From NCBI RefSeq assembly GCF_000046705.1, contig NC_005956.1, forward strand, positions 1,415,001-1,479,000: 64,000 nt of DNA, read 5' to 3'. Of the stretch, positions 1 to 64,000 are shown one piece after another (position 1 is the first letter of the stretch; the number at the start of each line of letters is the position of its first letter). Source of the stretch: Bartonella henselae str. Houston-1 (GTDB lineage Bacteria > Pseudomonadota > Alphaproteobacteria > Rhizobiales > Rhizobiaceae). A model generated the notes under the pieces. That model searched no databases. It was not told the origin of the DNA and saw only the letters and a program-made list of their open reading frames with translations. The translations under genes were made by a program, and so were the position numbers.

Positions 1-306
1 AAAACAAGAGCGTAACAAATCTTCGCAAAAAGAAAACGCCCTCGTCACAATCGCTATATAGTACTCTTTCCTCTAAAGAGTCAATATCATTTCTATAGCT
101 TTCCTAAAAATAAATGAATACATCTTATACAAGATTGCAGTTAATATTACAATCATAGAGGGTGAGATGAAGAAAAAAATAAAAACCATCTCAATTTAAG
201 CAAGAAAATACTTTATTTACGAAATATCTATGCGAAACTATAATCACCATTGCACAAATATCTTACACACTTTACGCTTCTTTATGCTGTAAAAAGGAAA
301 GGAACA
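1..306. other. Intergenic region before the Zur-like gene
   Basis: AT-rich, with no convincing gene. It holds the upstream region of the Fur-family gene that starts at 307. An open frame runs upstream of that start to 250, but the purine-rich stretch AAAGGAAAGGAAC just before the ATG at 307 favours the later start. I could not pick out a Zur operator with confidence. Confidence 0.4.
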
Positions 307-699
307 ATGCCATCTAAGCTTACGCGCAATCAAACCCTAGTTTTGAACATTCTAAAAAACGAACAAGGGCCTTTGAGTGCCTATGCAATTCTTGACCGTT
401 TGCGCGAAGAGGGACTTCGCGCTCCTTTACAGGTGTATCGTGCACTAGAAGGACTTCTTCAATTAAAGTGTATTCATCGCCTTGAAAGTGCAAATGCTTT
501 TATGGCCTGCTCATATCCTGAAAATTGTCAACATGAACTAACGACTTTCATAATTTGTGATAACTGTGGTAAAGTAAATGAAATACAGAGCCCACTCATG
601 ATATATGGTGTTAAACAAATGACACAAGAAATTGGTTTTCATGCCAACAAGAGTACTATAGAAGTGCGAGGTATCTGCGAAAAATGTATGGCAAAATAA
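307..699 (+). CDS. zur: Fur-family transcriptional regulator, Zur-like
   Basis: Cytoplasmic metal-responsive repressor of the Fur superfamily, 130 residues from the chosen ATG. The amino-terminal half is a winged helix (about residues 5-65, with the typical segment VYRALEGLLQ). The carboxy-terminal half is the dimerisation and metal domain, with two structural-zinc cysteine pairs, CDNC at 84-87 and CEKC at 124-127. It lacks the His-rich patch typical of iron-sensing Fur and is closer to the rhizobial and Brucella zinc uptake regulator, so Zur is the preferred reading; a general Fur-like role cannot be excluded. The longer frame from 250 is less likely because a good purine-rich ribosome site precedes 307. 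In zinc repletion Zur normally represses zinc import genes and zinc chaperones of the CobW family; such a gene lies at 40496, though not adjacent. Confidence 0.82.
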   Translation: MPSKLTRNQTLVLNILKNEQGPLSAYAILDRLREEGLRAPLQVYRALEGLLQLKCIHRLESANAFMACSYPENCQHELTTFIICDNCGKVNEIQSPLMIYGVKQMTQEIGFHANKSTIEVRGICEKCMAK

Positions 700-904
700 T
701 TTGTCTGCACTTGCAAACTCATATATTGAATATTATGTCATTTATATAATATCATGGTGACTTAATTTATTGTTATTTGAAAAGATCATTTTATTTTCTG
801 GTGGCATGCTGATTTATTTTATTTGCTTACACATTAAAATATGCTTGAACTGAAAGTATAAAATCTATGTCCGCGCCCGAAACAGCTCTTCCAAAAGAAA
901 AGAT

Positions 905-1966
905 ATGTATTTAAAAAAAATAAAACAGATAAAAATAATTCGTCCTATCCTCGTTATTCTTGCGCTTTTTATGCTATGGTTTGGCTATAAGTGGATAACA
1001 CATTGGCGTTATATTCTCTCCACCGAAGATGCCTATGTGCAAGGAGATATTGCTGCCATTGCCCCTAAATTAAACGGATATATTAAGAAAATTGCTATTA
1101 AAGCCAATCAAGTTGTTAAAAAAGACGATGTTTTATTCTGTTTAGACAATGGTGATTATCAAATAGCCTTAGATCAGACAGAAGCGCGTCTCAACACACA
1201 ACAAAAAACCCTTCTACGTATTGATGCGCAAATTGTAGCCGCTCACAGTGCTTTAGATGATGCGCAAGCACAAAAAGCAGCTGCTTCAGCCATAGCAACC
1301 AATGCACAACTAACCTTAAAACGCACTACAGAACTTAAAGCTGATCGTTATGCTCCTCAATCCGATGTTGATGATGCTAAATCAGCTTATGAACAAGCCA
1401 TTGCTAATGTAAACCGTGCAGATGCACAAATAGCCGCAGCACGCGCAAACATCCAAGTGCTAGAAGCACAACGCAGTGAAACAGAAAGCCAGACAAAGAG
1501 CCTAGAACTCACACGTGATAAAGCAAAACGTGATCTTGATTCAACCATTATACGGGCTCCATTCGATGGAATCATTGGAAATTTAACAGCGAAAACTGGG
1601 GATTTTGTTGTGAATGGTCAACGTCTTGCAGCACTCGTCCCCATACAGGCGCTTTATATTGAAGCCAACTATAAAGAAACACAGTTACAAAATATTCACG
1701 CTGGACAAACGGCTTATATTACTTTTGACGCCTTCAAAAAAGAGGTTTTTACAGGGAGAGTACTTTCTATTGCACCGGCAACAGGAGCTGTTTTTTCTCT
1801 CCTACCACCACAAAATGCCACTGGTAATTTCACCAAAATTGTCCAACGCATTCCAGTACGTATCTCTATTCCAGAAGAAGCATTAAAAGACAAGCGTATC
1901 CGAGCGGGAATGAGTGTTTCAGTACAAATTGATACACGTACAAAATTGCATAATCACCCCTTATAA
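905..1966 (+). CDS. emrA: HlyD/EmrA-family membrane fusion protein
   Basis: Periplasmic adaptor of a drug efflux pump, 353 residues. A single inner-membrane segment (about residues 12-32) is followed by a biotinyl-lipoyl-like half motif (TEDAYVQGDIAAIAPKLNGY), a long alanine/glutamine-rich coiled-coil hairpin (about 80-205), the second lipoyl half (DLDSTIIRAPFDGIIGNL) and a beta-barrel domain. The order and length match EmrA/VceA adaptors that partner 14-helix MFS pumps. The pump gene follows 23 bases downstream, so the two form an operon. The substrate cannot be read from sequence. Oddity: a second reading start at 867 begins a short frame (first residues MSAPETALPKEK) that runs out of frame into this gene. 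Either an upstream mini-frame or a small frameshift at the 5' end is possible. Confidence 0.87.
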   Translation: MYLKKIKQIKIIRPILVILALFMLWFGYKWITHWRYILSTEDAYVQGDIAAIAPKLNGYIKKIAIKANQVVKKDDVLFCLDNGDYQIALDQTEARLNTQQKTLLRIDAQIVAAHSALDDAQAQKAAASAIATNAQLTLKRTTELKADRYAPQSDVDDAKSAYEQAIANVNRADAQIAAARANIQVLEAQRSETESQTKSLELTRDKAKRDLDSTIIRAPFDGIIGNLTAKTGDFVVNGQRLAALVPIQALYIEANYKETQLQNIHAGQTAYITFDAFKKEVFTGRVLSIAPATGAVFSLLPPQNATGNFTKIVQRIPVRISIPEEALKDKRIRAGMSVSVQIDTRTKLHNHPL

Positions 1967-1989
1967 TTCAGAAGAAAAATGATCTGTTC

Positions 1990-3561
1990 ATGACATCTCC
2001 TATACCAGAAGTTGATCATTCTCAAAAACACGTAGGAATCCGTGAAATCGTGGTCTTTATTGCTATGGCTTTTGGTATGTTCATGGCTATTTTGGATATC
2101 CAAATCGTTTCCTCATCTTTGGCTGAAATTCAAGCTGGTCTTTCAGCAAGTTCTGAAGAAATTTCATGGGTTCAAACCTCCTATCTCATTGCTGAAGTCA
2201 TCATGTTACCCCTTTCCGGATTTTTGGGAAGGTTGCTTTCAACACGAATTTTCTTTAGCATTTCAGCTATCGGTTTTACTGTTACATCTATTCTTTGTGC
2301 AACAGCGACATCTATTGAAGAGATGATTCTTTACCGAGCACTTCAGGGTTTTATTGGTGGTGGTATCATCCCCAGTGTTTTTGTCGCTTCTTATACACTT
2401 TTTCCCCCTTCAAAACGCCCCATTGTTACCCCTATCGTTGGACTGGTAGCAACATTAGCACCCACCATCGGTCCAACTGTGGGAGGCTATCTTTGTAATA
2501 TCCTATCATGGCATTGGCTCTTTCTTATTAATGTGCCCTGCGGAATAATTATCTCAATTCTCGCTTGGAAATTGATTGATTTTGATAAAGCTGACTTCTC
2601 TTTAATGGCTAAATTTGATTGGTTAGGTCTTATTTCCATGGCAACTTTTCTAGGAACTTTGGAATATATTCTAGAAGAAGGTGCACGTCATGATTGGCTA
2701 CAGGATACTCTAGTCTTTAATTTTTTTATTATCATGATTTTGTCTGCTGGAGTATTCTTCTGGCGCGTTTTAACAACAAAAGAGCCAATTGTTGATCTCT
2801 CTGCTTTTTCTAATTTTAATTTTTCAACCGCAGCAATTTTTTCTTTTATGCTTGGAATAGGTCTTTATGGACTCACCTACCTTTATCCTGTCTATTTAAG
2901 CCAAATCCGCCATTATGATGCTCTCATGATTGGCGAAACATTATTTATTTCAGGTCTTGCTATGTTTTTGGCTGCTCCTCTTGCGGGTTTCCTTTCAGCA
3001 CGAATTGATGCACGTCTTATGATAGCGATAGGTTTTTCTGGCTTTGCATTAGGAACCTGGTTGGCCAGTTCTATCACAGATGATTGGGATTTTTGGGAAC
3101 TCTTTTGGCCTCAAGTTCTTCGTGGTGTCTCGATTATGTTATGCATGGTGCCTATTAATGATATTGCTTTCGGATCACTCTCACAAGAACATATGAAAAA
3201 TGCTTCCGGACTTTTTAATCTTACACGCAATCTTGGTGGTGCAGTAGGACTTGCTATTATAAGTACGCTTATAACAAAGCGCGCAGACTTCCATTATGAA
3301 CGGATAGCCGAGACTATCCAACAAGGAAGTACCCAAGCAACTGAAATGCTTTCAAAGCTCACTATGTACTTCAAATTTGCGACTTTTGATCCACAAGCTC
3401 TTGCACTCTTCCAATTTTTAAATATGGTTCGTACACAAGCAATGGTGATGGCTTTTAGCGATATCTTCTTTATAATAACCATTATTTTTTGCATCTTGAC
3501 ATTCTTAACCATTTTTCTCAAAAAAATACCACCATCCACTGATATCCCTCCCAGTCACTAA
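1990..3561 (+). CDS. emrB: DHA2-family (EmrB-type) MFS drug efflux transporter
   Basis: Inner-membrane proton-driven multidrug exporter, 523 residues, the usual length for 14-helix DHA2 pumps. The family motif C region is visible as LAPTIGPTVGGYL near residue 155, followed by LFLINVPCG, both typical of EmrB/QacA proteins. About fourteen hydrophobic segments are present, and the carboxy-terminal tail is short and charged. It follows its EmrA-like adaptor directly, and together with an outer-membrane channel encoded elsewhere would span the envelope. The start ATG at 1990 lies 23 bases after the adaptor's stop; only a weak ribosome site (AGAAGAAAAATGATC region) is seen. No regulator of the MarR type lies next to it; the Fur-like gene upstream is separated by about 200 bases. 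Substrates are unknown. Confidence 0.88.
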   Translation: MTSPIPEVDHSQKHVGIREIVVFIAMAFGMFMAILDIQIVSSSLAEIQAGLSASSEEISWVQTSYLIAEVIMLPLSGFLGRLLSTRIFFSISAIGFTVTSILCATATSIEEMILYRALQGFIGGGIIPSVFVASYTLFPPSKRPIVTPIVGLVATLAPTIGPTVGGYLCNILSWHWLFLINVPCGIIISILAWKLIDFDKADFSLMAKFDWLGLISMATFLGTLEYILEEGARHDWLQDTLVFNFFIIMILSAGVFFWRVLTTKEPIVDLSAFSNFNFSTAAIFSFMLGIGLYGLTYLYPVYLSQIRHYDALMIGETLFISGLAMFLAAPLAGFLSARIDARLMIAIGFSGFALGTWLASSITDDWDFWELFWPQVLRGVSIMLCMVPINDIAFGSLSQEHMKNASGLFNLTRNLGGAVGLAIISTLITKRADFHYERIAETIQQGSTQATEMLSKLTMYFKFATFDPQALALFQFLNMVRTQAMVMAFSDIFFIITIIFCILTFLTIFLKKIPPSTDIPPSH

Positions 3562-4818
3562 GTTGTGCATACCTCACTTTTTAAACCAAAGGAACATGAG
3601 TCATAGATCAGAAATCCTATAAAAAAGATTTTTTATCCAATGCTTAAGAAATATCTAAAACTTTTGAATTTATTAAAAAAGCTTTCACGTTTTTATTCTT
3701 TATAAAGATGTTCATTATTGTCGTGTGATGTTTTCTTCGTTGAGCAGAAAGAAATAAGAGAAATGCAGTCTTATTTCTTTATCCGTTTTTTGTGCATCTC
3801 AATATAACTCTTATCAGCAATAATTGGTGTATTTTCATTCCCCCATCAAGATGCTAAGTGATGTGGATAAAAGTATTCCAGCCTCTGGAATGAAGAGAAA
3901 ACACAAAGTTGAGTCCCACGCATACCTTACTATGACTCTTCAGCATCAAATTTTGGCTTACTTTTGCCAAAACCTCCCTTTCATTCTGGCCTTATCTACA
4001 GTCTGCTGCACAATCTATAGCTTCCAGCATAATTCAGAATTCGCATCACAGAGGTAAACGTAAATAAAAGTTAAAGCGATCCTCACAGGTGCACAATTAC
4101 GTCCTTAAAAAGCTCTTCTAAAACTTGATGCCAATGGTCTTTATTCATAACTTTTATGGATAAATGTTACATAATGTCTAAGAGCAACAAAACTCTCACC
4201 ATTGAGTCACTATTAAAAATAACATAAATTTCTTTAAAAAAATGACGAGTAAGATTTTCAGTCCTCACGCGCATCGAATAAACTTATCCTCCACAAACGG
4301 TCAATCTTTCTCCAATCTCTACACTTAAGAGCATATTTCTTCCTAGTAACGCACCTGCTCTTTTACTAATAGAACATCACCAATCGCACTTTTTTTCTCA
4401 AATCTTCCTGAAGTACGCAAAGTCTAAGCAAAACAGCATGAAGTGCAAAAAGTATTTTTTCCTCTTTCAATACATATATCCTGTAAAAATGTTTGCATGC
4501 TCAAAACCTTATACTGAATGATTATCGCAAATGACACCTTACTCAGCATAAAACATGAGTACACTTCCAATGATTATCCATCACAAATTTTGCTCAAAGC
4601 CATTTTAGAACTATGCAAAATCTTCTGTATATTACCCATTGATCAACAAAAATGATTAAAGAAGATAAAGTTTATAGGAAAGAAAAAACCATACTCCGAA
4701 ATAAAATTGTCTCAAACATTGCACTTGAAAAAAATAATAGACCACCACCAACACACTCAACGCTTAAACTTCCCAAAGAAGACATCGCGGAAAAAAGAAA
4801 GTTAAATGAACAGCTTCT
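3562..4818. other. Gene-poor intergenic region
   Basis: About 1.25 kb between two convergent units. Apart from the hairpin at 3748 I see no gene. The longest open frames (for example 3824-4057) have no recognisable motif and read like chance frames in AT-rich DNA. The region may be decayed coding sequence, but no family could be identified. Confidence 0.4.
3748..3792 (+). terminator. Rho-independent terminator after the efflux operon
   Basis: A perfect 12-base-pair inverted repeat, AAAGAAATAAGA (3748-3759) and TCTTATTTCTTT (3769-3780), with a 9-base loop. It is followed by a T-rich run ending near 3792. It lies about 190 bases after the EmrB stop and reads in the same direction. Confidence 0.55.
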
Positions 4819-5403
4819 TTAAGCAACTTTATGGTGCTGAAAAGAATTCCAATCTTCTAACTCTCCGCTTGGTGTCAAAATACCATGACACGAAGTGAGA
4901 TAATGAGGAATTAATTCCAGCGCTTGAAAACGATGTTTTTCATAAGGACCAGGCATTGCTAAATTTTTTGTGAGACTGCTTGAAAAACCAAAACGCTGAT
5001 AAAATGCACAATCACCGACAAGAAAAATAGCACCGTACCCCATTTTTTTTGCTGTTGCAATCGCATGCCGCATAAGAGCAGACCCTATCCCAATACCGGA
5101 GCATTCCGCTGCAACAGCAAGAGGTCCCAAAAGTAAAGCATGCTGTATTTCATTATGTCCTTTATTAAATTGAACATGCCAAAGACGCACACTGCCCACA
5201 AGTTCTCCAAGCGTATTTTTAACGACAAAGGAAAGTCCACAAGCAGCCAACCGCCCACGACGTAAAACTTCTGAGGATTTACGCTTACGTCCCTTTCCTA
5301 GTGTCAAATCAAGTAAATGCTCCCGATGAGGTTTATCAGCTTCTTGCTCCGATGCGAGTGTAAAAAATGCATCATCTTTTGTTTGAAAATAAATCATATT
5401 CAT
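4819..5403 (-). CDS. GNAT-family N-acetyltransferase
   Basis: Predicted cytoplasmic acetyl-CoA-dependent acyltransferase, 194 residues from the ATG at 5403. The acetyl-CoA loop is visible in AECSGIGIGSALMRHAIATA (the Q/R-x-x-G-x-G/A type motif), preceded by beta strands ending in LLGPLAVA and followed by AIFLVGDCAFYQRFGF, the Y-x-x-x-G-F signature of this YhbS-like subgroup. A longer frame uses TTG at 5460 and overlaps the stop of the decarboxylase gene, but the strong GGGGTGGTG site just upstream of 5403 supports the shorter start. The gene lies immediately downstream of ornithine decarboxylase on the same strand and is surely co-transcribed. That suggests, without proving, a role in polyamine or amine acetylation. 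Confidence 0.8.
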   Translation of the reverse strand: MNMIYFQTKDDAFFTLASEQEADKPHREHLLDLTLGKGRKRKSSEVLRRGRLAACGLSFVVKNTLGELVGSVRLWHVQFNKGHNEIQHALLLGPLAVAAECSGIGIGSALMRHAIATAKKMGYGAIFLVGDCAFYQRFGFSSSLTKNLAMPGPYEKHRFQALELIPHYLTSCHGILTPSGELEDWNSFQHHKVA

Positions 5404-5456
5404 GTTTGTCACCACCCCCACTTGTAGCTCTTTATACCATCTTATAAAGGAAAAAT

Positions 5457-6590
5457 TCAAATCACATAGGATGGTAAAGGCTCAAAACCATTAAATGCAA
5501 CAGACGCGTAAGTCGCCGTATAAGCACCAGTCCCATGAATTAATAACTCATCCCCTACTGTGAGGGATAAAGGTAACAGATAAGGTGTTTTTTCATAGAG
5601 AACATCTGCCGAATCACAAGTTGGCCCAGCTAAAATACAAGGCTCCATTGCCTTATCATCATGAGGGGTCTCAATGGGATAACGAATAGCTTCATCCATG
5701 GTCTCGGTAAGACCGTTAAATTTGCCAACATCCAGATAAACCCATCGGATATTATCATTGTCTGCTTTTTTGGATATAAGAACAACCTCTGTACGAATAA
5801 CACCAGCATTGCCAACCATCCCGCGCCCTGGCTCAATGATCGTTTCAGGAATACGATTACCAAAATATTTTTTTAATGAATCAAAGACAACTGTGCCATA
5901 AGCTTGTGTTGTAGGAACATCTTTCAAATAACGGGTTGGAAAACCACCCCCCATATTCACTAATTTCAACGAAATTCCTTCATGCTCCAAGTGCCGAAAA
6001 ACCGTAGCCGCATCTGACAAAGCGCGATCCCATGCACTAAGATCTGTCTGCTGAGAACCAACATGAAAGGAAACACCATATGCTTGCAAACCTAATTGAT
6101 GTGCGCGACGCAACACATCAACCGCCATAGCAGGAACACAACCAAACTTACGTGACAATGGCCATTCTGCACCCTTTCCATCCGTAAGAACCCGACAAAA
6201 CACGCGAACTCCTGGAGCAGCTCGAGCAATCTTTTCCACTTCTTCAACACAATCAACCGCATAAAGCGAAATACCCAATGCGTACGCCTGTGCAATATCA
6301 CGCTCTTTTTTAATAGTATTACCAAAAGAAATACGATCAGAGGTTGCTCCTGCCTTTAAAGCCATTTCAATTTCCGCAACAGAAGCAGCATCAAAAGAAG
6401 ACCCTAAAGAGGCAAGCAAATTTAAAATTTCAGGAGCTGGATTCGCCTTTATCGCGTAAAAGATCCGGGACTGCGGAAGAGCTTTTTCAAAGTTTAAATA
6501 ATTTTCACGAATAATATCAAGGTCAACAATTAAGCAGGGACCTTCAGAACGATGTTTTGCAAGAAAATCGCGAATACGTTGCGTCGCCAT
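5457..6590 (-). CDS. Ornithine/lysine decarboxylase, alanine-racemase fold (type III PLP)
   Basis: Makes putrescine from ornithine (and possibly cadaverine from lysine) with release of CO2, the entry step of polyamine synthesis. It has 377 residues, the usual size of the eukaryote-like group IV enzyme found in alphaproteobacteria. The PLP-binding lysine lies in FYAIKANPAPEIL (K48). Further hallmarks are HVGSQQ, the glycine-rich phosphate site EPGRGMVGNAG, and the catalytic cysteine in GPTCDSADVLYEK near residue 325, where the CDS-D form is that of true ODC rather than diaminopimelate decarboxylase. The ribosome site is GGGAG nine bases before the ATG. A long structured leader, promoter and terminator-like hairpin lie upstream, so expression is probably controlled at the RNA level. 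The acetyltransferase gene follows with an overlap or tiny gap. Confidence 0.92.
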   Translation of the reverse strand: MATQRIRDFLAKHRSEGPCLIVDLDIIRENYLNFEKALPQSRIFYAIKANPAPEILNLLASLGSSFDAASVAEIEMALKAGATSDRISFGNTIKKERDIAQAYALGISLYAVDCVEEVEKIARAAPGVRVFCRVLTDGKGAEWPLSRKFGCVPAMAVDVLRRAHQLGLQAYGVSFHVGSQQTDLSAWDRALSDAATVFRHLEHEGISLKLVNMGGGFPTRYLKDVPTTQAYGTVVFDSLKKYFGNRIPETIIEPGRGMVGNAGVIRTEVVLISKKADNDNIRWVYLDVGKFNGLTETMDEAIRYPIETPHDDKAMEPCILAGPTCDSADVLYEKTPYLLPLSLTVGDELLIHGTGAYTATYASVAFNGFEPLPSYVI

Positions 6591-7013
6591 CTGTCAATTC
6601 TCCCAGGGGATAAACCCACCCTACGACTGGACAGCACAAAGCTGCTTATAGCCAAAGGACAAAACACACACAAAAACGCTCTACACCCTGATTCCCTAAT
6701 AACCAGGAAGAAAGCAGCATTGCATGCAGCGAAAAAACAGCGCGAAAATCGCGTTGCTTTACTTTTTCTGCCTTTTTGATTGGAGTTGAGAAAACCACTT
6801 CCGCACTGAAGGCAATGAGGTGTGCCTCTATAGTTATCCCAGCATTTGGACAGCTGGAAGACACCAGAAAGGCCCGCACCGTCGTTGCTTCAAGATGTCC
6901 TCATTCTTTCGGTTGGCCGTAAGAATGACTGGAGCGGTTAGTTCCAGGTACCGTACCGGTTAATCTCACCATTTGAGAACCAGCGGACACCCACAGGCAC
7001 GTGCGACTTTGGG
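6591..7013 (-). ncRNA. speF-type leader RNA of ornithine decarboxylase
   Basis: The approximately 420-base untranslated leader between a good promoter and the ODC start is markedly richer in GC than its surroundings, especially 6780-7005. On the minus strand it shows a clear hairpin, CATTCTT paired with AAGAATG (plus positions 6902-6927) with a CGG/CCG inner stem, several further inverted repeats, and a terminator-like hairpin at 6731-6757. Position, length and downstream gene match the speF RNA family described upstream of alphaproteobacterial ornithine decarboxylase genes. The match is from memory of the family, not a covariance search. An open frame (GTG at 6879 to 6646) crosses the 3' half and could be a leader peptide, but may be chance. 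Confidence 0.72.
6731..6757 (-). terminator. Attenuator-like hairpin inside the ODC leader
   Basis: On the minus strand the sequence CGCGATTTTCGCG forms a 5-base-pair stem, extended by a further C-A/T-G pair beyond one mismatch, and is followed at once by CTGTTTTTT. It lies about 140 bases before the ODC start and after the GC-rich leader core, where a conditional terminator would be expected. Confidence 0.5.
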
Positions 7014-7020
7014 CAAAACT

Positions 7021-7049
7021 CATATAGAACGAATTCTGATTTATTTCAA
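7021..7049 (-). promoter_or_regulatory. Sigma-70-type promoter for the ODC leader
   Basis: Minus-strand TTGAAA, a 17-base spacer and TATATG. The predicted transcript start near 7013 coincides with the beginning of the structured, GC-rich leader, which supports it as the real promoter. Confidence 0.62.
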
Positions 7050-7274
7050 TCATTTTTTTTATTTTAAATATTTTTTAACCTTTAAAGAAAAGTTGATGCA
7101 AAAAAGCAACAGTTCTCTCAAGCAAATAAGTCACATATTCCCTTTAATAGAATTGTAGCTTTCACGAAAAAAACCATACCATCGTGATACAAATGCATAA
7201 TATTTTCTTTAAAAGAGCCTCTTTGCTTGGCTTTTTAATCCCCTGTGTCCACACTCACTCATGGAAGATATGAC

Positions 7275-8010
7275 GCTACAAGAAATTGATTTATAAAGAT
7301 AATTTATCATTTTGCAACTTGAATGAGAACATTGAATATCATAAGATTCTCTCATCTCAAACCCTCCAAACCCTCTCATAGTGAATCACTCAAAATCATT
7401 CGCCTGCATATCATAAGCGAGGTTGGCGTGTGGATGAAAACTCCTCAAGAAAGGAGTAAAAATACCCTTTATGAACCATCTCAATGAAAGGATTGTTGCA
7501 ACATTTTGAGCTGGAAAAGAGAATGACAGAACCGGCGTGTATCTTCATAAGCATCAAGAGGGTCGTGCTCAATAGATTTCCCGTTATACCCTTAACAGAT
7601 GCCGTCATAATCGTGAAAGGGCTTTTGTGCACTAACGGATATCCCCTTAAAATAAACACGTGAATGAGCAATATTATGGCGTTCTGTTCTTCGTGAAGAG
7701 TGTTACCCTATTAAAGAACGTGAAAAACAAAAACGTGAGACAATACGCAATCTCCATTATTGAAAGGATACTGTTCCTAGATACTCTTAAAAGCCGTAAA
7801 GCTGAATTAAAGAGTGATAGTAAGGCTGGAGGCTGGTTTTTACCTTTACATCCCCAAATGAGGTTATTTCCCTGTTTCAGAGATTACACACAGATACACG
7901 CAATGTTCTTGCCCCTATCTGGCATACAAAAGCTGCAACAAAATGGAAAGCACTTATCTTTCAATCCTTTGTCTCAAACATGCTGCTGCATTAGAATAGG
8001 ATGTTAATTT
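7275..8010 (+). pseudogene. Decayed tyrosine-recombinase (integrase) relic A
   Basis: A degenerate copy of a repeated integrase gene family in this window. It opens with the shared boundary sequence TTGATTTATAAAGATAATTT and then carries, in shifting frames, the amino-terminal arm-binding domain and the start of the core-binding domain. The later part reads SIIERILFLDTLKSRKAEL, SKAGGWFLPLHP and a terminal NPLSQTCCCIRIGC, which aligns (in another frame) with LCLKHAAALELDVNLQ of the other copies. Many stops and frameshifts rule out function, and the catalytic carboxy-terminal domain is missing. Intact relatives are P4-type integrases of genomic islands. Confidence 0.7.
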
Positions 8011-8338
8011 ACAAGTAACAGCCACAAGAAACACCATTTCTATGTTTATGAAATCATACGCCATGACCATCATGTCTTTATCGACCCCAATACATAAACT
8101 CTCGCATTTAAACAGTTTATCAATCGGCCTGTTACATCCATTCCAAAACTGCTTTTCAAGTCACACACTCTTCCATTGAGCTGTCTCCTCGATTGAAATA
8201 TATCATGAAGTAATTTTTAATAATTGAGAATTAAAAATTGAAACAAACCAAAGATTACACAATCAAAGATATCTCATTCAAAATGTGTAGCTCTGATTTA
8301 TATTTTTAAATCAAGAGCTTCATTTTCACAACCAACAA
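8011..8338. other. Gene-free stretch after integrase relic A
   Basis: No supportable gene. A short open stretch on the plus strand (about 8030-8090) reads FYVYEIIRHDHHVFIDPN and may be the end of a decayed gene, but I cannot identify the family. Confidence 0.3.
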
Positions 8339-8361
8339 AAGACTGGGTAATGGCCAGTCTT
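8339..8361 (-). terminator. Terminator hairpin downstream of trhO
   Basis: A perfect 8-base-pair inverted repeat AAGACTGG / CCAGTCTT with a 7-base loop, followed on the minus strand by TTGTTGG. It lies about 90 bases beyond the stop of the rhodanese-domain gene. Confidence 0.55.
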
Positions 8362-8451
8362 ATAAAATACTTGTCTGCTCAAAACGAAATTCTTTTCTTG
8401 AAACAACCGAAAAAAGCAAAATCCTTAAACGCTAAAGTACAATAGCTTGTA

Positions 8452-9366
8452 TCACTCTTGATGAGAATGCATTGCACGCAATTTTGATAATTGGAACTGC
8501 CTATGACGTTCGCGAAAGCGCTCCCTATCATCTTCACTGCGCGTATTATAACAAGCATCACACGAGACACCTTCCTCATAATGAGGCGATAATTTGCTTT
8601 CAGTATTAAGAGGAGAACGACATGCGCGACATAATTCGCGCCCACATTCTTCAAGACCATGTTTAACAGAAACACGTTCATCAAAAACGAAACACTCCCC
8701 CCACCACAGACTATCTTCTTTTGGAATTGTTTCCAAATATTTAAGAATCCCACCTTTTAAATGGTAAACCTGTTCATAACCAAGTTCACGAACATAAGCT
8801 GTTGATTTTTCACACCTAATACCACCTGTACAAAACATAGCAATTTTCTTTTTCTTTTTTAAATCAGCTTCATGCTTAAGCACCCATGCGGGAAATTCAC
8901 GAAATGTTTTGATACGCGGATCAACCGCTCCTTGAAAACTGCCAATTGCATATTCGTAATCATTACGTGTATCAATGAGAAGCGTTTCTTCATCTTGAAT
9001 AAGGGCATTCCAATCTTTAGGGTCCACATAAGTACCAACGGCTTTTAACGGGTTAACACCGTCAACTCCCATTGTCACAATTTCTTTTTTCAATCGTACT
9101 TTCATACGATGAAAAGGCATTTTTGATGCCCATGAATATTTAATCTCAGGCATTTGAAATGCTGGTTCAGCTGTAATAAAATCCACTAATGTCTCAATAG
9201 CAGCACAAGATCCCGCAACAGTTCCATTAATTCCCTCTTGTGCTAAAAGGAGGGTACCTTTGATATCCTTTGCTTGACATAAATCCAGCAAAGGCTTTTG
9301 TAATTGACGGTAATGCTTCAAATCCGCAAAGCAATAAAGAGCAGCAACTTTAAAATTCTTTTCCAT
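8452..9366 (-). CDS. trhO: tRNA uridine(34) hydroxylase, rhodanese-domain protein TrhO
   Basis: Cytoplasmic enzyme of the YceA/UPF0176 family, which hydroxylates uridine at the wobble position of tRNA (5-hydroxyuridine formation) using oxygen. It has 304 residues, the expected size. An amino-terminal ferredoxin-like domain (about 1-95, with [15 protein letters not shown]) precedes a rhodanese domain with the active-site cysteine in [14 protein letters not shown] (about residues 179-192), and a cysteine-rich tail contains CRACRSPL and SCDACYN-like pairs. The tail is the YceA-type extension. The gene stands alone, divergent from eda, with a hairpin terminator downstream. No clear ribosome site precedes the ATG at 9366. 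Confidence 0.92.
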
Positions 9367-9478
9367 AGTTTTGGCATAACGTGGGTTTCATTCAATTTCA
9401 AGACTTATTCATTTACTCTTTAAGATATTGTGCTTAATCAAACTATCCTTACCCATCATTTCTTGGAGAAAAAACACC

Positions 9479-10144
9479 ATGTGCCAAAAAATAGAGAAGC
9501 TGTTATCACTGCTCCAGGAACAAACCATTATACCTGTTTTGCATATTGATACTCTACAAAATGCCGTGCCTTTAGCACGTGCCCTTGTCAAAGGAGGCTT
9601 AAGAACAATTGAAGTCACCTTGCGAACAGCAAATGCACTCGACGCGATTAAAGCCATTACACAAGAAGTACCCGAATCAATCGTTGGAGCAGGAACAATT
9701 CTTAGCACTATACACTATAAACAAGCAGAACATGCAGGAGCAAAATTTATCGTAAGTCCTGGATTTTCAAACAAATTGATTGATTATGCAAAAAACAGTG
9801 AAATCCCCCTTCTCCCAAGTGCTCTTACACCAAGTGAAGTAATGAAAGCACTGGACAAAGGCTATTCATATCTTAAATTTTTTCCTGCTGAAGCAGCAGG
9901 AGGTATTACCTTTGTAAAAGCTTTAGCCGCCCCCTTCTCTGAAATCCGATTTTGCCCGACAGGCGGCATAAAACAAAAAAATGCTGCTCAATGGCTCCAG
10001 CTTTCTAATGTCTTCTGTATTGGTGGTTCTTGGATAGCTCCTCGAAATCTTATCACAGCAAAAAATTGGCATGCGATTAGCGCATTAGCACAAACTGCAG
10101 CACAACTTTCCTCTTATCCTACAAAAGTGTGTTCCACAATATAA
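9479..10144 (+). CDS. eda: 2-dehydro-3-deoxyphosphogluconate (KDPG/KHG) aldolase
   Basis: Cleaves KDPG to pyruvate and glyceraldehyde 3-phosphate (Entner-Doudoroff pathway), or 4-hydroxy-2-oxoglutarate to pyruvate and glyoxylate. It has 221 residues. The catalytic glutamate lies in TIEVTLRT, the Schiff-base lysine in YLKFFPAEAAGG, and the phosphate loop in CPTGGI. The ATG at 9479 follows GGAG at a spacing of about ten bases; an upstream in-frame extension to 9428 is unlikely. Oddity: the last residues (about PTKVCSTI) are encoded by DNA that matches the 3' end of the neighbouring ferredoxin-NADP reductase gene in antisense. The present carboxy terminus thus seems to have been created by a duplication that ran into eda. 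Confidence 0.9.
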   Translation: MCQKIEKLLSLLQEQTIIPVLHIDTLQNAVPLARALVKGGLRTIEVTLRTANALDAIKAITQEVPESIVGAGTILSTIHYKQAEHAGAKFIVSPGFSNKLIDYAKNSEIPLLPSALTPSEVMKALDKGYSYLKFFPAEAAGGITFVKALAAPFSEIRFCPTGGIKQKNAAQWLQLSNVFCIGGSWIAPRNLITAKNWHAISALAQTAAQLSSYPTKVCSTI

Positions 10145-10600
10145 GATTCCAGTGCATCATCATTGGCGCCTTCAACAAGACCAAAAGCTTCACACATTCT
10201 TGCACAATCTTTCAGCATTGCCATGGAATTACAAATCATCACAAGGTCCTCATCAGCATGAATTTTCAGCAAACCAGTCATTTCAAAAAAATACCACTCT
10301 CCATAACAATCGTAATGCACCCCATATGCTCAGAAGTTTTCCGAGTCGTCATGGAATAAAATTTCAACTGTAGTGTGTATTCACCAATTAGTGGATCTTC
10401 TCGTAAAGAGATGACAAGATCTTTCGCATAATTAAACTCATCCCATTTACGGGGTGTTTGAATAAGAACGACTTCTGAAAATTTTCATAAATTTCAGGAT
10501 CACGGATAAGACTTGCAAAGGGAGAAACTCCTGTCACTATTGAGAGCAGATAAAGACACATTTCAGAAACAAAAGTGCCAAAAGGATCACTGTCCTTTAG
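10117..10600 (-). pseudogene. Decayed partial copy of ferredoxin-NADP reductase
   Basis: A truncated, mutated tandem copy of the 3' half of the gene at 10636-11466. The frame from 10320 to 10114 reads EMTGLLKIHADEDLVMICNS and then LKDCARMCEAFGLVEGAND, nearly identical to the intact protein's carboxy terminus. Further upstream the similarity continues through frameshifts to about 10560-10600. It has no start or FAD-binding half and cannot give an active enzyme. It overlaps the 3' end of eda. Confidence 0.85.
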
Positions 10601-10635
10601 ATTTTCATGCTTTATAATACAGAGTATCTATCCTC

Positions 10636-11466
10636 TCACCCTACAAAGGCACGCTCCACAACATATGTAGCCGGTGCATTATTGGCACCTTCAACAAGAC
10701 CAAAGACTTCACACATTCTCGCACAATCTTTCAGCATCGCCATGGAACCACAAATCATCACCCGATCTTCATCAGCATGAATCTTCGGCAAACCAGTCAT
10801 TTCAAAAAAAGCGCCACTCTCCATAACAGTCGTAATGCGCCCCATATGCTCAGAAGATTCGCGCGTAGTCATAGGATAAAATTTCAGCTGTGGTGCGTAT
10901 TCACCAATTAGTGGATCTTGTTGTAGAGAGACAACCAAATCTTTTGCATAATTAAGTTCATCGCACTCACGAGTTGTTTGAATAAGAACGACTTCTGAAA
11001 ATTTTTCATAAGTTTCAGGATCACGGATAAGACTTGCAAAGGGAGCAACTCCTGTCCCTGTTGACAAAAGATAAAGGCGTTTTCCAGGAATAAGGGCATC
11101 AAGAACCAGCGTTCCAGTAGATTTTTTACGCATAAGAACGGTATCACCAATTTTAATTTTTTGGAGATGTTCGGTTAATGGCCCTCCTGGAACTTTGATC
11201 GAAAAAAATTCAAGCTGCTCATCCCAAAATGGACTTGCAATCGAATAAGCACGATAAATTGGCTTTTCTGCATTTGGCAAACCAATCATAACAAATTCAC
11301 CAGAACGAAAACGAAAACTTTCAGGACGATTCAAGCGAAATTTAAACAAACGGTCTGTATAGTGATAAACTTCCTGTACAGTAAGCGCGAATACATTTTC
11401 AGGAATAGGAAAATCTGATGCAACGCTGCTGATGTTTGACTGAACATTGCTAGCAGACGTATTCAT
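10636..11466 (-). CDS. fpr: Ferredoxin/flavodoxin-NADP+ reductase
   Basis: FAD enzyme that passes electrons between NADPH and ferredoxin or flavodoxin, supporting oxidative-stress defence and Fe-S cluster work in the cytoplasm. It has 276 residues. The FAD-binding motif is RAYSIASPFW, the NADP-binding loop GTGVAPFASLIRDPET, and the carboxy terminus ends EVFGLVEGANNAPATYVVERAFVG, as in rhizobial FPR of the bacterial type. The first roughly 20 residues are a poorly conserved, serine-rich extension. It lies just downstream of its own decayed partial copy, which points to a tandem duplication. It appears monocistronic. Confidence 0.92.
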   Translation of the reverse strand: MNTSASNVQSNISSVASDFPIPENVFALTVQEVYHYTDRLFKFRLNRPESFRFRSGEFVMIGLPNAEKPIYRAYSIASPFWDEQLEFFSIKVPGGPLTEHLQKIKIGDTVLMRKKSTGTLVLDALIPGKRLYLLSTGTGVAPFASLIRDPETYEKFSEVVLIQTTRECDELNYAKDLVVSLQQDPLIGEYAPQLKFYPMTTRESSEHMGRITTVMESGAFFEMTGLPKIHADEDRVMICGSMAMLKDCARMCEVFGLVEGANNAPATYVVERAFVG

Positions 11467-11550
11467 AAAATTCTTCCCTTATCTTCATTCAACGTTAAAC
11501 CTTCAAAGTGATATAATACGCGCGTCATCATCTGCCAATATTTTTCTTAA

Positions 11551-12150
<600 letters not shown>

Positions 12151-13078
12151 CAAAACATTTAAACTTAAAAAAGCTTATTAATCTGACCAGTTGTAACAGG
12201 TAATAAGTATTACCTATAAACAAAGAAATGCTCTCTAATTTTTCAAAACTTATAATCAAAAACCTTAAGAGAGATAAAACTTATGTCTATCTAACAATAA
12301 TCTTACAATTTCTCCACAAAATCCCCAACGAATTAGCTTTTCTGATGATTAATAAACAATCACTCAACAGTCCTTTAGAAAAATCTCTATAGTGTCACTG
12401 TTTTAACAGTTAATCTATCACCATAAACACTATACCTCTTCCCCCAAGAATTTTTATAATCAAAAACTATAAAAATATCCCTCTTAACGATATCTGTATC
12501 ATAAATGAAAAAAGAAGGGCCTTCATAATCTAAACAAAAGCCAAAGAAAAAAACGGCAACAGAACACCCTACTGCATTCTCATTGTTAGCGAAAATATGA
12601 AAATGCAACACAAGCATTTTTAAAAGATCATTCAAACAGTAAATACAATATTCATTGAATGGTTTCCAACTTAATCAAATCTGAAATGCAATTACATCCA
12701 TGAAAATGGAACAGCAATTTGACAACGTTCTACACAACACAGAATAGCCGCTGTCATTCGTATTTTTATCAAAGCAAGAGAGAACATTTCATAAAAAATT
12801 TTCAAATTATTGATAATCATACCGTTCAATTTATGCTTGTTATCTTCTGGGAAGCGCAAATGTTAGCGGTATGAAAAAACAGATCAATAATGCGTTTCTA
12901 TAATTTTCCAGCAATCACTATCAGACATATATATCAATTGTATTCCCCTCTTGACCTCCTTCACATCATTATTTACATGAAGAGATAAGCTGTAAGTTGC
13001 TCTGTGATCAACAAAAATTGATTTCCATTTAAATAAACGAGCTTGTGGAAAATAGATAGGAGATGCCCAAAAAACATC
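12151..13078. other. Gene-poor region between rpoB fragment and secreted-protein relic
   Basis: About 0.9 kb, AT-rich. One minus-strand frame (12635-12387, 82 codons, ending SWGKRYSVYGDRLTVKTVTL) has an unusual composition but no motif I recognise and no ribosome site. It could be the tail of a decayed gene. Nothing else is supportable. Confidence 0.35.
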
Positions 13079-13973
13079 TTAGGAACGAGTAACGATCAAA
13101 TCAGCTGCTTTCAACGCATCAGAAATGGTTTGTGCACTCAAATTTTTCCCATTAACAAGAGAAACTTCAGGTGCATGAGGTGAGGCTACTGCTCCAAAAT
13201 TACTTACAGTATTAATGCAAGCATCATCATTACAGGCAGCTTAAACCACATAAGGATCATTGCAATTTCCGTAAGTATAGGTACTTTGCTTAGCCTTGAC
13301 TGTATTATCACCGATAGGAGCTCTAAAGATTGAACTTTGCATACCCATCACAAAAAAAGATAAAAGTTGCCCATCTCCTTGAGAATACTCTTCAACAAAG
13401 CCAAGAGAAGCATAAAATTTGCCAAATGTTTTTGGAACTTCAATAACACCCACAGTTGTTTTTGTACCATCCATTAAATCTGTTATGGTGCCAGTAACTA
13501 AATTTTCCTTTTTTGAAACATCAAATTCATACTGATGCCCCGTCTTCCATGGTATTTTAATACGACATTGCACTCCAGAACCTTCATGATCAAAATAATG
13601 ATACTAATCACTCTTCCAACCAACAGCATTCCAGATAGAGTAATTAACGAAATGATCACCTCCACTGTTTTGTAAACCAATATACCCAACATCACCGTTT
13701 TTAAAGAAAAACTGATTTGCCCAGTAATAATGAGAGTTCATTCCACCATCGTTACTAATCTTCTGGAAAAACGTTAATTGATCTAACCTCTGAATGAGCA
13801 GACCATGCATGTTGAATAAAAATAATACCACCAGCAACAACAGCGTAACTTGCCGAACTCACTAAAAACCAGAAAAAATGAATAATATTTTTGGGATTCT
13901 GTAATTCATCCCCCATTAATTCACTACAGATAAGATTGATTTTATCAGAATTACACTCTATACTTAATATCAT
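13079..13973 (-). pseudogene. Decayed secreted protein resembling the DUF3472 family
   Basis: Three overlapping minus-strand frames join into one protein through frameshifts: a hydrophobic, signal-peptide-like start (IHFFWFLVSSASYAVVAGGI, near 13870), then GMNSHYYWANQFFFKNGDVG, YIGLQNSGGDHFVNYSIWNA, then after a break YHYFDHEGSGVQCRIKIPW, HQYEFDVSKKENLVTGTI and a cysteine-containing tail. An in-frame stop at 13241-13243 is followed by another 50 or so sensible codons (for example NDDACINTVSNFG) to 13079. The Y-I-G-L-Q / S-I-W-N-A pattern recalls the DUF3472 family of secreted or carbohydrate-associated proteins. That assignment is from memory and moderate. At least two frameshifts and one stop make it non-functional. 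Confidence 0.6.
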
Positions 13974-14640
13974 AATGAATATCGCGCAAACTTTAATCCG
14001 CTTTTGTATACTAAATATAGAGTAAGAGTATTGCGTATCTCTGTTTGGGTAATCTCTGAAACAGGTAGACAGCTTAATTTGGAGAGAACATAAAGTTGTA
14101 AAGGTAAAAACCAGTTTCCAGTGTTGTCATCTCCCTTTAAATTCGGCTTTACGACTTTCAAAAGCATCTAAAGCAATATCTTTTAAATCATGGAGAGTAT
14201 TGCTTCACGTTTTTATTTGTCGCGTTCTTTCAAGAGGTCACACCCCTTATGCAAAACAGAACACCATTGGGTTGCCAATTCACGCGCTTTCTTTAAAGAG
14301 ACATCCGTAAGTGCACTTAAGCCCATTTCGCAATCCTGCCCGTGAATAGTATAATACCACCTTTACACTTATGAAGGAGAAAACCTGTACCCATCATACT
14401 ATTTGCCAGCAGCCTCCAATGTTGCTACAGCCCTTGGCACCTGAAATGATCCATAAGGGAGCATTTTGGATCTTTGTCTTTAAACAATTTTATCCACACT
14501 CTAGTCCCGCTTGTAATGTGTAAGCGAATAGTTTTGATTGATTCAACATCAACAAGATTGGCATAAGAAAATCTTACGGTATTAGGGCCTCTCATTCAAT
14601 ATAAAAACAATGAATTGTCCTTATAATCAATATGATGAGC
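13970..14640 (-). pseudogene. Decayed integrase relic B
   Basis: Minus-strand copy of the repeated integrase gene. It begins near 14640 with the shared boundary region and runs down to the core-binding segment, where the frame 14167-13970 reads LLKVVKPNLKGDDNTGNWFL and then LPVSEITQTEIRNTL. In the intact family this stretch follows the helix ending ESRKAELKG. The catalytic domain is absent, since the secreted-protein relic abuts at 13973. Multiple stops are present. Confidence 0.72.
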
Positions 14641-14990
14641 TATTGATCCTAAAGTTTTTCTGTTTTCACCATGAAAAATGCTACAACATTGCCAGTGAGC
14701 CTTTGTTTTTTTAATATGCTTTATCCAAGGAGAATGAAGTCTATGCCTTCGCAACTGTGTAAATTACGTGTTCATAAAAATACAAAGAGAGTAAAATACT
14801 CTATTGATGATACTCAAAATATGCCTTTTACCTTAAAAGGTTGCTTTGATAACACATAATTCAGTATGAACTGCTCATGATTTTGATAAGAACAAACAGC
14901 ACACGCATCCTTTTCATATATCATAGAAAACTATATGAAAGAACCAAAGTAAACTTCTTGTCTCACTGACTCGAGAGAGGATTTTTTAAA
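14641..14990. other. Intergenic region upstream of alr
   Basis: Contains a 62-codon plus-strand frame (14671-14859) with no recognised motif, possibly the tail of a lost gene. It also holds the alr upstream region, with the AGAGAGGA ribosome site at about 14973. No promoter can be named with confidence. Confidence 0.35.
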
Positions 14991-16109
14991 ATGAACAAAT
15001 CCGCTAAGGATACAGCAAACCCATTATTTCCTGCTACAGCTATAGCAACCATCGACGTGCGTGCTATTGTTGCAAATTATAGAACTTTAGCCCAACATGT
15101 TGCTCCAACTGAGTGTTCAGCGGTAGTGAAAGCTAATGCCTATGGGTTAGGGGCACATAAAATTGCCCCGGCACTTTATCAAGCTGGTTGCCGCACTTTT
15201 TTTGTTGCCCAAATCGAAGAAGCGCTTCAATTAAAAGCCGTTTTACCAGAAAATGTCATGATTGCTCTTCTGAATGGTTTTCCACATAAAGCGGAAGAAT
15301 TTGTCGCACAATCGGGTATTATCCCTCTTTTGAACTCTTGGTCTACTATCGAAGATTGGCAAACACTTTGCCAAAAAAAGAATAAAAAATTTCCCGCAAT
15401 CATTCAAGTCGATACCAATATGAGCCGATTAGGGCTTGATAAAAAAGAATTACAAAAACTCATCAAAAACCCTACAATTTTTGAAAAAGCAGAAATAAAA
15501 TATATTCTCAGTCACCTTGCGAATGGAGAGGACGCCTCTCATTCATCCAATAATAAACAATTAGCTGCTTTCAAGAGAGTACTTGCACAGTTACCTACCT
15601 GTAAAGTCTCATTTGCCAATTCTGGAGGCATTTTTCTTGGTTCAGATTTTTATTTTGATCTTGTTCGCCCCGGTATTGCACTTTACGGTGTTGATCCCCA
15701 TGGCAAACATCCAACACCTCTTAAAGCTGTTGTAAAAGTTGAAGCCCAAGTTCTTCAAAGCCGCTTTATTGACGCAGGAATACCTGTTGGTTATCGAGAA
15801 AGCTTTATGACCCGCAGACCAAGCACTCTTGCAACCATTTCTATTGGCTATGCAGATGGTTGGCCACGGATTCTTTCGAATAAAGGTACCGTTTATTTCA
15901 ATGGGCACAAACTCCCTATTGTTGGACATATTTCTATGGATTCTATCATAGTCGATGCTACTGATCTCGATAAAAAACCTCAAAGAGGTGATTGGGTAGA
16001 GCTCATTGGCCCTCATCAACCCCTTGAAAAAGTATCTACAGATACCAATACCATTCCTCATGAAATTCTCACTTCTCTAGGAAAACGCTATAAGCGCATT
16101 TACATTTAA
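14991..16109 (+). CDS. alr: Alanine racemase
   Basis: PLP enzyme converting L-alanine to D-alanine for peptidoglycan, cytoplasmic, 372 residues. The PLP lysine lies in AVVKANAYGLGAHKI (near residue 45), the substrate-contact segment in QVDTNMSRLGL, the second catalytic base tyrosine in PVGYRESFMT, and the carboxy-terminal beta domain has ISIGYADGWPR and VGHISMDSIIVDAT. All hallmarks are present and the length is normal. A ribosome site, AGAGAGGA, precedes the ATG by about nine bases. In related genomes alr often follows dnaB; here dnaB is not present upstream, which fits local rearrangement next to integrase relic B. Confidence 0.94.
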   Translation: MNKSAKDTANPLFPATAIATIDVRAIVANYRTLAQHVAPTECSAVVKANAYGLGAHKIAPALYQAGCRTFFVAQIEEALQLKAVLPENVMIALLNGFPHKAEEFVAQSGIIPLLNSWSTIEDWQTLCQKKNKKFPAIIQVDTNMSRLGLDKKELQKLIKNPTIFEKAEIKYILSHLANGEDASHSSNNKQLAAFKRVLAQLPTCKVSFANSGGIFLGSDFYFDLVRPGIALYGVDPHGKHPTPLKAVVKVEAQVLQSRFIDAGIPVGYRESFMTRRPSTLATISIGYADGWPRILSNKGTVYFNGHKLPIVGHISMDSIIVDATDLDKKPQRGDWVELIGPHQPLEKVSTDTNTIPHEILTSLGKRYKRIYI

Positions 16110-16389
16110 AACCCTCTCGAGAAATAAAGTGAGGGAAATGACTCTCTCAGTAAAAGAATTTCTCAGAGCTTCCAAACATGATTTTAAACAGCCAAATATA
16201 CGGGCTATCCATCAATACGCCTTCTTCCACATCCTGTTCATCAATATTTTCATCAAAATGCTTAAGCGAATAATGACAATGGAAATCATCAATTTACTTT
16301 AAGATTATTTTAGATAACTACCAGAAAAACGAAAACCAATACGCACCAAGGAAAACAGTATGATTCAATTCATGAATAGATGACAAAAA

Positions 16390-16418
16390 AGCCCACACAT
16401 TTTGTTTTTGTGTAAGCT
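16390..16418. terminator. Bidirectional terminator between alr and gcvP
   Basis: A 10-pair stem (with G-U pairs) formed by AGCCCACACA and TGTGTAAGCT around an 8-9 base loop. It is flanked by an A-run on the left and a T-run on the right, so it can act in both directions between these convergent genes. Confidence 0.7.
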
Positions 16419-16442
16419 TTTTTCATTAATGTAAAAAAAACT

Positions 16443-19247
16443 TTAATAAGTGTTTCCCAAGGGCGGACAAGAACAAATAAGCATTCTGTCTCCTGCAACA
16501 TTATCAATACGTGAAACAGGAGGCCAATATTTATTCGCTGGATCAAGAGAGCAATTGGGAAAAGCAGCTTCTTGTCGTGAATAAGGCCGCGCCCAAGTAT
16601 CATCTAATGTATCGACCAATGTATGTGGTGCATGAACCAATGGATTATCATCTTTTGGCCAAACACCACTACCGATTTTCTTAGCTTCCTCAGCAATAGA
16701 GAGCAAAGCATCACAAAAACGATCAATCTCTGCTTTTGGCTCTGATTCAGTTGGCTCAATCATCAAAGTTCCAGGAACAGGAAAAGACATCGTGGGCGCA
16801 TGAAACCCATAATCAATGAGACGTTTTGCAATATCATCAACACTCACCCCATACTGCTCTTTCAACACACGTGTATCCACGATACATTCGTGAGCAACAC
16901 GTCCATGTTTGCCTCGATAAAGAATGGAATAAACCTGTGAAAGACGTGCAGCAATATAATTGGCATTCAAAATTGCTGTTTGTGTTGCATATTTCAAACC
17001 CTCAGCGCCCATCATCCGAATATACATCCAAGTAATAACGAGAATAGATGCGCTTCCATAAGGAGCTGCAGAAACTGCATGTGTTGTCCCCTCTTGTTCA
17101 TGACCTGGCAAAAATGGTTTGAGATGCTCTACCACTCCAATTGGCCCCACACCAGGACCACCGCCACCATGAGGAATAGCAAATGTTTTATGAAGGTTCA
17201 TATGACAAACATCCGCCCCAATATCTGCCGGACGAGCAAGGCCAACAAGTGCATTTAAATTGGCACCATCAAAATAAACTTGCCCTCCATTTTCATGGAT
17301 AAGAGAACAAATATCCTTAATACTTTCCTCATAAACACCGTGTGTTGAAGGATAAGTGATCATGAGAGCAGCTAAACGCTCCTTATACAATTGTGCTTTC
17401 ATTTTGAGATCATCAAGATCCACATCACCATCGTTCAAGCATTTCACCACAACAACTTCCATACCGGCCATATGTGCTGAAGCTGGATTGGTACCATGCG
17501 CAGATGCAGGAATAAGACAAAGCGTGCGTTGATGTTCACCCCGCGATTGGTGATACCTACGAATTGCCAAAAGCCCAGCATATTCCCCTTGAGCACCAGA
17601 GTTTGGCTGAAAAGAAACTTGTGCAAACCCTGTAATTTCACACAACCACGCATTTAACTGATGAATCATTTCCTGATAACCCACCGCATCTTCTCGCGAA
17701 GCAAAAGGGTGTATATTGGCTACCGTAGGCCAACTCACAGGCATCAGTTCAGCTGCCGCATTAAGCTTCATTGTACAAGAGCCAAGAGGAATCATTGCCC
17801 GATCTAATGCCAAATCCTTATCTGACAAACGACGCAAAAAGCGCATCATATCCGTCTCTGAATGAACCGCATGGAAAAAGGGCTGCGAAAGAAAAGTAGT
17901 ATCCCGCCCCTTTCCCATAAGTCTTGGAGAAGCCTGATCAACTAACCCTGCACCAAAAAGCTGTGCTAAAGCATGGGCATCTTCTTGTGTTGATAATTCA
18001 TCAAAATTGATAACAACCCTATCATCATCAAGAACACGGATAAGACGCCCACCAGCTTTTGCCTGACAAGCAATCTCCCGTGCTTTTCCCTTCACAACAA
18101 TGCTGACACAATCAAAAAAATATTCCCCTTCACAAGAGATACCTACTGCCTCTAAACCACCAACGAAACGACATGTTAAATGATGAACGCGCTGAGCAAT
18201 TTCCTGTAAACCTTGTGGACCATGCCAAACAGCATAAGCCGTTGCCATATTTGCTAACAGAGCCTGTGCTGTACAAATATTTGACGTCGCTTTATCGCGC
18301 CGGATATGTTGTTCACGTGTTTGCAATGCTAAACGAAAACCAACACGTCCTTTCGTATCCACAGATTGACCAACAATGCGTCCTGGAATGAGACGTGTGA
18401 GCGCATCACTGACAGCAAGGTAACCAGCATGCGGCCCCCCAAATCCCATTGGAACGCCATAACGCTGCATAGAGCCGACAACAATATCAGCTCCCCATTT
18501 TGCTGGTGCTTCCATAAGGGTAAGTGCCAAAGGATCAGCAACCACAATCACCAGTGCTCCTTTTGCTTTTGCTTCTTTAATGACTTCACTATAATCATTA
18601 AAAGAGCCTTTTGTATCTGGCCAAGACAAAACAATCGCAGCTGTATCAGAACAAATTTCGCTATTTTTGCTAACTTGAAGACCTTGTGTTTCAGCACGCG
18701 TTTGTACAACGCTTAAGATCTGCGGATGTAAAAGACTCTGAAGAGAAATCTTCATTTTTTTCTCACGCGTAAAGCGGAAAGCCACTGTAATAGCTTCAGC
18801 TAAAGCGGTTGCTTCATCAAGAAGTGAAGCAGCTGCAACAGGCAAACCTGTGAGTTCACTAATCAATGTCTGAAAATAAAATAAAAGCTCTAAACGACCC
18901 TGACTAATTTCTGCCTGATAAGGCGTATAAGCAGTATACCAAGCTGGATTTTCAAAAAGATTCCGCAAAATAACGGGAGGAACATAAGTTCCATGATATC
19001 CCTGCCCAATAAAGCTTTTGTGCAGATAATTACGCTCCATCATCTTGGAGAGTTCTTCCAAAGCTTGCCCTTCACTCACTGCCTTTGGAAGATTAAGCGG
19101 TCGTCCCAAATGAATAGAGTGAGGAAGAGCTTGAGAAACTAATGTATCAATAGAATCGACTGCTACAATATCAAGCATTTTTTGTTTTTCATCAGGACGA
19201 AGCCCAATATGGCGAGAAAAAAAAGGACGCTCTAACATAGGACTCAT
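16443..19247 (-). CDS. gcvP: Glycine dehydrogenase (decarboxylating), P protein
   Basis: P protein of the glycine cleavage system. It decarboxylates glycine with PLP and passes the aminomethyl group to lipoyl-GcvH. It has 934 residues, the single-chain fused form with homologous halves (about 1-440 and 450-934). The amino terminus [17 protein letters not shown] and the PLP-lysine region in the carboxy-terminal half, [20 protein letters not shown], are diagnostic; [13 protein letters not shown] sequence appears as [20 protein letters not shown]. Its ATG overlaps the gcvH stop by four bases, showing translational coupling. It is the last gene of gcvT-gcvH-gcvP, controlled by the glycine riboswitch upstream of gcvT. 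Confidence 0.96.
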
Positions 19248-19612
19248 CCAATCAGTTCTTTATAAGCAGCTTCATCCAGCAGCCTTTCAAGTTGCGTTTC
19301 ATCCTGTACAGTCATTTTCCAGAGCCAACCTTCTGTTTCAGCTTTTTGGTTTACCAGTTCAGGACTCTCTGCCAAAGCTGCATTTATTTCGACCACTTCA
19401 CCATCAAGAGGTGCATAAACATCTGAAGCCGCTTTCACCGATTCAACAACAGCAGCAGCATCTCCCTTAGAAAGTTTTGTTCCATTTTGTGGCAAATCAA
19501 TAAAAACCAAATCCCCTAATTGCTCTTGAGCATAATCTGTGATCCCAACAGTAACCACTTGTCCTTCAACGCTAAGCCATTCATGATCTTGTGTAAAATA
19601 AGTTTTAGACAT
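19244..19612 (-). CDS. gcvH: Glycine cleavage system H protein
   Basis: Lipoyl carrier that shuttles the aminomethyl intermediate between the P, T and L proteins, 122 residues from the ATG at 19612. The lipoylated lysine is K60 in [14 protein letters not shown]. The amino terminus [14 protein letters not shown] and the segment [19 protein letters not shown] are typical. A longer open frame extends upstream to 19780 but is inside gcvT in another frame and has no homology, so the start at 19612 is used. It lies seven bases after gcvT and overlaps gcvP by four bases. Confidence 0.96.
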
Positions 19613-19619
19613 AAAAAAA

Positions 19620-20738
19620 TTATCCTTTAAAATAACGTTGTTCAACAAAAGGGAGTGAATGAACAGACAGTGCAATCTTTTTGCCACGCAGCTCTGTAAA
19701 TACTTCTGTTCCTTCCACTTTCCAAGCAACAGGAACATACCCCATCGCGACAGGACCATCAAAAGAAGGGCCAAAACCACCTGACGTTACCACCCCAATC
19801 CGATTGCCTTCATTATCGAAAAGCACAGCACCAGCACGAATAGGTTGGCGTGTTTGTGGTTTTAAACCAACACGACAACGAGAGGGACCTTTCTGAAGAG
19901 ATTCCAGAAAAGCCTTTGCTCCATAAAATTGCGCTTTTTCTCGAACATTTTTGGGAACAGCCCATGTCAGTGCAGCATCAATGGGCGTAGTATCAGGGGT
20001 AATATCATTGCCATGCAAGCATAACCCTGCCTCCAATCGAAGACTGTCACGCGCTGCAAGACCAACCCACTCAACACGAGAATCGCCGAGCAGCTTTTCA
20101 GCCAATGCGCGTGCACAACCTATAGGAAGAGCAATTTCAAAACCATCTTCTCCTGTATAACCAGAACGGGTGATAAACCAATCTTGTTGTGGTTCAAATC
20201 CTTGCATAAACAACAGTTCATTTCCCGGCAAACCAGCATCAGCTAGAACAGCAGCCGCTTGTGGCCCTTGAAGAGCAAGTAAGACCCTTTCAAGAGCAAT
20301 CACTTGACATTCAAAGCCAAAAGCACGTTTTTCAAGTTCAGCAAAGTCGGCTTGTGCATTACCAGCATTAGCGACCAGCATAAAGCGGCACTCTGCCAAA
20401 CGAGTAAGGATAAGATCATCAAGAATGCCAGCCCGCTCATTAAGCAAATAGCTATAGCGCGATTGACCAATCTTTAACAGTGCCGCATCAACAGGAAGAG
20501 CATAAGATAAAAATTCCACTGCTTTCGGCCCCTCAACAGCAATCAATTTCATATGAGAAATATCAAAAAGGCCTGCATGCGCACGCGTATGAAGATGCTC
20601 TTTCAAAACCCCAAGAGGATAAGTCAAAGGCATTCGCCAACCGGCAAAAGCACCAAATTTTGCTCCGGCTTTTTCATGCAATTCATATAAAGGAAGTGTT
20701 TTTAAAGAAGATGTTTCAAATTCTTGTGATGTACCCAT
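19620..20738 (-). CDS. gcvT: Aminomethyltransferase, glycine cleavage T protein
   Basis: Transfers the methylene group from lipoyl-GcvH to tetrahydrofolate and releases ammonia. It has 372 residues from the ATG at 20738, chosen because TTTGGAGATATT places a GGAG ribosome site seven bases upstream; the frame opens 33 bases earlier at 20771. Visible hallmarks are [50 protein letters not shown] and the folate-binding [15 protein letters not shown]. First gene of the gcvTHP operon, preceded by the glycine riboswitch. Confidence 0.95.
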
Positions 20739-20774
20739 AATATCTCCAAAGTCGCGCCAACACTCACACAATGT

Positions 20775-20970
20775 GTTCGTCTCTGCACCCCTCTGTTACA
20801 AACCTGAGAGACTCGCGAAAAAAGTTTTCGCTTACACCTTCGGCGCGGCCCCTCCCGACTTTCCAGATCTGCCTCTCTTCTTTTACGGTCCTTAGAGCCT
20901 GAGAGATTACGGGCTATTTTCCCCTTCGGCGGCAGACCCAAAAACTTGCAGCCTGCACTCTCCCGCAAAA
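20775..20970 (-). promoter_or_regulatory. Tandem glycine riboswitch (gcvT element)
   Basis: On the minus strand two aptamers follow one another. The first begins GCGGGAGAGTGCAGGC (near 20966) and contains GCCGCCGAAGGGG and AATCTCTCAGG; the second contains GCGCCGAAGGTGTAAGCG and GAGTCTCTCAGG. The repeated GCCGAAGG and CTCTCAGG boxes are the conserved cores of the glycine aptamer. A short linker joins them, as in cooperative glycine switches. It lies directly before gcvT, where high glycine would turn on the cleavage operon. Confidence 0.93.
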
Positions 20971-21478
20971 GAATGAAAGAAATAATAACGTTCTTTCCGA
21001 CATATTTAAAGTCTATAGCTCATCTCTGTCACACTGTCATCAGCAAAATGACTAGTGTGCCCTCATTTTACACTTGCATAGGTTGTTTTAAAAAGCTTAT
21101 AATATTAGATCTCGAGCATTCTAAAAATCGTAGGTGTTTACAGTTTAGTAAAATAAGGAGGATCAGCTTATATATTACCGGCATGAGCTACCAACATAAA
21201 AAGGAAATTGCGAAAGGCCAAAAGCAAAAATACCAATCAAAAACTAAAAAAACAAATTGAAAACAATGTAAAATTTGACAGACTAAAAAGAGTGTTCTCT
21301 CTTGTATGGTCTCATTATAACCACAAAGTTTATTCTCTCTAACACTACATATTCTAAGAGTATCAGGAAATATGATCTTAACACTCAAGGGGGTTGGTCT
21401 TTCTTATGGATAGGTAGTACCATAAACTGTGGCTCCTTATGCACCAAACCTCACCATACAAAGGGTTCAAAAATACGA
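20971..21478. other. Intergenic region between gcv operon and Lon-domain gene
   Basis: Divergent spacer. It must hold the promoter for the glycine riboswitch transcript and one for the gene at 21479, but I see no clear -35/-10 pair. A frame from 21302 runs in phase into the next gene but has no homology to the family. Confidence 0.35.
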
Positions 21479-22141
21479 ATGAAAGCTGGCAATATCCATT
21501 ATAATTGCGAAAATGATCTCCCAAAGAAAATTGCTCTTTTTCCTTTAGAAGGTGCGCTTTTACTACCAGGCGGTTTTTTATCGCTCAACATTTTTGAACC
21601 AGAAGCTCTCGAAATGGTTGAAGACGCTATGGTATCCAACCGTTTGTTAGGCATTATTCAACCACTTTCTTCGGGAACAGACTATTTGCCCATACAGCTT
21701 TATAAAATGGGCTGTATAGGTCGTATCACACACTACAACGAAACAGGAAATGGGCAGCTTTTCATTATCTTACAAGGCGTTTGCCGCTTTACCTTAGAAC
21801 AAGAACTCGTCAACACAAAATCCTATCGGATTGCTCTTATCCGATCAAACATAAAAGACCTACAAGAAGTAGAATTTTCAGAAAGCATTAATCGAGAAAA
21901 TTTACTCAACATTGTTGAGCAATATCTCACCATACATGAAATAGAATATAATTGGAGCAATATCATACAAACGCCTACGCCTATATTGGTGAATGCTTTC
22001 TCATCGCTTATTCCTTTTACACCCGCAGAAAAACAAGCTCTCTTAGAAGCTCCTGATATTGGAAGCCGTGCCCAGACTCTTCTTGCTTTAACTGAACGCT
22101 CTCTCATGAAACAAACAGGAGCATATCACTATTTAAACTAA
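21479..22141 (+). CDS. Lon-protease substrate-binding (LON amino-terminal) domain protein
   Basis: A stand-alone LON_substr_bdg domain protein of 220 residues, the usual length in Rhizobiales. It lacks the ATPase and protease domains of Lon. The diagnostic start of the fold is KIALFPLEGALLLPGGFLSLNIFEP, followed by MVEDAMVSNRLLGIIQP and IGRITHYNETGNGQLFIILQG. The open frame begins upstream at 21302, but the homology begins near 21479, where an ATG is present. Role unknown; in related genomes it commonly precedes the Trm112-like gene, as here (13 bases apart), so they form an operon. Confidence 0.85.
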   Translation: MKAGNIHYNCENDLPKKIALFPLEGALLLPGGFLSLNIFEPEALEMVEDAMVSNRLLGIIQPLSSGTDYLPIQLYKMGCIGRITHYNETGNGQLFIILQGVCRFTLEQELVNTKSYRIALIRSNIKDLQEVEFSESINRENLLNIVEQYLTIHEIEYNWSNIIQTPTPILVNAFSSLIPFTPAEKQALLEAPDIGSRAQTLLALTERSLMKQTGAYHYLN

Positions 22142-22154
22142 TGAATGTTAAAAC

Positions 22155-22361
22155 ATGAAAAAAATGATCACCGATCCTAAAATGCTCGAATTACTGGTTT
22201 GCCCTATTACAGGGGGAACCCTCTCTTTGAACCGAAAAACACAGGAATTAATTTCGCTTGAAGCAAAACTCGCCTATCCTATTCGCGATGGTGTTCCCAT
22301 TATGCTTGCCTCCGAAGCTCGCCCTTTGCAAAATAATGGAAAAGAACTTCATAAAAAATGA
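22155..22361 (+). CDS. Trm112-family (UPF0434) small protein
   Basis: A 68-residue protein of the YcaR/Trm112 family, with the family pattern [15 protein letters not shown] near the start and [16 protein letters not shown] at residues 40-56. The usual second half of the CPxC knuckle is changed (CPIT rather than CPxC), as in many proteobacterial members that no longer bind zinc. Trm112 proteins in other organisms activate methyltransferases; in bacteria the role is unclear. Co-transcribed with the Lon-domain gene. Confidence 0.87.
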
Positions 22362-24015
22362 GAGAGTTCCATTCAATTTTCCTTTTGCAATAAACTGTTA
22401 TCAGTCAGTTCTCCATAAAGAAATATTCTTTATGGACGTAACTTTTTCAATAGTTGGCACTTTTAAAAAAGCAATTCCATAACAAATCGACAACATCATT
22501 CCATTTACCACCAATGTTACGCTGCTTTTACATGAAGACAGTTCATAAAAAAGCATATTGAATCCTTTATCAACTTTTTTGATTCTAAATGTGGAGAGAT
22601 ATCCTCATTCTTTATAAAGAAGAGAGTTCTTAGACAGAATAAAGGATAAAAAACGAAATAAAATCATAGGAATTTGATAATATAGCGAAGATGCGTATAG
22701 AAAATTAATTATAAACAGGAAATGATATAACATTGATCATCAACAGGAGTGGTTAAAGAGAGCTTTATTACCCATGTCGTAAGGCTTAATCTCCTTCTCA
22801 CTTTTAAGGATAAAAATTCTTAATCCTCACCCAATTTGGTTATAGATTAATTCTCTCGACAGATTGCACTTGAGGACCGCTTATGTCACTCAATTCATAG
22901 ACAAATTGGGCAAGCCCTGCATTAAATATTTCGTTCAAATTTAGACTTCTACATTTTAAGTTGAGGCAAAAAAATTAAAACAAAGAGATGACATTGTCTT
23001 TTTAATATACGGAAATGTGCTTTATATGACCGTACGACAAGACAATGTTTACAACACTACCGATCCTGTTTTTGAAAAGAAATCCATTGGTATCGTTCAA
23101 AATGCGATGGCAATCTTGGTAACAAGTAGTTTAAATCGATAAACTACAAAGCATTTCTGAGAATCTCATCTTGATTTTTAAAATTTATATTTTGTCAATC
23201 AAACAGAATTTGCAAAAAAAGAATATACCCCAAGCAACATTTTCATCACAACATAAAGCGTTTAATTACTATGGATAGGTTTTTGGAAAATCTATGTAAA
23301 GTTTTATGCATTGTGGTATCAATAAAACTTACCACCTTAACCAAAAGGCAGTATCCCCCAAATAAGCACTTAAAAGTAATCTCAAATACCGCCTCAAAAC
23401 CGCTGTTCTTCGTAGTATTTTTGAAACCAACGAAGCACTATAAAAAACACGAAAAGAATATCACAAAAATAATGAAAGCTCTTTATTCCTTTGAAAAAAC
23501 AAATTGAGAGCCATTCAGGCTCTCAAACTCTCCTGAAAACGCACATCAAAAAACAAGATCTCAAGAACACTCCTCTATCGATGTAAATGAAGCCCGTAAG
23601 TACACCAGATAGCGATAAACAAATTAAAAAAACTGAAAGCTTTAACAGAAAATTTCTAGAAAAATAAATAAAACCACGAGTTAAAATTTTAAATTGTCTC
23701 CCTTTTAAAATCAAAATCATTTCGGCATGCATAACTTTCACAGACGAAAACGGCATTTATGCTTAAACCCACTTTTTTTCCTTTTTTCGCAGCTCGATTT
23801 TTCTAATTTGTTAAAACACATTTGAATCGTCCCCGAAAATATCTTGCTCTGCAAAATTTTTGAAAACGCCATTACAGGTTTTATTCTAAAATGTTTTTTT
23901 GATTAAAAACAATGCATAGAAAATTGATCAAAATCTCATCAAAACAGAAAGACACATTGCAAGGGTTGCGTTTAAATTTTGAAAAAAGCAACCAAAACAA
24001 CTGTTGTAACTCTGG
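22362..24015. other. Long gene-poor region
   Basis: About 1.65 kb with no supportable gene. Short open stretches occur (for example a plus frame near 23000-23140 reading RDDIVFLIYGNVLYMTVRQD, and one at 23271-23507), none with a family I recognise or a ribosome site. It probably represents decayed insert DNA upstream of the Brt-like RNA. Confidence 0.35.
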
Positions 24016-24044
24016 TTGACGATTTAAGGAAATTATCCTATGAA
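24016..24044 (+). promoter_or_regulatory. Sigma-70-type promoter for the Brt-like RNA
   Basis: TTGACG, a 17-base spacer and TATGAA on the plus strand, close to consensus. The predicted start near 24051 would give a transcript of about 200 bases ending just before the HTH gene. Confidence 0.6.
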
Positions 24045-24050
24045 TGAGCT

Positions 24051-24262
24051 TGTGATGTTGGTCGTATACGCAACGATCAATAGGGCCTGGAAGCTCTAAC
24101 ATCGAACACAGAATAAATCCGCTTTGCGGGTATCCCGGAATTTCCGGGGGCTCTTGTTATGTCCAAGTGCTTCTCAGCACTAAAAGCAAGAGACTGATTC
24201 GATGTCAGTGCTTCCAGACCCCGGAATACCAACGCGAGGGCGCTCGCACCCGGTGGGGAATC
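24051..24262 (+). ncRNA. Brt-like structured RNA upstream of an HTH regulator
   Basis: A block of high GC, in strongly AT-rich surroundings, with stacked inverted repeats: TTCCGGGG (24142-24149) with CCCCGGAA (24219-24226), CTCTTG (24151-24156) with CAAGAG (24187-24192), AGTGCT with AGCACT around a TCTC loop (24166-24181), and GCGAG with CTCGC (24234-24247). The long outer pairing encloses the inner hairpins, a compact RNA fold. It ends at the ribosome site of an XRE-type gene. Bartonella has a genus-specific family of RNAs of about 200 bases (Brt) directly upstream of HTH genes (trp) that control surface-protein expression; position, size and partner match. Identity is inferred from context and fold, not by alignment. 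Confidence 0.7.
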
Positions 24263-24269
24263 TTTCAAA

Positions 24270-24626
24270 GTGCGAACCAAAAATCCACATTTTAATGATA
24301 TCTCTGTAGGCAAAAAAATTCGCTTCAGAAGAAGCATCATGGGGCTTTCTCAAAAACAATTAGGCTCCCATTTAGGCATAACTTTCCAACAAATCCAAAA
24401 GTATGAAAAAGGAATAAATCGCGTGAGTGCAGGACGTTTACAGGAAATTGCCGACAGACTGGATGTTCCTGTTTCTTTCTTTTATGCTGATATCTCAAAA
24501 AAAGAAGATACCCTCTACCCTGATAACGACAGAATATCAAACAAAGCAGAACACTTACTTTTAAAAAATTTCAGAGGACTTAACCCCAAAAAACAGAGGG
24601 CAATCTTGCGGTTGATTTCTGATTAA
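24270..24626 (+). CDS. XRE/Cro-CI family HTH regulator, Trp-like
   Basis: Small DNA-binding protein of 118 residues with a GTG start; GGTGGGG at 24252-24258 is the likely ribosome site, at the 3' edge of the structured RNA, so translation could be masked or freed by RNA folding. The HTH spans about residues 14-70: GKKIRFRRSIMGLSQKQLGS then ITFQQIQKYEKGINRVSAGR and LQEIADRLDVPVSFFY, the classical rhizobial CI-like type. The last 45 residues are a charged tail without known domain. In Bartonella the counterparts downstream of Brt RNAs are called Trp and bind promoters of surface adhesin genes. Autotransporter genes lie in this window at 44-54 kb, possible but unproven targets. Confidence 0.87.
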   Translation: MRTKNPHFNDISVGKKIRFRRSIMGLSQKQLGSHLGITFQQIQKYEKGINRVSAGRLQEIADRLDVPVSFFYADISKKEDTLYPDNDRISNKAEHLLLKNFRGLNPKKQRAILRLISD

Positions 24627-24839
24627 GAAGACATCTTCCTATTTCCGTGATTTCTATGAACATTTCTTCAATAAACGCCTTTATCATGTGAAAAGAACTT
24701 ATGAGGTAAGAATAAAACAACAAAATAAAATGGAAAACAGCACAAGAAGAAAATCACATCACAAGCCTCTACCTTAACTTACACATAAAAAACATTTATC
24801 ATAAGGCAATATAAAAAATTTTATCAGCATAATGCATAT
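24627..24839. other. Spacer between the HTH gene and integrase relic C
   Basis: AT-rich, no gene seen. It separates the regulator from the decayed recombinase copy. Confidence 0.4.
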
Positions 24840-25610
24840 AAAACATTGATTTATAATAATAAATAATCATTTTTCAACTTGAATCAGAATCCCAAATATC
24901 GTAAAATCCTCTCATAATCAATTAATTAAAATACTTGCTTGCATGTCATAAGCGGAGCTGGCGTGTGGATAAAAAAATACTTAAAGAAAAGCGTAAAAAC
25001 GCTTTTCATGAACTGCCTTAATGCAAGAGCTGTCAGCAACATTTTGAGCTGATAAAGAAGGAGAATGGTGCCAGCTTGCACGCTCAATAAGCATAAAAAT
25101 GGTGATACCCAATGCCTTCCATTATATCCTTCATGAACAGTGTCATGAAATAGGCTTTTGTGCATTAACAGATGTCTCTCTAAAACAAGCGCGTGAATGT
25201 CCAACACAATAGCGTTTTGTTTTGCATGAGGAACGTGCCCCCTATTAAGAATGTGAGAAATATAAAGCGTGAAGCAATGCTTAGCCTCCATTATTGAAAA
25301 GATATTACTCTAGATACTTTTGAAAGCCGTAAAGCCAAATTAAAGGTAGAAGATAAAGATGAAAACAGCTTTTGACCTTTACAACTTCATATTCTCCCCA
25401 AATGAGGCTATCTATCCGTTTTAGAGATTACCTAAACAAAAATACACAATACTCTTCACTTTGGCATACAAAAGCTGCAACAGCAGAGAACGCCCTTACC
25501 CGTCTCAATCTTTGTCTCAAACATGCTGTTGCGCTAAGTTTAGACGTTGATTTACAGGCGAAAGCAAAAGCACGCGCTTTATTATTCATGACACAATCGT
25601 TATAAAATGC
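24840..25610 (+). pseudogene. Decayed integrase relic C
   Basis: Plus-strand copy starting with the shared boundary (ACATTGATTTATAATAATAA) and reaching the core-binding domain. The 3' part is the clearest: FRDYLNKNTQYSSLWHTKAA, TAENALTRLNLCLKHAVAL and SLDVDLQAKAKARALL (25430-25590), matching tyrosine recombinases of genomic islands. The part before it has stops and frame changes, and the catalytic R-H-R-Y domain is missing. It lies 300 bases upstream of asd. Confidence 0.78.
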
Positions 25611-25904
25611 AAACTTCTCATGCTAAACAATTGACAGAAGATAAGCAATTCTCTAGATTGCAGCGCTGCCAAGGAGATAATTCACACAGCTTGGCATAAA
25701 ACTTCAGGCTTTCTCAGCTGTTTAAAATTAACAGGATGGTACATTCGAAATGAATCAACCTGTGTTATTGTAAATCGTAATTGGCGTACACAAAATAAGA
25801 CCTTTTAAAAACCCTACAATATTATGATTTAATTCCTGGCCAACTCACCCTCTCCTGGGTATAGCCCAGGGAAGCAAAACGGAAAAGGACAGGAGTATGG
25901 AAAA
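25611..25904 (+). other. asd upstream region with short hairpin
   Basis: Spacer between integrase relic C and asd. It contains an inverted repeat CCTGGG / CCCAGG around a 5-base loop (25854-25870), which could fold in the asd leader, and the ribosome site AGGAG about ten bases before the asd ATG. A mini-frame ATG-GAA-AAA-TGA overlaps the asd start at 25897. No known riboswitch is recognised. Confidence 0.35.
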
Positions 25905-26921
25905 ATGAGCTTTAAAGTTGCAGTTGTCGGAGCAACCGGAAATGTTGGTCGTGAAATGCTTACAATTCTTGAAGAACGTGGTTTTCCTACTCATGAAATT
26001 GTTCCTTTAGCATCACGCCGCTCTCTAGGGCAAAGCGTTTCCTATGGTGACAAAACTTTAAAAGTCAAAGCGCTTGATACATACGATTTTTCCGATACGG
26101 ACCTCTGCCTCATGTCTGCTGGAGGAAGTATTTCTAAAGAATATGCCCCTAAAATCGCTGCTGCTGGCTGTGTGGTAATCGACAACTCATCCACTTGGCG
26201 CTATGATAGCAATATTCCGTTGATTGTACCTGAAGTCAATGCACAAGCCATTGATCAATTTTCCAAGCGCAATATTATAGCCAACCCCAATTGTTCAACA
26301 ATTCAACTTGTCTTAGCTTTAAAACCTCTCCATGAGGCAGCGTGCATTAAACGTGTTGTTGTGTCTACTTACCAATCGGTTTCTGGAGCGGGTAAAGAAG
26401 GGATGGATGAACTCTTTGAACAATCACGAGCAGTTTTTGTTGCAGATCCAATCACATCAAAAAAATTTACCAAACGCATTGCCTTCAACATTATTCCCCA
26501 TATCGATGTCTTCATGGAAGATGGGTATACAAAAGAAGAATGGAAAATGGCCGTTGAGACAAAGAAGATTCTTGATCCTAAGATCAAATTAACAGCCACA
26601 GCTGTTCGGGTTCCTGTCTTTATTGGTCATGCGGAAGCTGTTCATGTTGAATTTGAAAAACCACTAAGCGCCCATGAAGCACAAACACTTCTACGCGATG
26701 CACCAGGCTGTCAGCTTATCGATAAACACAAAGATGGCGGCTATATAACCCCTTATGAAAGTACTGGCGAAGATGCCACCTTTATTAGCCGTGTTCGTGA
26801 AGACATCACCGTTGAAAATGGCTTAGCTTTCTGGGTTGTGGCTGACAATTTAAGAAAGGGAGCAGCATTGAACGCAGTTCAAATCGCTGAATTACTCATC
26901 TCTCGTAATTTGATAAAGTAG
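25905..26921 (+). CDS. asd: Aspartate-semialdehyde dehydrogenase
   Basis: NADPH-dependent reduction of aspartyl phosphate to aspartate semialdehyde, the branch point to lysine/diaminopimelate, threonine and methionine; cytoplasmic, 338 residues. Coenzyme motif GATGNVGREML at the amino terminus, the catalytic cysteine in NPNCSTIQLV (near residue 130), the substrate segment SYQSVSGAGKEG and the histidine-containing VFIGHAEAVHVEFE. All features are normal. The 3' end is duplicated immediately downstream, so the locus has undergone recent duplication. It stands alone. Confidence 0.95.
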   Translation: MSFKVAVVGATGNVGREMLTILEERGFPTHEIVPLASRRSLGQSVSYGDKTLKVKALDTYDFSDTDLCLMSAGGSISKEYAPKIAAAGCVVIDNSSTWRYDSNIPLIVPEVNAQAIDQFSKRNIIANPNCSTIQLVLALKPLHEAACIKRVVVSTYQSVSGAGKEGMDELFEQSRAVFVADPITSKKFTKRIAFNIIPHIDVFMEDGYTKEEWKMAVETKKILDPKIKLTATAVRVPVFIGHAEAVHVEFEKPLSAHEAQTLLRDAPGCQLIDKHKDGGYITPYESTGEDATFISRVREDITVENGLAFWVVADNLRKGAALNAVQIAELLISRNLIK

Positions 26922-26944
26922 GAATCAGCAAAATAAATAAAAAG
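26690..26944 (+). repeat. Direct repeat, copy 1 (asd 3' end)
   Basis: The last roughly 230 bases of asd and a little following sequence recur almost unchanged 277 bases downstream (26967-27221). Only a few substitutions separate the copies, so the event is young compared with the other relics here. Confidence 0.9.
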
Positions 26945-26966
26945 GACAATACGAAGCAAAAACGTT

Positions 26967-27221
26967 TTTACGCAACGCACCAAGCTGTCAGCTTATCGAT
27001 AAACACAAAAATGGCGGCACTATAACCCCTTATGAAAGTACTGGCGAAGATGCCACCTTTATTAGCCGTGTTCGTGAAGACATCACCGTTGAAAATGGCT
27101 TAGCTTTCTGGGTTGTGGCTGACAATTTAAGAAAGGGAGCAGCATTGAACGCAGTTCAAATCGCTGAATTACTCATCTCTCGTAATTTGATAAAGTAGGA
27201 ATCAGCAAAATAAATAAAAAC
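26967..27221 (+). pseudogene. Duplicated 3' fragment of asd
   Basis: Second copy of the asd 3' end, starting near CGCAACGCACCAAGCTGTCA and ending after the duplicated stop codon region at about 27221. It has no start and cannot give an enzyme. It carries few changes (for example AAATGGCGGCACTATAACC where asd has AGATGGCGGCTATATAACC). Confidence 0.9.
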
Positions 27222-27299
27222 GGCAGCATGAAACAAAAATGCCTTATGCTGCTGTATTTCCTTCCGATCATCGCAATAACCATGGGATTTTCCATATCC

Positions 27300-27926
27300 T
27301 TATGGAGCAGGATAGGTCACAACACGGTAACGCGTTTCATTGCGTTCAAAATTTCTGTAATTGACATCATACGGAAAAAAAGGATTATAAGCGTTCACAC
27401 GCTTTACAGATATATTTTGTGCTTTTGGTGAGGGATTCAAAACTGTTCTTTCATCCCTTTTTTTGACAGTTGTAGAATCAATAACCACATCTTTTCTGTA
27501 CAATTTTTGTAGATTTTTTCGTATTTTTTGAGGCACAGTAAGATTTTTAAAACTGGAAACAACCTGTTTCACTTTTTGCTTTTGTACTTTTATCGTAGAA
27601 TTTGGCTTCACGCGCATATGTGTAAAAGAGATTGTAGGAACATTATTAATATTTAAATAACGTGCAGATGCCCAACCAACCTTTCCATTATAGGAAAGTG
27701 AACACCAAGCTTTATTGGAAAGACAACCATTAATTTGCACTTTCGCTCCTGTTGGAGCAATTGCGATAGCTCTGTAAGCTGTCGCTGGACCTATGCGTAA
27801 AACTACCTGACCTGATGCTACACGAGCAATTTTTGTAACTGCCGCATGAGAAACAGTCATTCCAAGCCCCGATCCTCCCAAAGCCAATAAAATCATTGTG
27901 ATTGATAAAAAATCCTTTTTTAACAT
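27300..27926 (-). CDS. Secreted bacterial SH3-domain protein
   Basis: A 208-residue exported protein: a signal peptide (about residues 1-28, MLKKDFLSITMILLALGG and a cut after SHA) followed by a bacterial SH3 domain (about 35-95, with VASGQVVLRIGPATAYRAIA, then GAKVQINGCLSNKAWCSLSY and GKVGWASARYLNI). The cysteine pair in the domain may form a disulphide. The rest is a basic, valine- and lysine-rich tail without known fold. The SH3 type usually binds peptidoglycan or peptides in the periplasm, so a cell-wall role is likely but unproven. Monocistronic. It ends next to the asd tail duplication. Confidence 0.84.
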   Translation of the reverse strand: MLKKDFLSITMILLALGGSGLGMTVSHAAVTKIARVASGQVVLRIGPATAYRAIAIAPTGAKVQINGCLSNKAWCSLSYNGKVGWASARYLNINNVPTISFTHMRVKPNSTIKVQKQKVKQVVSSFKNLTVPQKIRKNLQKLYRKDVVIDSTTVKKRDERTVLNPSPKAQNISVKRVNAYNPFFPYDVNYRNFERNETRYRVVTYPAP

Positions 27927-28452
27927 TATTTTCTCCCTCTCAAAAGTATGAAGAGCAAAATATAGACTTTTGCAAAAATATGCCCTGTTTCAATTTTGCC
28001 TTGTTTCAATCAAATGGTGATCGATTTTTGATCTTCTTAAAGAGATTCAACACATTTCGAGAAAAGATCTCTTAACTCTATCCCTACCGGACATAAACAC
28101 GACCTATTATCTTGATTGCGCAATATTACCCTTATGGAATTTATTACTAACAACTCATTTGATTGCTTAGCGATTTAGTCAATCGTCACTTTAAAGAAGT
28201 TTTGAAATTACCTTTGGTTCCCCAAAAAAGAATTACAACAGAAGAATTTATTGCCTAAATTTTGAAGAAATGCTGCATATTCATTATGTTATTTTTCAAG
28301 AATGCCTACAATATGAGAAAAAATAATATTTTTTTGAATAAAAATGATTGAATATTCTATAAAGCTTTTATAATTTGAAATCTGCCTAAATTAGCATAGG
28401 GTATATTGAATCTTCTCTCGAAAAATCTCTTGGAAAAAAAAGATAAAAACAC
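27927..28452. other. Intergenic region upstream of metQ
   Basis: Divergent spacer of about 530 bases, AT-rich, with no gene. I looked for a SAM-type riboswitch before the methionine transporter and saw no convincing one. Confidence 0.4.
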
Positions 28453-29271
28453 ATGAAATTAAAGCAATTATCCCGAAATGCTACGATTGGATTACTTCTT
28501 TCTCTTTTTGCACTTTTTTTGTCTCCTATCTTTTCCATGGCAGCAGACAAATCAAATATTAAGCTCGGTGTTATGGAAGGACAGGAAGCAACTATTTGGA
28601 AAGTCGCTGTAGAACAAGCTAAAAAGGTTGGTTTAAATATTGAACTTGTCTATTTTTCTGACTACACTCTACCTAATGATGCTGTTCACGCTGGAGAGAT
28701 TGATGCAAATGCTTTTCAGCACACACCCTATCTTAATAATCAAATTAAACAACGTGGTTACAAACTTTCAATTGCTGGATATACATTTCTTACCCCAATA
28801 GGTATCTATTCTCATAAAATCAAAGAGTTAAAAGAACTGCGCGATGGAGCACATATTGGCATTCCTAACGACCCCTCAAATGGTGGAAGAGCCTTATTGC
28901 TTCTCAGTTCTTTAGATCTCATTAAGTTAAAAGATTCTCACGACATTCTCGCATCTCCACTTGATATTATTGAAAACCCTAAAAACTTGCAAATTCGTGA
29001 ATTAGATGCCGGTATGTTAGGGCGAGCAATCGATGATTTTGATATTGCGATTATAAACACAAACTGGGCTTTGATCTCTGGATTAAACTTACAAACAGAC
29101 GCTATTGCATGGGAAAAAGCAGAGAATAACCCTTATAATAATATTATTGTTGTGCGCACTATCGACAAAGATGAACCGTGGGTCAAAAAATTAGTTTCTG
29201 CCTACAATAGTGAAGCTGTCCGAGCAAAAATAAAAGAAGTTTTTGGCATGGCAGCCCAAACATCTTGGTAA
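28453..29271 (+). CDS. metQ: Methionine ABC transporter substrate-binding protein
   Basis: Periplasmic binding protein of the NlpA/MetQ family, 272 residues, which delivers methionine to MetNI. The amino terminus is a signal peptide of about 30 residues (NATIGLLLSLFALFLSPIFS then MAA), with no lipobox cysteine, so it seems to be soluble rather than a lipoprotein. The mature part shows the family pattern IKLGVMEGQEATIWKVAVEQ, VYFSDYTLPNDAVHAGEIDA and NAFQHTPYL, and later GIPNDPSNGGRALLLL. First gene of metQ-metN-metI. A 14-base duplication, ATCTTGGTAATT, is seen across its stop region. Confidence 0.92.
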   Translation: MKLKQLSRNATIGLLLSLFALFLSPIFSMAADKSNIKLGVMEGQEATIWKVAVEQAKKVGLNIELVYFSDYTLPNDAVHAGEIDANAFQHTPYLNNQIKQRGYKLSIAGYTFLTPIGIYSHKIKELKELRDGAHIGIPNDPSNGGRALLLLSSLDLIKLKDSHDILASPLDIIENPKNLQIRELDAGMLGRAIDDFDIAIINTNWALISGLNLQTDAIAWEKAENNPYNNIIVVRTIDKDEPWVKKLVSAYNSEAVRAKIKEVFGMAAQTSW

Positions 29272-29298
29272 TTGTGCCAAATATCTTGGTAATTTTGA

Positions 29299-30333
29299 AT
29301 GGAGAATCCTAGCCTTATCTCTCTAAAAAAGATCAGCCGTTGTTTTAACACAACAACTGATATTTGTGCTCTTGATAATTTATCTTTGAATATCCATGCA
29401 GGTGAAATTCTTGGAATTATCGGGCGTAGTGGAGCAGGAAAATCAACACTTATTCGCTGTTTAAATGGATTAGAACGAATTGACGCGGGGTCCATTTTTT
29501 TTGAAGGTGTGAATGTTTCAAATCTGTCAGAAACAGAATGGGCACCTTATCGTCAACGCATTGGCATGATTTTTCAACATTTCAATCTTTTATCATCGCA
29601 AAATATTCTTAATAATATTGCCTTACCCCTTAAATTAACCGGTATAAATAAAAAACAGCGCCACAAACGTGCCCTTGAGCTGATTGAACTAGTAGGGTTA
29701 TGTGGTAAAGAATATTGTTATCCAGCAGAACTTTCAGGAGGACAAAAACAACGTGTTGGTATTGCACGCTCTCTAGCCGCTAATCCCAAAATATTGTTAT
29801 CAGATGAAGCAACTTCTGCCCTTGATCCTGAAACAACGCAATCTATTTTAGAACTTCTTGCCGATATTAACAAACGCCTCAATCTTACTATTGTGCTCAT
29901 TACCCATGAAATGGAAGTTGTGCGCGCTATTGCGCATCGTGTTGTTGTCCTCAATCAAGGGCGTATTGTGGAAGAAGGGCGTGTAAAAGATATTTTTACA
30001 TCACCGCAAGATGATACAACCATTGCCATGCTCAAACTTGTTACTCCACAACTTCCTGAGAAATTTGCAAAAAATCTTAAACCCAGAGGTCAGGAAGCTA
30101 TCATTGAAATCAATATTGCAGGTGAAATCACTCAACAACCTTTTCTCAATCTTCTGGAAGATGAAATTGGTTTAAGAGCACGTATTTTGCACGGTGGTAT
30201 TGATACAGTCCAAGGTGAAACCATTGGGCGCCTTTTCTTAGGTCTTCCTGCCCAAAATCAAGAAGCTTTAAAAAAAGCCGTCCAATGGTTGACCGAAAAA
30301 GGACGATATTGTGAGGTTTTAGGTTATGTTTAA
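29299..30333 (+). CDS. metN: Methionine ABC transporter ATP-binding protein
   Basis: Cytoplasmic ATPase of the methionine importer, 344 residues. Walker A GRSGAGKST (about 43-51), signature LSGGQKQR, Walker B KILLSDEATSALD, and H-loop THEMEVVRAIA are all intact. The carboxy-terminal ~90 residues form the NIL/ACT-like methionine-sensing domain that gives transinhibition. It follows metQ by 27 bases and overlaps metI by eight bases, so the three genes are one operon. No clear ribosome site is visible before the ATG, as the region is a small local duplication. Confidence 0.94.
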   Translation: MENPSLISLKKISRCFNTTTDICALDNLSLNIHAGEILGIIGRSGAGKSTLIRCLNGLERIDAGSIFFEGVNVSNLSETEWAPYRQRIGMIFQHFNLLSSQNILNNIALPLKLTGINKKQRHKRALELIELVGLCGKEYCYPAELSGGQKQRVGIARSLAANPKILLSDEATSALDPETTQSILELLADINKRLNLTIVLITHEMEVVRAIAHRVVVLNQGRIVEEGRVKDIFTSPQDDTTIAMLKLVTPQLPEKFAKNLKPRGQEAIIEINIAGEITQQPFLNLLEDEIGLRARILHGGIDTVQGETIGRLFLGLPAQNQEALKKAVQWLTEKGRYCEVLGYV

Positions 30334-30985
30334 TGTTCTCTCTTATGAACTCCCCCAAGCCGTTTTCGATACAGTATTGATGACGATAAGCGCTTCTTTA
30401 ATGGCACTTATTATAGGTCTTCCACTTGGTCTGCTTCTTTATACAACTGCACGTGGAGGAATTCTTGCCTCATATCTCATCAATCGCCCTCTGAGTATCA
30501 TGATTGATAGTATTCGTGCCATTCCCTTTATTATTCTCGCATTTTATCTTCTCCCTCTTACCCGTATAGTTGTAGGAAGAGGTGTAGGAATGTCTTCGGT
30601 GATTTTTGTTCTCACCATTTCAGCTATTCCTTTTTATGCACGAATGGCAGAACTCTCTTTTAAAACTGTCGAAAATGGCTTGATTGAAGCTGCGCGTTCC
30701 ATGGGAGCAAGTCGACTTCAAATTATCAGGCATGTTCTTGTCCCTGAAGCGCTCCCTAGTCTGATTAACGGTTTTACTGTTATGGTAATTTCTCTTATCG
30801 GAGCCACTTCACTTGCTGGATATCTCGGCGGAGGTGGTTTGGGAGATATGGCAATCCGCTATGGCTATCAGCGTTATAATACCTCCATTATGACAATAGT
30901 TATTATCCTTTTAATCATTCTAAATGTTATTACCCAATGGTCTTCCGATAAAATTGTACAAAAACTAGATAAAAAAAAGCATTAA
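30326..30985 (+). CDS. metI: Methionine ABC transporter permease
   Basis: Inner-membrane permease, 219 residues, with about five helices. The EAA loop that contacts MetN reads GLIEAARSMGASRLQIIRHV (about 122-141). The start ATG lies within the end of metN. Downstream, a decayed copy of the last two thirds of this gene follows, split by a recombinase relic. Confidence 0.94.
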   Translation: MFNVLSYELPQAVFDTVLMTISASLMALIIGLPLGLLLYTTARGGILASYLINRPLSIMIDSIRAIPFIILAFYLLPLTRIVVGRGVGMSSVIFVLTISAIPFYARMAELSFKTVENGLIEAARSMGASRLQIIRHVLVPEALPSLINGFTVMVISLIGATSLAGYLGGGGLGDMAIRYGYQRYNTSIMTIVIILLIILNVITQWSSDKIVQKLDKKKH

Positions 30986-31025
30986 AGTAATTGAGGAATT
31001 TGTATATTTCTCACCAACCATAGCA

Positions 31026-31322
31026 ACTTCCTTTCTTGGTCTTGCATTTTATTTTCTCCCCTTATCTCTATGGTTGTAGAAAGAGATGTGGAAATACTTT
31101 AAGTGATTGTTATCCTTACTATTTCAGCCATTTCTTTTTATGAAAGCATAATAGAACTCTCTGTTAAAACTTTCGAGAATGGCTTGATTGAAGCTACGCA
31201 TCCATGGGAGAAAATCGACTTCAAATTATTAAACATGCTTTTCAGACATGTTCTCGTCCCTGAAACGTTCCTTCTATTCTAATTACCGGTTTTACTGTTA
31301 TGGTGGCTTCTTTTATGAATCT
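31026..31322 (+). pseudogene. Ghost of metI, first part
   Basis: Degenerate copy of metI nucleotides corresponding to intact positions about 30532-30800. Readable pieces include TVENGLIEA-like codons (CGAGAATGGCTTGATTGAAG) and TTACCGGTTTTACTGTTATG, with stops and small indels throughout. It breaks off at about 31322, where integrase relic D begins, and resumes at 32716. Confidence 0.85.
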
Positions 31323-32715
31323 TATAGAGAATAAATAAAAGAGAGAGAAAATTATCCAAAGATAATGGGGAACTTCACCCCATATCTTAGCTTTGACCTG
31401 TGACATAAGAAGCCCATTTTTCCATAAAGACATAGTGCTGTTCTAAATAGTCTGTACAATGAAGCACGTTCTCCTTTATCCCCCACCACATGCCCCAAAA
31501 TAATCTCTGCTACCTCATAAGGGACATCTGTTATTTTAGCTAGCCAATTACATAAATCAGAACGAAAGCCATGAGAATATGCCACCAAGATCAATCTGTT
31601 GCATGAATTGTGACAGGCAATTCGCAGCAAAGGGACCACACCCGGTTGCAGCAAAAAAAGAAATCATTGCGAAATAAAAAAAATGTGCTTGTTCCGGAGT
31701 TTTTAAAACCTCTGATGATAAAGGTAAGTAAAACTCTGTTATAGCATCACGCCTTCCTTTCATAGTCTCAACAGCAATTGCCCAATTATAGCACCGTCAA
31801 TCTGCTTTTTATGAATATGACGCAAAAGGTTTGTACGCGCCCCCAACTGGAAGGATAAGAAGACACAAAGCCAGTTGTAGTTATGCTTGTTATTTTGCAA
31901 AATATTTTATAAAAAGCCAGAATATCTTTCTAATCCATAGCGGGCATGTTCTTAACTTTATGACGTTGTTTTCTCAATAAAGTTTTTGCTCTTACTTGTA
32001 AATTAACATCCAATTCTAATGCAGCTGCATGTTTGAGACAAAGGATTGAAAAATAAGTGCTTTCCATTTTGTTGCAGCTTTTGTCTGCCAGATAGGGACA
32101 AGAACATTGCGTAATCTCTGAAATAGGGAAACAGCCTCCTTTGGGCATAATATGAAGTTGTAAATATAGAAATCAACTCCCAGCCTTATCATCACCCTTT
32201 AATTCGGCTTTACAGCTTTCAAGAGTATCTAGGAGCAGTATCTTTTCAATAATGGAGATTGCGCATTGTCTCACGCTTTTGTTTCTCACTTTCTTTAATA
32301 GGATTACGCTCCTCATGCAAAACAGAACATCATTGTGTTGCCCATTTACGCCTTTGTTTTAAAGAGATATCCGTCAGCGCACACAAACCCATTTTACGAT
32401 GGCATCCGTGAAGGATATACCGTAAAAGCTATTGGGCACCACCCTCTTTATGCTTATGAAGCTACACGTCAGCTCCGTCATTCTCTTTGCAAGCGCAAAA
32501 TGCTTCGAGAACTCTTGCATTGAGACGGTTCATAAGGTGTATTTTTACTCTTTTCCCAAAGAGTTATTCACCCACACACCAATCCCGCTTATAATGTGCA
32601 TGCGAATGATTTTGAGTGACTCACGATGAGACAGTTTGAGATGCAATAACTTACGATATTCGGTGCTCTCATTCAAGTTAAAAATGATAAATTATCTTTA
32701 TAAATCAATGTCTTT
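31323..32715 (-). pseudogene. Decayed integrase relic D (longest copy, inserted in the metI ghost)
   Basis: The most complete relic: about 1.39 kb, near the length of a full island integrase gene. The minus strand reads from the shared boundary at 32711 through the arm-binding domain, the core-binding domain (CLKHAAALELDVNLQVRAKT near 32030) and LSSEVLKTPEQAHFFYFAM to the catalytic domain with HGFRSDLCNWLAK (active-site arginine), TDVPYEVAEIILGHVVGDKG (active-site histidine) and GERASLYRLFRTALCLYGKM near 31430. Frame breaks and stops prevent function. It is framed on both sides by metI-ghost sequence. Confidence 0.85.
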
Positions 32716-32915
32716 CTCTTAATCATAGCCACATCACTTGCTGGAATCTAAGCGGAGAAGATTGGGGGAATATGGCGATCTGCCATGACTAGCAGCGTTA
32801 TAATATCTCCATTATGACAATAGTTATATCCTTTTGATCACTCTTCATATTATTCCCTTAAGGGTCTTCTGAAACAATTGCACAAAAAGTGGATAAAACA
32901 CAACATTAAAACAAT
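32716..32915 (+). pseudogene. Ghost of metI, second part
   Basis: Continues the copy of metI: AGCCACATCACTTGCTGGAA (intact AGCCACTTCACTTGCTGGAT) and CAGCGTTATAATATCTCCAT (intact CAGCGTTATAATACCTCCAT), then a tail matching the sequence that follows intact metI. It joins directly onto the 3' end of the MaoC-type gene. It has frameshifts and stops. Confidence 0.85.
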
Positions 32916-33395
32916 TTAAGAATTTATGTACTTCTCTCCAACCATAGCAACCACAAGCCACTGGGCAGTAAGAGCTGGTTTTTTTAATTGTTCAATTTCC
33001 ATCGTAGCTCCATAATGAAAAACCACCCGTCCAGAAGGACGAATCTCGGCATCATTTAAAACAAAACGCGCACGTACCCTTGTGCCTGTTTTAACGGGAC
33101 TCATAAAGCGTACTTTATCAAAACCATAATTAATGCCCATTGTTGTACCTTCCAACTCCGGTAGTGCCTCATAAGCTAGCGTAGACAAAAGTGATAATGT
33201 TAAAAACCCATGAGCAATAGTGCCACCGAAATGCGTTTTTTTAGCCTTTTCCTCATCTACGTGGATCCATTGATGATCATCTGTTGCGCATGCAAATTGA
33301 TTAATCATATCCTGCGTAACAAGACGCCACCGCGATAATCCTATTTCTTTCCCAATAAAATTAGCTACATCTTGTACTGCTATTTTTTGTTGCAT
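32916..33395 (-). CDS. MaoC-family (R)-enoyl-CoA hydratase-like protein
   Basis: Hot-dog fold protein of 159 residues with the hydratase 2 motif: ATDDHQWIHVDEEKAKK (aspartate-histidine catalytic pair near residues 37-43) and HFGGTIAHGFLTLSLLSTLA. Similar to rhizobial NodN/MaoC dehydratases, which hydrate enoyl thioesters; the true substrate here is unknown. A purine-rich AGGAAAAGG ribosome site precedes the ATG. It is convergent with the metI ghost and divergent from the oxidoreductase gene at 33563, and stands alone. Confidence 0.86.
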   Translation of the reverse strand: MQQKIAVQDVANFIGKEIGLSRWRLVTQDMINQFACATDDHQWIHVDEEKAKKTHFGGTIAHGFLTLSLLSTLAYEALPELEGTTMGINYGFDKVRFMSPVKTGTRVRARFVLNDAEIRPSGRVVFHYGATMEIEQLKKPALTAQWLVVAMVGEKYINS

Positions 33396-33562
33396 AACGC
33401 CTTTTCCTGTTTTATTTGGTAAAACTACCCCAAACCTCTTGCTTTTATAAAACCCATTGATTAGAGCATCAAGAATAAAAGATGAACTGTCTTAAAAGAA
33501 AATGGGGCTTATGAATAAGAAAACTCTTCTTTAGCAAAGTAATTTTCAAATGGGAAAAAATA

Positions 33563-34900
33563 ATGGCAAGCAATGTGAGCCTAACAGGTTTGGCGCATGA
33601 TTTAAAGCAGCGTGCAGAAAACCACCCTCCCATCCGTATTGGATTGATTGGGTGTGGTGAAATGGGAACAGATTTGCTCTCAAGCATTGCACATATGGAT
33701 GGCATAACGGTTGCAGCCGTTGCTACCCGAACACCCTCGCGTATTTTTGATGCTGCTAGATTAGCCTATGGCGAAGAGGGACATGTGCGTGAAGTTGAAA
33801 ATGCCAGTGCTCTAACCCGAACTATCGAAAAAGGTTTGATTGCAGCCACAAATGATATTGATCTTGTTTTACGCCATGAGCAAATTGATATTATCGTTGA
33901 TGCAACAGGCTATCCTGAAGCGGGAGCAGAAATTGGCTTTAAAGCGCTTGAAAACAACAAAAACCTTGTCATGATGAATGTTGAAGCCGATGTTACCATT
34001 GGTGCTTATCTAAAACATGAAGCAGAAAAACAAGGTCTTATTTATACACTTGGTGCTGGTGATGAACCTACCTCTTGCATGGAACTTATTGAATTTGTTT
34101 CAGCCCTTGGACATAAGATTGTTGCAGCTGGAAAAGGCAAAAACAATCCACTTATCTTCGATGCCACACCTGATACTTATGAAGAAGAAGCACTACGACG
34201 TAACATGAATGTGCGTATGTTGGTTGAATTTATTGATGGTTCCAAAACGATGGTTGAAATGGCAGCTATTGCAAATGCAACGGGGCTTCTCCCTGATTGC
34301 CCAGGAATGCATGGCCCACAAGCGGCGCTAAAAGATTTAAACAAAATACTTATTCCTAAACAGGATGGTGGTATTTTAGAGCAATGTGGCGTTGTGGATT
34401 ATTCAATAGGTCCAGGGGTTTCCCCAGGTGTTTTTGTCATTGCAGAAATAGCACACCCACGTCTACGGGAACGTATGGAAGATTTAAAAATGGGTCAGGG
34501 ACCTTACTTTACCTTTCATCGCCCTTATCATCTAACAGCAATGGAAGTTCCCCTCACCTGTGCACGCATTATGCTTTATGGTAAAAAAGATATGGCACCA
34601 CTAAACCACCCTGTAGTGGAAGTCTGTGCCGTTGCTAAGAAAGATTTGTATCCTGGTGATCAGTTAGACTTTATTGGTCTTTATAGTTATCGTGCTTGGA
34701 TAATGAATATTGCAGAAGCGCGCATGCACCAAGCCATTCCTTGTGGACTACTGGAAAATGCAACAGTTACAGCTGAAATTAAAAAGAATGAACTTATTAC
34801 GGTGCATAATACCGCTATTCGCGAAGATCAGTGGATTGCACGTCTTCGCACCAAACAAGACCTCTTGCTTAATGCCTCCTCTCTCCCCTCTCATGCATAA
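33563..34900 (+). CDS. SAF-domain NAD(P)-dependent oxidoreductase (homoserine dehydrogenase-like)
   Basis: Predicted cytoplasmic two-domain enzyme of 445 residues. The amino-terminal Rossmann fold has the dinucleotide motif IGLIGCGEMGTDLLSSIA (about 26-43) and VAAVATRTPSRIFDAARLAY, then LRHEQIDIIVDATGYPEAGA; the middle resembles homoserine dehydrogenase, and the carboxy-terminal part ends in a SAF domain (about 345-425: VAKKDLYPGDQLDFIGLYS). Such proteins are widespread in Rhizobiales and are often misnamed FlgA because of the SAF domain. The substrate is unknown; sugar-acid or polyol catabolism has been proposed for relatives. A GGGAAAAA ribosome-like stretch precedes the ATG. Monocistronic. 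Confidence 0.8.
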   Translation: MASNVSLTGLAHDLKQRAENHPPIRIGLIGCGEMGTDLLSSIAHMDGITVAAVATRTPSRIFDAARLAYGEEGHVREVENASALTRTIEKGLIAATNDIDLVLRHEQIDIIVDATGYPEAGAEIGFKALENNKNLVMMNVEADVTIGAYLKHEAEKQGLIYTLGAGDEPTSCMELIEFVSALGHKIVAAGKGKNNPLIFDATPDTYEEEALRRNMNVRMLVEFIDGSKTMVEMAAIANATGLLPDCPGMHGPQAALKDLNKILIPKQDGGILEQCGVVDYSIGPGVSPGVFVIAEIAHPRLRERMEDLKMGQGPYFTFHRPYHLTAMEVPLTCARIMLYGKKDMAPLNHPVVEVCAVAKKDLYPGDQLDFIGLYSYRAWIMNIAEARMHQAIPCGLLENATVTAEIKKNELITVHNTAIREDQWIARLRTKQDLLLNASSLPSHA

Positions 34901-34914
34901 GCAAAATCTTCTTA

Positions 34915-35645
34915 TCTTTATAAATCAAAACATTGACTGATAAGAACAATTCATCATTTTTCCTCTTGAAATCAGAACATCAAAGAGCAAAAATCTTTGC
35001 CATTTGATCCCTCTGGTTCAAAATGATAAAACTATTTGCAAAAGAACTCAAGACATCCCTTACAGACCGTCTCAAGACAAGAACAAACAGACACATTGGA
35101 AAGATGCTCACGTAACTTCATAAGCGCAAAGGTGGGCTACCCAAAAGTTCCCGCTTTATATTCTTCACAGTTGTCACCAAAAGAATAAGATTGAAAGCAA
35201 AATAAAATAGTTCTCTTAAGAAAAGTCATAAAAGTCCAAGCCTGCACCATCATTCTCTTTGCCAATTCCAAATATTACAACAACCATTGCATTGAGACGG
35301 TTCATGAGAAGCATTTTTACTTCTTTCTTTAAACCTTTGTATCCATCCACACACCAAACCCCGCTTGTGACGTGTAAACGAATAATTTTGATTGATTCAC
35401 TATAAAAAAATTTGAAATGAGAGAATCTTACGATATTCGGTGCTCTCATTCAAATTGCAAAAAGATTAATTATCATTATAAATCAATATCTTGTCTGAAC
35501 AATTCAATGGCGCATTCTTTTTCATGACGTCCATAATTGCCTTAAAAGAATACCACAAAGAAAGCTGTGAGAAACTGCACAATTTCTAGGATTTTAAACA
35601 GTACCCTCGATGCTTTTGCAAGCCATAAAGCTAAACTTTAAAAGA
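34915..35645 (+). pseudogene. Decayed integrase relic E (plus-strand, interrupted)
   Basis: Two separated pieces of a plus-strand integrase copy: 34915-35190 (boundary, then CGTCTCAAGACAAG and CTTCATAAGCGCAAAGGTGG, matching the amino-terminal domain) and about 35500-35645 (near the helix, reading LNSTLDAFASHKAKL). Between them lies a copy in the opposite orientation, so one relic appears to have been inserted into or recombined with another. Very decayed; confidence in exact ends is low. Confidence 0.6.
35215..35485 (-). pseudogene. Inverted integrase relic inside relic E
   Basis: Minus-strand piece beginning at the shared boundary near 35480 and carrying the amino-terminal segment (minus frame 35449-35216 starts MRAPNIVRFSHF, as in relic G). 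It ends near 35215 where the plus-strand relic resumes. Confidence 0.65.
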
Positions 35646-36122
35646 AACCGTGAAAAGAGAAGAATATTTGCACCTTTTACTATCTTTCAATTACGAAAAA
35701 ACAGTAAAAAGCTTTTTAAAGAGCTAAAAGCTTTAAAAGAAGGCACAGGAACTTACCTTTTAGGAAAAGTATTACTAGAATTCACTGAGACATATCAAGA
35801 AAACGTCTCATATTGTTTTCAATAATCTCAACCAACATCTCCTCCCCTTAATAGGATTCAGCATAACTACTTTAGATATTGGTCCTTCAAATATAATAAA
35901 ATGATAGACGGAATGCACAAACAAACGAAAGAGGGAGATCTCCTACCAAATTTAACAGGACAAAACCATAATAGATACCACAATACCATGCTACATTTCC
36001 CGTAACCAAAGAAGCAAACAATGAAACAAGACCAATACCACCCCAAAGTATATTAAATAAAGAAACTTTCTCAACTTTCCTAAAAGCGAATTAGTCTTAT
36101 TTTTCACGTCCCCTAGTATCCC
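35646..36122. other. Gene-poor stretch
   Basis: No supportable gene. On the minus strand, 35900-36120 can be read as a partly hydrophobic, frame-broken segment that may be the tail of the gene whose 5' relic is at 36123-36281, but I cannot name it. Confidence 0.3.
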
Positions 36123-36281
36123 CTAAACAGGCACATCTAACGTCCTCATACCTGTATTTTTTTCTAATGCAACAAAAACCCCTCTTTCTTGAATATGCGC
36201 ATTACTTCCCACAGTTTGTGCAAAAAGAATAAAAACTGTATAAAAACATGAACATATACAATTTTTAAATATTCCGAACAT
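36123..36281 (-). pseudogene. Truncated protein with autotransporter-like amino terminus
   Basis: A 52-codon frame starting MFGIFKNCICSCFYTVFILF and ending at a stop after NTGMRTLDVPV. The first twenty or so residues resemble the amino-terminal extension and signal segment of the two large autotransporters in this window (MIKVFRNHVCLCTVTTAILS and MINVLKNRTRLCALTTSVFF). The rest is short and unrelated to their passengers. Most likely a 5' remnant of a lost autotransporter gene; the later part may belong to a different family. Confidence 0.5.
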
Positions 36282-36470
36282 AGCTTTCTTTTGCTCCTCT
36301 TTTTCTTCACTGAAAAAGTGAAAACTATTCAAATATATAAAAACAGAATTTGCATTTAATCATTTACTTTTAATGTATAACACAATTTGATATGTTATGT
36401 TATAAATATAATACATAATGTATTATATGTAAAGACATAAAAAATAAAATAATTAAAATTTTCAAAAAAA
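36205..36470. repeat. Diverged direct repeat, copy 1
   Basis: About 260 bases repeated at 37760-38025, covering the 5' end and upstream region of two autotransporter-like minus-strand starts. The shared CTTTTGCTCCTCTTTTTCTT marks the ribosome-site area (GAGGAGCAAAAG on the minus strand). Both copies then share an AT-rich upstream segment with an ACATTATGTAT element. Confidence 0.65.
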
Positions 36471-37759
36471 ATTTATTCATCAATGATAGAAATTACAAAT
36501 AATTAACACATGCATCAGAAAGAGTCTTGCTTTAAAGAGTACTGTAAGACAGCTTATATGAAATTCACATTATCATAGATAATAATATTGGTAAAAAAGT
36601 TAATCATAAACCAAATGCGTTATTATAGATTTAAGCATACATTACTAAGAATCATACCTAAAAAAATTAAATTCTATTGCTAATCTGTAGCGCATTAACA
36701 TCAGAGAAAGCTTTACAAAGCTCTCTTTTATCACAAGAAGTAATGATACACTTATCAAACGATTTTAAATGCAAATGAAGAATTAAAGAACAACATAATT
36801 TTCCTCTTTTCCTTAATATCAAAAGAATCTATTCCTTTTAGAAAATCATAAATTGACTTACAAATCTCATTAAGCATTCTTCATATTCAATTAAATCAGA
36901 CAATACAGAAAGTTTTTCTCATTTTAACCTCTCTGATTTAAATTTATAAAAAAATTTGTTGGCTTACACATTACAAAAGGAAGTAATGTGGCGTGGAAGA
37001 CAGCTTAAGAAATGAATTAAGACTTATCTTACAATTTTTTTAAATACAAAAGCAGTATAATATTAAAAACTGTCAATATAATAATAGCGCTTTTCTGCTA
37101 TTTCACTTGTCTGTTATTTCATCAGCATAAACTGGAATGCTGCTTAGTGAGTTTTTAATTCTATCACTCATAGTCAAAACTGAGAAATGAAATTGCTAGC
37201 AAGTAAAGACCATCACACTAAAGCAAATCCATATCCATGAAAAACATCAACAATGGCCTACTATTCTTCCGCAAAACAGCAATAAACTATAAAAGAAAAA
37301 TCAAGATCTCTATTTTCAAACAAAAAAGACATCAACTGAATGGTTTTAAACTTTCATCGATACATATCGAACAAACATCCTGTAATAACTTCAGTAAGGT
37401 CATCCAGCCAAATACTCTTACTTGATATAACATAAACCGCTTAAGAGATTGGCTTTCAAAAATAACAAAATTTACCAATAAAATAAGGAGATTAATCAGA
37501 TTTATAATAACACCATGAGAAACATTAAAGTGCTAGGCAAACGGCTTGCAACTGAAAAAAAGAGCATCATAAAAAATGAGATAATCCCCCAAAATGCTGA
37601 AAAGAAATTTTTTGCTTAACTTTCACAAAAGTTAAGCCCTCCTTCTCTTCAATAGTGCAGATCATAAGCATATCGATTATTTCAGTAGCTCTATTTTCCC
37701 ATGGAGCGATACTAAACATTTCCTTTAGAAAGAGCTCTTTCACAATCTTTGCATGAATC
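36471..37759. other. Gene-poor AT-rich region
   Basis: About 1.3 kb. No family is recognised. An open frame at 37237-37425 is lysine-rich and lacks support. An inverted repeat GCTTAACTTT / AAAGTTAAGC (37614-37637) is present next to a T-run. A minus-strand stretch near 37640-37760 reads FSIAPWENRATEIIDMLMIC, a plausible decayed protein segment I could not assign. Confidence 0.35.
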
Positions 37760-38025
37760 TCTACAGTTAAAAAAGAATAAATGCTGTAAAAATATACAAA
37801 AACAAATGATTTTTAAATACTTTAAACATAGCTTCTTTTGCTCCTCTTTTTCTTCACCGAAAAAGTGCAAGACTATTCACGTTTATAAAAACTAAAATCG
37901 TCTTTAAAAAGTTATTTCAATACACAAAATACAATGTGATATAGTGCACAAAAGATGCCCTTTCATAAGGAAATACATTATGTATGCAATATGAAGACAT
38001 AATTACAATTTCCAAAATAAAAAAC
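37760..38025. repeat. Diverged direct repeat, copy 2
   Basis: Second copy of the segment at 36205-36470; the two differ by many substitutions and small indels but keep order and the CTCCTCTTTTTCTTCAC core. Confidence 0.65.
37767..37829 (-). pseudogene. Autotransporter 5'-end relic
   Basis: Twenty codons, MFKVFKNHLFLYIFTAFILF, then a stop. The match to the start of the autotransporter at 47346 (MIKVFRNHVCLC) is clear, and the same upstream region precedes it, so this is the remaining start of a lost autotransporter gene. Confidence 0.6.
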
Positions 38026-38549
38026 ATGAAGGAGAAGTGCTAGAAGAAGCTAACAGGAAACTGCGTTTTGAAGGTTCCTCTTAAGTAATCTCGTTGAAAT
38101 ATCAGCTCACTATGAAAAACGATATTGAAAATCATTGCGTATAGATAGAAAACACACAATTATTTTATTAAAAGACTACAAGCTCAAATTAAGCACTATC
38201 ACTCATCTCTACCAAAGAATCATCACTAAAAACTTTGAGAAAATTCATTTCAGCATAAGAGAGAATAATAGATTATTAAGCACTTTCAAACGCAAATCAA
38301 AAAACTCAATACTTCACTCTTTTTGTTCAATCTTAAAAAGACGATCTTCCTTATGATGACACAAAAGAGATTGTTATAGATAAAAGAAGTATACTATGCT
38401 TGCGTTTCTTCATCATTTTTTTATCCTTTACATTTTACTAATTTTGGTAAGTGTAATATCACCTAAAATGAAAAATCTCCCTCACTTTCAAATAAAGCGT
38501 ATCATTCTTCGTAACATCCCCCGATCAACCTGTTATCAAAATGGAAACA
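38026..38549. other. Gene-poor stretch
   Basis: Two short plus-strand frames (38135-38356, basic and leucine-rich; 38396-38587, starting with a hydrophobic run) have no family match or ribosome site I can support. Nothing else seen. Confidence 0.3.
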
Positions 38550-38945
38550 AGATATTGATTTATAAAGATAATTTATCGTTTTTTTAACTTGAATAAAAAT
38601 TCAAACTATTGTAAGGTTCTTTCATTTAACCTTCTCTCATAGTAAATCACTCAAAATCCTTCATTTGCATATCACAAGCGTGGTTCGCGTGTAGGTAAAG
38701 ACTCTCCAAGAAAGAAGTAAAAATGTCCCTTATGAAGTGTCTCAAATAGCAAGGATTTTCGGCAACATTTTGAATTGACGAAAAGAATGATGTTATCATC
38801 TCGCACGCTTAATAAGCTTAAAGATGGAGATACCCAATAATTTACCATTATATCCTTCACGGACTCTGTCGTGAAAGTGGCTTTTGTGCACTAACAAATA
38901 TTTCTAAAGCAAGCACGTGAATATGCAAAAATTGCACCATACAAT
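38550..38945 (+). pseudogene. Decayed integrase relic F
   Basis: Plus-strand partial copy beginning ATATTGATTTATAAAGATAA and matching relics A and G through the amino-terminal arm domain (AACATTTTGAATTGACG, then CCTTCACGGACTCTGTCGTG). It stops near 38945, so core-binding and catalytic parts are missing. Many stops. Confidence 0.7.
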
Positions 38946-39715
38946 AATGCAAAACATCTATGCTTTTAGTCCCCATCTTAAACCCCATTTTAATCATTGT
39001 ATCAGCTGTTCAAAGGTGTTTGCTCCTCATCGCGTTATGAGCACATCAAGCTCTCTCCAATTACGCGACTCCATCTGATAAAGGTTCTATGCATTACCTT
39101 ACAATCATTTTTCCTCACAAACACCAAAATCTGTTAATACACTACATAAAATTGGCAAAAGTAAAATTGCTCAACAAACCTTTCTATCCTTTTGTCACAT
39201 TTATACAATTGCCTTAGTAAAGGGAACAGGAACCTTGATTAAAAACAAAATCTGTATCACCCTAGTCTTTGCAGCAATCTGCTTCTTTTCTTCAAATACT
39301 TCAACAAAAATACTTTAAGTATTCTCTCCATAGAACAAAAAGAAAAATATTTGCACTTTCATCTAAACTTGAGTTTTTAAGAGACAAATGAGAAAAATTT
39401 ATTTTTTAAGCTATAATCTAGAGTATTTTTAGTAACCTTGAATGCTCACTTTACAAAAACAAAAGCATTCATTCAAAAAGTCTCACAAAAACAGCTACTC
39501 TTTGAATATTTCAAATTATATCAAAAATTGAAGTGATTTTTTTAAAGAATGTTTCCACTCTTTTTGACAAAGCTTTCCTTATCCATTACATAGATATTTC
39601 CTCCCTAGTCTATCGCATAGATATTTGATGTGAAAATGCTTTTATTTGCGTTTCTCTGTCATATAGATTAAAATCGATAAAGGGGACTCCACCATCTTTA
39701 TCCATTCAGCATCTT
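38946..39715. other. Intergenic region upstream of the creatininase-family gene
   Basis: About 770 bases without a supportable gene. The open frame of the next gene extends upstream to about 39660 without an ATG. Confidence 0.35.
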
Positions 39716-40480
39716 TTGACTTTTTTGTGCAATAAATTCATGATATCTGATATACCTTTCCTTGCTCTTTTACCCTTGGGCGCACATGAATATCACGGAG
39801 ATCATCTCCCCTTTGAAACCGACTGGATTATTGCAGAAGCTTTTGCAAAAGCGCTTACTGTAAAGACGAAAAAGCAATTTCATATCGCGCTCTTACCGGT
39901 TGAAAAGATCGGCTATTCGATAGAACATATGGATGTCTCTGGCACCCAAACACTCACCTTTTCTGAGGCTATCGAACGATGGATAAACATTGGTGAGGAC
40001 TGCTATCGTAAAGGTATCAAGCGTTTTCTTCTTCTCAACGCTCATGGAGGCAATTCACCTTTAATGAGCATTGTGATCACCGAATTACGAAAGCGTTTTT
40101 CCATGCTAGCGGTAGCGACAAGCTGGACACGTTTTGGGCTGCCGCACGGTTTAATGCATCCGTCTCAACACCATCTTGATATCCATGGAGGGTTTATTGA
40201 AACCTCCTTAATGCTCTATTTAGCACCAGAAAAAGTGCATATGGAAAAGGCCAAAAATTTTTATAATAAGCAAGCTGATATGATTGCCAATTATCAGTAT
40301 TTACGCGCTTATGGTCCCCATGCCTTTGGATGGACAATGCGTGATCTTAACCTACAGGGAGCAGCAGGCAAGGCACGTGAAGCAACATCACAAGCAGGAA
40401 AAGCCATTTTTTCTCATGTTCTTGGTGGGCTTCGTGGTTTACTTGATGATATTAATCGATTTAAAATAGACGCATTATAA
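39716..40480 (+). CDS. Creatininase-family amidohydrolase
   Basis: Metal-dependent amidohydrolase-like protein of 254 residues. Metal and active-site motifs are LALLPLGAHEYHGDHLPFET, LLLNAHGGNSPLMSIV, and DIHGGFIETSLMLYLAPE. The family includes creatininase, FAPy deformylase and MftE-type peptidases, so the substrate cannot be named. The start is uncertain: TTG at 39716 or ATG at 39740 (MISDIP); the frame stays open upstream, so the amino terminus may be slightly longer with a non-ATG start. It is followed after 15 bases by the CobW gene, and the three genes to 42506 form a likely operon. Confidence 0.85.
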   Translation: MTFLCNKFMISDIPFLALLPLGAHEYHGDHLPFETDWIIAEAFAKALTVKTKKQFHIALLPVEKIGYSIEHMDVSGTQTLTFSEAIERWINIGEDCYRKGIKRFLLLNAHGGNSPLMSIVITELRKRFSMLAVATSWTRFGLPHGLMHPSQHHLDIHGGFIETSLMLYLAPEKVHMEKAKNFYNKQADMIANYQYLRAYGPHAFGWTMRDLNLQGAAGKAREATSQAGKAIFSHVLGGLRGLLDDINRFKIDAL

Positions 40481-40495
40481 TAAAAAGGCGCAACC

Positions 40496-41524
40496 ATGGA
40501 AAAGACGCAAAATACGCCCAATAAACTTCCTGTTACAGTTCTTACAGGATATCTTGGCTCAGGAAAAACCACTCTTCTCAATCGCATTCTCAGTGAAAAC
40601 CACGGCAAACGTTATGCAGTCATTGTCAATGAATTTGGTGAAATTGGCATTGATAATGACCTTATCGTTGAATCAGATGAAGAAATTTATGAAATGAATA
40701 ATGGCTGTGTTTGCTGTACCGTACGCGGCGATCTTATTCGCATTCTAGAAAGTCTGATGCGACGCTCTCACCGATTTGATGCTATCATTATAGAAACAAC
40801 AGGGCTTGCTGATCCGGTTCCTGTTGCACAAACTTTTTTTATGGATGATACGGTGAATACAAAAACAGCTCTCGACAGTGTCATAGCAGTCGTTGATGCA
40901 AAGCATCTTTCACTCCAACTTAAAAAAAGCCGAGAAGCTGAAGAGCAAATTGCCTTCGCTGATATCATTCTTTTAAATAAGATTGATCTTGTAAGTGTAA
41001 AAGAACGTGCACAGGCTGAATCACTCATTCTGGCAATTAATCCACGAGCTGTGATTTATGCAACAGAGCGTACGAACATCCCTCTTGATAAACTCCTCGA
41101 TCGTGGTTCATTTGACCTCCAACGTGTTTTAGAGAATGATCACCATTTTCTTGATCACCAGCATTTCGACCATGTATGTGGTCCCGATTGCAATCATGAT
41201 CATACACATCATCATACATCTGTCCTTCATGATATTACGATAACTTCTGTAAGTTTAAAAACAGGTGCCCTTCAACCAGAAAAGTTTTTTCCATGGATCC
41301 AACAAATTACTCAGCAAAAAGGTCCTGATATTTTGCGTTTAAAGGGGATTATCGCCTTTCAAGGAGATGATGATCGTTATGTTATTCAAGGCATACACAT
41401 GATCCTGGAAGGACAACACCAACGTCCATGGCGTGAAGATGAAAAACGTGAAAGCCGACTTGTTTTTATTGGCCGCACTCTTGATGCTAAACAGCTTAAG
41501 ACTGGTTTTGAAAATTGTGCATAA
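40496..41524 (+). CDS. CobW/ZNG-type GTPase metal chaperone (G3E family)
   Basis: Cytoplasmic GTPase of 342 residues that probably delivers zinc (or cobalt) to client proteins. Walker [16 protein letters not shown], the metal-binding [11 protein letters not shown] (C-x-C-C), Walker-B-like [23 protein letters not shown] specificity loop, and a histidine-rich stretch ([20 protein letters not shown], then HTHHHT) before the CobW carboxy-terminal domain. Its gene lies between the creatininase-type and WD40 genes. In many alphaproteobacteria members of this subgroup are repressed by Zur, whose likely gene is at 307, but I saw no operator here. Confidence 0.9.
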
Positions 41525-41534
41525 GGGAGTAACA

Positions 41535-42506
41535 ATGCCAAGCATTACCAATTACGATCTCCAAAGTTATTGCCTTTCCTGCGGTTTTATGGACAACAAA
41601 CCTGTTTTCGTTTCAGTTGAAGGTTTTATTGTTTTTTTTAACTCTCCTCCCCAAACCATTGAAATTCACCGAGGAATAATTTCTAGCCATTTTTCTTATG
41701 ATAACACTGCTCTCATTACAGGTGGAGAAGATGGAAAAGTTTGCCAAACAACAGCAGATGGTCATACACAAGTGCTAAGCAAACAAGAACGCAAATGGAT
41801 AAGCAATGTGGCTTTCGGACCACAAAAAGTTTGTGCCTTTGCCTCTTCACGCATAGCATGGGCAAACACCAACCAAGGATTCCAAGAGCTTGTTCATGAA
41901 CGTAGTGTAGAAGGTCTTGCTTTCGCTCGCAAAGGTTTACGACTTGCCGTTGCTCATTACAATGGTGTTACCTTGCATTGGTTATCAACGCAAACATCTC
42001 CCACCACATTAGTATGGAAAGGAGCGCATTGTGGTGTCACTTTTTCACCAGACAACCGCTATGTCATTTCTACTATGCAAGAGAACGCTCTCCATGGTTG
42101 GCGTCTCACAGATCATCAGCATTTACGCATGAGTGGCTACCCAAGCAAAGTCAAAAGTTGGTCCTGGAGCCAAAAAGGAAAATGGTTAGCAACATCAGGT
42201 GCATCAGCAGCAATTGTGTGGCCATTTCATACAAAAGATGGCCCCATGGGGAAAGCACCATTGGAACTTGGCACACGATCAAATGTACTTGTCAGCAGCG
42301 TCGCATGCCACCCAAGCGAAGAAATTGTAGCAATAGGCTTCAATGATGGAATGATTTTGTGCGCACATTTTCGCGATGGAAAAGAAGCCCTTCTAAAAGG
42401 TTATGGAAAAAGCGCTATCTCAGCGCTAAATTGGGATCAAAAAGGACACAACCTAGCCTTTGGGAGTGAAAATGGTGAATGTGGTATTATAAACATCACA
42501 GCTTAA
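41535..42506 (+). CDS. WD40-repeat protein linked to CobW
   Basis: Predicted beta-propeller, 323 residues from the ATG at 41535; GGGAG is seven bases upstream. The in-frame extension to 41433 overlaps the CobW gene and is rejected. Several WD-like blades are visible, for example FSYDNTALITGGEDGKVCQT, FARKGLRLAVAHYNGVTLHW, FSPDNRYVISTMQENALHGW and WSQKGKWLATSGASAAIVWP. No catalytic domain. A WD40 gene just after the CobW GTPase is a recurring rhizobial arrangement, so the proteins probably work together, for example as a scaffold for metal delivery; the exact role is unknown. Confidence 0.88.
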   Translation: MPSITNYDLQSYCLSCGFMDNKPVFVSVEGFIVFFNSPPQTIEIHRGIISSHFSYDNTALITGGEDGKVCQTTADGHTQVLSKQERKWISNVAFGPQKVCAFASSRIAWANTNQGFQELVHERSVEGLAFARKGLRLAVAHYNGVTLHWLSTQTSPTTLVWKGAHCGVTFSPDNRYVISTMQENALHGWRLTDHQHLRMSGYPSKVKSWSWSQKGKWLATSGASAAIVWPFHTKDGPMGKAPLELGTRSNVLVSSVACHPSEEIVAIGFNDGMILCAHFRDGKEALLKGYGKSAISALNWDQKGHNLAFGSENGECGIINITA

Positions 42507-43074
42507 GAAAAGCATTAGCAATAACAATCGTCGCAGATAAAAATGATCACTCAATCCTCCAAAGATGATGAAACAGAAAAACCTCCTTCTTCTCTCAAAA
42601 AAAATCAAACACCTCAAAAAAGAAAAAACCTTTAAAGTGTCTAAGCTATTGACCTTTTAACAGTGCTGTTTTGCCCTCTACCTAGATGAAAGAATCCCCC
42701 TTCAAAAGACCATAAAATAACATCACAACCCTATACAAACCTGTGGCATGCTACAAACCTTCATAAAAAGCACTTCTCCTTAAAACTTCCGAAAAAAACG
42801 TCTTACCCTTACCATTGGTAATATCCATACGCAAAATATCAGAAGAATGAAATTCAAAATTGTTTCTTAAATTTTTTTAGTGGTTTAAAAAAAATCTGAT
42901 CATACTTGAAAAAACTGAATCAAAAACGGCGTAAAACCGTTTTCGCAAAAAGCTCTCGAACCAACAAAATGCTATTTTAAACATAATTCTTGTTTTATAA
43001 AAAACTCTAGCATCTACTTTTTTAAGCTTTCTAATTATTCCCTCTTTCTCTTTTCTGCATTCTCATTGAGAATG
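42507..43074. other. Gene-poor stretch
   Basis: About 570 bases without a gene I can support. Confidence 0.4.
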
Positions 43075-43515
43075 ATAAAACATTGATTTATAATGATAAA
43101 TCATCTTTTTGCAACTTGAATGAGAGCCCCAAATATCGTAAGATTCTCTCATCTCAATCCCTCTTATAGTGAATCACTCAAAACCCTTCACTTGTACATC
43201 AAAAGCGAGGATGAGCGTATGGATAAAAAAACACCTCAAGAAAGGAGTAAAAACGCTTCTCATGAACCGTCTCAATGCAAAGGCTGTTGCAACATTTTGA
43301 GCTGGGAGAATGAGGGTGCCAACTTGCACCTTCATAAGAGTAAAGAAAGAAGTGCACAATGGCTTTACCGTTACACCCTTCACGAACGCCATTGTAAAAG
43401 AGGCTTTTGTGCACTGACGGATGTCTCTTTAAAAACAAGGGCGTGAATGTGCACCACAATGGCGTGTTTGCTTTGTGTAATGAGCGTGAGCCTATTAAAA
43501 AACTTAAGAAGCACT
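43075..43515 (+). pseudogene. Decayed integrase relic G (best-preserved amino-terminal part)
   Basis: Plus-strand copy with the shared boundary ACATTGATTTATAATGATAA at its left end. An open frame of 108 codons (43120-43446) reads NILSWENEGANLHLHKSKER then SAQWLYRYTLHERHCKRGFC and ALTDVSLKTRA, the arm-binding (DUF4102-like) domain of P4-type integrases. The frame ends where others continue, and no core-binding or catalytic domain follows. Not a functional recombinase. Confidence 0.75.
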
Positions 43516-44284
43516 CCTGCCCGCTAAAGGCATCGCCCTAATATCTTCTTACGCTACCGTAGTAATGAGGATAATTGTGTAGAGATCTCCCTTTTTCAAA
43601 AGGTGCATTGGCACCTATAATGTACAAAAAAATTATAACTTTAGAAATATAGTAAAGCACATTTTTAAAATATCTTCGTCACTATTTTATCTCAAACGCC
43701 CCTCTCCTTTCCTTAAAGTATCGGTATTTCTTAATAAAGATGCAAAGAAATATTTTATAAAAGAAGAAAGTAAAATGACGCATTGACTGTCTATAAAAGT
43801 TAACACATTTTGTTTTTTATATAAAGGAAAAATTAAAATAGACCAATAAATAATAAGCTTACAACGAAAACTTATGACCTACACCAAAACTGGTAAAGAG
43901 AAAGACAAAAAATAACAGGAAAAGCGCTCCCTAAGAAGAAGTTCTGATCACTTATCTTGACAGAAAAAATATCAAAACAAACAATCTTTTACAACATTAC
44001 ACTATGAACATCACGCATACAATCTTGTAAGATGTGGCAAAACCCCAATGGAATTGGCAATCCCATGCCCTATTACAAACACCAAAAATCTTTTAAAAGT
44101 CTACTATAATATACAAAAGAATCATCCAATTAATCGGCGTTTTCAATCATAAACCAAAGAAATCACAGAGTGTGCGTTTTATTATTAATAAACGGAAAAC
44201 CCTTTAGAGAAAGCAACAGAGAAAAAAATTATAAAGCATCACACTGTGCTGCCTTCTATATCAAAATACAGATTGTCTTGTATT
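43516..44284. other. Intergenic region below the first autotransporter
   Basis: No gene seen. Near 44230-44255 the minus strand has GCAGCAC ... GTGATGC (one mismatch) followed by an AT/T-rich run, a plausible terminator for the autotransporter; it resembles the perfect terminator at 48002. Confidence 0.4.
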
Positions 44285-44866
44285 CTAGAACTGATAGCGC
44301 ATTCCACCCGAAAAACTGGTTCCAGAAAAACCAGCCTTCGTAAGCTTCTGCTGATAACTCAGATCACCGTGAAGAGTAAAGTTTGAAGACAACCGAGCAT
44401 TAAAACCTAATCCAGTTTCTACAAAAGAACCAAAAGCACCCAACTGGAAAGCATCTTTGAAATGCACAGATTGCTTTTTTCCAAAACTATGCGCAAGATG
44501 CAGCTTGCCATACAAGGAAACAACACGTGGCTCATCGGTTGCAGAAAAGGTCTTTGTTAAACGTCCACCAACACGCATCGTCCATTGATCCAATTTCCCC
44601 AATTCAATCTCAAAATCGTCAATATCACGAGCCTTATCAAACTGAATATGCTGATAAATAGCCTGAACCTGCGGATCAAGAACAAAACCTTCCTCTCCTA
44701 CCATAAAAGCTTTACCAGCAGTCACTGAAGCACTGAGAGGTTTTCCCTTTAATGTTGTCGTCTTGCCACGTGCAAGAGTGACCACATCACCCTTAAACAA
44801 ACCATAGGATAAAAGACCATCCAAATAAAAATCCGTATCACACTGCAAACCGCCATAAGCTGTCAC
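44285..44866 (-). pseudogene. Autotransporter, 3' part (beta-barrel) after frameshift
   Basis: Carboxy-terminal 193 residues of an autotransporter beta-barrel: LDGLLSYGLFKGDVVTLARG, GLGFNARLSSNFTLHGDLSY and the final GGMRYQF with a terminal phenylalanine, as needed for outer-membrane insertion. It has no start or signal of its own and is out of frame by one base with the upstream frame (44863-47346). In the intact paralogue at 48064-54090 the two parts are continuous (EHSEESTFDKWSITAYSTLQ). The break lies in a run of six A (minus strand, plus 44887-44892); a seventh A would restore AKKSAFDKWSVTAYGG. Confidence 0.85.
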
Positions 44867-47346
44867 TGACCATTTATCAAAGGCACTTTTTTGGCGCTTT
44901 GTTCAACCTCTAAAGGTTGCAAAGAAAGTCTCTCATAAGTCCCTATAACCCCAAAAGAGGTGTTACTATATTCACCTTCAATTGTTTTCAGTAAAACACC
45001 CGCTTCGACTGCATTATAGCTAAGCTCGCCCCCATAACCATATTCCAGCACAGAAAGATTGGAGGTATAACGGTAATCACTCCCATAACCGCGCACAAAA
45101 AAGGCAGGCTTTTCCTCACTTTGCAAGAAACCACCAGAAACAGTGCGTAAAGCTTCTAACCGCTTAGCTTGATTGCCAACATGCATCAAACCACTATGAA
45201 ACAAGGCATTGGGCAAAAGCAGATATGTGGGAACTTGTGGTACAACCGCTTTAACTCCCGGATCAGGACGAGGTGGCGGAGTTGGCTCTGGACGAGGTCC
45301 CGGTTCTGGCTCAGGTTCAGGAGATGGCTTAGTATATCTATTTTCGAGGCGAAAATCCCAAAACGCTTCTTCACCTTTAACTAATCTTTGATTGGGATGT
45401 GCCTTCCCTAAATCAGATTCTGGCCCATAAGCATAGAGCGTATACTGATAAGGTGAATGCCCTACCGTAACGTAACCGCCATCTAACTGAAAAGAATCTT
45501 TTTCTGCCTTTCCAGAAACCTGAATGAGTGAAATCCCTTGGTTATTTCCACCACTCCCCGTAGGTTCTCCTGGACTTTCTGGCATACTGCGCACATGGAC
45601 TGTCGTTGTTCCAGAAACATCACCATATATCAAAACACGGTCAGTCTTTTGCTTGTTAAGGTCTCCCCCCTCATTCAGATATGTGTTCAAATAAATATGT
45701 GCACCATCATGCGCTTTATAAACGGTACCTGTCCCATTTCCAATGTGCAGCGTTTGATAATCGTAAGTTGGAGCAGATTTCAGTTTGTGAAACTTAATAG
45801 AACTATCATTTATAAGACTTACGAATGAAACAAATGAATCATTTATACGAGCAGATTCACGTGAATCCCTCTCTTGCTTTTGTTTCAAAATCCATGTCGA
45901 ACCAGCACCCAAATAGAGCTCAGCAGTAGAACGATCATCAACATGAGTGCTCCCTTCAAGGGTAGAGGCACTGGCTAAAACTTTCACCAAAGCTCCCCTC
46001 TCAGCTCTTAACAATGAACGCCCTGAAAGGGTACTTTGCATTAAATTAACAACACCATAAGTACTATCGGTACTATAAAGAGCCACACTGTCTGGAGCAG
46101 AAAACATTGTCTGCCTCAAATTAATAGCTTCCAATCTGGGTAGCGTTTTTTCCTCTTCTAGCTTTCCTCTATTCTCAAATTCCTCCCCTGGCTTTTCCCC
46201 CCGAAAATATATACCGTAAGATCTTTCACCCTCCACTGTAACAGAAGAAGATGTGAGATTAACCTCAGTCATACGATCACGCTCAGACAAATTCTCATAC
46301 AGTGGAATCGAATTAACAATACTAACTGTATTTTCTGACAAAATGCCGTGAATATCAATAACATTAATAGTGCCGCCCTTAAAATCAACAGAACCACCAA
46401 AATCCATAAGAAAAACCGCATGACTTTTATCTTTACTACTCTTTCCAGTGATAGTAACATTATCAAAAGCTATCTTGCCGTTTAGCGTTGAAGAAACCCC
46501 ATGACTGTCCTTGAAATCAACTGATCCACCATTCATCTTAATTTCTGCACTGCCATAACTATAAAGGCTTGCCTTTCCACTATTTGTTTCAATCTTTGTG
46601 TTGTTTAAAACAACATGCGTTTTTCCCCCTATTGTTTGGACAGCCATTTGACTTTCAATAATAGTCCCTCCATCCACCTCAATCATCCCATCGCTAGCAT
46701 GAAGAGCTACCTTTGCATTCTTGAGAGTCAAATTATTCAAAGTAACTTTTCCCCCCTCTGATACAGACACCCCCCGTGTAAAAGATTTTTCTGAATTTTT
46801 ACTAAAAACATTAACTTTCTCCCCTTTCACTTTTGCACCTTTCCCTTTCACCGTTATAGCAGTATTAGAGGGATATCGAGAAGCGTTGTCATTCGTAATC
46901 TCATAAGATTTATTATCGATTGTACTCTCTCCACAACCATCGCACAGATAATATAACCCATTATACATCACAAGCTTTCCCTTAGCACGGTCATATTTGT
47001 AAACATACTGACCATCATCCCTATCACCGCCAGAACCACTAAGAATACGTCCAGCGTTACTCCCACTAAGATGTCTACTAGCATCTCTACCACCAGATCC
47101 GCCATCCCCTCCAATACCGCTAAGGTTATCACCGCTCAGACCATTAAGGCTACCAATTCTCATCCCCAAAATAGTAGAAGTGTTAGGTGAGATACCAGGA
47201 GACACAGGAGTAACAGTGATAGTATAAGACATACCACCACTTCTCTCCTCTGCATTTGCAATAACCACTCCTCCAATTTGTAGGAAAGAAAGAATAGCGG
47301 TTGTGACAGTACATAAACACACATGATTTCTAAATACTTTAATCAT
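44863..47346 (-). pseudogene. Autotransporter, 5' part (signal and passenger) before frameshift
   Basis: 827 codons of a type V secretion autotransporter. It starts with an extended amino terminus and signal (MIKVFRNHVCLCTVTTAILS, FLQIGGVVIANAEE), then a glycine/serine-rich section (SGSNAGRILSGSGG), then a beta-helix-like passenger with repeated segments such as NNLTLKNAKVALHASDGMIE and NLTSSSVTVEGERSYGIYFR. A proline-rich linker (PSPEPEPEPGPRPEPTPPPR, about residue 675) leads to the barrel start with VVPQVPTYLLLPNALFHSGL. The frame ends early at VPLINGQ because of the missing base. Similar to the inducible Bartonella autotransporter type; the gene is tandem to a larger paralogue on the same strand. 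If the frameshift is real it is a pseudogene or phase-variable. Confidence 0.85.
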
Positions 47347-48001
47347 AATTCCCTCGAAACTTTTCTTCCCCTCTCATTGGAAAATAAAAGCACTCCTAAA
47401 AACATCCCGCTTACTCCCTCAACACTCAAAAGGCTAAACCAAAAGGATGCATCTACAGCTCATTTGACTGACGCAATGCGTTATTCAAATAAACTCCCCA
47501 CAAAACCTCCCTGCAACACAAAAACTACCCATAAGAGAATAATTTATATACGCAATCTATAGGTGTATAATACATTCCGTATTTCGTGTAAAGCAAAAAT
47601 AAAATCATTAGGTGTAATTAATTATATAAACAATCTATCGTTGTGTAACTCAAAAGAGTGACCAAAGATATGAAATGAAAAAGAGTGCCAAAATCAGTAA
47701 AAAAACAAACTTTAGAAAACCTAGCTTTACTAACTATAGAGCAGAGACATCAAAGCCGTATAAGGAAGGATATTGTAAATCCACACGGGAGTTCCCCCAT
47801 TCAAAAGCCCCCGGAATAAAATCGGGCGCTTATCGTATCATGATCACAAAAATTTTAAGAAAATTCACTCACTGAAGCATGAAAAGAAAATGATACGGTC
47901 TTTAGCTGCTTTCACGCGCAAAACAAAAATATTATGATTTTTTAGTGAATATCAAAAAAGTAAGGATCTTTTGAGAAATCAACGTAAGTTTTATAAATCA
48001 A
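47347..48001. other. Intergenic region between tandem autotransporters
   Basis: About 650 bases. It includes the upstream region of the first autotransporter (GAGGGAATT before its ATG), with an AT-rich segment near 47560-47600 containing ATACATTCCGTATTTCG. A basic 66-codon plus-strand frame (47675-47875) has no known match. Confidence 0.4.
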
Positions 48002-48026
48002 AGAGGCAGCACATTGTGCTGCCTCT
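48002..48026 (-). terminator. Terminator of the large autotransporter
   Basis: A perfect 11-base-pair stem, AGAGGCAGCAC / GTGCTGCCTCT with a 3-base loop, about 40 bases beyond the stop codon; the minus strand continues TTTGATTTATAAAAC, with T-rich character. Confidence 0.7.
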
Positions 48027-48063
48027 CATATCAAAGTACATATTGTCTATATTATCTCGTAGC

Positions 48064-51000
48064 CTAGAACTGATAACGCAATCCTCCAGAAAAACTCGCC
48101 CCTGAAAAACCAGCCTTCGTAAGCTTCTGCTGATAAACAACATCACCGTGAAGCGCAAACTTTGGAGACAACCAAGTATTAAAGCCTAATCCAGCTTCTA
48201 GGGAAGAACCAAAAGCACCTAACTGGAAAGCATCTTTGAAATGCACAGATTGTTTTTTTCTAAATCCATGGACAAGATAAAGCTTACCATAGAAGGAAGT
48301 AGCGCTTATTCCCTCAGATCCTGTCGGAGACTTGCTCAAACGTCCACCAACACGTGCTACCCACTGATCAAGTTTTCCCATCTCAACATCAAAATTATCG
48401 ATATCACGGGCCTTATCAAATTGGAGATTTTGATAAACAACCTGAACTTGAGGATCAACAACAAAACCTTCATATCCTGTTGCAAATGACTGACCACCTG
48501 TCAAGGAAACACTGAGAGGTTTGCTCTTTAATGTTGCTGTCTTACCACGGGCAAGAGTAACCACATCTCCTTTGAACAGACCATAGGATAAAAGACCATC
48601 TACATAAAAGCCCGCATCATGCTGCAGAGTGCTATATGCCGTTATAGACCATTTATCAAAGGTACTTTCCTCACTGTGTTCAACATTTTTAGGTTGTAGA
48701 GAAAGTTTTCCATAAGAGCCCATCACCCCAAAAGATACCACATTATCTGCACTCTCGATCGTTTTCAGCAAAATGCCAGCCTTAACAGCGTTATAACGAA
48801 GATGTCCCCCATAGCCATATTCAAGTGCAGACAGATCTGAGGCATAACGGTAATGACCACCATAACCACGCAAGAACAAAGCAGGGTTCTCATGAACTTC
48901 TAACATTCCACCGGCACTCATCCGCAACGTCTCCAACTGCTTATTTTGATCACCGATATCCATCAAACCAACATGGAATAAGTTATTTGGCAAAAGAAGA
49001 TAAGTGGGTACTTGCGGTACAACAGACCTGACAACTCGTTCAGGGAGAACAAATCCATCCGCTCGTTCATCGAGAACAAGTCCATCAGTAGGAACAGAAG
49101 GCTTAACATACTGATTTTCTAGACGGAAATTCCAAAACGCTCCGCCGTCCTTTATAAATTTCTGTTCAATATGCTCCTGTTTTGCAGTTAGCTGTGGACC
49201 GTAAGAACGAAGAACATATTTGTAAGGTGAATTCGCTAATGCAACATAATTACCATCCAATTGGAAAGAATCTTTCTCCGCTTGTCCATAAACCTGAATA
49301 ATTGAAACGCTGTGAGCAATCTGGTTGTTATCTTTACCTTCTCCTACAATATCCGAAACACCTCGTATATGTAGTCTTGTCTTTCCCTCAACATCACCAT
49401 GAATCACAAGCCTATCAGTTACTTGCTGATCACTTGGATCTCTGGGGTTTAAACGCGCATTAAGAAAAATTGCAACATCACCATGCGCCTCATAAACCTT
49501 GGCGTTCCCAGTTCCAATATGGAGAGTCTGATACAGATCTTCAGATTCCGAAGGTACAAAATCAATAGTACTATTTACAAGTCTTATAGAAGAAACACAC
49601 GAATCTATACACCCTGAGTCTGGAGTTGCAAAATTTCTCTTTACACTTCTTTTTAGAATCCACTCTGATTTATTGATCAAGTCTAATTTGGCATAAGAAC
49701 TTTTATCAATACGAGCCCACCCTTCAATAATAGAATCATCAACCGAAACCGATATATGAGAATTATTCTCAGCACTCAACAGCAAATCACCAGAAAGAAT
49801 TGTATTTTCTTCTAAGGAGATCTGACCACCAGAATTATTACCATAAATAGCTATACCATTTATAACTTCAAATCTAGTTTTTTTCAATGAAACTGCCCCT
49901 GTTATGTCTATAGGTGTTTTCTCCTTTTGAGATACAGTACTTCGTTTAACAACACTAACTTTCTCAATAGTACTTCCTGTCCCAGACAATTCTGTAACAG
50001 CCTCCTCTAGAACCCGATTTCGATTCTGCTGACTACCTTCTTTTCGCCCCGTCCCATCAAAGTATATACCATAGGATTTATCACCTTCTACTTTAACATC
50101 AGAAAGCTCGATATGAGCACGATTCAGAGAAGGACGAACATCAGAAGATCTTTTTCTCCTGGAAGTACCGGTGTCAGAAGTACTGTTTTCAACGGAATCA
50201 TTACTATCCCTCATCCACAAACCATTAGCATCAGTACTAACATAACCATTAGTGAATTCAACAGAGCCACGATCACTCACCAAGAAAGCCGCACGCCCAA
50301 AAGTCTCGGCGGAATCTGGTTGGTCCTGTTGTCCTTTTTTTGCAGTAATTTTAACGTTATCTAACTTAACATTACCCCCCGATTCTGACCTCACTGCCAC
50401 TCCGCTTGTCAAAGTAATCACCCCAGTATTCATGGTTGCCTCACCAGCATTACTAGCCAGACCAGCTATAGCCAAATCCCCCGTCACGTTAATTTTCGTA
50501 TTACTTAAATTAACAGATGATCCAGAACCCGCCAAAACACCCACATAACGAGCATTAACCGTTCCATCAGTCATTTTAACCTTTCCACCTTTTTGCGCCT
50601 CAAGCCCAATTGAAGAATTTTTAACTGTTGATTTTTTATCTAAAACAACCTCTGCACCATCCTCTGCAAGCACAGTACTTACAAGTTGCAATTTAGTGAG
50701 ATCAACATTATTTTCACTATCAGCTGCCCCCATAATTGTGGCACCCTCTAGCTTAATAATCGTATTCTGACTCTTAGCATGCATAGGATGCTGAAGTGCA
50801 CCACTTGCCTTCAGTGTAAGATCTGTCACTGTATGTGTCTGACCATCATTGCACAAATAGGAATTTTGCAATGTCTCCGCACCATTTCTGCCCCTATCAT
50901 TACACTGAGAAGAAACACTTTCTTTACCAGCACTGTCAACAGAAGCAGAAGGCTTCGAGGTGACAATAGACTGCATGACACTAGGTTGCGGTGAGGCAGC

Positions 51001-54000
51001 AGCTGATATAATAGGTGCAGGATCCCTAGATTCAGTAGAAACAACAGTAGATTTAACAGGTGTAGAAAGTAGAATACGTCCTACTGGTCTAGACTCCGTC
51101 GTCCCCTGAAGCGCAGTAAAAACAGTATAAGGCGTAGCTGCAGATTCTTCAGATCTCGCTACTGAAGCAGACTGCTCACCTCCTACAGGTCCTGCAGAAT
51201 TATCAGACACAGCAGGAGGAGTAGAAGTTTCAACAGAAGAAGGGCTAAGAACTACAGTAACTCCACCGTCTGATTCAGATCTCGCTACTGAAGCAGACTG
51301 CTCACCTCCTACAGGTCCTGCAGAATTATCAGACACAGCAGGAGGAGTAGAAGTTTCAACAGAAGAAGGGCTAAGAACTACAGTAACTCCACCGTCTGAT
51401 TCAGATCTCGCTACTGAAGCAGACTGCTCACCTCCTACAGGTCCTGCAGAATTATCAGACACAGCAGGAGGAGTAGAAGTTTCAACAGAAGAAGGGCTAA
51501 GAACTACAGTAACTCCACCGTCTGATTCAGATCTCGCTACTGGAGCAGACTGACCACCTCTTACAGGTCCTGCAGAATTACCAGACACAGTAGGAGGAAT
51601 AGAAGTTTCAACGGAGGAAGGATTTAAAATTACAGAAACCTCATCTTCTGTTTCAGATCTTTCAAGTTCGGCAGATGCTACAGACGCAGATCTCTCAGGT
51701 AAAGTAGAAGGAACTACAACGAGTGAAAGATCTCCTATCAAATCCTCAGCTATTTCAGATCTCCCCAACACAGAAGGTTTCGAAAGATCATCATCACCAT
51801 CTACCACAGTGTACGCTACTTCTTCTACTCCATTTATTGGACTTCCAGGAATATAAAGAAGATATGTAGATGTATCTCCATCTTGTACTTTACTTTCCAA
51901 ACGGAAATCCCACCATTCTGCTGTATCATCTGATTCCAAATCCCCCTCAAAGGTTTTTTCCGAATTTTCCATTTTATAAGCACGAAGGGTATATTGATAA
52001 GGTGAACCTTGCATTGTGACATATGGACTGCTCAACTGAAAAGAATCCTCCCTTGCCAATCCATAAACTTGAATCATTGAAACACTGTGAGACTTATTTT
52101 GTGTTTCCTCTAATCGGACTGTATTAGAATTTCCTCCTCTTCTAACCACATCATTCACATGCACTGTAGTTTCTCCAGAAACAAAACCATAAATCAAAAG
52201 CTTATCAGATACCATTTGAGTATGACCTGAATCATCAGAAATCACATGCGCGTTTAAGTAAATAGCAGAACCTCCTAAACTATTATAAACTCCATAACTC
52301 AAAGTGCTTTCATCCCCAATACGAAGCGTTTGATAACCTCCAGCATGAGCTTGATCACTTTGTGAAGAGACGAACTTAATAGAACTATCTACAAGCGATA
52401 TAGCTGAAATACATGAATCTATATAATTATCAGCCTCCGAACATTTCCAACCTTTATCTTTACTTTTTATTAAATGCCAGCTTGAGTTACCTGATAAAAA
52501 AAGCTCAGTATTAGCATGTTCATCAGTAACAACTCCACCTAATATCGTAGAATCATGAGCAAAAACTGACATTATAGAATTAGGCTCAGCTTTCAACGAT
52601 AAATTACCGGAAAGCCTTGATTTTTTACCTAAAATAATGTAGCTTTTCGAACCTTCATCACCATAAATAGCCAGACCATCTGGAACATTGAGTTTAGTAT
52701 CTTCCAACAAAACAACACGTGCTGCTTCATTTGCCCCTGACGAGGATAGTAATTTTTCTTCGTCTCTCTCTCTCCCTTTAAAATATATCCCATAAGATTC
52801 TTTACCATTCAATGTAATATTCGAAGATTTTATACTAGCGCTAACCTTGAAAGCACGCGTAGCTTGAAAGGCACCCTTATCATCATAAATTTCATTTAAA
52901 ACAGCACTCATAGTGGAAACAGCACTAGCAAAAGCGTTGTTATCAGCAGGCTGTCCCTTTCTATATGGGGTGATAAAATTATTATTTCGAACTACATACT
53001 CCGGTCTTAAAAGATCTTCTAGAGAGACATCTGCAACTTCAACTGAAGAGACATCTTCAACACTCAAGACAGAAGCATATTCAACGCTCTGCCTAACAAC
53101 ATTATCGAGACCACCAAGAATATACAAAACAGCAGCATCGGAATCATTAAAAGTTACGTCATCAAAAGAAACAAATCCCTCATGTAATAAAAAGCCAACA
53201 CTTTTAGGCCCATCATTATCAGAATCTTGAACAGAATCTACTTCTACATTACCTGCTTTCTTAATCTGAATGTTAACATTTTTTAGTGTGATAGATCCAT
53301 AATTCGTCGATATGCCCCCTATTCCCTCTTCTGGAAAGACAAGAGATCCAGAAACCATATTTATTCCGGATCCATCACTATACAAACCGATTCCATCCAC
53401 ATTAATAGCCACCTTATCCAAAACAACAAACGATGCGTCAGAAGCTTCAGCACCTAAAAAAGAACGTCGGACTTCCCCACCTCTCATGACAATAATCCCT
53501 TCCGATTCAGCATTAAGCCCAACAATAAACCCCCTAATATTCGATCGTTTCAAATCAACTTTGGCATCCAGCACTGAATATACAGCACTCCCAAAACCCA
53601 CCAATTCATCACTGTCACTAAATTTATGAGTAAATATACCATTTTCAAAAGTAACTAACTCATCGCTATACGACAAACCTTTGCTTTTGAGCAATACAGC
53701 ATCCAATTCAACAGTTGTCTCTTTAATTTTATGAAATGTATTATCAATATCATCGTCTTGAAGATCTGCAGAAGCTGGTAATGATTCAATTTTTCCTATT
53801 GCAGTTACCGCAGCACTACCATATACGGGCACTGTAATGGAACCACGTTTCATTTTGTGAAATTCACCATCATCACAATAAATAGGGCCTCTATCAATCT
53901 GCCCAAAAGTCCCAACCTCACATCTATAGGAAGGGAATCCCTCACCAGCAGAAACTACAAAAGGGTTTGATATCAAAGAATCACCTACACCGGCAGAAGC

Positions 54001-54090
54001 TCCCATAGAAACATCCATACCTTGTAAAAAGAAAAAAACGCTTGTTGTAAGAGCACACAAACGGGTACGATTTTTCAATACATTAATCAT
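48064..54090 (-). CDS. Giant autotransporter with two passenger modules
   Basis: Type V secreted surface protein of 2008 residues. Signal with extended start (MINVLKNRTRLCALTTSVFF FLQG). First passenger module about residues 30-760, ending in the family segment SSPYVTMQGSPYQYTLRAYK and WWDFRLE. Then a serine-, valine- and proline-rich linker (about 800-1070) containing 42-residue repeats. Then a second passenger (about 1080-1660) with VSSQCNDRGRNGAETLQNSY, LVNSTIDFVPSESEDLYQTL and QLDGNYVALANSPYKYVLRS, and AFWNFRLE. Then a linker and the barrel, VVPQVPTYLLLPNNLFHVGL to the final FSGASFSGGLRYQF. The first module resembles a complete passenger that lost its barrel, so this looks like a fusion of two autotransporter genes. 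Host-interaction role inferred from family. The barrel is close to that of the neighbouring broken gene. Confidence 0.93.
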   Translation of the reverse strand: MINVLKNRTRLCALTTSVFFFLQGMDVSMGASAGVGDSLISNPFVVSAGEGFPSYRCEVGTFGQIDRGPIYCDDGEFHKMKRGSITVPVYGSAAVTAIGKIESLPASADLQDDDIDNTFHKIKETTVELDAVLLKSKGLSYSDELVTFENGIFTHKFSDSDELVGFGSAVYSVLDAKVDLKRSNIRGFIVGLNAESEGIIVMRGGEVRRSFLGAEASDASFVVLDKVAINVDGIGLYSDGSGINMVSGSLVFPEEGIGGISTNYGSITLKNVNIQIKKAGNVEVDSVQDSDNDGPKSVGFLLHEGFVSFDDVTFNDSDAAVLYILGGLDNVVRQSVEYASVLSVEDVSSVEVADVSLEDLLRPEYVVRNNNFITPYRKGQPADNNAFASAVSTMSAVLNEIYDDKGAFQATRAFKVSASIKSSNITLNGKESYGIYFKGRERDEEKLLSSSGANEAARVVLLEDTKLNVPDGLAIYGDEGSKSYIILGKKSRLSGNLSLKAEPNSIMSVFAHDSTILGGVVTDEHANTELFLSGNSSWHLIKSKDKGWKCSEADNYIDSCISAISLVDSSIKFVSSQSDQAHAGGYQTLRIGDESTLSYGVYNSLGGSAIYLNAHVISDDSGHTQMVSDKLLIYGFVSGETTVHVNDVVRRGGNSNTVRLEETQNKSHSVSMIQVYGLAREDSFQLSSPYVTMQGSPYQYTLRAYKMENSEKTFEGDLESDDTAEWWDFRLESKVQDGDTSTYLLYIPGSPINGVEEVAYTVVDGDDDLSKPSVLGRSEIAEDLIGDLSLVVVPSTLPERSASVASAELERSETEDEVSVILNPSSVETSIPPTVSGNSAGPVRGGQSAPVARSESDGGVTVVLSPSSVETSTPPAVSDNSAGPVGGEQSASVARSESDGGVTVVLSPSSVETSTPPAVSDNSAGPVGGEQSASVARSESDGGVTVVLSPSSVETSTPPAVSDNSAGPVGGEQSASVARSEESAATPYTVFTALQGTTESRPVGRILLSTPVKSTVVSTESRDPAPIISAAASPQPSVMQSIVTSKPSASVDSAGKESVSSQCNDRGRNGAETLQNSYLCNDGQTHTVTDLTLKASGALQHPMHAKSQNTIIKLEGATIMGAADSENNVDLTKLQLVSTVLAEDGAEVVLDKKSTVKNSSIGLEAQKGGKVKMTDGTVNARYVGVLAGSGSSVNLSNTKINVTGDLAIAGLASNAGEATMNTGVITLTSGVAVRSESGGNVKLDNVKITAKKGQQDQPDSAETFGRAAFLVSDRGSVEFTNGYVSTDANGLWMRDSNDSVENSTSDTGTSRRKRSSDVRPSLNRAHIELSDVKVEGDKSYGIYFDGTGRKEGSQQNRNRVLEEAVTELSGTGSTIEKVSVVKRSTVSQKEKTPIDITGAVSLKKTRFEVINGIAIYGNNSGGQISLEENTILSGDLLLSAENNSHISVSVDDSIIEGWARIDKSSYAKLDLINKSEWILKRSVKRNFATPDSGCIDSCVSSIRLVNSTIDFVPSESEDLYQTLHIGTGNAKVYEAHGDVAIFLNARLNPRDPSDQQVTDRLVIHGDVEGKTRLHIRGVSDIVGEGKDNNQIAHSVSIIQVYGQAEKDSFQLDGNYVALANSPYKYVLRSYGPQLTAKQEHIEQKFIKDGGAFWNFRLENQYVKPSVPTDGLVLDERADGFVLPERVVRSVVPQVPTYLLLPNNLFHVGLMDIGDQNKQLETLRMSAGGMLEVHENPALFLRGYGGHYRYASDLSALEYGYGGHLRYNAVKAGILLKTIESADNVVSFGVMGSYGKLSLQPKNVEHSEESTFDKWSITAYSTLQHDAGFYVDGLLSYGLFKGDVVTLARGKTATLKSKPLSVSLTGGQSFATGYEGFVVDPQVQVVYQNLQFDKARDIDNFDVEMGKLDQWVARVGGRLSKSPTGSEGISATSFYGKLYLVHGFRKKQSVHFKDAFQLGAFGSSLEAGLGFNTWLSPKFALHGDVVYQQKLTKAGFSGASFSGGLRYQF
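51151..51654 (-). repeat. Four 126-bp tandem repeats inside the autotransporter linker
   Basis: Period of exactly 126 bases (42 codons), with AGATCTCGCTAC recurring at 51151, 51277, 51403 and 51529. The first three copies (in plus coordinates) are almost identical; the fourth, at 51529-51654, is more diverged, for example GGAGCAGACTGACCACC. The encoded unit contains SESDGGVTVVLSPSSVET then STPPAVSDNSAGPVGGEQSA. Such in-frame repeats can gain or lose units and so vary surface-protein length. Confidence 0.95.
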
Positions 54091-54307
54091 ATATCCAACT
54101 TTCTAAATTAAGACATTTTGTAAAAAACTAGACTTAAAAGTTCTAGAATTGAGTAAAAATGAGATGAGCGGCTGATTTTTAACATATGTTAGATATATTT
54201 ACAACATAATGTTTTTTATTAATTTATCATATTGTACATAAAAAGGCCTAAATTAAGCTTTTAAACGCGATAGACTTTTTTGGTAATTAACAGGATAAAA
54301 GAATGAA
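54091..54307. other. Divergent spacer between autotransporter and siderophore operon
   Basis: Very AT-rich, about 220 bases. It should hold promoters for both directions; none assigned. No iron-responsive operator recognised. Confidence 0.35.
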
Positions 54308-55233
54308 ATGATGTTGAAAATATCTAAAGCGGGTGACTTCTACCTTGCTTATTGCAATCAGCTTTGCAATATGTTCATGGGTAGGTGTAAATGCAAATGT
54401 GACCATCAATCATGTTTCAGGTACCACTACTGTTTCCACCTCTCCCCAAAAGGTCATTATCTTTGACCTTGCGTCGCTTGATAATATGAATCGCCTTGGA
54501 ATCAAAGCAATTGTCGGTGTTCCTGGAGGAAAAAAATCTATCTATTTGCAACAATTTGATGATGCAGAATATGAAAAAATTGGTACTCTTTTCGAATCTA
54601 ATTATGAGAAGATTGCTACCCTTCAACCCGATCTCATCACTATTTCCTTATGCACTCAAGCCAGGTATAAAGGCTTATCCAAAGTCGCTCCAACTATTGA
54701 CCTAACAATAGGCAATCAAAACTCTCTTGAATATATTAAATGGAATGCGTCTATTCTTAGGAAATTTTTCGGCAAAGGAAAGGAAAATGAACAAGAAATT
54801 GTGAAACTTAATGAAAATTGAGACAAACTCCGTAAAAATACACAAAGGAAAGGTACAAGGCTTAGACTCATGACCTTCGGTGGAAAAATCAGTGCTTTAG
54901 GTCTAAAATCACGTTTTGATATTTTATATTCCGAATTTGGAACTGCTCTTGCAACCAATAAAATCACCGTGCAAAAACATGGACAGCTCATTTCTCTTGA
55001 GTTTATTCTCGAAACCAATCCTGACTAGCTATTGGTTATTGATCGAGATGCAACGATCAAACGAGAAGGACAATCTGTACAATAACTGCTCAACAATGAA
55101 CTTATTCAACAAACAACAGCTGGCAAAAAAGCCAAATTATTTATTTAGACTCTTGAAGCTGGTATCAACAAGTGATGGTTTAACTGGACTTAATGAAACA
55201 GCGCAACAGATCAATGAAGCCTTTAAAAAGTAA
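54308..55233 (+). pseudogene. Siderophore-binding protein of an ABC transporter (FatB/CeuE-like), decayed
   Basis: Periplasmic iron-siderophore-binding family. Readable parts: a start in one frame (MMLKISKAG, 54308), then shifted TSTLLIAISFAICSWVGVNA, INHVSGTTTVSTSPQKVIIF and LASLDNMNRLGIKAIVGVPG, PDLITISLCTQARYKGLSKV, a stop at 54819, then MTFGGKISALGLKSRFDILY and further pieces interrupted by stops to about 55233. Order and motifs match CeuE/YclQ/FatB proteins. At least four disruptions. Confidence 0.85.
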
Positions 55234-55302
55234 ATAAGCACACAAATAGCTTGCTTGCTGTAGAAATAAAATTTAAGAGCAAAGGCTGCCTTTAGGCTAT
55301 GT

Positions 55303-56287
55303 TTGCTTTTTTGTTGGAAAATAATTCAACGTGAAAATTACTGGATAACCATAATAATTCTTGCTCTCCTATCTATCCTTAGCATTTTTATTGGTTACTC
55401 AGATGTAACACCTTCTGATCTATTATCTGGCGATCCACATGCCTGGCTTATTTTCTGGCAAACACGCCTTTCTCGTACAATTGCAGTACTTTTGGTAGGC
55501 GCAGCACTTGCACTCCCAGGTATGATTATGCAACTGTTGGCATGCAATCATTTTGTTGAGCCATCAACCGCTGAAACCGTTGAGGCAGCATCCCTTGGCA
55601 TTTTTTTGTGATGATTTTTCTGCCTAATATCCTTGTCTTAGTAAAAATGATCGTCGCTATAATTTTTGCTATGATCGGCACACTATTTTTATGTTTTTAT
55701 TACACCGAATCCTTTTAAAGTCTGCCCTCATTGTACCACTCACGAGGATTATGTTTGGCTATGTTATTGGCTCCTTAACCAACGCTATTGCTGATTATGA
55801 AATGTTGCCGCCCCTCTCTTCAAGCCTATTTATTTGACAGTTTTTCGATGGTTCTTGAGGGAAAATACGAACTTTTATGGTTCTCTCTTCCTCTTTGTAT
55901 TCTTGCCTATTTGACCGCTGATCGCTTTACAGTGGCGGGTCTTGGAGAAGATTTACCAACAATCTTGGACTGAATTATCGCACTGTTATGCTCTTTGGTC
56001 TTTTTATTATCGCCTCAATCACTGCTGTTGTCGTCTTCTGTACAGTTGGTCGAATTCCTTTCGTTGGACTGATTATTCCTAATCTTGTTTCAAATTTTAT
56101 GGGTGACAATATGCGCCATACTGCTCCTTGGATAGCAATGAGTGGTGCAGGGATGGTCTTAATCTGTGATTTTTTAAGACGAATAATTCATCCTTCTCTT
56201 GAAATTCCTATCAACACGATAATGGGAGTTATTGGCAGTTTTATTTTTATGATACTGCTTTTATGCTGGAGAAAGCGTCTTGGATAA
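55303..56287 (+). pseudogene. Siderophore ABC permease 1 (FatD/CeuB-like), decayed
   Basis: First permease of the FecCD type, broken into several frames: 55303-55611 (SDVTPSDLLSGDPHAWLIFW and TRLSRTIAVLLVGAALALPG), 55788-55973, and 55988-56287 (VGRIPFVGLIIPNLVSNFMG and HTAPWIAMSGAGMVLICDFL). Hydrophobic helices are plain, but stops and frameshifts split the gene. Followed by permease 2 with a slight overlap. Confidence 0.85.
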
Positions 56288-57223
56288 AAAGAAAACAGCA
56301 ACACTGATCCTGACAACGCTTATTATAATGGCGTGCATCGTCATCAGTCTTTACATGACATGGAACATCAACATCTATACGTGGCTCTTTCGGCTTATAA
56401 AACTTATCTCTCTTCTTCTCATTTCTTATACAATTACCGTTTCTATTATTTTATTTCAAACAGTTGTCAATAATCGTCTGCTTACCCCTTCACTTATGGG
56501 GTTTGATCAACTTTATATTTTAATCAAAACTCTCACAATTTATTTTTTAAGATCTCTTGCTTTGCCCTTTTTAAATGAAGAAGAACAGTTAATTCTTGAA
56601 GCTTTGATCCTCACTCTCTTTTCAATAAGCCTTTTCCGCTGGTTCTTTTCAGGAGACTTAAAGGGACTTCATTTGACACTTTTGGTTGATGTTATTTTAG
56701 GCGGATTTTTTTTAGTTTACGCATGTTCCTGCAATTGCAACTCAATTCAAACGAAATGATGAATTTAACGGATATTATGTTTGCAAGTTTTAATAAATTC
56801 AATACATTATGAATAAGCTTTGCCACAATCGTTGTTTTCATTGTGAATTTAATTGGTTAGCGTTCACGTCATCTGCTTGATATTTTTGCTCTAGGACGTG
56901 AAAACGCGCTCAACCTTGGGGTGGATTATCACAAAAGTGCTACAGCTATTCTTATATTTGTTTCCATTCTCGTATCCATTTCTACAACGCTAGTAGGACC
57001 TGTCACCTTTTTTGGTTTGTTAGTTGCCAATCTTGCTTATGAACTTTCTCCTCAGGCAAAACATGGCATTGTTGTGCCGATTGCAATATTATTGGCTATT
57101 ATTTATCTGGTTGGTGGGCAGTTTATTTTAGAACAAATTTTTCATATGGCAGGACGCTTAAGTTTTATTATTGAATTTTGTGGTGGAATTGTCTTTTTAA
57201 CATTACTGATAAAGGGAAAATGA
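56280..57223 (+). pseudogene. Siderophore ABC permease 2 (FatC/CeuC-like), decayed
   Basis: Second FecCD-type permease, in two main frames: 56280-56759 (VNNRLLTPSLMGFDQLYILI) and 56921-57223 (VGPVTFFGLLVANLAYELSP, then QFILEQIFHMAGRLSFIIEF), with stops between them near 56760-56870. Normal family order after permease 1; non-functional. Confidence 0.85.
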
Positions 57224-57225
57224 TA

Positions 57226-57974
57226 ATGGTTAAAATCAATTATCTTTCCAAGGCTTATAGAATAAAATTGATGATCGATAATTTATGCCTTCATCTTCCA
57301 AAGGAGGGATTATTGCTCTCATTGGCCCCAATGATTCTGGCAAATCAATACTTTTGATGCTGATAAGACGCCTTTTACCGCGCCACAAAGGTACAATTCA
57401 TATCAACAACTTTGATATTGATAAAACGCCCCACGATCTTTTAGTGCAAAAAATCTCAATCCTGCGTCAAAATAACCCTTTATCCTTTCATCTTATTGTA
57501 TATGATTTAGTAAGTTTTGAGCGCTATCTTTACTCAAAAGGCTGGTATAATAAAGAAGATAAACAATTTATTGACAGTGTAATCCGATATCTCGGTCTAC
57601 AAGATTTAAAAGATTACTTTTTGAATGAACTCTCTGGCGGACAACGCCAGCGTGCTTTTATTGCGATGATTATCTGTCAAGATACCGATTATCTTCTGTT
57701 AGATGAACCATTAAATAATCTGGATATGAAACATGCTGTTTCTATGATGAAGCCGCCGCACAGCAGATGAACTCAAAAAACCATTCTTGTTGTTATACAT
57801 GATATTAATTTTCATCGTCTTATTCTTATGATTGTTGCACTGAAAAATGGTAAAACAACTTACTGTGGAACCCCCAAAGAGATTATACAACCAAAACTTC
57901 TTAAAGATATTTATAATGTGGATATTCAAGTCAAAACAATTAATGATGTCCCTATCGCCCTTTATTATCGATAA
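57226..57974 (+). pseudogene. Siderophore ABC ATPase (FatE/CeuD-like), decayed
   Basis: ATPase of the same importer. It starts MVKINYLSKAYRIKLMIDNL, then a frameshift near 57290 leads to GIIALIGPNDSGKSILLMLI (Walker A, with D-S-G-K-S), LSGGQRQRAFIAMIICQDTD (signature and Walker B region, YLLLDEPLNNLD), a second break near 57750, and then KKTILVVIHDINFHRLILMI to the stop. Two frameshifts in an otherwise recognisable gene; the pathway is lost. Confidence 0.85.
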
Positions 57975-58064
57975 ATCGGCTCTTACTGATCAATCATTAT
58001 AAAAAACCTTTTTTGCCCTTGTGTGCACCGTAAAATCTGCTAAAAGATGGCGGCATCTGCATGC

Positions 58065-58138
58065 TGGGGAATAGTTTAATGGTAGAACAGCGGACTCTGA
58101 CTCCGTCAATCTTGGTTCGAATCCAAGTTCCCCAGCCA
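58065..58138 (+). tRNA. tRNA-Gln (anticodon CTG)
   Basis: Full cloverleaf: acceptor TGGGGAA (58065-58071) pairs with TTCCCCA (58128-58134), anticodon loop CTCTGAC giving CTG, T-arm GGTTCGAATCC, discriminator G and encoded CCA. Reads CAG glutamine codons. It lies just after the decayed siderophore operon, and tRNA genes are common integration sites of islands, though no intact integrase lies here. Confidence 0.97.
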
Positions 58139-58183
58139 AATTCAGCACAATCAATATAGCTTGTTAGCTGGAATGTTTAGTGT

Positions 58184-58340
58184 ATGGCAAAAGCGAAATC
58201 AGCAGGTTTTAGACCACAAGCAATTGCTGCTGGACTCATAAAAAAACTTGGTCGCATAGCTTATACAACCTATCGCGATGCAAAAATAAAACTCCCCCTG
58301 AAGATATAGCGGAACTCGCAGCGGAATTTTATGAAAAACT
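58184..58340 (+). pseudogene. Short decayed gene next to tRNA-Gln
   Basis: ATG at 58184 begins MAKAKSAGFRPQAIAAGLIK and KLGRIAYTTYRDAKIKLP, ending at 58309. In the next frame the sequence continues PPEDIAELAAEFYEKL, so a one-base shift broke a small basic protein. I do not recognise the family; nearness to a tRNA suggests a mobile-element cargo or scar. Confidence 0.5.
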
Positions 58341-59500
58341 ATAAGAGCTTGTTCAAAACATCAACAATAGCAAAGCAGTTAGCTTACCTTGCCTCTTTTA
58401 AAATTGCATTTAAAACGTCAAATAGAGACTGAAAGTGCACATCTAGAAACTACAGAAGATACGGCTTAATATCCCTTTAAAATAAAAAATGAAAGTGGAA
58501 ATCTTTTTACATTAAATAATTTATATAACATATTAATAAAAAATATTTTTTACTCAACTTTTAGAGATTTCCATGTATATATGGAACTCTTTTTTGCTTT
58601 TTTTGTCCTTTTGGGTGTCAAAATGAATTTTGACACGCACTTAATGATAAAAATAGTTATAAAAACAAAGAATTATCACGTATTCCCATCTAATCCCACA
58701 TTTTCCTACTTAGTACAAAACTTACTGTCAAACTACAATCAATACATGAGAAAAAACTTGCGCAATATATGTAAAACAAGTTTGGAAACTTGAATTCCGT
58801 TTATTCGATTGATTTCATTTTACCCTTAACGCTTTGAAAATTTTTGTTTGATGGTACGTCGCATTTTTTAATCTACAATAGCGTAAGAGACAAAAAGTAT
58901 TATATTACTCTTTTATCTTTAAATCGCCTTCATTTTCAAAACTATAGCGCATACATCGGCTACAAATGTTTCTTCTATTGTCCCAAACCATTTGCTGATT
59001 TTTTTAACAATACCCTCATAATTAAAAAAACAGAACAAAGCCATCAACAAAAGCCCTGTCTGCTAATCAAAACCAAAGCTTCTTCCCATATAAAAAGTCA
59101 AGAAATTCTTCTTTTACGATGAGAAAAAACACTCACATGTTGAAAAATATAGCGTATCAAAAAAACTTTTTAAAAGTAAGTATTTTAAAGATTTTTTAAA
59201 GTGCTACGTTACCCTGCTCTCAAAGCAAATGCACTCCCCAACACATGCTGTACGAGTCATAGAATGTAGAGGACAAAATTATAAGCCAATATAAATACCC
59301 TTCACAGATACTTCATAGCGGATATCTTGCAAAAGAAAAAATGCACATATACTGAATATCAAACTGTTAAGAATGATAAAAACAAAATGTCCAATTCTTT
59401 TCATTCACACCTTAAACGATAACAAAACCCCCTATCCCTCTTCAAATTCACACACACAACTCACTTTTTCTTTTATGTTTTAAGAAAAGAAAAAATCCTA
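58341..59500. other. Gene-poor AT-rich region
   Basis: About 1.15 kb. Frames at 58581-58793 and 58844-59122 lack motifs, ribosome sites and plausible composition. Nothing supportable. Confidence 0.4.
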
Positions 59501-60631
59501 TTAGAGATGACTGCAATTTACAGAGAATTCTGTATCTTTTCCTATAATGCCAAGATCCTTAATCAAAAGAGGTTTTCCTATCTCTCCATTATAGGCTTTA
59601 ACGTGAATGCTCTTCCCCTTCACATCTATAAAGTAATAATCCCCATTAAAGAGTGCACCAGCTGTATAAACAGGAATATTTCCAAAGACCTTATCATTTT
59701 TTGCACGGCAATAGGACTGATAATGTGTATGCCCCACAAATATTGCTTTGACATTATGAGAAGTAATAATTGACTTAAACAGCGATAAATCTTTAGCATT
59801 CTTTTTACGAATAAAGAAAGATTCACCATCAATAGAAGCCGCACGACCATCATGAAAATTAATAATTGTAATTTTACCCCTCGCATCAGCAGCAGCTAAA
59901 TCTTCTCTAAGCCAATCCAAAGATGCATTGATATGCACCTCCATAGACTGTCCTTTCAAACGAACTCTATAGCTTGGATAATTGTGAAGCTGCACATAGT
60001 GAATATCTCCATAATCCCAAGAATAACTCAAACTCCCTTCGATGACGTGCATATCTCCGCTTGGCATAGGAATTGAACTTTCAGCAATATCCGCATTAAA
60101 ATGAGATAATTGACTACGATATTTTTTGATTTCTGAGACCATTCTTGAAACCGCGCTTATAGCGCACGCATCTTTATAAAAATTAAATGTTTCAGGCTCT
60201 GTACAATTTCCAACATTATTTGCATAATCATGATTACCTAACCCCTCATAAACAGGAGAGCCAAGGTTTTTATAAACACTTTTATAATCGTCATAGTTTT
60301 TTTGTTGACCAAACTCTGTCAAATCACCATTAACAATATGGAATGCAGCCTTATGCGCTTTTATAACACTGGCAACTTGCTCATTTATCTTTAACCAAGG
60401 TTTCCTATTCGACAGTCCATTAGCATCACCAGAGTTCAAACGCCATGGTTGCGGATCAGCCATAATGATCGCAGTATAATTTTTTGCAAGAGACTTCTCT
60501 CTCATGGCCCAATCCATGAATGCACTATGAAGCCTTTCTTCTCTTTTTGTCCTTTCAGAATCAAAATTAAAGCAACCAGACAGAGCAACAGCAGCCATAA
60601 TAACTGCCATATATTCAATCTTATATCCCAT
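59501..60631 (-). CDS. Lipoprotein metallophosphoesterase
   Basis: Calcineurin-like phosphoesterase of 376 residues from ATG at 60631 (a TTG start at 60646 would add five). The amino terminus is a lipoprotein signal with lipobox VALSGC, so it is anchored in the envelope. Metal-binding motifs: MADPQPW (the usual D-x-H is D-x-Q), VNGDLTEFG, GLGNHDYANNVGN, NFHDGRAA and VGHTHYQSYC. Length and order fit secreted metallophosphatases or phosphodiesterases; the substrate is unknown. It stands alone. No clear ribosome site. Confidence 0.87.
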   Translation of the reverse strand: MGYKIEYMAVIMAAVALSGCFNFDSERTKREERLHSAFMDWAMREKSLAKNYTAIIMADPQPWRLNSGDANGLSNRKPWLKINEQVASVIKAHKAAFHIVNGDLTEFGQQKNYDDYKSVYKNLGSPVYEGLGNHDYANNVGNCTEPETFNFYKDACAISAVSRMVSEIKKYRSQLSHFNADIAESSIPMPSGDMHVIEGSLSYSWDYGDIHYVQLHNYPSYRVRLKGQSMEVHINASLDWLREDLAAADARGKITIINFHDGRAASIDGESFFIRKKNAKDLSLFKSIITSHNVKAIFVGHTHYQSYCRAKNDKVFGNIPVYTAGALFNGDYYFIDVKGKSIHVKAYNGEIGKPLLIKDLGIIGKDTEFSVNCSHL

Positions 60632-60646
60632 AGACCCATCATCCAA

Positions 60647-61280
60647 AAACGATTATATATTTGTGTTGTATAAATCCCGCGGAATCATTCTTTTCAACTT
60701 TTTTGTCAAGAATGTGTCAAAAGTTCAAAATAATGAAAACAAAAAGGCTTCAATGAGGGCACAATTTGATGATAGAAAAGCATTGTTGGTTTTAGACTTT
60801 TACCTTGAAGCATTTCATTGGTTAAGTTTTTTAATTTGAGATATACCGATCTTAAATGCTCTCTATAAGACAACCATTTATCAAAAACCTTTCTCTTATA
60901 AAAAATCTTGGAAGTATTGTATATATTCTACATATCCCCAATAGAGAAAAGCGTAAAAAAACTAGCATTTTGCCATATGTTTTAAAGAACAGACTCCTTT
61001 TTGCATAAAGATCAAGCACCTTTAATAAAAGACTTCTTACAAATAATGCAGAAATAATGAAAAGTATGAGCGTCATCTTTTCTCTATCAATGTCTTAATA
61101 TATCATAATATTACTTTAAATAATATTTAAATTAAATGAACACATTATGAAATTAAGTTTATATTTTAAAAATTAAAGTCTAATTTTGACAGAGAAAGCA
61201 AAATAAATTATCAAAATGCTGAACTGTTAAAAATAAAAACAGTATCTATTTTCTATTCCTCTTTTGAAGAGTGCGGGGAA
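60647..61280. other. Intergenic region between phosphoesterase and third autotransporter
   Basis: About 630 bases. A minus-strand frame at 61076-60852 has a hydrophobic, leucine-rich look but no family. No other feature. Confidence 0.35.
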
Positions 61281-64000
61281 ATGAATATTGGGGGCTTTAA
61301 AATGAGAATGCTTGTGTATAAAAATTCCTTCTGTCATCTATGGCAACAGCAGCTATCGTGCTGTTTAATATTCAATTCAATGTACATGCTGAAACTCTCA
61401 AAGTTTCTGAGGGAGAAACAGTAACCGTATCTGGAAAAACCTATGATACACTTCATGCAAAAAGGTAGCAAAATTATTGGCAAAGATTTAGAAATAATAC
61501 ATTGAGACTCAAACAGTGCTATAATAGCTGAAGGGCTTAACAGTGCAATTGAATTACTAGGTGATAATACAAAGATCAAGGATCTGAGCCTTTTTTAGGT
61601 CTTGACGTAAAAGACGGTGCTACAATCAAAATGAATGGAGGTTCCATCATAACTTCTCACATTGGTGCTTCTTTCAATAACAGTAAAGACAACGAAATAC
61701 CCTAAAAAATGTATTCATATCAGACGCAAATGATGAACTGCAAATGTCCTTAGGAATAGTTACCAAGGAAAGCAATCTTACTTTAAAAAACATAGTCCTT
61801 CATGCTTTTTCTATTCTAGAAGCAGATGATCATTCTCAAATAACGATATCAGGAGGATCATTTGATAGGGGAATCGAGGGAATATATGTTTTGAATGGTA
61901 GCACCATCACTATAAAAGATAATGCTAAAATTACAACATATATCGATATTGGGTTACTTGCAGATGGTTCACAATCCGAGATTACAATGACAGGAGGAAC
62001 AGTAAGTGGAGCTTTTTCTGCATTATCTGCAGAAAACGGCGATCATATTGATATCAAGGATGTTGCCATAACAACAATAGATGAAAATGATAACGGATAT
62101 AGCGTATATTCCAATGGTACTGGCAGCATAATTACATTACATGGAAATACAACGATTAAAAATGTTTCAACCGGTCTTGTAGTAAATAAAGATGGCATAA
62201 TCAAAATGACCGGAGGTTCTATTATGGCTTACATTAATGGAACCAATTTCAGTGGAAATAAAAAAGATGAAAATAAACTGAAAGATGTGATAATATCAAG
62301 CTATAACGACGATACACTCTTACACGAAAGGATGTATGTAGCCTACAATAGCAAACTCTCTTTGGAAAATGTAACCATTACTCAAGCAGAGGACGGCATA
62401 TTCGCTAAGAGTAATTCTCAAGTAACAGTATCAAAAAGATTAGTTTCTACGAAAACCACAAGAGTATATACTGAGAGTGGCAGCGTCATTACTGTAAAAG
62501 ACAAAGCTGAAATTATCTCATCTAATGGGAGTGGATTACATGCAAATGGTCGACAATCTAAGATTAAAATGATAGAAGGTACAGTAAATGCAAAAAAAGG
62601 TGCATTATACACTGACAATGGTGAGGATATTGATATCACAAACGTTTCCGCAACAGCGAAAATCGGTGGTTTGCAGTTCATGTCCCTTCTTTATATTATT
62701 CCAGATGAATTAAATGATCCTCAAAATTATCAAAACAGTGAGATCAATTTAACCAATACGAAGATTCATGTTGACAATGGTACTGGATTCTCATTGAAAC
62801 TTTTACTGATAATACCATTAGAAATATTGTAAATCTATCAATAGGTACAGCCAATCTCATAAATTTAGAAATCCATGCTGATGTTTTATTAAGAAACGGT
62901 ACTTTTGTGAGAGACAAAGAGTTATGGGACCATATAGATACAAAAGCAATACCCAATGGCACCTTTACATTAAATGCAGATCATTCCATTTTAGAAGGCA
63001 GAGCAAACATTGCACAAGAAAGAAACGTACTCTTTGACCTGAAAAAGACACACAATGGATCCTAAAAACCAGCACAAAAGAAAAAGATGATGATGGCAAT
63101 TTGCTTGATATTGCTCAAAGAGCACACTCTGAAGTGTCTGTACTTAATCTCAATAACAGCTCTATTATTTTTGATTCACCAACAGAGGATCATTATCCAA
63201 ACATTGCATATAGGCTCTGGAAAGCCAAACACCACAGCAGTTTATAATGCCTCTGGGGATGCAAAAATTTATTTCAACACTGCATGGAATGATGATAAGC
63301 CAATAGCCAATCAAAAAACTGATTGTCTTCTCATCCATGGAGATTTAAAAGGTTCCACAACAGTTTATATCAAAAGCGATTTCAGAGATAAAAATAGTGT
63401 TGTAAATACCTCTGATCCTTTAAATACACGCGGCATTTCATTGATTCAAGTTTCTGGAAAAGCCGAAGAAGACTCCTTCAAATTGGTAAATGATTATACC
63501 ACAATCAATGGATCACCTGATAAGTATATGGCTACATGCCTATGGACCAGAATCAAGCCATGGCAAAGCCAATATTGAACAAAACCTGTTTGATAACAAT
63601 GATGAAAATTTCTGGAATTTCAGTTTGCAACCTGAATTTCTTAATTCTAATCCAAACTCTGGCTCTAATCCTGGTCCTAACCCCAGTCCTGGATTACATG
63701 TGCATGCCATTGCACTACAAATGGCAAGCTATTTTGTTATGCCAAATGCCCTCTTCTATACAGGATTGACCGATATGGCTAAACAGAATGTGCTATTAGC
63801 CAATAGAAGAATATCTCTCTTGGGAAAAGAGCAAGAAAAACAGAGCGGTTTCTTCTTATACACACCTATGGAAGTACAGGAAACTTCTCCTCTGAAAGTG
63901 CTCCTCGTCAATATGGTTATAGCGGTACTCATCTTCACTACACTGCTCTCCAAGGAGGTGTTAACTTCGCAGCGCTAGAAGGGCAAAATACCAGCACATA
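61281..64000 (+). pseudogene. Decayed autotransporter, continuing beyond the window
   Basis: Plus-strand relic of a third autotransporter. Near 61300 a start region (MRMLVYKNSF) and a signal-like ATAAIVLFNIQFNVHAETLK occur in different frames. The largest frame (61744-62832) has passenger repeats such as SQITISGGSFDRGIEGIYVL and GSQSEITMTGGTVSGAFSAL. After breaks come 63087-63578 (SLIQVSGKAEEDSFKLVNDY) and 63490-63978 (FWNFSLQPEFLNSNPNSGSN, then ALQMASYFVMPNALFYTGLT). The same segments exist in the intact autotransporter. A frameshift near 63860 leads into YGYSGTHLHYTALQGGVNFA at the end. At least five breaks; the barrel lies outside the window. Confidence 0.85.

Follow-up and report, generated by a model that had tools for sequence, protein, structure and literature searches.

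Left-anchored integrase stubs of Bartonella henselae share their terminus with integrative islands of other Bartonella

Integrative islands of the P4/SGI type encode tyrosine integrases with an Arm-DNA-bind_3 domain together with an AlpA-like factor and a primase. Conjugative transposons of the Tn916/Tn1549 and CTnDOT types also use a tyrosine recombinase and have relaxed targets; the stretch that joins the end of such an element to its target is short and variable. The combination of one fixed end, one variable end and short target repeats is familiar from the one-ended products of Tn3- and IS91-type elements and from 5'-truncated LINE copies. Scattered "phage integrase" pseudogenes are usually read as separate lost prophages.

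The Bartonella islands considered here resemble P4/SGI-type islands in their integrase domains, in the location of the integrase gene (int) directly at one end and in its Toprim/DUF3987 neighbors, but they lie off tRNA 3' ends and at dozens of unrelated sites, and they are accompanied by one-ended stubs. Like Tn916/CTnDOT-like elements, the family has many unrelated targets with a short consensus only; unlike Tn916, Tn1549 and CTnDOT, its islands have no recognized conjugation genes among the ORFs scanned and, in 12 of 17 cases, are flanked on both sides by direct repeats. We know of no accumulation of truncated left ends for elements of the Tn916/Tn1549/CTnDOT type. The stubs share a fixed end, a variable end and short target repeats with Tn3/IS91 one-ended products and LINEs, but the enzyme at their fixed end is a tyrosine recombinase, and their mechanism is one that we infer here. 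The pattern also resembles that of the known Bartonella islands (10–28 kb, repeated and integrase-flanked), from which the annotated members of this family differ by their Type ISP restriction enzyme and beta-solenoid genes. The portions of the literature available to us (including PMC2697382 and PMC3610622) gave no account of the stub family, which the 2004 B. henselae genome paper may mention.

Integrase relics in the window and across the chromosome

The window is a 64,000-nucleotide stretch of the B. henselae chromosome, in which the initial annotation had reported seven broken integrase copies with a common left boundary. All seven were found, with left ends (first base of ATTGATT) at 7285, 24845, 38554 and 43082 on the plus strand and at 14631, 32709 and 35487 on the minus strand, and repeat finding gave pairwise matches of 71–94% among them. 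One position needed revision, as relic E begins at 35.49 kb and not at 34.9 kb; exact TTGATTTATAA words at 34918 and 47991 have no family sequence after them. The conserved left terminus TTGATTTATAA (7286..7296, plus strand, in relic A) is a weak marker by itself, since this 11-mer gives 11 matches with up to 1 mismatch against 6.1 expected. It is by extended homology that the common boundary stands, and that of relic B is diverged (ATTGATTATAA).

Relics A (7285..8031, plus strand; homology ~737 bp, inserted piece ~748 bp), B (13972..14631, minus strand; homology ~632 bp) and C (24845..25587, plus strand; ~740 bp) are left-end stubs, as are F (38554..38928, plus strand; ~375 bp) and G (43082..43513, plus strand; ~430 bp), and E (35228..35487, minus strand; ~250 bp) is a short one. 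Relic D (31317..32709, minus strand; ~1.39 kb) is a nearly full integrase pseudogene that extends ~70–80 bp beyond the position of the integrase stop codon and sits within one copy of a ~500-bp tandem duplication. Its catalytic motifs are partly readable in a broken frame, and within the window it alone keeps SHGFR and ILGHVVGDK, as first described. The shared protein segments are less widespread than had been thought: relic G has WLYRYTLHE, relics A, C and D have LCLKHAxAL..DVxLQ-type segments, and the remaining relics are cut earlier or too decayed.

These seven copies are part of a family scattered over the whole chromosome. A relic D query gave 48 matches genome-wide and a 220-bp left-end query found at least 41 places (40 of 95 candidates scored); together they mark at least 55 left ends across the 1.93-Mb genome, and the 7 in the window form the densest 36-kb stretch of the genome. 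A local search of fetched stretches added 4 copies (45 left-end rows against 41 from the relic D search), giving 59. The family is present in 45 of 61 genomes, that of B. henselae included. The suggestion of local amplification found no support, as the family is genome- and genus-wide and the window copies were inserted at different times: relics A and D are present in genome G048 and B is absent there. We rejected an origin of the copies by segmental duplication, because their flanks differ from the boundary outwards.

Complete islands and their targets

A search for an intact copy behind the same boundary found none in B. henselae itself but succeeded in other Bartonella, where the shared boundary is the left terminus of integrative islands of ~14–16 kb. 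Behind an identical boundary these contain open integrase genes of 388 aa, with the terminus ~168 bp upstream of the start codon (L050, L078 and L090), which bears out the proposal that the shared left boundary is an integration terminus. The assignment to P4-type integrases was likewise correct: the intact relatives have Arm-DNA-bind_3, Phage_int_M and Phage_integrase domains (PF13356, PF22022 and PF00589 above cut-off in L050 and L090), and HGFRSSLRDW...YRRTDY can be read in the L050 and L090 proteins, where we take HGFR.. H.. Y to be the catalytic motifs. The L078 integrase ORF was identified via its copy L050, and every full-length copy has a tyrosine integrase because the copies were found by it. 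Besides the P4-type integrase and the primase-like (Toprim/DUF3987) genes, two annotated islands carry a Type ISP restriction-modification enzyme (Type ISP/IIG) and beta-solenoid genes, a cargo by which they look like mobile phage-defense units. No conjugation genes were recognized among the ORFs scanned in two islands of ~15 kb. Next to one relic in B. henselae lies an HTH_17 gene that scores under the Pfam cut-off.

The targets of these islands are diverse. Upstream of the boundary, 77 full-length copies have 73 distinct 15-mers, and once near-duplicates, flanks with N and overly short flanks are set aside, at least 49 dissimilar flanks remain. Strong information is confined to positions -8 to -1, where the consensus NYAASRY directly precedes ATTGATTTATAATGATAAT. 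An exact direct repeat of at least 5 bp was found at the expected place for 12 of 17 paired island ends, against 1.2 in permutations (maximum 7 across 2000 shuffles); these repeats are 5 to 8 bp long, in a search that went up to 8 bp. At B1183 the direct repeat was judged by eye to be longer. Such repeats, together with the many unrelated sites, indicate that the recombinase has a relaxed target choice. The idea that the boundary might equal a tRNA 3' end was rejected, as a scan for tRNAs within 100 bp was negative for all 77 full-length copies, some of which lie near contig ends. Only one of 51 scanned B. henselae loci has tRNAs (L009, which is without a left-end copy), and an Rfam search at gathering score over window positions 6600–44200 placed no family over the boundaries and three hits elsewhere.

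Short direct repeats around the islands, and ends that by eye resemble imperfect inverted repeats, would also suit a conventional DDE-type transposon that carries the integrase gene as a passenger and leaves the repeats as transposase target-site duplications. We consider this highly improbable: the repeats, as far as a search up to 8 bp shows, appear to vary in length, a tyrosine integrase is the recombinase at the conserved end, and the ORFs of one island (L078), scanned down to 150 aa, include no DDE transposase.

Insertion of the stubs and competing explanations

The initial annotation had regarded the common boundary as unusual for independent insertions, but it is expected once recognized as the end of an element, and the proposed repeated arrival of islands is supported. 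The odd facts are instead that the right end is nearly always absent and that, at well-read empty sites, the target holds the truncated stub alone. B. henselae has at least 55 left ends against 4 right-end matches. Copies ending before the position of the int stop are 44 of 45 in the local search and 13 of 14 among those added by the left-end query, thus 57 of 59, the exceptions being relic D and one copy cut by its stretch. In genomes G050 and G046, 38 of 50 and 38 of 47 places start no later than base 10 of the left-end query (lower bounds, as 40 candidates were scored of 224 and 163), compared to 13 and 8 right-end matches; in these two genomes, where islands are live, left ends exceed right ends by a smaller factor, 3- to 5-fold, again as lower bounds.

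At the well-readable sites, those of relics A–D, empty-site comparison reveals a clean insertion of the stub alone with no target loss. The site of relic A is empty in G052 with a target gap of 1 bp (against G034 the left alignment ends 55 bp short), both its junctions have the direct repeat (T/C)ACAAGAA, and its presence in G048 indicates that it predates that split. The relic B sites of G048 and G049 are empty without target loss. Relic C has empty sites in G048 (overlap 10 bp) and G052 and a counterpart with an identical right junction in G049. Relic D is absent from G049, G052, G034, G058, G016 and G044 and present in G048 at 77%. Orthologs of relic G end at nearly the same point in G049 (427) and at 274 in G048. 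The remaining empty-site comparisons, which are poorer alignments, leave gaps of between 7 and 74 bp or, in place of a gap, a 16-bp overlap.

We favor, with a probability of about one half, an integrase of relaxed specificity, the left end of which would insert together with an internal site that replaces the right end. The integrase bound at the left end would sometimes take an internal sequence, mostly in its own gene, and not the right end ~15 kb away, so that a small piece composed of the left end and the 5' part of int could be inserted alone, through a mini-circle or as a one-ended insertion. This act would itself cut the integrase gene, leaving a product dead in cis as a fossil that decays and may occasionally recombine with other stubs by gene conversion or at tail-to-tail junctions. 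More tentatively, the stubs may represent one-ended insertion by a phage-type tyrosine integrase of its left end plus a random-looking stretch of its own gene, with short target repeats, an outcome that would resemble the 5'-truncated LINE copies of eukaryotes.

Element positions ~355, ~367 and ~418 are used repeatedly as breakpoints. On a tree, these classes need 7 changes for 8 rows, 5 for 6 and 12 for 14, counts that 70, 50 and 44 of 500 shuffles, respectively, matched or undercut, with the bootstrap not settled. Recurrent breakpoints without clades point to preferred internal sites, and one amplified mini-element per breakpoint class is unsupported because the classes are scattered on the tree. 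The ~418 and ~355 classes have left flanks with words resembling that of the integrase gene where it breaks (p 0.0079 and 0.021, respectively, vs. other stubs), in line with such sites. Among 68 stubs, the word that directly precedes the core is found again at the right junction (p ≤0.033 in 16 of 16 settings; p ≥0.70 in all 4 with a control offset). Null or weak results came from the 8-mer abutting the boundary (p 0.47–0.59), from the search of int for a core-like motif at the break (p 0.09–0.49) and from the longest common word (p 0.15), and the test for a word of int, with p 0.038 across all 79 stubs, gave p 0.61 when confined to the 27 best preserved. By-products fit one-ended insertion as well: counted by eye among the matches listed, at least 9 rows lack the left end and reach the int 3' end, and L246 of G046 is a mini-element that has both ends (the match spans 389 bp, and AACCTTTG flanks it). 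With both ends kept in under 450 bp, L246 is like a MITE, unlike the common stubs that retain one end only.

Plain neutral decay, in which islands inserted repeatedly and random deletions left chance fragments of int, appears improbable and was already disfavored. It agrees with copies that are heavily decayed pseudogenes of different ages, with some ordinary-looking deletions that have microhomology at tail-to-tail junctions such as that of L161, and with the gaps in some empty-site comparisons outside relics A–D. However, it has to contend with an exact left end kept in at least 55 copies while right ends are nearly absent, with right junctions of relics A–D that are clean at the target, and with recurrent breakpoints that form no clades; at least 4 of the 8 pieces beginning within the element are parts of copies whose left end is present.

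The main rival is an in-situ collapse, by integrase-mediated or short-repeat deletion within complete islands, in which the right target repeat recombined with a similar word of int and cargo and right end were lost. We see this as possible but rather unlikely. Its end product would look identical, down to the target repeats and the intact target, and the likeness between flank and integrase words in two breakpoint classes (~418 and ~355) fits it as well. Full and stub copies also share orthologous left flanks in two clusters (L074/L160/L218 and L148/L149/L161), and the L160 island has an internal deletion beginning in int. Low-stringency left-flank matches of L160 to stubs of B. henselae were judged spurious, and in another flank cluster (L007/L076) the G049 copy is merely longer. 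Yet the mirror event should yield right stubs equally, against 55 left and 4 right ends in B. henselae and at least 38 vs. 13 and at least 38 vs. 8 in its relatives, and internal words across 15 kb would be expected to yield many remnants of 2–14 kb, against 57 of 59 copies in B. henselae that end before the int stop. Furthermore, the two full/stub sites where complete copies occur are each a tail-to-tail pair, and the second flank of L161 lies elsewhere in G061, ~260 kb off if contig C2 is that of L148.

Several observations count against one-ended insertion: no stub has been seen moving, the full-length copies at stub sites in other species (two sites, both tail-to-tail) fit an in-situ collapse, some junction statistics are null or weak, the poorer empty sites have gaps and the left-end excess is smaller in genomes with live islands. 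Three stubs of B. henselae share 98.8–99.6% identity and eight in-register stops. Recent dispersal of dead copies was rejected, since two of the three orthologous sites are already occupied in G048 (the one at 1904 kb in G049 too), and this prior occupation makes gene conversion the better reading.

Implications for integrase relics in Bartonella

One type of element, with a defined end and a target preference, thus accounts for at least 55 integrase relics in a single small genome, and its island is still complete in sister species. The stubs provide dispersed homology for gene conversion and rearrangement. If they insert themselves, tallies of former island arrivals that rely on integrase remnants would be inflated, and tyrosine recombinases would have a one-ended mode, for which, to our knowledge, they have not been tested. 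One-ended insertion, if true, would mean that a self-inactivating enzyme has seeded genomes across the genus with dozens of left-anchored, right-truncated fossils.

Seven integrase relics and the island they derive from

All seven broken integrase (int) copies that the initial annotation listed as relics A to G are real, with left ends at window positions 7285+, 14631-, 24845+, 32709-, 35487-, 38554+ and 43082+. Copy E had been placed 0.5 kb off, and exact boundary words at 34918 and 47991 turned out to be chance matches, while relic D alone among the window copies does retain the C-terminal catalytic segments, as had been proposed. At 36847-37085 there may be an eighth, very weak fragment of a left end, which matches the boundary repeat at 66% and relatives' left ends at 61-64%; relic D sits inside one copy of a ~500-bp tandem duplication (30526-31316 and 32713-32951). 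The same window holds a ~520-bp tandem duplication (10158-11093; 84-90%) in and beside a FAD/NAD oxidoreductase gene, a 277-bp direct duplication (26676-27229; 95%) at the 3' end of a semialdehyde dehydrogenase gene, and two autotransporter-type ORFs (44272-54090) with stretches 77-85% similar, the larger of which (2008 aa) has a beta-domain, an autochaperone and 126-bp tandem repeats at 51022-51777. Rfam matches comprise a speF leader and ar45 sRNA upstream of a decarboxylase gene (6708-7014) and a glycine riboswitch upstream of glycine cleavage genes (20876-20975).

The fixed left boundary of the relics is the start of a complete element in other Bartonella species. In 20/29 best-matching loci a frame of 389-431 codons, open from stop to stop, lies near it, and at the loci L050, L078 and L090 a 388-aa gene begins ~168 bp past the boundary. 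When named genomes were searched with the protein, 237 relatives emerged, and the best 80 of them are all in Bartonella. Targeting is relaxed: among 77 full-length copies in these loci (at least 1150 of 1430 bases aligned, open frames not verified individually), upstream likeness is confined to the last 7-8 bases, with consensus NYAASRY followed by near-invariant ATTGATTTATAATGATAAT, and 49 dissimilar upstream flanks are left once near-duplicates and unusable ones are removed. The earlier suggestion that the boundary might be a tRNA 3' end fails, as a tRNA is found within 100 bp in 0/77 full-length copies.

In two relatives' genomes (G036 and G050), the integrase forms the left end of islands whose right end is also conserved (...ATTGTGTTTTT, then ~20 bases, then unrelated DNA). 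Pairing of ends 12-19 kb apart under strict right-end recognition gave 17 islands spanning 14.1-15.9 kb. Short repeats flank 12/17 of them, in that a word of 5 bp or more that adjoins the left side of the 6-8-nt core preceding the boundary reappears unchanged 14-27 bases past the right-end T-run (permutation: mean 1.2, maximum 7 in 2000); no exact 5-bp word was found in the other five. With a looser right-end pattern that also picked up a false internal site at about 10 kb, the figure was 5/31 against 2.8 expected.

Two live islands (L090:631-15419 and L078:1526-17065) carry DUF3987 genes, variable YdcK-type beta-solenoid genes and a Type ISP restriction-modification enzyme of 1654-1659 aa (called Type IIG by PADLOC in L090), plus Toprim/DUF7146 in L078. 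From this gene content, they would appear to be mobile Bartonella islands for defence against phage. The scanned ORFs yielded no DDE transposase. Separately, two island right ends in inverted orientation lie at ~5.9-6.4 kb of a 23,343-bp contig (L247; G050:C1) that is probably a plasmid.

Left ends without right ends

Across the Houston-1 genome (one contig, 1,931,047 bp, with the window at 1415001-1479000), relic D as a DNA query matched 48 places, 41 separate left ends among them, with most matches starting within query bases 1-5 and having widely differing end points. A 220-bp left end from another species' island matched at least 41 places (40/95 candidates scored). The union of both queries comprises at least 55 left ends (25 on the plus and 30 on the minus strand), a density of 28 one-ended fossils per Mb. 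Local BLAST of selected stretches returned 45 left-end rows, of which 4 fall outside this union and raise the count to 59. Eight matching pieces begin inside the element, and at least four of these belong to copies having a left end, as judged by coordinates and local BLAST. Left ends are densest in a 36-kb part of the window that holds seven (Poisson P 1e-4 if the interval had been preset, the true surprise being smaller because this part is also the genome maximum). Throughout the genus, DNA matches occur in 45/61 genomes (Houston-1 included), some of them weak, with ~6 candidates per genome scored.

The Houston-1 genome has five PF00589 matches, none of which is an open copy of the integrase family. 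One of these, a 211-aa frame, is a relic at 1012786+ that has no left end; it is followed by a small, probably AlpA-like gene with an HTH_17 match of 22 bits (cut-off 27) and by a Toprim gene. An intact integrase at 372 kb is 52% identical to the family and could in principle act on the stubs, that is, copies with the left end and the 5' part of int whose right end is missing.

Right ends are far scarcer: a 647-bp right-end query matched 4 places in the Houston-1 genome (40/40 candidates scored), whereas a matched 220-bp left-end control matched at least 41. Short right stubs are detectable, since right-end matches of 139 bp were found. In two genomes with live islands, G050 and G046, a 700-bp left-end query matched at least 50 and at least 47 places (40 of 224 and 40 of 163 candidates scored), at least 38 in each starting in the first 10 query bases, and right ends numbered at least 13 and at least 8 (40 of 42 and 40 of 44 candidates scored). 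When 18 of the longer left-end places in both genomes were traced for 8-18 kb against an island panel, six proved to be complete islands, six lose island similarity at 0.7-1.3 kb, four end at 1.8 kb (a shared int module before other DNA) and one ends at 10.7 kb; for one the endpoint was not resolved.

Complete islands that collapsed in place would be expected to leave right stubs and long remnants as well, and both are rare; full-copy/stub pairs at orthologous sites speak for some collapse, which as the general origin of the stubs seems to us rather unlikely. Given this rarity, we favour direct insertion of a left-anchored piece, with a probability of about 0.5, and both processes may occur.

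Empty sites and right breakpoints

Empty sites were sought in the corresponding syntenic DNA from seven relatives, covering 27 left ends. Clean insertion is observed for relics A, B, C and D of the window: relatives have empty sites, the inserted piece is the stub, and the target is retained. In G052 the alignments flanking A leave a gap of +1, in G048 those flanking B and C overlap by 10, and for D the overlap is 1-19, some of its "empty" references being D's own duplicated neighbour segment. Where the left alignment stops early, gaps are 59 for A in G034 (stop 55 bp before the boundary) and 7 for B in G058, and other, poor comparisons gave gaps of 55 (G034), 74 (G049 near A), 15 and 36 (G049 ortholog of C) and 7 (G048 ortholog of E) and an overlap of 16 (G058). 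Relic D is present in G048 and absent from G049 and more distant species. For relic C (24845-25587; L109, L103), Houston-1 and G049 share the right junction and G048 cleanly lacks the copy; as G048 is the closer relative (gcvP identity 93% vs 90% for G049), precise loss or allele replacement in G048 is needed.

Counted from the left end, 44/45 local-BLAST copies in Houston-1 fall short of the int stop position, which is at element base ~1332, the exception being D; the copy at 1051122+ stops before it, yet a further piece reaches the 3' end. Among 14 copies added by the 220-bp query, 13 end at 179-370 and one reaches the edge of the stretch read, 918. Breakpoints of 79 non-redundant stubs from several genomes, chosen below 1300 and partly picked as short matches, range from 66 to 1116 with clusters near 246, 356, 367 and 417. 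The breakpoint classes do not clearly cluster on a tree of 112 copies, so the same break arises repeatedly.

In 68 stubs (the 79 minus 11 composite, contig-end or N-containing copies), the right junction repeats the 4-7 bp word that immediately precedes the core (p<=0.033 in 16/16 settings, best p<0.001; control offset p>=0.70 in 4/4). For 5-mers in a 32-stub subset, p was 0.003 (core 7) and 0.001 (core 6/7), and the weakest setting gave 0.34. In a set of 59 stubs, the right flank contains a core-like motif in forward orientation (p 0.008); in the same 59, such a motif in the int sequence at the break was not significant (p 0.09-0.49) and the 8-mer abutting the boundary gave no signal (p 0.47-0.59). 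A longest-common-word test on stubs was null (p 0.15). Likeness between flank and the int word at the break is greater in the ~418 class (10 stubs) and the ~355 class (8 stubs) than in other stubs (p 0.0079 and 0.021), and is partly base composition because all stub flanks differ from full-length ones. A general int-word test gave p 0.038 for 79 stubs and no signal in the best-preserved 27 (p 0.61). We suggest that an integrase complex at the left end would take a nearby sequence as a substitute right end.

Composite copies and probable gene conversion

Several copies stand tail to tail (for example 1903958+/1905472- and 1837577+/1838740- in Houston-1; L161 and L206 elsewhere). The flanks of L161 lie far apart in G061 (~260 kb if its contig C2 is the contig of L148), so this pair joins two sites. 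One mini-element (L246; G046:C1:1334554-1334942) has both island ends, is matched over 389 bp and shows by eye an 8-bp direct repeat, AACCTTTG, on either side. Head-to-head left-end pairs ~40 bp apart occupy one orthologous site in several genomes (L179, L182, L207, L221), a target used twice in opposite orientation.

Three Houston-1 stubs (56589-57539, L013; 68735-69726, L011; 1903958-1905074, L048) lie within ~97 kb spanning the sequence start and are 98.8-99.6% identical over ~965-995 bp, with eight in-register stops in common and different right ends. Recent movement of these dead copies was rejected, as the 57- and 1904-kb sites are already occupied in relatives: at the former, G048 has a stub (81%) that lacks the first ~145 bases, and coordinates indicate an empty site in G049; at the latter, stubs are present in both G048 (79% when compared with the 57-kb copy) and G049 (81% including flanks). 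Because of this occupancy, the likeliest reading is that gene conversion among dead copies homogenised the three where they stand.

The recombinase family and the P4-like island layout are known kinds, and no earlier description of this family was found in the literature searched, the founding genome paper lying outside that search. What appears to be new here is relaxed targeting by such an island and, above all, its one-ended fossils.
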